DNA of 34,509 nucleotides from assembly GCA_937127285.1 (NCBI GenBank), contig CAKZLV010000041.1, positions 1 to 34,509 of the forward strand, given 5' to 3'. The notes under the pieces were generated by a model. That model had not been told where the DNA came from. It did not search any database and saw only the letters and a program-made list of their open reading frames with translations. The position numbers were made by a program, and so were the translations under genes. Positions within the stretch are counted from its first letter, which is position 1; each line of letters opens with the position of its first letter. Positions 1-34,509 of the stretch are shown here, in pieces. The DNA comes from an uncultured Bacteroidota bacterium. GTDB taxonomy: Bacteria; Bacteroidota; Rhodothermia; Rhodothermales; Salinibacteraceae.

Positions 1-55
1 CTACTGGTCGGTTCCCCTACTGGTCGGTTCCCCTACTGGTCGGTTCCCCTACTGG
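1..55. repeat. Tandem repeat, 16-bp unit CTACTGGTCGGTTCCC, 3 full copies plus a partial copy (CTACTGG) that is the end of the adjacent CDS; truncated by the window edge
   Basis: Direct reading of the first 55 bases; the partial last copy overlaps the stop codon (cta, minus strand) at 49-51. Confidence 0.97.
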
Positions 56-1266
56 AAGTCGAAGAGCAGGGAGAACCGGAGCGTGTTTGCGAGCGGGTTG
101 TTTTCCTCGAGCGTGTAGATGTAGGAGATATCGACGCCGATGATGTTGTACCGCAGGCCGGCGCCGAAATTCAGGAACTCCCGGTTTCCATTGTTCGGGT
201 CTTCGTAGAAATACCCCGTTCGCAGTGCCAGGAGATCGTTGTACCAGTACTCCAGCCCGAGACCGATGGTGAACTGCTCTACGAGGCTAAGCTCGGCTGC
301 CTCGTCTCCTCCGCGCTGCAAGCCACGGGCTGTCCCCCACGAGTTAAAGATGGCCTCGTAGAAGGGATCCGGGTCGGTAATCACGTCGCACTCCTCCCCC
401 TCCTCCAGGTCGGCCGGATTGCAGTTTGGGTCCACGCGACGGTCGACGCTCACGAGTTCCTTGTTGAAGTCGTTCGCAAACGTCAGGGAGTTGTACTCGT
501 CGAAATCGAACGTAAACGCGTATCCGAGGCGAAGATTGGTGGGAAGGGGCTGTTGGTCTTCGTCGTAGGTCATGAAGCCCCCCATGTTTGCCAGGTTCAC
601 CCCGGTGGAGAACGTCGTCTGCGTGCCTCCAAGGGAGAAAGGCGCCGTTCGGTACAGGGCCGACAGATCGAACGCAACCGTCGCCGCGGTGCCGTCGTCA
701 ATCTGCAGTTCCGACGTCGGATCCGTCAGCTTCGAATAGATGACGCGGACGCTCGTCCCGAGCCCCAGGCGCTCCGAGACCCGCCGTCCGTAGGAAACGC
801 CAACGGCCAGTTCGTAGGAGCGGGACTCGCCCAGAAGCTCGCCGTTGCCGTCTCGCCGCTCGATTTCTCCGAGGTTGAGGAAGGTGACGTTGCCGCCAAA
901 TGTGCCGACACCGTCGACGTGGTAGGTGCCGACCAGGTACTCATAGAAGAGGCCGGCGTCGAATTCCGGCAGCCAGTTCGCGTGGGTGATTCCAAGCTGC
1001 GTGTTCTCTTGAAAGGCCAGGCCAGACGGGTTCCAAAACATCGCGTTCGCATTGTCCGCCACGGCCACTCCGGCATTCCCCATTCCGGCAGACCGGCTGT
1101 CGGGTTCGATGCGGAGAAAGAGGGCGGTCGCTTCCCCGAGCTGGGCGCGAGCCGTCTGCGTCATCCCCAGTGAGAGGACAACCGCAGCCACGGCGATCAG
1201 CAGAAAGCGGTACAGACGCACTGGAAGGGTGGAAGACAAAGTCATGGGGAGTCGCTGTTGGTGCAA
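49..1266 (-). CDS. PorV/PorQ-family outer-membrane beta-barrel-like protein (UPF0164-like)
   Basis: 405 aa; N-terminal signal peptide; 'SRSAGMGNAGVAVADNANAMFWNPSGLAF' motif typical of PorV/PorQ-type proteins; ends in aromatic ...LLFDFQ. Confidence 0.8.
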   Translation of the reverse strand: MHQQRLPMTLSSTLPVRLYRFLLIAVAAVVLSLGMTQTARAQLGEATALFLRIEPDSRSAGMGNAGVAVADNANAMFWNPSGLAFQENTQLGITHANWLPEFDAGLFYEYLVGTYHVDGVGTFGGNVTFLNLGEIERRDGNGELLGESRSYELAVGVSYGRRVSERLGLGTSVRVIYSKLTDPTSELQIDDGTAATVAFDLSALYRTAPFSLGGTQTTFSTGVNLANMGGFMTYDEDQQPLPTNLRLGYAFTFDFDEYNSLTFANDFNKELVSVDRRVDPNCNPADLEEGEECDVITDPDPFYEAIFNSWGTARGLQRGGDEAAELSLVEQFTIGLGLEYWYNDLLALRTGYFYEDPNNGNREFLNFGAGLRYNIIGVDISYIYTLEENNPLANTLRFSLLFDFQ

Positions 1267-1484
1267 TCGGGATTGAATACAGGGCGGACGTGGTCGAGCG
1301 CGCAGCGGTCGATCATGCAGCGGTCCGTCGTCGTCCTCCCCACCGCCGGAACGGGGTCTGTCCCTCCGGAACGGATCCGTTCGTTATCGCGGCAGTGGAG
1401 GGAGAAGCGGTAGCGGTTTTTCCCGATAGGCAACCGTGGGGACTGACGAAAAACAATGTGAGGAGAGACATCCTCTTGATTCCA

Positions 1485-1512
1485 ATCGTATCCTAGCCCG
1501 TGCCGGTGACAA
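1485..1512 (-). promoter_or_regulatory. Possible sigma70-like promoter upstream of the PorV-like gene (TTGTCA-N16-TACGAT on minus strand)
   Basis: Plus-strand ATCGTA at 1485-1490 and TGACAA at 1507-1512, 16-bp spacer, about 220 bp upstream of the CDS. Confidence 0.4.
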
Positions 1513-1629
1513 TGTAAATGGTTGGCACGAAAGAAACGGAGAAACCGCCCACAGACGTTTGGACAACTTCCAGACCGAAGCGGCGGAGCAGACGCGGCAG
1601 AAAGCCGACGCGACAGGAGACGAGCAGAT

Positions 1630-1881
1630 TCATGCGTCCTTGCCGATTGCCCTCTTCAGGCGGTTGAGGCGCTCGAGCGAATCAGCCATCTGCTCTGCTG
1701 CTTCCTTGATGTCTTCGGCGGAGGACGCAAACTGATCGTCGAGGCCCTCCTGCCGGCTTACCTCCAGCAGAAACTGAGCGTTGCCGGAGATAATCGATAG
1801 CGGGTTGTTCAAATCGTGATACACGGAAGAAATCGTCTCCTGTGCATCCTCTGCCGAGTCCAGGGGGGAATTGTTGCTCAT
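1630..1881 (-). CDS. Stand-alone histidine kinase DHp (HisKA-like) domain protein, no ATPase domain
   Basis: 83 aa with H-box 'YHDLNNPLSIISGNAQFL'; the ORF ends without N/G boxes. Confidence 0.7.
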   Translation of the reverse strand: MSNNSPLDSAEDAQETISSVYHDLNNPLSIISGNAQFLLEVSRQEGLDDQFASSAEDIKEAAEQMADSLERLNRLKRAIGKDA

Positions 1882-2005
1882 TTCATCGGTGGGTTCGTTC
1901 GTGATAGTGACACCTCCATGAAGGGCGCCCGTTCCGGGACGAGATCGTCAAACGACGCCGGCGACCGGTCCGCCGGGGAACACTGTCTGCCGCTGCGGAG
2001 GCATA

Positions 2006-2110
2006 GCCGCTGAAGGCACCGTTGTTGAGGGTGCCCTTGTTGAGGGTGCCCTTGTTGAGGGTGCCCTTGTTGAGGGTGCCCTTGTTGAATGCACCGTTGC
2101 TGAAGGCACA
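2006..2110. repeat. Tandem repeat, 15-bp unit (c/g)TTGTTGAGGGTGCC, 7 units with degenerate edges
   Basis: Units at 2006, 2021, 2036, 2051, 2066, 2081 and 2096; the central three are identical. Confidence 0.95.
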
Positions 2111-2194
2111 GCCGCGGCGAGGCTCACGAGCCCGTTCCGTCGCCGCTCGTTTGCCGAGCGCTCCTCGATCCGGGGCTCGGAGATCACGGGGCGG

Positions 2195-3055
2195 CTACAG
2201 CGCGCTCAGGGGCCGGGGCCGGATCGGTTCAATTCCGTGCTCCGTTTCTTCCAGCGAAGCCACAGCAACGTCGGGATCGTGTTCGAAAAAGAGGTCCCAG
2301 CCGCTGCGGGCCGCCTCGTGAAGAAATTCCGCCTTCTCTTCGATGGTGCGCAGCGGCTCAACGTCGTACGCCATCGTCCACGCCGCAGGCAGGTGGTGCG
2401 TCGTAGGAAGAAGATCTCCAACGTACACGAGGGTAGACGCCTCTCCCGCGATTTTCACCATCTGCTGGGCTCGCGTGTGCCCGTGAACCGGGAGGACCTC
2501 GACGGCATCGACGATCTCGGTCCGTCCGTCCACAAGTTGCAGCTGCCCGCTCTCCGCCAGAGGCTGGATGTTGCGCGCAAGGAAGGACCCGGCTTCCTTC
2601 GGATTGGGGTCTGTCGCCCACTCCCAGTGGTCGCGCTGAACGTAGAAGGTCGCGTTCTCGAACGCAACCTCGTGATCGTCATCCCCAACCCGACGGGTGC
2701 TGCCTCCGCAGTGATCAAAGTGCAGGTGGGTCAAAATGACATCGGTGATCTCGTCGGGCGCAATCCCGATGTCGTTGAGAGACGTTGCCAAGCGGGTCTC
2801 GGATCGGTCGACGGCGTAGATGTCAGCATATTTCGTGCCGTCGAACGTATCCCCGATCCCGGTGTCGATCAGGATGGTTCGGTCTGCCCCGTTCAGGAGC
2901 AGGCAGCGCATGTGGAGGGAAATTCGGTTTTGATCGTCGGGGGCGATGCGCTGCTCCCACAGCGGCTTGGGGACGATGCCGAACATGGCGCCGCCGTCAA
3001 GACCGAAGGTGCCGGTGTCCACGGTATGGAGGCGATACGGGCCGAGGTGTGTCAT
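2195..3055 (-). CDS. MBL-fold metallo-hydrolase
   Basis: 286 aa; 'ILTHLHFDHCGG' HxHxDH motif and 'VHGHTRAQQ' downstream histidine. Confidence 0.9.
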   Translation of the reverse strand: MTHLGPYRLHTVDTGTFGLDGGAMFGIVPKPLWEQRIAPDDQNRISLHMRCLLLNGADRTILIDTGIGDTFDGTKYADIYAVDRSETRLATSLNDIGIAPDEITDVILTHLHFDHCGGSTRRVGDDDHEVAFENATFYVQRDHWEWATDPNPKEAGSFLARNIQPLAESGQLQLVDGRTEIVDAVEVLPVHGHTRAQQMVKIAGEASTLVYVGDLLPTTHHLPAAWTMAYDVEPLRTIEEKAEFLHEAARSGWDLFFEHDPDVAVASLEETEHGIEPIRPRPLSAL

Positions 3056-3189
3056 GCAGCGGGTTGAACGTCGGGGGGAACCGTGGGAGAAGGTTTCTCA
3101 CTGTCCCCATCATCCCAAATCCGACGACCAATGTCCATCCGGCCAGGCCCCGTGCGGCGAGATGCTTCTTCGGCGAACCGCTCTTCCGG

Positions 3190-3840
3190 CTACACCTCCT
3201 CCGGCGGGAAGTCCTTGAAATGGCCGTTGGACCGGATACGTCGCCGGAGGTCTTCGGTTTGCTCCACCCGTGGGATCAGAGATTCGAAGTGGTCGATCAG
3301 GTACTCGATCCGCTCGCTTTCCGTGGAGAGGCGCAGAACCTCTTGTTTCTGCGACGGATCCAGTCCCGCGTTCTGAGCCAGCACGAACGACAGGTGGGCG
3401 ACGTCGTCGTAGAGGTCGGGTCGGACGGTGCGTCCGGCCAGTTCGAGGAGCTTCATGTGCTGGGTGATGACCCGCTCCTTGAGGTCGAGGTCCAGGTCTC
3501 CTTCTGCTTCGCGCAGGAGGTCGACGTCGGCCGTGTAGTAACTTTTGTCGTCGTGGACTTCCACAATGCGAAAGCGCTCCTCCCCCTCCACAACAATGTC
3601 CATGCGCCCGTCGTCGTACTCCGTCACGACGCGCTCGATGCGGGCCGTCGTTCCCACGTCCGCAATCCGGCCGTCTTCGGCGAGGACGATACCGAAGGCG
3701 ACCTCGTGATCGAGGCAGTAGTGGGTCAGGTCTTTGTAGCGCTCCTCAAAGATGTGCAGAGGAAGCTGCTCGTCCGGGTACAAGACAAGCCCCAGCGGAA
3801 AGAGGGGAAGTGAGTCGATCGACGCCATAAGCCGTTCCAT
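3190..3840 (-). CDS. LON peptidase substrate-binding (N-terminal) domain protein
   Basis: 216 aa; 'LPLFPLGLVLYPDEQLPLHIFEERYKDL' is the hallmark of the Lon substrate-binding domain; no AAA or protease domain. Confidence 0.9.
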   Translation of the reverse strand: MERLMASIDSLPLFPLGLVLYPDEQLPLHIFEERYKDLTHYCLDHEVAFGIVLAEDGRIADVGTTARIERVVTEYDDGRMDIVVEGEERFRIVEVHDDKSYYTADVDLLREAEGDLDLDLKERVITQHMKLLELAGRTVRPDLYDDVAHLSFVLAQNAGLDPSQKQEVLRLSTESERIEYLIDHFESLIPRVEQTEDLRRRIRSNGHFKDFPPEEV

Positions 3841-3888
3841 TTACCTGCATAACGCGGGAAATCGAACGACCCGGTGGAAACCGGTGTT

Positions 3889-5778
3889 TCACTTCTTTTC
3901 GCCAGAGAACAGGGATGTCACAGCCGTCTCCCGTTTGCCAGGGGGAGAGGCCCTTTCGTCGGGGGGCGGCGAGCCGGAGGCGGGCGGGGGCGGATCTCGA
4001 AGGAGAACGAGAGCGATGCTGCCCGTGACGGCAACGCCCAGCAGAACGGCGGCCGTTGCCCACTGCAGCAAGAGCAGAGCGCCCACCCCGAACATGGTGC
4101 CGTACAGGACGGGGACGGCAGCGGCCACCCGCAGGAGGCTTCGCTTCAGGGAGATGGCCGGGGGGATTCCCGTGCGCCGCCGCTGCCGCGCCCATCCCGG
4201 TCCCCCGGGGCGGGCGAGGCGATAGAAGCGATCCAGCGTTTCGGGACGCTCGGGCGGGGTGAGGAGCATGGTGGTGATCCAGGCAACGGCCGTGGCGCCG
4301 GTGATGAACAGGAGGCGGAGCCCGAAGTCGTCGATCGTCACCACGTCCACCACGGTGGTGAGCAGGCCGAGGACGAAGCCGGCGATCATGGCTGCGAGTT
4401 CTGCCCAGGCGTTGATCCGCCACCAGAACCAGCGGAGGATGAGCACGACGCCCGGCCCGGTTCCGATGGCCAGGACGAGTCGAAAGACCGTCGCGACGCT
4501 GTCGGCAAAGAAGGCGGCGGTCGCGCCGAGCGCGGTGATGAGGACGGACGCCGCCCGGCCGACGGCCACCAGTTCGTCGTCGTCGGCCTGGGGGTGGAGA
4601 AATCGCTTGTACAGGTCGTTCGTCAGGTACGACGCCCCCCAGTTGATCTGCGTCGACACGGTGCTCATGAAGGCTGCCACGAGCGACGCAACGACCACGC
4701 CCAGCAGGCCGGTGGGAAGAAAGTCGACCATAAGCCGGGGGTAGCCCATCTCCGGATCCTCCATGTCCGGGTAGAGCACCAGTGCGGCGAGGGCCACGAG
4801 CACCCACGGCCAGGTTCGCACCACGTAGTGCATGATGTTGAAGAACCAGGCGGCCTTTTCGGCGCTGGCCTCGTCCCGCGACGCCGCCAGCCGCTGGATG
4901 AACTCCCCTCCCCCGTCGGAGCGCCGGAACGTCCACCACTGGATGCCGACGTAGGCGAAGAAGGTGGTCGCGCTGATTCCGGCGAAGGAACTCCATCCCA
5001 CCCCCAGCCACGTGTCGGCGCTCCAGGTGATGGGGATGAAGGCGAGGACGTCGAACTCCGTAAAGCGCTGCGACTTCTCGACGAGCCCGCTCAACCCCCC
5101 GACGTCCGGGCTCTGGATGGCGAAGACCGCAACGAGGACGGCGCCGAAGAGAGCAAGGAAGAACTGAAAAAAGTCGGTGGCCACCACGCCCCACAGTCCG
5201 GACAGTCCGGCGTAGAGAAGAACGAGGAGCGACACGCCGATCACGATCAAGAGTTTGGGATCGACGCCCAGCACGGTCCCTCCGGCGGTGGAGGCACCGG
5301 CGACGCCGAGGCGTTCCCAGATGCCCAGCGCGCCGATCACCTTCACGGCGGCCAGCATGATGTAGCCGATCCCGATGCAGTTGATCGGGACGGCGAAGAG
5401 AAAGGCCTTCGTTGCGCGCAGGATGGCAGCCGGTCGTCCCCCGTACCGCTTTTCGGTCAGTTCGGCGTCGGTGACGATTTCGCTTCGGCGCCACAGACGG
5501 GCGAACAGGTAGATGAGGGCAACGTGCCCGAAGCCGAACGCCCACCATTCCCAGTTGCCGGCAATCCCGCGGCTGCCGACGACGCCGGCCACGTAGAGCG
5601 GGGTGTCGATGGAGAAGGTCGTGGCCGCCATCGACGTGCCGGCGAGCCACCAGGGCAGCGACCGGCCGGAGACGAAGAAGTCCTCCAGAGACTGGGACGC
5701 CCGCCGGGACAGATACGCCCCCAGCCCGAGCGCGGCGGCCATGTACAGACCGACGATCAGCCAGTCGACGAGGGCCAT
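3889..5778 (-). CDS. Sodium:solute symporter family protein (SSS)
   Basis: 629 aa, many TM helices; 'VDWLIVGLYMAAALGLGAYLSRRASQSLEDFFVSGRSLPWWLAGTSMAATTFSIDTP' is typical of SSS N-termini. Confidence 0.92.
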   Translation of the reverse strand: MALVDWLIVGLYMAAALGLGAYLSRRASQSLEDFFVSGRSLPWWLAGTSMAATTFSIDTPLYVAGVVGSRGIAGNWEWWAFGFGHVALIYLFARLWRRSEIVTDAELTEKRYGGRPAAILRATKAFLFAVPINCIGIGYIMLAAVKVIGALGIWERLGVAGASTAGGTVLGVDPKLLIVIGVSLLVLLYAGLSGLWGVVATDFFQFFLALFGAVLVAVFAIQSPDVGGLSGLVEKSQRFTEFDVLAFIPITWSADTWLGVGWSSFAGISATTFFAYVGIQWWTFRRSDGGGEFIQRLAASRDEASAEKAAWFFNIMHYVVRTWPWVLVALAALVLYPDMEDPEMGYPRLMVDFLPTGLLGVVVASLVAAFMSTVSTQINWGASYLTNDLYKRFLHPQADDDELVAVGRAASVLITALGATAAFFADSVATVFRLVLAIGTGPGVVLILRWFWWRINAWAELAAMIAGFVLGLLTTVVDVVTIDDFGLRLLFITGATAVAWITTMLLTPPERPETLDRFYRLARPGGPGWARQRRRTGIPPAISLKRSLLRVAAAVPVLYGTMFGVGALLLLQWATAAVLLGVAVTGSIALVLLRDPPPPASGSPPPDERASPPGKRETAVTSLFSGEKK

Positions 5779-5868
5779 GAAGGGAGAGCCGGTGAGGAGC
5801 GGCGGTGCCCGCCGCCGAAGGAACGAAACCAGGGCATGGATGCGGGCCGGGCGGCCCCGGTCGAGCCG

Positions 5869-6372
5869 CTACGGCGTCGGGACGGGCGTTCGCTCTCCGC
5901 GGGCTACGGGTTGCGAGCGCCCGGCTAGCCGTTCCGGAGCAAAGGCGTCGCGAGGGCTCGCTGCCGCCGCCGAGCCGGCATGCTTCCGCATGAAGTAGTC
6001 GAGGTAGGCGGCCGCTACGTGCGCCTCCTCCTCTTCAGCGCACAGGTAATACTCCTGCTTGTAGGGCTTGTCCCACTGGCTGGGAAAGAAGAGTTCGCGG
6101 CACGGGTCGGCACCGATTTGGAGCGCCCGGGCGGCTTTCTTCCAGAGCGTGCCTCCGGTGTGAAATCCTCCTTCTTCGAGGAGATCCCGCTCGTCGTGGC
6201 TCCCGTTCTCCAGGAGGACGTGCCCGGCAATGCAGGCCCGAAACCCGTCCGGCACGGCCCCTTCTCGCAGAACGCGCGTCGCGTTGCGGGCAAAGGCCCA
6301 CTGCGCGGCGCAGAACCGGTCGGGGTACAGAACGATTTTTTTCCGGACGGACTCAAGAAGTTGGACGTTCAT
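5869..6372 (-). CDS. Conserved hypothetical protein
   Basis: Start chosen at MNVQLLESVRKKIV (6372) within the 184-aa ORF; compact, normal composition (RFCAAQWAFARNA...CIAGHVLLENG); family not recognised with certainty. Confidence 0.6.
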   Translation of the reverse strand: MNVQLLESVRKKIVLYPDRFCAAQWAFARNATRVLREGAVPDGFRACIAGHVLLENGSHDERDLLEEGGFHTGGTLWKKAARALQIGADPCRELFFPSQWDKPYKQEYYLCAEEEEAHVAAAYLDYFMRKHAGSAAAASPRDAFAPERLAGRSQPVARGERTPVPTP

Positions 6373-6654
6373 CGCGTACAACGGTGCGGTTCGAGTAGGG
6401 GTACGAGGTGGCGGCCGTCCCATCGACCCGTCCGTTCACGGTCCGCTCCGGTACGTACAGCTGTCGCGGAGGGGCGGGAAGCAGCAGCCCGGTCGGGGGA
6501 CAAGGGCACAGCTGAGGCGGGGGTCGAAGGCACGGCCGGGAGGCGCGTCATCCGCAGGGCCCGGACTGCGGGGCGGCGTCGGCCGCCCCGGCGAGACCGA
6601 CGAACGGGGTGTCCGGGGGCCGGGAGTGCGCGGTCGATTCGGGAAGGGTGCGGT

Positions 6655-7647
6655 CTACTTGACGCCCTCGCTCATCTCCAGCATGCGTTCGATCGGTTCG
6701 AGGGCGCGCCGGCGAAGGTCTTCCTCCAGGGTGACCTCCGGCTGCTCGTGCCGCAGGCACAGGTACAGCTTTTCGACCGTGTTGAGGCGCATGTGGGGGC
6801 ACTGACTGCAGTTGCAGCCGCTCTCCGGCGGGGCCGGGATGAGTTCGTTCTGCGGCTCGTCCTGCCGCATCTGGTGCAGGATGCCCTCTTCGGTGGCCAC
6901 GATAAACGAAGCCGGGCCGTTCTCCCGAGCATAGCGGCGGATCTGACTCGTCGACCCGATGAAGTCGGCGTGCTGAAGAACGGCGTCTCGGCACTCCGGG
7001 TGCGCCAGCACTTCGGCATCGGGGTGCCTCACCTGCAGCCGCAGGATGCGCTTCTCGCTGAAGGTTTCGTGGACGATGCACACCCCGTCCCACAGCACCA
7101 TGTCGCGCCCGGTTTCCTTGATCAGGTACTTGCCCAGGTTCTTGTCGGGGGCGAAGATCAGCGGCTGATCCTCCGGGAACTGGTTGATAATGTGGGCGGC
7201 GCTGGAAGAGGTACAGGTGACGTCGGACAGCGCCTTGACGGCGGCGGTGCTGTTGACATACGTGACGACCTTGTGGTCGGGGTACTGCTTCAGCCACTCG
7301 GCAAACTCGTCGGCCGGGCAGGTGTCGGCCAGCGAGCAGCCGGCGTTGAGGTCCGGCAGAATCACGCGCTTCTCCGGGTTCATGATCTTGGCCGACTCGG
7401 CCATGAAGTGCACGCCGGCGAAGACAATGATCTCGGCGTCGGTGGCGGCGGCCTTGCGGGCCAACCCCAGCGAATCGCCGACGTAATCGGCCAGATCCTG
7501 GATCTCAGACTCCTGGTAGTAGTGAGCCAGGAGGATGGCGTTTTTCTCGTCCTTCAGTCGCTCAATTTCCGAGAACAGGTCCAGCGTCGGGTCTACGTCT
7601 TCTTCCACGTAGCCGATCTCGGGATCCAAAACGGCAGTGTCGGGCAT
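6655..7647 (-). CDS. nadA: Quinolinate synthase NadA
   Basis: Start chosen at MPDTAVL (7647). '[32 protein letters not shown]', '[15 protein letters not shown]', '[21 protein letters not shown]' match NadA with its Fe-S cysteines. Confidence 0.96.
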
Positions 7648-7929
7648 GGTGCAGATGCTGCGGATCAATCGGTGAGGTGTCGATGGCTTGCGAGGGCAGC
7701 CCGTGCCGGTGCCGCAAGGCCGCCGGTGGGTGAGCAAGCATATGATTGCACCCACGTCCGCCGAAGATGTTCGGCCCGCCCGCGTCTGTGCGCGGACGGT
7801 ACCAGACAGACGACAAGAGACGCCCGGGATGCCGGAGCAAGCGGCACCGGTTTCGTTTCACGACGGCGGTTCAGGCTGCGGGCGCTCGTCCGCAGCCGAC
7901 GGTCTTCTCCTTCGATGAGTGTGCGGGGG

Positions 7930-8008
7930 CTAACCGCGGTGCGGTACCAACCGGTGCGGTACCAACCGGTGCGGGTACCAACCGGTGCGGGTACCAGCCG
8001 CGGTGCGG
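7930..8008. repeat. Tandem repeat, 15/16-bp unit GTACCAACCGGTGCG, about 5 units
   Basis: Units at 7930 (degenerate), 7945, 7960, 7975 and 7991 (degenerate), between nadA and the LolD-like gene. Confidence 0.93.
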
Positions 8009-8033
8009 GTCGAGGAGCGACCGGCTCACCCGG

Positions 8034-8063
8034 GCCTTCGCCGATCCAGCCTTCGCCGATCAA
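8034..8063. repeat. 15-bp tandem duplication GCCTTCGCCGATC(CA/AA), second copy spanning the stop codon of the LolD-like CDS
   Basis: 8034-8048 gccttcgccgatcca; 8049-8063 gccttcgccgatcaa; stop codon tca at 8060-8062. Confidence 0.95.
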
Positions 8064-8788
8064 GACGACGGGGAGCGCTCTGCGTCCGTGAGGGTCACGT
8101 CGTCGGCGTGCTCTACCTCCCGGAGCCGGCCGTACTCAAGGCGGAGGATGCGGCCGGCGATCCCCGCGAGGGCCGGGTTGTGCGTGACAATCACGAACGT
8201 CTGCCCCAACTCGCGGCTCAGGCGGTCGATCTCGCGGTGCAGGGGCTCGGCCGTACGGGCATCGAGGTTGCCGGTCGGCTCGTCGAGCAGCACCATCTCC
8301 GGTTCGTTCATGAGCGCCCGGGCCACGGCCACGCGCTGCTTCTCGCCCCCCGACAGCGTGCTGGGCTGATGATCGGAGCGATCGTCGAGGCCGAGAAGCT
8401 GCATCAACTCGCGCGCCCGCGGCTCCACCGTCGAGAGCGACTGGTGCTGAATCAGCGCCGGCATCGCTACGTTCTCCAGCGCCGTAAATTCGGGAAGCAG
8501 GTGATGAAACTGGAAGACGAAGCCGATCGACCGATTGCGGAAGGCGGCCAGCGCTTCATCGTCTTTCGCGAACACATCCGTCCCGTCGAACCGAACCGTG
8601 CCCGCCGTCGGCCGGTCCAGCGCGCCAATTAGGTGAAGCAGGGTTGACTTGCCCGTTCCGCTTTCTCCCACGACGGCAACAATCTCCCCGCGATCGACGC
8701 GCATCGAGAGATCGTCCAGCACGGTCAGCGGCGTCTCGCCTCCGGTGTCGTACTGCTTCACCAGTCCCTGAACGTCGAGCAGCGCCAT
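8060..8788 (-). CDS. ABC transporter ATP-binding protein, LolD/MacB-like
   Basis: 242 aa; Walker A '[29 protein letters not shown]', signature '[15 protein letters not shown]', Walker B '[12 protein letters not shown]'. Confidence 0.93.
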
Positions 8789-8824
8789 GGTCGATACCGG
8801 ATCGATGCCGGGTCAGTGTCCAGT

Positions 8825-8933
8825 CAGTCTCGGGTCAGTCTCGGGTCGGTGCCGAGTCGGTGCCGGGAATCGTCGTCGGGAATCCGTCGTCGGGAATCGT
8901 CGTCGGGAATCGTCGTCGGGAATCGTTCAGTCG
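8825..8933. repeat. Two abutting tandem arrays: 11-bp unit (CAGTCTCGGGT) then 13-bp unit (GAATCGTCGTCGG)
   Basis: 11-bp units at 8825, 8836, 8847, 8858; 13/14-bp units at 8867, 8880, 8894, 8907; the array runs into the stop codon (8927-8929) of the next CDS. Confidence 0.93.
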
Positions 8934-10306
8934 TCCCGTTCAATCCCGTACTTGTTCAGCTTGTTGTAGAGGTGCGACCGCTGGATGCCGATGGTTTCGG
9001 CCGTCTGGCTGACGTTCCAGTCGTGCTCGTTGAGCTTGCGCTCGATGAAGAGCTTCTCGAAATGATCGCGCGCCTCGGTAAAGTCCTCGTACGCGTGGAT
9101 GAGGTCGTGGGCCGGTCCGTTCGTGTGGCCGGTCGGCCGAACGAAGCGCTCCACGTCCGATGCGTCAATTTGCGGACCGTCCGACAGGATGAGCACGCGC
9201 TCCAGCACGTTGTGCAGTTCCCGCACGTTGCCGCGCCACTCGTAGCGCTTCAGGCGGTGGATGGCGTCGTCGGTGAACGCCTTGGGGGAGAGTCCATTTC
9301 GGCGGGCGAGGTCGTCGGCGATGTGACGCGTGAGAAGCGGGATGTCGTCGCGACGCTCCCGCAGCGGCGGAACGTCGATGAGGATCACCCCGATCCGGTG
9401 GTAGAGATCCTCGCGGAAGGAGCCGTCTTCGATTTCGGCCATCAGGTCCTTGTTCGTGGCCGCCACGACGCGGACGTCGACGTCGATATTTCGGTCGCCC
9501 CCGACGCGCTGGATCTTGTTTTCCTGGAGCACCCGCAGCACCTTTGCCTGCGCCGAAAGGCTCATGTCCCCGATTTCGTCGAGGAACAGCGTCCCTTCGT
9601 GTGCCTGCTCGAACTTGCCGATGCGCTGCTCGGTGGCGCCGGTAAAGGCCCCTTCTTCGTGCCCGAACAGTTCGCTCTCGATGAGTTCGCTGGGGATTGC
9701 GGCACAATTGACGTCCACGAGCGGCCCCTCCGCCCGTGCACTTTCATGATGGATCCATTTTGCGACGAGCTCTTTGCCGGTCCCGTTCTCGCCCGAGATC
9801 AGCACCCGGGCTTCGGTCGGGGCCACGCGCGTGATCGTCTCTTTGATCTCCTGGATCTCCTCGCTTTCCCCGATGATGGGCGTCAGTCCGCTCGAGCTCT
9901 GCTCGCTGATCGCCTGACGCATGCGCCGGTTCTGCGTCTCGAGCTGGCCGTGATCGAGGGCGTTGCGCACCGTCAGGAGCAGCCGGTTGAGGTCGGGCGG
10001 CTTCTCGATGAAGTCGTAGGCACCCAGCTTGGTGGCCTCGACGGCCGTTTCGATCGTGCCGTGCCCGCTGATCATGACGACGGGAAGCTCCGGGGCCTCC
10101 TCGGCGATGGCCTTCAGCACCTCCATCCCGTCCAGCTTCGGCATCTTGACGTCGAGCAGGACGAGGTCGTAGGCGTTCGACCGGATGGCGCTGAGCGCCT
10201 CTTCGCCGTCGACCACGGCGTCGACGCCGTAGTCTTCGTACTCGAGAATCTCTCGCAGCGTCCGGCGAATGCTCGCCTCATCGTCAACGACCAAAATGGT
10301 AGCCAT
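8927..10306 (-). CDS. Sigma-54-dependent response regulator (NtrC family: REC-AAA-Fis HTH)
   Basis: 459 aa; receiver 'ILVVDDEASIRRTL...VLLDVKMPKLDG', 'GAFTGA' loop, 'EGTLFLDEIGDMSLSAQAKLRVLQ'-like Walker B region, C-terminal Fis-type HTH. Confidence 0.95.
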   Translation of the reverse strand: MATILVVDDEASIRRTLREILEYEDYGVDAVVDGEEALSAIRSNAYDLVLLDVKMPKLDGMEVLKAIAEEAPELPVVMISGHGTIETAVEATKLGAYDFIEKPPDLNRLLLTVRNALDHGQLETQNRRMRQAISEQSSSGLTPIIGESEEIQEIKETITRVAPTEARVLISGENGTGKELVAKWIHHESARAEGPLVDVNCAAIPSELIESELFGHEEGAFTGATEQRIGKFEQAHEGTLFLDEIGDMSLSAQAKVLRVLQENKIQRVGGDRNIDVDVRVVAATNKDLMAEIEDGSFREDLYHRIGVILIDVPPLRERRDDIPLLTRHIADDLARRNGLSPKAFTDDAIHRLKRYEWRGNVRELHNVLERVLILSDGPQIDASDVERFVRPTGHTNGPAHDLIHAYEDFTEARDHFEKLFIERKLNEHDWNVSQTAETIGIQRSHLYNKLNKYGIERDD

Positions 10307-10490
10307 GGGTCACCGGCGGGCATCTTGAAGAAAGCACTCGGTCGGCCGGAGAGCAGCCGGCCCGACACCGGCCCGGCACCGGGTCGCCGCCGCGTCCGCC
10401 GGCCCGGCCGTCGCCGGGGAGCGGACTCGGAGGCCGGGTCGATCAACAACAGACCGGCCGGAGCGACCGCTCTGCGCCTGAGACGCACGG

Positions 10491-11216
10491 TTAGGAGGCG
10501 GAGGACCGTTGCGTGGCCTGCTGCTTGGCCTGCACGCGGGCGAGGTAGACCTCGGCGTCCTGCACCTGCTGTGCGTCGGGATACTCTTCGGTGATCTGGC
10601 GGTAGGCCTGGGCCGCGGCGTCGAAGGCACCGGCCTGTTCGTAGGCTTGACCGGCGCGGAGAAGATACCGGGGCGTGGTGAGGTCGCTTTCGAAGTGCGA
10701 CGCGGCCTGCTCGTACCTCTCTCCCGCCCGGTCGAAGTCGCCGCGCGACTCATGGATGGCCGCCTGCGCAGCATACGCACTGGCTCCGAAGAAATCCTTC
10801 TCCTTGTCGTACCGCTGAAAGTACGTCAGCGCCCGATCGTACTGATCCGTCTGGTAATAAGCGTGCGCGGCGTAGTAGGTAGCCAGATTGCCGGCGGAGG
10901 TCCCCCCGAAATCGTCGGCGATCTCTTTCAGGCCGCGGGCGTCTCCGGTCCCGTCCAGTGCCTGCTGATAATTGCCCTGCTCGTAGACGGGCAGGATCTG
11001 GCCGAGCAGCTGATTGGCCTCTTCCTGCTGTTGCTGCTGGTAGTACATGTAGCCGGGAATTGCCAGGATGGCAGCCACCAGCACGCCGAACCCCGTCAGC
11101 ACCGCCGATCGATGTTCGTCCCAGAGCAGGAGTGCGCGTGCATAGAGCTCCACAATCTTGTTCTCTCGGAGCTCTTTCCGTCGCGAAGATTTTTCAGGGG
11201 TTTGAAGCGCGGACAT
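10491..11216 (-). CDS. Single-TM tetratricopeptide repeat protein
   Basis: 241 aa; one TM (VLTGFGVLVAAILAIPGYMYY) followed by TPR-like repeats (AAHAYYQTDQYDRALTYFQRY...). Confidence 0.8.
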   Translation of the reverse strand: MSALQTPEKSSRRKELRENKIVELYARALLLWDEHRSAVLTGFGVLVAAILAIPGYMYYQQQQQEEANQLLGQILPVYEQGNYQQALDGTGDARGLKEIADDFGGTSAGNLATYYAAHAYYQTDQYDRALTYFQRYDKEKDFFGASAYAAQAAIHESRGDFDRAGERYEQAASHFESDLTTPRYLLRAGQAYEQAGAFDAAAQAYRQITEEYPDAQQVQDAEVYLARVQAKQQATQRSSAS

Positions 11217-11421
11217 AGACGATTCGTTCAGTCGACAAGGAAGGAAGAGGGTGGGTCGGCGATCCGCAGCAGCAGCCTACCGCTACCGCCCGATGCATGT
11301 TCGCACCGTGCCTGTGCACCGTGCCAATCGGGATCAATCGGGGGTTCGTTGGTGGACCGTTGGACCCGTGCGTGCCGGGGGAACGCACACCGGGGCGCTG
11401 CATGCCGGGTCCGCGGGAATC

Positions 11422-11460
11422 GGAGCCACAGGGGCCGGAGCTACAGGGGCCGGAGCCGCG
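11422..11460. repeat. Tandem repeat, 15-bp unit GGAGC(C/T)ACAGGGGCC
   Basis: Units at 11422 and 11437, partial at 11452. Confidence 0.85.
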
Positions 11461-11496
11461 TCGAACAGGGCGGGAAACGCAGCCAGACATCTGTCA

Positions 11497-11547
11497 CTAC
11501 CCGAGCCCCGTCGCTACCCGAGCCCCATCGCTGCCCGAGCCCCGCGG
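11497..11547. repeat. Tandem repeat, 17-bp unit CTACCCGAGCCCCGTCG, 3 units
   Basis: Units at 11497, 11514 and 11531. Confidence 0.93.
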
Positions 11548-11868
11548 CTGAATCTCTCCCGCTCCCCCTACGGAGGCCCCTCGCGGTTCGGGGAAGGAAT
11601 ACCGCCCGACACGGCCGGGATCAAAACGGAGCGGATCGAGGCAGCATTGATCAACACGGCCCTGGTTGGTCGAAGCCGCCTGCATCGGACGGCGGCGCTG
11701 GAGCTTTTGCTTTTTGGTGCACAGACAACAAACCAGTGCCGTTGTACGCGACTTCTCCGGTTCGTTTCCGGGCTGTTACGATCAAAGAGAGGGCCCTACA
11801 CTTTTGCATGTGATCTTTATTAAGTTACCGAGGTCGGTTTTCATACCTTGACAACCGGATTCACACAT

Positions 11869-12093
11869 GGACGCGGCCCCGACACGAGCGAAGCACCGTG
11901 ATCGAAGGGAGCACGCACTCCTGGGGTGCGACGGACGCCGCAAACACCGGGGGCGAAGCCTCCACGGAGCGCTCAACCGAGCCCTGTAGGGGGAGCTGAG
12001 CACAGCGAAGAAGTGCCCGTGGGGGGCCGCAGACCGTCCGCCAAACCGGTTCTGACAGCGCAACGGGGCCGGTTGCTACGGGTGCCCCCCGGG
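11869..12093 (+). ncRNA. Candidate structured RNA or 5' leader element upstream of gap (unidentified family)
   Basis: GCGGCCCC (11873-11880) pairs with GGGGCCGC (12023-12030), flanked by GGAC/GTCC, CACG/CGTG and GCAC/GTGC; internal hairpin CGCACTCCTGGGGTGCG; alternative pairing GGGGGGC (12021-12027) with GCCCCCC (12084-12090). No known RNA signature recognised. Confidence 0.3.
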
Positions 12094-12169
12094 ATTTCGC
12101 CGGCGGCAGGCGCCGTAAACTTCCCATCAATCGACTCCAGCACGGCACCATCCGAGACTCCACCGGTAG

Positions 12170-13387
<1,218 letters not shown>

Positions 13388-13504
13388 CCGCCCTCCGACG
13401 TTGCTTCCTCGGGTCCGCGCTTCGGCCCGCCGGCGCCGTCCTCGCGGCACCGGTGGGCCGGCCGCGCCCTTCCATCGCCTCCTGTCGAATCAACGGTTGT
13501 ACGA

Positions 13505-14704
13505 ATGAACAAGCTCACGCTCGACGACGTCGACCTTCAGGGCCAGCGGGTGCTGGTCCGGGTGGACTTCAACGTTCCGCTCGACAAGCAGGAGAACGGC
13601 AGCCCCACGGTCGCCGACGACACCCGAATCCGAGCCGCCCTGCCGACCATCCGGCACATCCTGGACGGCGGCGGCAAAGCCATTCTGATCAGCCACCTGG
13701 GGCGCCCCGGCGGTCAGCCCAACCCCGACCTCAGCCTCGCCTGCGTGGCCGACCACCTCGGCACGCTGCTGAAAGAGCGCGTCCGCTTTTCGAGCAACAC
13801 GGTCGGCGACACCGTCCGCGAGGTCGTTGACGGCATGAGTGAAGGCAGCGTCATCCTCCTCGAAAACACGCGCTTCGAGTCGGGCGAGAAGTCAAACGAC
13901 GAAGCGTTTGCCCGCTCGCTGGCCGATCTGGCCGACATCTACGTCAACGATGCGTTCGGTACCGCCCACCGCGCGCACGCCTCCACCGCCGGCGTCGCCG
14001 AGTTCGTCGATCCCGCCGTGATGGGCCGGCTCCTGACCAAGGAGATCGACATCCTGACGAAGGTTCGCGACGAACCGGAGCACCCCATGGTGGCCGTCCT
14101 GGGCGGAGCCAAAGTCTCCGACAAAATCGGAACCGTCCGCACCCTCTCGAAGGTCGCCGAGAAGATTCTGATCGGAGGGGCGATGAGCTATACCTTCCTG
14201 CAAGCCCTCGGGCACGAGATCGGATCCTCTCGCGTCGAAGAGGACCGGATGGAAACGGCCTCCTCCCTGTACGAGGAAGCCGACGGCGCCCTGGCCCTCC
14301 CCTCCGACCACGTGGTGGCGGAAGAGATCGATGCCGGTGCGGCGTCGACGGTCGTCGAGGGGGACATCCCGGAGGCGCAGATGGGGCTGGACATCGGCCC
14401 GGCAACGGTCGACACCTACCGCAGCGCCATCCTGGAGGCGGAAACGGTGATCTGGAACGGTCCGATGGGCGTCTTTGAACTCGAACCGTTTGCCACGGGA
14501 ACGATGTCCGTCGCCGAAGCAATTGCGGATGCGACGGACGCCGGGGCCTACTCGGTCGTCGGCGGCGGCGATTCGGTGTCGGCGCTGGCCCGCGCGGGCG
14601 TGACCGATCGCATCAGCCACGTATCGACGGGCGGCGGCGCGATGCTCACGTTTCTGGAGGGGGCCCCGCTCCCGGGCGTAGAGGCGCTCACCGACGCAGA
14701 ATAA
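13505..14704 (+). CDS. pgk: Phosphoglycerate kinase
   Basis: 399 aa; 'GQRVLVRVDFNVPLD', 'ISHLGRPGG', 'WNGPMGVFE', 'VVGGGDSVSAL'. Confidence 0.97.
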   Translation: MNKLTLDDVDLQGQRVLVRVDFNVPLDKQENGSPTVADDTRIRAALPTIRHILDGGGKAILISHLGRPGGQPNPDLSLACVADHLGTLLKERVRFSSNTVGDTVREVVDGMSEGSVILLENTRFESGEKSNDEAFARSLADLADIYVNDAFGTAHRAHASTAGVAEFVDPAVMGRLLTKEIDILTKVRDEPEHPMVAVLGGAKVSDKIGTVRTLSKVAEKILIGGAMSYTFLQALGHEIGSSRVEEDRMETASSLYEEADGALALPSDHVVAEEIDAGAASTVVEGDIPEAQMGLDIGPATVDTYRSAILEAETVIWNGPMGVFELEPFATGTMSVAEAIADATDAGAYSVVGGGDSVSALARAGVTDRISHVSTGGGAMLTFLEGAPLPGVEALTDAE

Positions 14705-14790
14705 GTCCGCCCCCGGTGGCCGGCCTCCCAGCCGGGTTGGTTTCCTGGGCAGCACCTCCTATGTTTTGATCTCTCCCCGGCCGCGCCCTC

Positions 14791-14838
14791 CCGGTTGCTC
14801 CTGACCGGTTGCTCCCGACCGGTTGCTCCCGACCGGTC
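14791..14838. repeat. Tandem repeat, 14-bp unit CCGGTTGCTCCCGA, 3 full units plus partial
   Basis: Units at 14791, 14805 and 14819, partial at 14833. Confidence 0.95.
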
Positions 14839-14914
14839 ACATGCCGGGGTGCTCACCGCCCCTCGGCGCGGCCCCTCGCCCGCTCTTCTCTTCCGCCTTT
14901 CCCCCGCCGCCCCC

Positions 14915-15814
14915 ATGGCTTCGGTCTATCGGACCCTCGACGGTATCGACTTCGACCGGACGGACTGCCCGGCCCTGCCCCGGCCCGATACCGTCTTGCT
15001 GACCACCCCCGATTACTACGACGTTCAATACGTAATCAACCCGCACATGTCCGGGCACGTCGGGTCGGTGAACCACGGGGTGGCCATGCAGCAGTGGAAG
15101 GCTCTGCGCGCAGTGTATACGGCCCTGGGCATCGAGCCGCACATCGTCGACGGCCAGCCCGGACTTCCGGATATGGTGTTCTGCGCGAACCAGACGCTCC
15201 CGTTCTTCGACCCGCTTGCCGAGCGACACGGCGTCGTCCTCAGCCGCATGCAGGCCGAGCAGCGACGCGACGAGGTCCCCTACTTTGCCGATGCCTTCAG
15301 CGACCTGAACTACACGGTGGAGTCGCTTCCGGAGTCCGTCAACAGCCCGTTCGAAGGCATGGGCGACGGCATCTGGCATCCGGGCCGCTACCTGCTGTGG
15401 GGCGGCTACGGGTTCCGATCCGCTCCGGAACCGTACGAGGTGCTGGCCGGACTCCTGGGGGCGCGGGTCGTTGCCCTGGAGCTTACCGACGCCGACTTCT
15501 ACCACCTCGACACCTGCTTCTCGCCCCTCGACGAACACAGCGTCCTGATCTATCCGGGCGCATTTACGGACGACGGACTTGCCCTCATCGATCACTTCTT
15601 TACCACGGTCGTGGAGGCACCCGAGGAAGAAGCCCGCCACCAGTTCGCCTGTAACGCCCACTGCCCGAACGGGCACCACGTGCTGATCCAGGAGGGCTGC
15701 ACAACCACGGAAAACCGCCTGCGACGAGCCGGATTCAAACCGATCGAGCTTGACACGAGCGAGTTCATGAAGTCGGGCGGATCGGTGTTCTGCATGAAGC
15801 AAATGATCTGGTAG
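14915..15814 (+). CDS. Amidinotransferase / dimethylargininase (DDAH)-like guanidino-modifying enzyme
   Basis: Start chosen at MASVYRTLDG (14915). 'MVFCANQTLPFFD', 'FEGMGDGIWHP', 'HLDTCFSPLD', 'KSGGSVFCMKQMIW'. Confidence 0.75.
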   Translation: MASVYRTLDGIDFDRTDCPALPRPDTVLLTTPDYYDVQYVINPHMSGHVGSVNHGVAMQQWKALRAVYTALGIEPHIVDGQPGLPDMVFCANQTLPFFDPLAERHGVVLSRMQAEQRRDEVPYFADAFSDLNYTVESLPESVNSPFEGMGDGIWHPGRYLLWGGYGFRSAPEPYEVLAGLLGARVVALELTDADFYHLDTCFSPLDEHSVLIYPGAFTDDGLALIDHFFTTVVEAPEEEARHQFACNAHCPNGHHVLIQEGCTTTENRLRRAGFKPIELDTSEFMKSGGSVFCMKQMIW

Positions 15815-15914
15815 ACCGCCTCGGCACGCTGCCGCGCCGCTCGTCTCGCCGCTCCGCCCGGCGACGTGAGACATCGTACCGACGCGTTCGTGCCGGCCCC
15901 GGATGCAGCCTCCC

Positions 15915-16580
15915 ATGACGGTTTCGATTATCATTCCCACGCTGAACGAGGCCGACGGCCTCCCCGCAACCCTTCGGCGCGTCCAGTCGCAACCCGGCCC
16001 GAAGGAGATCCTGGTCGTTGACGGGGGGTCGACCGACAGAACGCTGTCTGTTGCTCGCGAGGCCGGCGTGCGCACCCTGCGCGCTCCCCGCGGACGGGCG
16101 GTTCAGATGAATCGCGGCGCGGCGCACGCGTCCGGAGATGTCCTGCTTTTCCTCCACGCCGACACCCTCCTCCCCCCCACCGGGCTCGCGACCGTACGGC
16201 GGACCTTGGCCGACGCGGACGCGGGAATCTTCCGTCTGCGCTTCACCCGCGAAACCCCGCTCTTGCGCCTCTACGGCTGGGCGACCTCCCTCGACTGGAT
16301 TCGCCTCGCCTTCGGCGACCGAGGCCTCTTCACCACCCGATCGGCGTTTGAGGCCGTCGGTGGGTACCCGGACTGGCCGATTTTCGAGGACCTGGAGATG
16401 GCCGACCGCCTCGATCGTCACGGCAGCTTCGACTTCGTCGATTCCGCCGTCCGCACCTCTCCCCGGCGGTTCGAACGGAACGGGCCCGTCCGGCAGCAGC
16501 TTCGTAATGCCTATCTCTGGCTGCACTACTGCCTGCGGACGGAGCCAGAATCGGTCGCGCATCTGTACGACGACGGATGA
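15915..16580 (+). CDS. Family 2 glycosyltransferase (TIGR04283-like)
   Basis: 'SIIIPTLNEADGLPATLRR', 'EILVVDGGSTDRT', 'GRAVQMNRGAAHASGDVLLFLHADTLLP'. Confidence 0.88.
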   Translation: MTVSIIIPTLNEADGLPATLRRVQSQPGPKEILVVDGGSTDRTLSVAREAGVRTLRAPRGRAVQMNRGAAHASGDVLLFLHADTLLPPTGLATVRRTLADADAGIFRLRFTRETPLLRLYGWATSLDWIRLAFGDRGLFTTRSAFEAVGGYPDWPIFEDLEMADRLDRHGSFDFVDSAVRTSPRRFERNGPVRQQLRNAYLWLHYCLRTEPESVAHLYDDG

Positions 16581-16661
16581 GCCGGCAGCGACCCGCCGCC
16601 GCATAGGAAGGTCCGGGAAAAGGCCGATGGCGGGCAGGGCGTCTCCAGCGTGCCGACCGAA

Positions 16662-17243
16662 TTACCGCACCACCTGCCGGGCGGGGTGGCCGGGGTCGGG
16701 CCCGGTGACGCCGCGCTCGGCCGGGTCGCCGGTCGTTTGGAGCGTGCGGTTCCAGTAGAAGATACCGACCGCGAAGAGAAGCGCCGCCCCTAGGCTGATG
16801 GCGGCGTTCATCATGGCGATTCGGCGCTGCGTATCCACCACGGTCGTCGACCCGATGGCTTCCGTCACCACCACTTCGCGGGCCGCCCCCGGCTGCACGC
16901 GTACCGAAACGGTCTCTTTCTCCTGGAGGGCGGGGACGAGCGAGTGCGGAAGGGCGAGCCGGTCCTTCGTCAGGGTGCTTCCATCCGGCAGCGGTACCTG
17001 CAGGCTGATGTAATCGTACGTCACGTCCACTCGTCGCTCCACGTGAACGTCCAGCACCTGAGCCGTGGCCTCCGTTCCCTCCGTGCGCGTCGAGGTAAGG
17101 TCGCCGGCCACCTTCGCCTGGTGGCCGCACAAAACGACGAGAAGGACGGGCAGGGCCCAGGCGCTGCGGGCGGCAATGCGGAGGAGAGACACGGGCGGTC
17201 GGGCTCGGTGAAGAGGGATGCGGAGGGGGATGGATGGCAACAC
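16662..17243 (-). CDS. Membrane protein, DUF3592-like
   Basis: 193 aa, two TM segments flanking a soluble domain (VDVTYDYISLQVPLPDGSTLTKDRLAL). Confidence 0.55.
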   Translation of the reverse strand: MLPSIPLRIPLHRARPPVSLLRIAARSAWALPVLLVVLCGHQAKVAGDLTSTRTEGTEATAQVLDVHVERRVDVTYDYISLQVPLPDGSTLTKDRLALPHSLVPALQEKETVSVRVQPGAAREVVVTEAIGSTTVVDTQRRIAMMNAAISLGAALLFAVGIFYWNRTLQTTGDPAERGVTGPDPGHPARQVVR

Positions 17244-17279
17244 CGTGCCGCGCCCCCACGGGATCGCGGCAAAAAGGGC

Positions 17280-17780
17280 TTACGACAGGAAGAGGTACGG
17301 CTTCCAGGCCTCGTTGACCGTCCCCACAAAGTCCCGCAGAAACATCACGTAGCTGGGGCGGAACGGCTCGCGATCGAGCTCCATCCCCGCCTCTTCGGGG
17401 GTGCGGTCGCCTTTCCGATTGTTGCAGGAAACGCACGCAGCGACCAGGTTCTCCCACGAGTCGCGGCCGCCGCGCGACTTCGGCAGGACGTGGTCGATCG
17501 TAAGATTATCCGTGGCACCGCAGTACTGGCACGTGTTGCGGTCGCGCTTGAGGATGTTCTTCCGGGAGAGCATCACCCGCTTGTACGGCACGCGCGCGTA
17601 CGCCTTCAGGCGCACGATGCTCGGCCACGGGACGCGGGTGCTGGGCGACCGGACGTACTCTCCGTCGACCGCCTCCACGACGTGCACCTTCTGCAGGTGA
17701 ATCAGGATGACGGCCCGTTCCACGCTGCAAACGGTGAGAGCGCTGTAGTCTTGGTTTAGGACGAGCACGTGACCGTTCAT
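17280..17780 (-). CDS. HNH endonuclease
   Basis: 166 aa; 'NTCQYCGATDNLTIDHVLPKSRGGRDSWENLVAACVSCNNRKGDRTPEEAGM'. Confidence 0.92.
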   Translation of the reverse strand: MNGHVLVLNQDYSALTVCSVERAVILIHLQKVHVVEAVDGEYVRSPSTRVPWPSIVRLKAYARVPYKRVMLSRKNILKRDRNTCQYCGATDNLTIDHVLPKSRGGRDSWENLVAACVSCNNRKGDRTPEEAGMELDREPFRPSYVMFLRDFVGTVNEAWKPYLFLS

Positions 17781-18123
17781 GACGAATCACCCTCCCTCGA
17801 TTCGCCGCGACACGGCCCACGAGAATGGATCGGACGGATGGACTCTACGCACGGGGTCACGGACAGATCAGTCTTGAAGGGGTCACCTCCACCGGGTTTC
17901 CGGGACATGTGATGAAAAGCGGAAGACACCAGGAAAAACCGCAGCCGGCAGATGGGTAGGCCGACTGCGACCTATCACTAATGCCATATTGGCCGTTTCA
18001 GACTTTGTTTCCGCACGGCTACGGCGGACGGGCGGAGCGTTCCCGGGCGGAGCGACCTGGGGCGCTCCCCGGTGCTCGGTTCGCCGGAAAGGGTCCTGGA
18101 AAGGGTCTTGCCCCGGGTCTCCC

Positions 18124-18990
18124 TCACCCGGTCGCTTCCAGCGCCAGATGCGTGTTGAAAAACGCAGCCGTTCGGTCCCATACGTACTGCAGCGAATCCG
18201 GGATGTCTCCCTCGTGAGGGTGAGAACCGCCGAAGGTGTGGCCGCCGCTGGCTTCCACCAGCAGGGCCGACCCGTTGCGCTCGGCGAGGAGTTCGGCCTC
18301 GTGGAAGGGGACGGATGCATCATCGGGTGCGTGAACGAGGAGCCAGGGCGTATCCAGCCGTTCGGCAGCGGCGCGCACGTCGAGGGCGTCCTGGTGCGCC
18401 ATCGCGTCGTCGAAGAGCACCTTGTCGAGTCGCAAAACCTGCCCGGTCCGGCTGTTGACGACCTCGGTGTAGCCTTGTGTCTCCCAATCCTTCTTCTGCT
18501 CGTCGGTGAACCGCTCGACAAAGCCCGACACGGCCGCCCACGTAGCCAGTGCAGATACGCGGTCGTCTCGCGCGGCCTGAAGGAGGGCGATGCCGCCGCC
18601 GCGCGAATGACCCATCAGGCCGATTCGCTCGGCGTCGATCGGGGCTTCGCGCAATCCGCCCGTGGCAGCCGCCTCCACCACGGCGTCGACGTCGTCCAAC
18701 TCGCGGGTATACGTGTTCTGAGCAAACGCATCGAGGGCGGTGAACTCCGTGGGCGCCTCAGGGGTGACGCCGTTGTAGCTGAAGTTGAGGTGCACCGCAA
18801 CGAACCCCGCCCGGGCCAGAGCCCGCCCCCAGGCCGGAAACGGCCCCCAGTCCTTAAATCCCTTGAAGCCGTGACAGAAGAGGACGGCGGGCTTGACGCG
18901 CCCGTCCTCGACCCACCGGACGTCGCCGTGCACGGCGTCTCCGCGCGCATTGTCGACGGCGAAAGACACCTCGCGCAACGATTCGGACAT
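18124..18990 (-). CDS. Alpha/beta hydrolase (dienelactone hydrolase-like)
   Basis: Start chosen at MSESLREVSF (18990); nucleophile elbow 'GHSRGGG', 'LFCHGFKGFKDWG', late 'GGHTFGGSHPH'. Confidence 0.88.
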   Translation of the reverse strand: MSESLREVSFAVDNARGDAVHGDVRWVEDGRVKPAVLFCHGFKGFKDWGPFPAWGRALARAGFVAVHLNFSYNGVTPEAPTEFTALDAFAQNTYTRELDDVDAVVEAAATGGLREAPIDAERIGLMGHSRGGGIALLQAARDDRVSALATWAAVSGFVERFTDEQKKDWETQGYTEVVNSRTGQVLRLDKVLFDDAMAHQDALDVRAAAERLDTPWLLVHAPDDASVPFHEAELLAERNGSALLVEASGGHTFGGSHPHEGDIPDSLQYVWDRTAAFFNTHLALEATG

Positions 18991-19120
18991 GGCCGATGAA
19001 CGGGGTCGATGGATGGGTCGGCGATAGACTGTCGAAGAGGCGGCCGTCGCGCCGGGCGGGCTGGAACGAACGGCAGAGGGCCCTCCAGCGGTGAAGACTC
19101 CCTGCGGCGAAGACCCCAGC

Positions 19121-19172
19121 GGCGGCTCTTCAACGGCGGGGCTCTTCAACGGCGGCGGCCCTTCAGCGGCGG
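19121..19172. repeat. Degenerate tandem repeat (about 15-17 bp; GCGGGGCTCTTCAACG)
   Basis: ggcggctcttcaacg / gcggggctcttcaacg / gcggcggcccttcagcg in series. Confidence 0.8.
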
Positions 19173-19186
19173 CCTCCGTACGGGTC

Positions 19187-19636
19187 TTACCCGGACTCCG
19201 GGATGACCTGGAGGTCGAGGTTCGCCTCCACGCCTTCGTGAAGCTGAATGCGGGCGGTGTAGGCGCCGACCGTCCGGATCTCCTCGTCGAGCGTGATGTC
19301 GCGACGGTCGATGTCGAAGCCCCGGTTGGCCAGTTCCACGGCAACCTGCTGGGTGGTTACCGTTCCGAAGATGCGGTTTTCTTCCCCCACCTTCGCCGAG
19401 AAGACCACCTGCATGCTCTCGAGCTCGTCCTTGAGGTCGACCGCCTGCTCGCGCTTCGCGGCCTGCTTGCGGGCCTGCTGCTTCTCTTCTTCCCGCAGTT
19501 GCTTCACGGCGCCATCGGTAGCCACGCGCGCCATGCCCTGCGGAATGAGATAGTTGCGGCCGTAGCCATCAGCGATTTCGTGGATTTCCCCCTTTTCACC
19601 GAGGTGCTCCACATCCTGCATCAAAATTACCTTCAT
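19187..19636 (-). CDS. rplI: 50S ribosomal protein L9
   Basis: 149 aa; 'MKVILMQDVEHLGEKGEIHEIADGYGRNYLIPQGMA'. Confidence 0.97.
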   Translation of the reverse strand: MKVILMQDVEHLGEKGEIHEIADGYGRNYLIPQGMARVATDGAVKQLREEEKQQARKQAAKREQAVDLKDELESMQVVFSAKVGEENRIFGTVTTQQVAVELANRGFDIDRRDITLDEEIRTVGAYTARIQLHEGVEANLDLQVIPESG

Positions 19637-19699
19637 GGGTTCACAGCGTAACCATTCAACAAACGTTTTCGGCGGCGTGCCACGGGTGCTGCCCGCTTC

Positions 19700-19725
19700 C
19701 CTATCGGATGTTCCTATCGGATGTT
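19700..19725. repeat. Exact 13-bp tandem duplication CCTATCGGATGTT covering the last codons and stop of rpsR
   Basis: 19700-19712 and 19713-19725 identical; rpsR stop (cta) at 19714-19716. Confidence 0.97.
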
Positions 19726-19926
19726 TTCGGAGACGTACGGCAGCAGAGCCAGGTGGCGCGCCCGCTTGATGGCCTTGGTCAGTTGCCGCTGCACGCGGGC
19801 GGGCACTCCCGTCACACGTCGCGGCAGAATCTTGCCCTGGTTGTTGATAAACTGCTCCAGGAAGTCGGTGTCCTTATAGTCTACGTACTCGATGTGCTCG
19901 TAATCGACGTCGGTGTCGTTCGCCAT
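19714..19926 (-). CDS. rpsR: 30S ribosomal protein S18
   Basis: 70 aa; '[50 protein letters not shown]'. Confidence 0.97.
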
Positions 19927-20062
19927 GGGTCAGTCGTTGTGTCGGGTCGTTCGAAGTCCGTTCGATGCGGGAAGGCAACCGGTCACGGTTTCGGGCGACT
20001 CGCGGCACGGGGGGTCGCTTCCGGTCCGCCGCCCTGCAGAGACGGGCGATACGGCAGCAGTT

Positions 20063-20094
20063 CCCTCGTCGCGAGAATCCCTCGTCGCGAGAAG
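20063..20094. repeat. 16-bp tandem duplication CCCTCGTCGCGAGAA(T/G)
   Basis: 20063-20078 and 20079-20094, just downstream of rpsF. Confidence 0.95.
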
Positions 20095-20109
20095 AAGACA
20101 AGGAGGGGA

Positions 20110-20484
20110 CTATTCGTCTTCCTCTGCGCCGGAATGCGCCTGCCGCTTCTCTTTCCCCTTCTGCTTCTCGTAGTGCCGCTGCATCTTCGCGTCCATCCGG
20201 AGGGTGAGGAACCGAAGGACGTCGTCGTTGATCTTGAGCTGCCGCTCGAGCTGCGGGACGAGGCTTCCCGGCGCACGGAAGTACATGTTCACGTAGTATC
20301 CGCTGCGCTTCTTGTCGATCTCGTAGGCAAGGCGCTGATTGCCCCACTCGTCGACTTCCAAGACCTCCCCGTCGTTGTCCTTCACGAACTGGGTGATCTT
20401 CCGGACGATGTCGTCGACCTGGTTCTGCTTGACGACGCCGCTGATGACGTACGTCAGTTCGTACTGGTTCTTGTCCTGAGCCAT
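20110..20484 (-). CDS. rpsF: 30S ribosomal protein S6
   Basis: Start chosen at MAQDKNQYELTYVISG (20484); 'YEIDKKRSGYYVNMYFRAP' typical of S6; acidic/charged C-terminus. Confidence 0.95.
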   Translation of the reverse strand: MAQDKNQYELTYVISGVVKQNQVDDIVRKITQFVKDNDGEVLEVDEWGNQRLAYEIDKKRSGYYVNMYFRAPGSLVPQLERQLKINDDVLRFLTLRMDAKMQRHYEKQKGKEKRQAHSGAEEDE

Positions 20485-20761
20485 AGATCGGTAGGTCCCT
20501 GTGGAATGACAATGAATCACGCCCCTCGCCGCACGGGCCGGGCGGTGCCCGGGCCGTAGCGAGGAGCAGGGAGGTTCGTGCAACACGCATCTACAAGCGC
20601 GCGCCGGCGAGGTGGCACGCCGCCCGTGAAGACCCCATTAGTTCATCGATTCCGCCGGACGCGCCCGTACCCGGACGGGGGCGGGCACGGTTACCCGGAG
20701 TACCGACCCAGACTCCCTGAAACGGGCACGCAGGCACCGGAGCGAGCGCGCAGGCGCTCCC

Positions 20762-20780
20762 GGCTACAGATTGGCTCAGG

Positions 20781-20795
<15 letters not shown>
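20762..20795. repeat. 17-bp tandem duplication GGCTACAGATTGGC(TCA/CAG), second copy spanning the prfA stop codon
   Basis: 20762-20778 and 20779-20795 share the first 14 bases; prfA stop (cta) at 20781-20783. Confidence 0.95.
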
Positions 20796-21854
<1,059 letters not shown>

Positions 21855-22063
21855 GAACGGCGCTGTGCCTACCCGTGGATTCTGTGCAACCGTGCTGTAC
21901 GTCGGCGCAGCACGACTGGTTCGTCTTTTGCATCGCCGCCGGCAGGAACCGGGCGGTAGCCGGTATTCTCACATATCTTACACCATCCTTGCAAACTGGT
22001 GTCTGCGTGCGGCGTTGGGGCGGTCCCTCCGAATTGTGCTTCTCCTCCATCCGTCGGTTCTGC

Positions 22064-22189
22064 ATGACGTTTAAGGACTTCCAGCGCGCGCTCGTCGTTC
22101 TCGGCCTCTTCTTGATTTTGCTCTACCTCCTGGGGCAGCCCTCCCTGGCGGACTTCCTGGCCGAGATCGAGACGCGCGTCGGCTGGTAG
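22064..22189 (+). CDS. Possible 41-aa single-TM small protein
   Basis: ATG at 22064, MTFKDFQRALVVLGLFLILLYLLGQPSLADFLAEIETRVGW; one TM helix; no obvious Shine-Dalgarno. Confidence 0.4.
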   Translation: MTFKDFQRALVVLGLFLILLYLLGQPSLADFLAEIETRVGW

Positions 22190-22192
22190 CGG

Positions 22193-22250
22193 GTGCGCTC
22201 CCCTGTTCGGGCGCGCCTCCCCTGTTGAGGCCCACTCTCCTGTTCGGGCC
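22193..22250. repeat. Degenerate tandem repeat, about 17-19 bp unit (cCTCCCCTGTTCGGG...)
   Basis: gcgctcccctgttcggg / cgcgcctcccctgttgagg / cccactctcctgttcgggcc between the small ORF and the recQ stop. Confidence 0.8.
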
Positions 22251-22253
22251 GGG

Positions 22254-24245
22254 TCAGTCGGGAAGGAAGGGCTCGGCCTTCTCGGTCACGTCCAGCGTGC
22301 CCTGAAGCGGGTCGCGGAGCCGGAGGTACTCCCGGTCGATGAGCCAGTCGATCAGCGCGTCGACGCGGTAGGACGTCGGGTCCGCATGCCCGTCTCGTGC
22401 CTCCGCCCCGTCGAACCAATCCTCCCGGGGGCGCTCCCCGGCCACCCCCTCCAGGATGGCGCGAAGAAGCCCTTCGTCGGCCGGCGTGACGGTCTGCGGC
22501 CGGTGCCGCCCCACGCAGACGTCGCAGGAGCCGCACCGCTCCGGGCTCGTTTCGCCGAAGTAGGTCAGCAGGAAGCGTCGCCGGCACACGAGCGACCGGG
22601 CGTAGCGGAGCATGGAGCGAAGACGCTTCTCCGCGCGCTCTCGGGCCACGGTTACGTGCCGGTCGTCGACCGGCAGGCGCCGAGAGCGAGGAAACTGCAG
22701 CTCGACCTGAAGGGCATCCCCCGGGGGCCGCCACCGCAACAGGCCGCGTGCCTCCAGGTACTTCAGCCCCCGCAGCAGCCGCTCGCGCTCCAGGTCCAGG
22801 CGCTCCTCCAGGATGCGGAGGTCCATGCGCCACCAGTCGCTGAAGGCATCGGCATGGACCGTACGGAGAAGCGTGCGGATGAACCCTGCCAGCGCCTCGT
22901 TGTCGAGCTGGTCTGCGGTGCGCCGCACGGCGTTGGCCGGTTGAACGAAGCGGATCTGCCCTTTGTGGGTGCGTTGCGGAAGGACCCGCCACGCCTCCTG
23001 CCGCTCCAGAAGCTCAACGGCCGTTCGCACCTTGCCGACCGAAAAGCCGGTAATCTTCAGCACCGCGTCCAGGTTCACGCTGACGGGTCCGTCGGGCTCC
23101 GCCCCGATGGGAACCTGGCCGACGTTGCACACCGCATCGTACACCTCCCGCACTTCCTTCGCCGACGGGTGCGAGGCGTCGATGAGCGCCTCCTGCGTGT
23201 CCCCGTCCGGGGGCTGAAACAGAAGGACGGCGTACGCCGTGTCGCCGTCGCGCCCGCCCCGCCCTGCTTCCTGATAGTACGCCTCGATGGAGGAAGGCAG
23301 AGCGACATGGACCACGAAGCGGACGTCGGGCTTGTCAATCCCCATTCCGAACGCATTCGTGGCCACGATCACGCGGGTGTCGTCCTCCACCCACGCGGTT
23401 TGCACGGCCTCGCGGCGCGACGCGTCCATTCCGCCGTGATAGGGGCGGGCGGTGTGTCCCTCCGCTCGCAGAAAGCGCGTCCACGTCTCCACCTCCCGTC
23501 GCGTAGAGGCGTAGACGATGCCGCTGCCCTCTACGGCCTCCACCACGTCCCGCAGTTTCTTCTGCTTGTTCTCCGTCCGAAACACGGACCACAGCACGTT
23601 CGGCCGGTCGAACCCGCGCACGACCTCGGCCGGATCGTCCAGGTCGAGCAGGTCGATCACGTCGCGCCGGACGTCCGGGGTGGCCGTGGCCGTCACGGCC
23701 ACCATCGGCGGCCGCCCCAGGTGCTCGGCGGCGTCGGCAATGTCGCGGTAGGCCGGCCGAAAGTGGTGGCCCCACTCGCTCACGCAGTGTGCCTCGTCGA
23801 CGGCAAGCAGATCCACGTCCAGACGCTCCGCCCGGGCGCGAAAGAAATCTCCCTGCAGCCGCTCCGGGGCCAGATAGACCAGGTCGTACCGCCCGTGCTC
23901 GGCGTCCGTCCAGCGCTGGTCGACCTCGTGATAGGCGAGGGTGCTGTTGATGAAGGCCGCCTCGATGCCGCGCGCCCGCAGGCTGGCGACCTGGTCCTGC
24001 ATGAGTGAGATGAGGGGAGACACGACCAGGACGAACCCGTCCGTGAGCAGGGAAGGAAGCTGGTAGCACAGAGACTTCCCGCCGCCGGTGGGCAACACCC
24101 CCAGCACGTCGCGCCCCTCCAGCACCGATTCGAGGATCTCTTCCTGGCCCGGACGAAAGGACGGATACCCCCACCGGTCACGCAGCACGGTGCGCGCATC
24201 GTCGAGGGTGGGGGCCGTCGAATTGGGGGCATCGGCAGCCGACAT
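22254..24245 (-). CDS. recQ: ATP-dependent DNA helicase RecQ (no obvious HRDC domain)
   Basis: Start chosen at MSAADAPNSTAPTLDDAR (24245). 'PTGGGKSLCYQLPSLL', 'VDEAHCVSEWGHHFRPAY', 'NAFGMGIDKPDVRFVVH', zinc cysteines 'CRRRFLLTYFGETSPERCGSCDVC'. Confidence 0.95.
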   Translation of the reverse strand: MSAADAPNSTAPTLDDARTVLRDRWGYPSFRPGQEEILESVLEGRDVLGVLPTGGGKSLCYQLPSLLTDGFVLVVSPLISLMQDQVASLRARGIEAAFINSTLAYHEVDQRWTDAEHGRYDLVYLAPERLQGDFFRARAERLDVDLLAVDEAHCVSEWGHHFRPAYRDIADAAEHLGRPPMVAVTATATPDVRRDVIDLLDLDDPAEVVRGFDRPNVLWSVFRTENKQKKLRDVVEAVEGSGIVYASTRREVETWTRFLRAEGHTARPYHGGMDASRREAVQTAWVEDDTRVIVATNAFGMGIDKPDVRFVVHVALPSSIEAYYQEAGRGGRDGDTAYAVLLFQPPDGDTQEALIDASHPSAKEVREVYDAVCNVGQVPIGAEPDGPVSVNLDAVLKITGFSVGKVRTAVELLERQEAWRVLPQRTHKGQIRFVQPANAVRRTADQLDNEALAGFIRTLLRTVHADAFSDWWRMDLRILEERLDLERERLLRGLKYLEARGLLRWRPPGDALQVELQFPRSRRLPVDDRHVTVARERAEKRLRSMLRYARSLVCRRRFLLTYFGETSPERCGSCDVCVGRHRPQTVTPADEGLLRAILEGVAGERPREDWFDGAEARDGHADPTSYRVDALIDWLIDREYLRLRDPLQGTLDVTEKAEPFLPD

Positions 24246-24381
24246 GGGCCCGGAGACCGGTTGGTCGAGGACAAGGAGACGAAGAGACAAAAGACACGGA
24301 GTGAACGACGGGCAGAAGGAGGAGGTTCGCGGGTTGAATCGGAGCCGACCACGGAGGTCTCCTCTGAAAGGGGCGCGGTCG

Positions 24382-24435
24382 GTGGGGTCGGCGCGAACGG
24401 TGGGGTCGGCGCGAACGGTGGAGTCGGCGCGAACG
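24382..24435. repeat. Tandem repeat, 18-bp unit GTGG(G/A)GTCGGCGCGAACG, 3 units
   Basis: Units at 24382, 24400 and 24418. Confidence 0.95.
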
Positions 24436-24665
24436 GTCGTCTGCCCGTTTCTGGCCCCTGTTCGAATCACGCGCCAGGGGAGATCGGTCCTGCGTCGGCG
24501 GGACCGTTGGACCAGGCTCCCTCCGGCCCCGACTCCTCCACGGCTGACCTTTGACCGCCCGAAACGGTTCTCTCTGGAATCTTTACGCCGGTCCCTTTCA
24601 TCCCGCATCCCCGGCCTTGAACGTACACCTGATGCACGTCCGCTTCCGCTTTCTCCCCACCCGAC

Positions 24666-25703
24666 ATGGCTGCCCCCCGCGTCTCTATCGTCATCGTTTC
24701 CTGGAACGGCCTTCCTCTCGTTCGGAGGTGTCTCCCGTCGGTCGTCGCCACCGATTATCCGGACCTTGAGATCATCCTGGCGGACAACGCGTCGACGGAC
24801 GGGACCGCAGCCTGGGTCGCCCGCGAGCACCCGTCCGTGAAGATCGTCCGTCATCCGAAAAACCTCTTGTTCGCGGCCGGCAACAACCGCGCGCTGCCCC
24901 ACGCCACCGGCGACTACGTCTTGCTGCTCAACAACGACGTCGAAGTGCCCTCCGGCTGGCTTCGCCCCCTCGTCGACACGATGGAGGCGATGCCGGACGT
25001 GGCCGCCGTGCAGCCCAAGCTTCTTCAGGTCGACAACCGGTCTCGCTTCGAGTATGCCGGGGCGTCGGGGGGCTTTCTCGACCGCCTCGGCTATCCGTTC
25101 ACGCGGGGGCGGGTCTTTGACACGATGGAGAGGGACCGCGGCCAGTACGACGACGCCCGCGACGTCTTCTGGGCGACGGGGGCCGCGCTCCTCCTCCGCC
25201 GGTCGGCCCTGGACGAGGTCGGGGGACTGGATCCGCGGTTCGAGATGCACATGGAGGAGATCGACCTGTGCTGGCGCCTTCAGCGCGCCGGCCACCGCAT
25301 CCGCGTCGAGCCGCAAAGCACCGTGTACCACATCGGGGGGGCGTCGCTGCCGCAGGGAAGCCCGCGCAAGGCGTACTACAACTTCCGAAACTCCCTGCTG
25401 ATGCTCTACAAGAACCTGCCCGACAGGGCCTGGCGGTCGACGCTTGCGCTGCGTGGGGTCTTCGACTCGGTCGCCGCGGCCCGCCTCCTGGCGCAGGGAC
25501 GAACCGACGAGGCGTGGGCGGTCGTTCGCGCCTACCGAGATGCCCGCCGCATGCGCGGGAACTATGAAGACGAACGGCCCGCCGGCCCGGACCCGGTCGT
25601 GCGTCCCCCCTACCGGGGCCTTCTGCCGGTCGACTATTTTCTGCGCAGGCGGACGACGTTCTCGGACCTGCCGCAGTCGCAGTTTCGGGACGGGTGGGCG
25701 TGA
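24666..25703 (+). CDS. Family 2 glycosyltransferase
   Basis: 345 aa; 'VSIVIVSWNGLPLVRRCLPSVVATDYPDLEIILADNASTDGT', 'YVLLLNNDVEVPSGWL', 'MHMEEIDLCWRLQRAGHRI'. Confidence 0.92.
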   Translation: MAAPRVSIVIVSWNGLPLVRRCLPSVVATDYPDLEIILADNASTDGTAAWVAREHPSVKIVRHPKNLLFAAGNNRALPHATGDYVLLLNNDVEVPSGWLRPLVDTMEAMPDVAAVQPKLLQVDNRSRFEYAGASGGFLDRLGYPFTRGRVFDTMERDRGQYDDARDVFWATGAALLLRRSALDEVGGLDPRFEMHMEEIDLCWRLQRAGHRIRVEPQSTVYHIGGASLPQGSPRKAYYNFRNSLLMLYKNLPDRAWRSTLALRGVFDSVAAARLLAQGRTDEAWAVVRAYRDARRMRGNYEDERPAGPDPVVRPPYRGLLPVDYFLRRRTTFSDLPQSQFRDGWA

Positions 25704-25724
25704 CGCTCCCGGTGGCGCGGTCCG

Positions 25725-26642
25725 CTATCCCTCCCCCTGTCTCCGCTCCCAGACGACGATGGCGACGCCGGCCATGACGACGGCCATCCCCGCGATGGCG
25801 GGGGCAGGAGGCACCTCGCCGAAGAGAAGGTAGGCGAGGATCGACGCCCCGACCGGTTCGAAGAGAGCCAGCATGCCGACGATGGCCGCCGGCAGGTACT
25901 GAACGGCATAGTTGAAGGAGCCGTGGCCGGCGAGCTGCGGCCCGATGGCGAGGCCGGCGCAGAGCGCATAGAACGTCCAGGAATAGGAAAACAGGGGGAC
26001 GCCCTGCCACCAGGCGGCGGCAACGGCCGTGGCGGCGGCCGCGGTGTACAGGGGGGCGACGTAGGCAAGCCACGACACCTTCTGGCGGACGACCCGCCCG
26101 ATGAGGAGATAGACGCTGACGAGAACCGCCGCCCCGAGGGCGAGGCTGTTGCCGAAGAGAGCACCTCGACCCAGGCGGACCCGCCCCGCATCCCCCCACC
26201 CGATGAGCGCCGCCCCGGCCACGGCAACCCCGATGGCGGCAACGGTTCGCGCCGAGAGGCGGTCTCCAATCAGCAGGTATCCCAGAACCGCCAGAAAGAT
26301 GGGGCTCGTGGTGACGAGGACCGACGCGCTGGCGACCGTCGTGTGGTACAGAGATTCGATCCAGGCAATGAAGTGCAGCCCGAGGAAGACCCCCGCCGCC
26401 CCGATCAGAAGGACATCCCGGCCGTGAAACTGCCGGATCTCCTCTCGGGAGCGCAGGGCGGCGAGCGGGACGACGGCTCCGGCCGCGATCACCGTTCGCC
26501 AGACGGCAATCGCAAGGCCCGGGGCGTCGTCGGCCCAGCGAACGAAGATCGGGGCGAACGCGAAGCTGAGGACGCCCACGGCAAGAACGACCGCGATCCG
26601 AACCGACCGGTTCGTCGCAACGCCGGATTCTCCTCCACGCAT
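25725..26642 (-). CDS. EamA/DMT-family transporter
   Basis: 305 aa; about 10 TM, duplicated EamA architecture ('FAPIFVRWADDAPGLAIAVWRTVIAAG', 'LFEPVGASILAYLLFGEVPP'). Confidence 0.9.
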   Translation of the reverse strand: MRGGESGVATNRSVRIAVVLAVGVLSFAFAPIFVRWADDAPGLAIAVWRTVIAAGAVVPLAALRSREEIRQFHGRDVLLIGAAGVFLGLHFIAWIESLYHTTVASASVLVTTSPIFLAVLGYLLIGDRLSARTVAAIGVAVAGAALIGWGDAGRVRLGRGALFGNSLALGAAVLVSVYLLIGRVVRQKVSWLAYVAPLYTAAAATAVAAAWWQGVPLFSYSWTFYALCAGLAIGPQLAGHGSFNYAVQYLPAAIVGMLALFEPVGASILAYLLFGEVPPAPAIAGMAVVMAGVAIVVWERRQGEG

Positions 26643-26717
26643 CGATCAGCGTCCGTTGGGAAAGGAAGGCGGAGACCGAACACCGGGGCTCCGGGGCCGG
26701 GGCGAGGGGCGGGCCTG

Positions 26718-27143
26718 TTACCGGAGACGGTCCATGGACTTGACCAGTTCGATGTCGTGGTCAATTCCCCGCCGGGCGAGGAGAAACAAAAGGTAGGCGA
26801 GGATCGGCAGGCCGAGCATACCTGCTTTCGCCCAGTCAAATCCGTCGGCGGCGCGGACGGCCAGCTCTCCGGTAAGATAGAGCCCGCCGTAGAGAACGGC
26901 CGCCACGGCAACCGTCAGGAGTTGCGCCCCGACGACGACCGTACGTTGCGTCTGGCGGTTCTCGTAAAGGAAGATCGCGGCCACGGCGGTGACGCCCGTC
27001 ACCGCCGAGAGCCCGATCACGGCCGGCAGATACCACCCGTGCGATGCCGCGGCCGTGCTCGACCAGAGCGAGTCAAAGAAGAAGAGGCCGGTGAGGGCGA
27101 CGGCTCCGAGGAACAGGTAGACCGTTTGGATACGCTGAATCAT
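26718..27143 (-). CDS. DUF4293-like integral membrane protein
   Basis: Start chosen at MIQRIQTVYLFLGAVALTGLFFFDSLW (27143); four TM; N-terminus typical of the Bacteroidota DUF4293 family. Confidence 0.75.
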   Translation of the reverse strand: MIQRIQTVYLFLGAVALTGLFFFDSLWSSTAAASHGWYLPAVIGLSAVTGVTAVAAIFLYENRQTQRTVVVGAQLLTVAVAAVLYGGLYLTGELAVRAADGFDWAKAGMLGLPILAYLLFLLARRGIDHDIELVKSMDRLR

Positions 27144-27223
27144 GGACAATCGACAATCTTGGTGCAGGGAACGGGTCGGGAGAAGGCGTCCTTCAAAGCG
27201 TGGCGCGGGCGTTTCGTCCACGG

Positions 27224-27298
27224 CCGTTCGCTGAACGGCTGCTTGCTGAACGGCTGCTCTCGCTACGCAGCAGCTCGCTACGCAGCGGCTCGTTAAGC
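27224..27298. repeat. Two abutting tandem arrays (about 15-16-bp units TGCTGAACGGCTGCT and TCGCTACGCAGC(A/G)GC)
   Basis: cgctgaacggctgct/tgctgaacggctgct then tcgctacgcagcagc/tcgctacgcagcggc/tcgttaagcggcc. Confidence 0.88.
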
Positions 27299-27320
27299 GG
27301 CCTTCGCGTGGACGGCGCAC

Positions 27321-27354
27321 AAAAAAAGCCCTGCCGAGGAAGCAGAGCTTTTTT
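27321..27354 (-). terminator. Rho-independent terminator (bidirectional-looking), downstream of the exbB-exbD operon
   Basis: AAAAAAAGCcCTGC-cgaggaa-GCAGaGCTTTTTT: stem with A-tract and T-tract on either side, about 24 bp past the exbD stop. Confidence 0.85.
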
Positions 27355-27377
27355 GCCGCAAGAATACGTAGGGGCCG

Positions 27378-27836
27378 TTAGTTGGCACCGGCTTCCCGCG
27401 AGGACGAATAGTTGATGCGGAGCGTACCCGCATCCCGGAGTTCCTGTTGCACCTCATTGACAGTATTCATCTCAGACTCGCGATCTACCTTCATCGACAC
27501 GATCAGCTTCGGCTGCTCCTGCAGCTTCCGGTACATGATCTGCCGAATCGCATTCCGGTTTTCGATGAGGGCGTCGTCGATCTGAATGGCCGTGTCCCCC
27601 TCGTTCTCCCCCGACTTCAGGGGGCCGATGAAAAGCTTCGAGATCAGACGCTTCTGGTCGATCTTCGTGAGGGCTTCCGCCTCCGGGAGCTGCGTTCGCA
27701 CCTTCAGGTCCGTCTCCCGCAGAACGGTCGAGACCATAAAGAAGATGAGCAGCATGAAAACGATGTCGGGGAGCGAAGCCGTCGTGAATCCAGGTTCGGA
27801 ATTGGAGCTTCGCTTCTGAAAGCGTTGGGAAGGCAT
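27378..27836 (-). CDS. exbD: ExbD/TolR family biopolymer transport protein (paralogue 2)
   Basis: 152 aa; N-terminal TM with conserved Asp 'SLPDIVFMLLIFFMVSTVL'. Confidence 0.9.
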   Translation of the reverse strand: MPSQRFQKRSSNSEPGFTTASLPDIVFMLLIFFMVSTVLRETDLKVRTQLPEAEALTKIDQKRLISKLFIGPLKSGENEGDTAIQIDDALIENRNAIRQIMYRKLQEQPKLIVSMKVDRESEMNTVNEVQQELRDAGTLRINYSSSREAGAN

Positions 27837-27889
27837 ACGGTTGAGAACTTGTCAAGATCGGTGCGGGACGGGCGGATCGCAGGACAGGG

Positions 27890-28492
27890 CTACTCGCCGA
27901 GGTCCGGCTCGGCGATCGAGATGTTGGCCCCGAAGTTGTCGCGGATGACGTTGTCATCTTCCGGCCCCAGCGTCGACCGGTAGGCTTGATAATCCGGGAA
28001 CGTCTTCTGGAGGATCTGCTCGCCGTTGGGCCCGGGAAGGGTGCCGCTGCGGGCAATGCTGTTCCAGATCTCGCGGTAGGCCATCCACACCTCGTCCAGG
28101 GTATCGATGTAGATCCGGTACGGCGTCTGCGCATCGGTCTTGATCGAGATGACCGCATCGCTGGGGCTGACCGCCAGGTCGGGGTCCTCGCCGAAGTTCA
28201 GGACGTGCTCTTTCACCCGGTCGCGGATCTGGTTCATCGAGGCGCGCTCGCCTTCGATGAGCACATCTCCCTGCGAGTTGACCAGAACCTTGAACATATT
28301 CCGGTCCTTTACGGGGGGAGGATCTTGATTCTCCAGCTTCGGAGGCAGGGTCATTCCGATGCCAGTGTCGACGTTGATCGTCGTCGTCACCAGGAAGAAG
28401 ATGAGGAGCAGAAACGCGATGTCCGCCATCGAGGCGGTCGGGATCTCGACGTCCTCGCGGTCTTCGCGTCGCTTGTCGAGAAGATCGGCCAT
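27890..28492 (-). CDS. exbD: ExbD/TolR family biopolymer transport protein (paralogue 1)
   Basis: Start chosen at MADLLDKRREDREDVEIPTASMADIAFLLLIFFLVTTTI (28492); conserved TM Asp. Confidence 0.9.
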   Translation of the reverse strand: MADLLDKRREDREDVEIPTASMADIAFLLLIFFLVTTTINVDTGIGMTLPPKLENQDPPPVKDRNMFKVLVNSQGDVLIEGERASMNQIRDRVKEHVLNFGEDPDLAVSPSDAVISIKTDAQTPYRIYIDTLDEVWMAYREIWNSIARSGTLPGPNGEQILQKTFPDYQAYRSTLGPEDDNVIRDNFGANISIAEPDLGE

Positions 28493-28602
28493 GAGAGTGC
28501 GGCGTCGGTGAAACGAGTGCGGGAACAGGCGGGGGCGACCCGGAGGCCCGGGTGCGCGGGGAACGGAGTCGACCCGGTGAGAAACGCGCATCGGCCCGAA
28601 AA

Positions 28603-28636
28603 GATGCCGGGTCGCGCCGGATGCCGGGTCGGATCG
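28603..28636. repeat. 17-bp tandem duplication GATGCCGGGTCG(CGCCG/GATCG)
   Basis: 28603-28619 and 28620-28636, between exbD paralogue 1 and the small TM gene. Confidence 0.85.
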
Positions 28637-28697
28637 GACGTCGACCCGTCCGTGCGTCGCCCCGGACGCGCCGCCCGAGGCGGCTTCCGGAAGGGCT

Positions 28698-28976
28698 CTA
28701 CCAGATGAGGTTTGTGATCCCCGTATACACGAGGCCCAGGAGCGCCAGCCCGAAGAGGATGATCGTGGTCATGATCCCGGCCTGCACCCAGGTTTCCATG
28801 GTGAAGCCGAGGACCAGCAGGATGACGGCCGGTGAAGAGATCGAGGCGATCGTCAGCGGCTCGCTCTTTCCGTAGGTCAGGTTTCGAAGACCAAAGAGTG
28901 CTACTCCGAGGAGGCTCACCCCCGCAAGGATGATGGCTGCCCAGATGGCGATGTAAAGAACCATGTTGCCGTCCAT
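28698..28976 (-). CDS. Small (92 aa) integral membrane protein between exbB and exbD
   Basis: MDGNMVLYIAIWAAIILAGVSLLGVALFGLRNLTYGKSEPLTIASISSPAVILLVLGFTMETWVQAGIMTTIILFGLALLGLVYTGITNLIW; about 3 TM; same strand and spacing as its neighbours. Confidence 0.8.
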   Translation of the reverse strand: MDGNMVLYIAIWAAIILAGVSLLGVALFGLRNLTYGKSEPLTIASISSPAVILLVLGFTMETWVQAGIMTTIILFGLALLGLVYTGITNLIW

Positions 28977-29144
28977 GAGTCGTGTTCGTTGGAGTCGAAG
29001 GTGGGTGGAGATCGGGCCGGTGCACAATCGGGGCCGGCCGGTGCGCCGGTGACGGCAAGCAGAGGAGGGGTCCCCTCTGCCTGCGGCCACCGGGGCGGGC
29101 CGGAACCCGGCACAGGCCGCGATCCGCGCGGCGACGGCGTCGCC

Positions 29145-29888
29145 TTACTCTTCTTCCGTGGCGACGGCTTCCGGCACCGACTTCTCGCCCGTGACCGACT
29201 CTCCCTGCCGCAGAAGCACGAGCGAGTCGATGAGTTCGATCGATGCATCCTCCATCTCCGCCACGATGCGGTCGATTTTCGACACCGCGTAGTTGTAGAA
29301 GAACTGCAGGATGACGGCAACGATCAGGCCGAACGCCGTGGTGAGCAGAGCGATCTTAATTCCTCCGGCCACGAGGCGCGGGGAGATGTCGCCGGCGTTT
29401 TCGATGGCGTCGAACGCCTCGATCATCCCGATCACCGTTCCGAGGAAGCCAAGCATGGGCGCGACGCTGATGAAGAGCGAAAGCCAGACGAGGCCGCGCT
29501 CCAGGAAGCTCATTTCAATCGATCCGTACGAGACGACGGCCTTCTCGACGGCGTCGATGCCCTCGTCGGCCCGCAAGAGGCCCGCCTGGAAGACGGATGC
29601 AACCGGACCGCGCGTGCTGGCGCACTCTTCTTCGGCAGCCGGGATGCCGCCCTCGTCGAGCGCCTGCTTCACGCGCTGCAGAAAGTCGCGGGTGTTGATG
29701 TCGGCACGGTTCAGCGAGATGATGCGCTCGAAGGCGATGGCCAGACCGATGATTAGGCAGATGAGCACCGGCCACATCCACGCCCCGCCCTCGTTGAAAC
29801 GTTCGACGAGAGCATTGATGGCCCCTCCACCGCCCTGTTGGGGCAGCATCATCAGGAGCTCGACCGTCAGTTTATTCAGAATCACCAT
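29145..29888 (-). CDS. exbB: MotA/TolQ/ExbB proton channel family protein
   Basis: 247 aa; 'LERGLVWLSLFISVAPMLGFLGTVIGMIEAFDAI...ISPRLVAGGIKIALLTTAFGLIVAVILQFFYNY'. Confidence 0.93.
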   Translation of the reverse strand: MVILNKLTVELLMMLPQQGGGGAINALVERFNEGGAWMWPVLICLIIGLAIAFERIISLNRADINTRDFLQRVKQALDEGGIPAAEEECASTRGPVASVFQAGLLRADEGIDAVEKAVVSYGSIEMSFLERGLVWLSLFISVAPMLGFLGTVIGMIEAFDAIENAGDISPRLVAGGIKIALLTTAFGLIVAVILQFFYNYAVSKIDRIVAEMEDASIELIDSLVLLRQGESVTGEKSVPEAVATEEE

Positions 29889-30327
29889 GGGTGGCTAGTT
29901 CCTCAGTGGGGTAGGTCAGTGATACAGCGTAAGTCGGTTTCGGTGAGAGCCCACTCGGGGCAGCGAGGCGCACCAGAAGCGGCCCAGGCGGTACCCGTCG
30001 GCACGAACAGGTGCGGCCGGCGGAGGCGGGAGGCAACCCGCCCCGGCCCGAGCCGCGGCTTTGTGGAGGAGTCGCCTCCCGGGGAGTCGAAGGATTCCCC
30101 AGCCCCCGAAGGAGAGGTCCTCCTCGTTCTCCATCAGCGACGCAGTCGCCCGATCGAGATGCGAGAAGGCCCCGGCGTACAATCGAAAAGCAGTTCGTTC
30201 GCGCGTCTGTTCGCGGTTCGAGTGGGGTGTAACGCCGCAGCGCAGCGACGAAGCGTCCGTCCGTGGGTAGACGACGGCGGATCCGAAGCGGATGCATGAG
30301 CACCCTCATCTTGATCCACATTCAGAA

Positions 30328-30356
30328 AGTATAGGCAGCGCTGTGCACCTTGTCAA
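30328..30356 (-). promoter_or_regulatory. Near-consensus sigma70 promoter TTGACA-N17-TATACT (minus strand), reading toward exbB
   Basis: Plus-strand AGTATA (30328-30333), 17-bp spacer, TGTCAA (30351-30356); lies in the 741-bp gap upstream of exbB. Confidence 0.75.
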
Positions 30357-30443
30357 AATCTTTGCAACGGTGTCACATCCTTGCCTTTCATCGGCAGCAG
30401 ACCGGGGAATCGGACCGGAAATCGGTGCAGCCGCCGTCGGCGT

Positions 30444-30471
30444 GGGGCAGATCGGCGGGGGCAGATCGGCG
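30444..30471. repeat. Exact 14-bp tandem duplication GGGGCAGATCGGCG
   Basis: 30444-30457 and 30458-30471. Confidence 0.93.
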
Positions 30472-30629
30472 CGGCGAGAGATCAGGCGCGGGGGAAGATC
30501 GCCGCCGGGGTCGCGGCCCGCGAGCGTCCTCGAAGCTGGACCGCCTCCGGCAAACGGGGCCGTCCGTGTCTCGTTTGGGTCTCGATGGTGTGCGTGTCGG
30601 CGTCGCCTCTGCCTCGACCATAGACCGGC

Positions 30630-32417
30630 CTACTCGCTGTATGTATCGGTGGCCGGTTGGGGTGGGGAGACAACCGGATAGCGACTGGCCAGCATTCGGG
30701 CCTCGCTCCATGCGCTTCGCGCTTTCGCAACGATCGGATCGACGCTGTTTCGAACTCGGTGCCACACGGGCGTTCCAAACAGCCGCCGGCCGACGTAGCT
30801 CTTCATGACGGTTTCAATGTTGCGACGCGACCGGGCGACCTCTTCGGAGGTCACCGGCGGCCGGTCCGCGAACCGCTCGGCCGCCTGCGAGTCTGCCGGT
30901 GAGCCGGGGTCCGGCCCGTAAACGCGGGATTCGGGGCGACCGGCGGCGGCGCGGGCGGCGTCGGGGATCGGCATACCGTGCCGTTTCGCGTACCGCAGCA
31001 GAGACGGGTAGGCGTCTTCCGGCATCGCGAAGGCATCGACGAACGACGACGGGCGCCCCGCCCAGGCCTCCCGCAGCGACGCCACCCGTACGTCCACCCA
31101 CCGACGCACAAAGTCGTGCACGATGCCGTGTCCCTCCAGCAGCCGTCGGAGCCGGTGCTCGGCCGTGTCGGCCGGGACCAGCACGTCCGGTAGAATGCCG
31201 CCCCCTCCCACGACCACGCGGCCGGCATCGGTGCGGTGGCGCAGGGAATCGGGCGTCTTGCGGAGCAGGTCGCCACGATCTGTGAGAGAGTCTCCGGCGC
31301 TCAGGTCGTGCTTGTGTTCGTGGTAGGACTGTCCGTCGTCTCCATACGGCGTCTGGATGAGGCGCCCGGACGGGGTGTAGAACCGCGCGATCGTGACGCG
31401 AAGGCCGCTGCCGTCGCCGAGCTGAAACTGGCGCTGGACCAGCCCCTTCCCGAAGGTTCGCCGGCCGACGATGAGGGCGCGGTCGTGATCTTGCAGGGCA
31501 CCGGCCACAATTTCGCTGGCAGAAGCCGTTCGCCCGTTGACGAGCACCGTCAACGGCCCCTCTTCAAACACGCCGCCCGAGGTGGCCCGCCGCGTCTCGC
31601 TGTACTCCGCATGCCGGCTCTGGGCGGAGACGATGACTTGGTCGTCGGTCAAAAACTCATCGGCCACCTTCTCGGCCATCGACATGTAGCCGCCGGCGTT
31701 GCCGCGCAGGTCCAGAACCAGGCGCTGCATGCCGTCCTCCTTCAGCCGAACGAGCGCCTCGTGCACTTCGCGGTAGGTGGTACGAGCAAACCGGTTCAGC
31801 CGCAGGTATCCCGTCTCCTCGTCCATCATGTACGCCGCGTCCACCGTTTCGATGGGAACGTCGTCCCGCGTGATGCGGACGCGCAGCGAGTCGGGGCCGC
31901 CGGGACGCTGCAGGACGACCTCCACGCGGCTTCCTTCGGGCCCTTTCAGGCGCTCCTGCACCCGGTCGTGCGACCACCCCACGGCCGACCGCCCGTTGAC
32001 GGCGACGATGCGGTCGCCGGGCCGAACGCCGGCCTTGCTGCTCGGGCCGTTGGGAACGACGGTGACGACCGCGATGGTATCTTGATCGGCCGGGCCGTCG
32101 ACAAACTCGTACGAGACCCCGATTCCTTGAAAGGAAGCCCGAAACGATTCTTCGATGGCCTCCATCCGATCGGACGGGATGTAGGCGGAGTGGGGGTCGA
32201 GTTCATCCACGAAGCCGCGGACGGCACTGGCAGCGACGCGCTCCGAGTCGATCGGCTCCACATACTCTGACCGGATCATCTCGTACGCATTCTGAAACGC
32301 CTGGAAGGCCTCGGGCGGCGGTTGCGGAGACCGGGAGGCGGCCAGCCCGAGCCCGAGAGCGACGCCGATGACGATGAGTGCCAGACCGCTGAGGGTAGTA
32401 CGGGTGGAGTGCTTCAT
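30630..32417 (-). CDS. S41 family C-terminal processing peptidase with PDZ domain
   Basis: 595 aa; PDZ 'IVAVNGRSAVGWSHDRVQERLKGPEGSRVEV'; catalytic Ser 'NGRTASASEIVAGALQDHDRA' and Lys 'TFGKGLVQ'. Confidence 0.94.
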   Translation of the reverse strand: MKHSTRTTLSGLALIVIGVALGLGLAASRSPQPPPEAFQAFQNAYEMIRSEYVEPIDSERVAASAVRGFVDELDPHSAYIPSDRMEAIEESFRASFQGIGVSYEFVDGPADQDTIAVVTVVPNGPSSKAGVRPGDRIVAVNGRSAVGWSHDRVQERLKGPEGSRVEVVLQRPGGPDSLRVRITRDDVPIETVDAAYMMDEETGYLRLNRFARTTYREVHEALVRLKEDGMQRLVLDLRGNAGGYMSMAEKVADEFLTDDQVIVSAQSRHAEYSETRRATSGGVFEEGPLTVLVNGRTASASEIVAGALQDHDRALIVGRRTFGKGLVQRQFQLGDGSGLRVTIARFYTPSGRLIQTPYGDDGQSYHEHKHDLSAGDSLTDRGDLLRKTPDSLRHRTDAGRVVVGGGGILPDVLVPADTAEHRLRRLLEGHGIVHDFVRRWVDVRVASLREAWAGRPSSFVDAFAMPEDAYPSLLRYAKRHGMPIPDAARAAAGRPESRVYGPDPGSPADSQAAERFADRPPVTSEEVARSRRNIETVMKSYVGRRLFGTPVWHRVRNSVDPIVAKARSAWSEARMLASRYPVVSPPQPATDTYSE

Positions 32418-32486
32418 GGACCGCCGGTTGTGAGGGCACCGATTGACGCGTGCAGTCGTACCGAAGTTGCATTCCAGATCCTGTGC

Positions 32487-32542
32487 GTCGGATCCTACAA
32501 GTCGGATCTTACAGGCCAGATCTTACAGGCCGGATCCTACGG
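32487..32542. repeat. Tandem repeat, 14-bp unit GYCGGATCYTACAR, 4 units
   Basis: Units at 32487, 32501, 32515 and 32529. Confidence 0.95.
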
Positions 32543-33116
32543 GCTGCATACATGGGCCGAATCCGGTGCGCGGCCCGCGCGGACAGGACGCGCCCTCCCG
32601 ATGGCACCGGGGCCGCATCAACGGCACGGCACCCGCCCAGGAGATTCCGAGAAGTTCGGAGAGATTCCGAGAACCCAACGGACCGCAGATTCAGGCCGCA
32701 CAGTCTGGATGTGCACCAGGTTCAACAGGTATACCCAGCGGCCTCCAGACAGGATCCAACCCGGCGCCCCCCGGCGCGCACCCGGCCTCTTCCATTCCCG
32801 CCGTGTCGCTCCTACCTTGTTCATCCTCGACAACCGGTCTCCGCGGTCGCTTTTCTTTCTCCCTTGTTCGTCTTCGATCCATTGTTCGTCGTCAATCAAT
32901 CGTCCGAAGGAGACCGCAACGCATCGCGCCGGTTGATGTCTACGGCGTGCGGCGGCTGCCATCGGCCGACCGCGCCCCCCTCCCTCGGCTGCCTCTTCCT
33001 CGCACAGCCGGCGGCCCGGCAGGCCCTCCACGCCGCGAGCCCCGGCGCCCTGCGGGCGCAGGCAGTCGCCGCACGAAGCCCGTTCACGCTCTGTTCGACC
33101 ACCGTTTGCTCCCCGC

Positions 33117-34509
33117 ATGACCAATAAGGAAATCATCCGCGCCCTCCGCGAAACAGCCGACCTCATCGAGCTGACCGGCGGCAACCGGTATCGGGCCAAT
33201 GCCTTCAGCCGGGCCGCCCGCTCCCTCCGCGGGCTCGACGACAGCGTGTCCGCTCGTCTCGACGACGGAACGCTCACCGACGTGAGCGGCATCGGAGACG
33301 GCATGGCCGACCATATCGACGACCTGGTGCGCACCGGCTCGTTCGAGCTGCGCGACGAGCTGCAGAGCGCCGTCCCGCCGGGCCTGCTCGACGTGCTTCG
33401 CGTCAAGGGCCTCGGGACGAAGCGGGCCCGCACGCTCTGGACCGAGTTGGACGTCACCTCTCTCGACGAACTCGAACAGGCCGCCCTGGCCGACCGCATC
33501 ACGTCTCTCGACGGGTTCGGCCAGAAGACGCAGCAAAAGATCCTGGAAAACGTCCGTCTCCTCCGCCGCTACGACGCGCAGCGCCGCTACGCCGACGCCT
33601 ACACGGACGTCCGCCCCCTCCTCGACGCCCTGCAGGCCAACCGCGACCTCGCCCGCGCCGACGTTGCAGGCAGCGTTCGCCGCCGCCTGGAAACGGTCGA
33701 GCGCGTCGACCTTCTCGCGTCGGGGCCGGCGGAGGCGGTGCGCTCGGTTCTGGATGAACACCTCGACGACCTCACCAAAGCGCCGTCCGAAAACGCCGGC
33801 GAGGACGCCCCCGGCGGTCCGGGTCGAACATCCGTCTTTTCGGGCGTCCTTCCCAGCGGACTTCCCGTGGCCGTGCACTGCGCTCGCGCCGGCGCGTACG
33901 GGACGGTGTGGTGGCACCTGACCGGGTCGGAGGAGCACCTCGCCGCCGTCCGCGCGCACGCCGCCTCCACCGGCGGAGAGGGGGACGCAGACCTGCCCGA
34001 CCTGGACGCCCCCCGGGCGGAGGAAGCAGAGATCTACCGCGCGGCGGGGCTGGATCCGGTTCCCCCGGAACTGCGCGAGGGAAACGGGGAGGTCGAGGCC
34101 GCCGCGAACGGCGCGCTGCCTTCCCTCCTCGACGTCGACCACCTGCAGGGCTCGCTGCACAACCACTCCACCTACAGCGACGGCGCTCACTCCCTCCGCG
34201 AAATGGCCGACGCCGCCCGCAGCCTCGGGCTGTCGTACTTTGGCATCTGCGACCACAGCCAGTCGCTGCAGGTAGCCGGCGGCATGACGCCGGACGAGGT
34301 CAAGGAGCAGCAGGCGGAGATCCGCGCCCTGAACGAGGAGTTCGCCGGCCTCGACCGCCCTTTCCGCATCTTCAGCGGCATCGAAAGCGACATTCTGAAG
34401 GACGGCTCTCTGGATTACGACGACGACGTCCTCGACGGCTTCGACTTCGTGGTTGCCAGCGTGCACACCGGGTTCAACATGACCGAAGACGAGGCCACCG
34501 AACGCATCG
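33117..34509 (+). CDS. polX: DNA polymerase X family / PHP domain protein (PolX), 3'-truncated by window end
   Basis: My own translation from ATG 33117 stays open to the window end: MTNKEIIRALRETADLIELTGGNRYRANAFSRAARSLRGL...; HhH motifs 'VKGLGTKRARTLW'; PHP 'GSLHNHSTYSDG', 'GICDHSQSLQVAGGM', 'SGIESDILKDGSLDYDDDVLDGFDFVVASVHTGFNM'. Not in the ORF track because no stop codon falls inside the window. Confidence 0.93.
   Translation, partial: MTNKEIIRALRETADLIELTGGNRYRANAFSRAARSLRGLDDSVSARLDDGTLTDVSGIGDGMADHIDDLVRTGSFELRDELQSAVPPGLLDVLRVKGLGTKRARTLWTELDVTSLDELEQAALADRITSLDGFGQKTQQKILENVRLLRRYDAQRRYADAYTDVRPLLDALQANRDLARADVAGSVRRRLETVERVDLLASGPAEAVRSVLDEHLDDLTKAPSENAGEDAPGGPGRTSVFSGVLPSGLPVAVHCARAGAYGTVWWHLTGSEEHLAAVRAHAASTGGEGDADLPDLDAPRAEEAEIYRAAGLDPVPPELREGNGEVEAAANGALPSLLDVDHLQGSLHNHSTYSDGAHSLREMADAARSLGLSYFGICDHSQSLQVAGGMTPDEVKEQQAEIRALNEEFAGLDRPFRIFSGIESDILKDGSLDYDDDVLDGFDFVVASVHTGFNMTEDEATERI

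Follow-up and report, generated by a model that had tools for sequence, protein, structure and literature searches.

VNTR typing of bacteria draws on a handful of loci per genome, and the birth of bacterial tandem repeats, unlike their growth, is poorly known. The closest precedent for the arrays described here is found in the tandem repeats of Borgs, giant archaeal extrachromosomal elements (PMC9879509). In bacteria, sets of TAACTGA heptamers have been described from intergenic DNA of Beggiatoaceae, Cyanobacteria and some Bacteroidetes (PMC4679880), and G-rich intergenic heptamers from Xanthomonas and Nostoc (PMC4692102). Here we analyzed a stretch of 34,509 nucleotides (the window), whose S6, L9, PGK, GAPDH, NadA and PorV genes (L9, PGK and S6 by Pfam) place it on a bacterial chromosome. 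Its spacers are rich in short arrays, which we consider to be probably non-functional scars of a general and mostly homology-free process that duplicates about 15 bp, shaped further by slippage growth and selection.

Arrays in the window and its genome

When TRF hits scoring at least 50 are taken as arrays, 17-18 were observed in the spacers of the window, and 17 when the spacers were cut at gene ends (7.9 kb), whereas 200 dinucleotide shuffles of these spacers gave 0.145 on average and never more than 2 (Table 1). The initial annotation had listed tandem arrays at 18 places, all of which are real: 15 reach the TRF threshold, and the other three (8034, 20762 and 28603), found by reading the sequence, are duplications of about two copies or fewer. 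Its list missed the arrays at 19085-19124 and 27259-27292 and a run of four at 8791-8926, located between ABC-ATPase and sigma-54 activator genes according to gene calling and Pfam. Within the arrays each copy directly follows the previous one without intervening sequence, unlike CRISPR repeats, which are spaced by unique spacers. The array at the first position is cut off by the contig end and recurs at C116:5195-5249, presumably the end of contig C116; these 55 bp are common to C116 and the contig of the window (C41), and thus the assembly broke inside the array. Besides this overlap, its unit has no other site with up to one mismatch. Contigs with neighboring numbers are nearly equal in length, which had hinted at strain haplotypes, but this candidate was dropped, since blastn among 41 sequences of this genome gave no match longer than 300 bp.

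Table 1. Tandem arrays and duplications of the window
Position	Unit (bp)	Unit sequence	Copies	Context	Basis
1..55	16	CTACTGGTCGGTTCCC	3.4	over stop codon of porV-like gene (49-1221, -)	TRF
2022..2088	15	TTGTTGAGGGTGCCC	4.5	class A	TRF
7935..8010	15/16 (double unit 31)	CGGTGCGGGTACCAAC		upstream of nadA	TRF
8034..8063	15	GCCTTCGCCGATCCA/GCCTTCGCCGATCAA	2	one mismatch; up to ABC-ATPase stop at 8060	sequence reading; under TRF threshold
8791..8926		TCGATACCGGA, CGGGTCAGTCT, GTCGGTGCCGA, CGGGAATCGTCGT x4.8		four neighboring arrays, differing units	TRF
11421..11457	15	CGGAGCCACAGGGGC	2.5		TRF
11493..11544	17	GTCGCTACCCGAGCCCC	3.1		TRF
14791..14837	14	CCGGTTGCTCCCGA	3.4	downstream of pgk (PGK by Pfam)	TRF
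19085..19173	16; 17	CCAGCGGCGAAGACTC; GCGGCGGCTCTTCAACG x3.3		pair past rplI stop (L9 by Pfam)	TRF
19700..19725	13	CCTATCGGATGTT	2	exact; across rpsR-like stop; no junction homology	TRF
20062..20093	16	TCCCTCGTCGCGAGAA	2	exact; past rpsF stop (S6 by Pfam); no junction homology	TRF
20762..20792	17	GGCTACAGATTGGCTCA/GGCTACAGATTGGC	1.8	end and stop codon of prfA-type release-factor gene copied	sequence reading; <2 copies for TRF
22190..22249	18	CGGGCGCGCTCCCCTGTT	3.3	past stop of recQ-type gene (name by reading only)	TRF
24372..24437	18	GGCGCGAACGGTGGGGTC	3.7		TRF
26982..27025	18		2.4	in-frame unit within called gene 26718-27143 (-)	TRF
27220..27292	15; 15	ACGGCCGCTCGCTGA, CTCGCTACGCAGCAG		back to back, units unrelated	TRF
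28603..28636	17	GATGCCGGGTCGCGCCG/GATGCCGGGTCG	~2 or fewer	partial duplication	sequence reading
30437..30510	14/16	GGGGAAGATCGGCGCG			TRF
32489..32544	14	CGGATCCTACAGGC	4	copies diverged; upstream of ctpA-like gene (name by reading only)	TRF

The comparison with shuffled spacers that had been proposed for the whole genome was run on 457 kb of the window's own genome, and its result lies far above the shuffles, with 188-197 spacer arrays compared to 2.0-3.3. In the sampled 457 kb, every 100 kb of spacer thus holds about 200 arrays, which extrapolates to about 1,500 arrays in the whole genome. The spacer load is about seven times that of the other bacteria sampled. Searching genome contigs with the prfA-type product retrieved distant bacteria only, and these served as background.

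Units are about 15 bp long, mostly 13-17 bp, and are mostly present in 2-4 and up to 5 copies, in agreement with the tight unit size and low copy number noted at the outset. Exact spacer duplications number 2, 4, 2, 11, 31, 14, 24, 3, and 2 for unit lengths from 10 to 18 bp, and at most 1 from 19 bp upward; this bounded size is no artefact of the detection threshold. Units of 14 and 16 bp at first seemed to be favored over those of 15 bp, but this difference was gone after arrays with a 7/8-bp sub-period had been removed. That the units are unrelated and form no dispersed family is true of the window, where 18 of 18 spacer arrays have locus-specific units (class A) and none has a 6-9 bp sub-period at 60% identity. 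Elsewhere in the genome it does not fully hold: such a sub-period is present in 45 arrays, and a second, minority class (class B) consists of dispersed, recurring TACC-A- heptamers. In many arrays the copies have diverged.

Junctions of recent duplications

Alignment of close relatives, another check proposed at the outset, revealed fresh duplications at sites that are single-copy in the sister genome. Two genomes of the family, G007 and G012 (95.4% identical, 2-3 contigs each), were aligned over 280 kb and are distinguished by exact gains measuring 13, 14, 15 (one to three copies), 16, 16 (one to four copies) and 18 bp, the last one coding and in frame, and the residual junction homology is 0-1 bp in all six. 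Read from these two genomes alone, individual cases may instead represent copy loss in one of them. Spacers of a second pair, G005 and G014, are too diverged for ancestral alleles to show.

It has to be asked whether classical replication slippage, or microhomology-mediated joining at short pre-existing direct repeats, could account for both birth and growth of the arrays. Among clean two-copy spacer duplications, 11 of 35 retain residual homology of 3 bp or more, compared to 6% expected by chance, so that some births were homology-primed or bear a worn third copy; moreover, de novo duplications of a bacterial beta-lactamase gene are partly bordered by direct repeats (PMC4169377). However, the other 24 of 35 show 0-2 bp, the six gains in the relatives show at most 1 bp, and slippage alone offers no reason why the unit spectrum has a gap at 9-12 bp. 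Because these junctions are without homology, most births cannot be assigned to classical slippage, which the initial annotation had named as a source, and we regard this explanation as rather unlikely.

Coding DNA, selection and distribution in the family

The impression that coding DNA is spared holds only in part and fails in detail. Frame-breaking units drop from 125 per 100 kb in spacers to 0.55 in coding DNA, but genes do carry arrays, 61 in the 363 kb of coding DNA sampled compared to 7.3 expected from shuffles, the array at 26982-27025 being the only coding one in the window. In-frame units decrease from 46 to 13.5 per 100 kb. Among arrays with 12-22 bp units, the unit is divisible by three in 49 of 51 coding but only 44 of 163 spacer arrays (Fisher p = 8e-20), the latter confirming that most spacer unit lengths are not multiples of three. 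In tandem spacers, the zone lying 10-60 bp ahead of start codons contains the ends of 13 arrays, compared to about 29 by random placement, and array density is highest in convergent spacers.

Concentration in spacers, with several arrays of the window directly past stop codons, would be expected if the arrays were selected regulatory or structural elements such as terminators or spaced sites for RNA or protein binding. Such a role is very unlikely, given that units in the window are unrelated between sites, that hairpins of the arrays are no more stable than those of arrays of shuffled units, that arrays are thinned in the zone of densest regulation directly before start codons, that in-frame arrays occur in genes as well, and that sampled stretches of most relatives contain few arrays. 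The initial annotation had left open a duplication process or selection for spacer repeats; the unrelated units, the in-frame coding arrays, the thinning near starts, the lack of hairpin excess and the fresh duplications in relatives favor the former.

Staggered double-strand breaks that are filled in and sealed by Ku/LigD end joining, leaving the overhang duplicated, would yield length-bounded duplications without homology, and in eukaryotes break ends are known to acquire small tandem duplications (PMC8355091). A search for Ku across all 27 family genomes, among them all 14 of high quality, however gave no match, in contrast to the B. subtilis control; hence repair of staggered breaks in its Ku-dependent form, the other source named in the initial annotation, is very unlikely. 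With regard to other repair genes, MutL and the flap-nuclease domain of PolA are present in the window's genome, whereas RecJ was not found there or in G014, full MutS1 was not found there or in G005 or G001, and the PolA domain was not found in G013 and gave a weak partial match below the cut-off in G005. These absences of RecJ, MutS1 and the PolA domain prove nothing, because completeness is 88%, 62%, and 84%, and G001 is array-poor. Across the 27 genomes, from which stretches were sampled, most have few arrays and density is patchy on the family tree; the window's genome is extreme in its load and one distant relative appears similar, which implies that bursts arose at least twice.

Target-site duplications left by an excised mobile element or a Cas1-like integrase would also be length-bounded direct repeats of unrelated sequence, but the units spread over 13-17 bp with no single size and the fresh cases are three or four perfect abutting copies against one in the sister genome, making this origin highly improbable. 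An assembly artefact, for which one could cite the 370-contig draft and the fact that 19 of the 76 contig ends read have an array no more than 60 bp away (5.5% for random places), is the least credible account of all, considering the diverged copies, the reading frame obeyed in genes and the fresh arrays in the 2-3-contig genomes. Contig ends near arrays rather indicate that arrays break assembly, and true copy numbers may therefore exceed those listed. Where genomes of this type are assembled from short reads, contigs are interrupted at the arrays, which may thus be under-represented.

For the duplication process that we prefer, the following scenario can be drawn. First, as is shown by the relatives, an arbitrary stretch of 13-17 bp is duplicated head to tail, and homology at the junction usually does not exceed 1-2 bp. 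Out-of-register replication may then raise two copies to about five, as the observed copy-number differences suggest, and the units would diverge after this gain. The statistics further show that duplications strike genes and spacers alike, with purifying selection purging frame-breaking, most in-frame and near-start-codon copies, so that spacers keep the remainder. Finally, the pattern on the family tree points to a raised rate or retention in the window's genome and in one separate lineage; weaker selection, instead of a higher rate, could contribute here. As to the enzymology, we tentatively suggest that a 5′ flap about 15 nt long, probably displaced at a nick or an Okazaki junction, escapes processing and is ligated instead of trimmed, which would require neither homology nor Ku and would fix the unit to the flap length. 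A point against this step is that the window's genome does have the flap-nuclease domain of PolA. It is also conceivable, though doubtful, that homology-independent duplication of about 15 bp is the chief origin of new tandem repeats throughout bacteria, and that lineages like this one are without a suppressor, candidates being RecJ and MutS1; with such a component lost, spacers would fill with arrays. A sharp 13-17 bp signature, mostly homology-free junctions, no Ku found and single-copy alleles in sister genomes form a natural set that makes the mechanism of birth testable.

Comparison with known systems

Like the arrays described here, those of Borgs are many, unrelated, locus-specific and recently formed, their units are divisible by three in genes and mostly not in spacers, and they break contigs; as a further likeness to the arrays of this genome, they are nearly absent from host genomes (PMC9879509). 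The Borg count took arrays of at least three units and 50 nt, which are mostly perfect, about half in genes and A-rich, and which often have flanking partial repeats, on linear archaeal elements (PMC9879509). In contrast, the present arrays lie on a bacterial chromosome and mostly in spacers, with units of 13-17 bp, often diverged copies and mostly absent junction homology. A residual partial repeat of at least 3 bp lies beside 11 of 35 clean two-copy duplications, and the others have a shorter one or none. Intergenic heptamers share with them direct repeats of low copy number and a patchy distribution (PMC4679880, PMC4692102), but reuse one unit at many sites, whereas each array of the window has its own; it is the class B heptamers of this genome that resemble them. 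New head-to-tail duplications at single-copy sequence, reversible by slippage, are likewise known from the beta-lactamase gene, where they concern one gene under drug selection and are linked either to direct repeats or to complementary sequences on the same strand (PMC4169377); here they are genome-wide and, in a comparison that covered direct repeats, mostly lack borders of this kind. Bacterial VNTR or minisatellite loci also differ in copy number between close relatives, and what sets the present genome apart from them is its density of about 200 arrays in every 100 kb of spacer.

Abundance and placement of the arrays

The window carries 19 arrays with a TRF score of at least 50, 18 of them in spacers, and its spacers trimmed at gene ends hold 17, compared to an average of 0.145, and never more than 2, in 200 dinucleotide-preserving shuffles. 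In 457 kb sampled from the source genome (G000), 94 kb of spacer contain 188–197 arrays, compared to 2.0–3.3 in shuffles, and arrays make up about 10% of the spacer sequence; by extrapolation the whole genome would carry roughly 1,500. The spacer arrays reported in the initial annotation thus far exceed those of shuffled sequence. That annotation saw no comparable arrays inside coding sequences; however, genes also carry them, with 61 in 363 kb of coding DNA compared to 7.3 in shuffles, including one in the window (Table). Among arrays with 12–22 bp units, the unit is divisible by three in 49 of 51 genic but only 44 of 163 spacer arrays (Fisher p = 8e-20). Per 100 kb, spacers carry 46 in-frame and 125 frame-breaking units, compared to 13.5 and 0.55 in genes. 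This in-frame bias and these rates suggest that one process acts in genes and spacers alike, its outcome then being filtered by selection. The opposite of the window's pattern is seen in G031 (L125–L127), with 34 coding arrays per 100 kb and few in spacers.

Array density per 100 kb is highest in convergent spacers (329), followed by tandem (221) and divergent ones (147). Given a home-made gene caller, for which stop positions are certain and start positions less so, 13 arrays in tandem spacers end 10–60 bp before a start codon, compared to about 29 under random placement, and several cross or start at stop codons. Few arrays at promoters and ribosome-binding sites and more past gene ends is what tolerance predicts. 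Arrays show no advantage in folding over counterparts built from shuffled units (mean z +0.2), arguing against both terminator-like hairpins and hairpin-driven slippage.

The window is an entire contig (C41) of a draft of 370 contigs (3.85 Mb, 88% complete), with bacterial gene content (PorV, LON domain, sodium symporter, NadA, sigma-54 activator, GAPDH, PGK, S6, L9); PrfA-, RecQ- and CtpA-type names were assigned by reading only. Of the 76 contig ends read, 19 have an array no more than 60 bp away, compared to 5.5% of random places and 18% of random spacer places. An origin of the arrays in assembly errors is not borne out: arrays break the assembly and are not its product, and true copy numbers may be above those listed. 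Contig C116 contains the left-edge array too, matching it over 55 bp in what resembles a k-mer overlap; C116 thus probably adjoins the window on the left, the assembler probably having used a 55-mer there.

Coordinates of arrays and related features
Feature	Location	Observation
Left-edge array	C41:1–55	recurs at G000:C116:5195–5249
Arrays crossing or starting at stop codons	C41:1, 19700, 20762	examples
Genic array	C41:26982	within a gene
Adjoining arrays	C41:8791–8926, 27220–27292	unrelated units, as if a duplication site favoured further, different duplications beside it
Degenerate heptamer family	G000:C10:4057–4223, C32:11196–11264, C54:56437–56505	TACC[C/G/A]A[A/G]; examples
Tandem gains	G012 L111:16076, 16432	single-copy allele directly visible in G007
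Poly-C run	within G012 C1:3300001–3585205	about 83 bases; spacer about 76 bases longer than in G007
MutS1	G011 C57:47563–50225	two adjacent open frames, frameshift-like
RecJ	G021 C7:49027–50596	two adjacent open frames, frameshift-like

Unit size, array classes and distribution among relatives

When exact spacer duplications were counted with no TRF threshold, unit lengths of 10, 11 and 12 bp gave 2, 4 and 2, those of 13 to 17 bp gave 11, 31, 14, 24 and 3, and hardly any were found from 19 bp upward, while shuffled spacers gave zero from 12 bp upward. The tight bound on unit size claimed at the outset therefore holds, with a lesser excess at 7–8 bp. Class A, made up of arrays that lack an internal sub-period and have units mostly of 13–18 bp, accounts for 152 of 197 spacer arrays and for all 18 in the window; the other 45 (class B), compared to 11.8 expected when units are shuffled, have a sub-period of 6–9 bp, mostly 7–8 bp. 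A dispersed family of heptamers, TACC-A-, belongs to class B; its 20-base pattern matches the genome 285 times, compared to 0 for a reversed control, and its arrays recall known intergenic heptamers. Arrays of two relatives, G010 and G021, belong mainly to their own heptamer or octamer families, with sequences differing from those of G000.

The source genome is the sole member of its genus among 27 sampled genomes of the family, and a four-protein tree places a 13-species genus as its sister. From spacer samples that are small for most relatives, arrays per 100 kb of spacer number 198 in G000, 220 in G005 (from only 3.6 kb), 85 in G010, 55 in G021 and 0–48 in the others. Pooling eighty distant bacterial loci gave 29 per 100 kb, and 13 of their 27 arrays fell between 14 and 17 bp. 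This size class therefore has a low, general background, and G000 lies about seven times above it. In the tree G005 sits apart from G000, implying two or more independent bursts, of which the second is based on that small sample.

Origin of the duplications and comparison with known systems

In a 280 kb alignment of the relatives G007 and G012 (95.4% identity), exact tandem gains in one genome face a single copy in the other. The gained unit is 13 bp long in G007, and those of G012 measure 14, 15 (from one copy to three), 16, 16 (from one copy to four) and 18 bp, the last within a gene and keeping the frame; junction homology is 0 or 1 bp in every case. Judged by the mutual identity of the copies, which sets the direction of gain, duplication appears to be live in these relatives. 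Across the family, residual homology in 35 clean two-copy spacer duplications is 0 bp in 11, 1 bp in 11, 2 bp in 2 and at least 3 bp in 11 (chance expectation 53%, 29%, 12% and 6%). Homology is therefore unnecessary for most array births, and a minority look homology-primed or appear to keep a worn third copy.

End joining at staggered breaks is weakened by the failure to find Ku in any of the 27 family genomes, a control genome being positive. Homology-free, length-bounded and Ku-free duplication fits a path in which ligation would seal in a 5′ flap, some 15 nt long and left untrimmed, at either a nick or a lagging-strand junction. Flap and slippage products are limited by PolA flap processing and by single-strand exonucleases such as RecJ. 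The PolA nuclease domain and MutL are present in G000, whereas RecJ and full-length MutS1 were not detected in this 88% complete draft. As G005 (62% complete; full MutS1 not found) has RecJ, and G001, in which full MutS1 was not found, is array-poor, loss of RecJ and MutS1 as the cause of bursts is a lead only; absent or split genes in these incomplete drafts are possibly gaps or sequencing errors.

Among known systems, intergenic heptamers (PMC4679880) resemble class B and not the window arrays. Like the arrays of G000, Borg tandem repeats (PMC9879509) have unique units, stay in frame within genes, break contigs and are genome-specific, but they are perfect, A-rich and carried on archaeal elements. 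The new features here are a narrow size class, junctions that mostly lack homology and are seen with sister alleles, and bursts specific to lineages.
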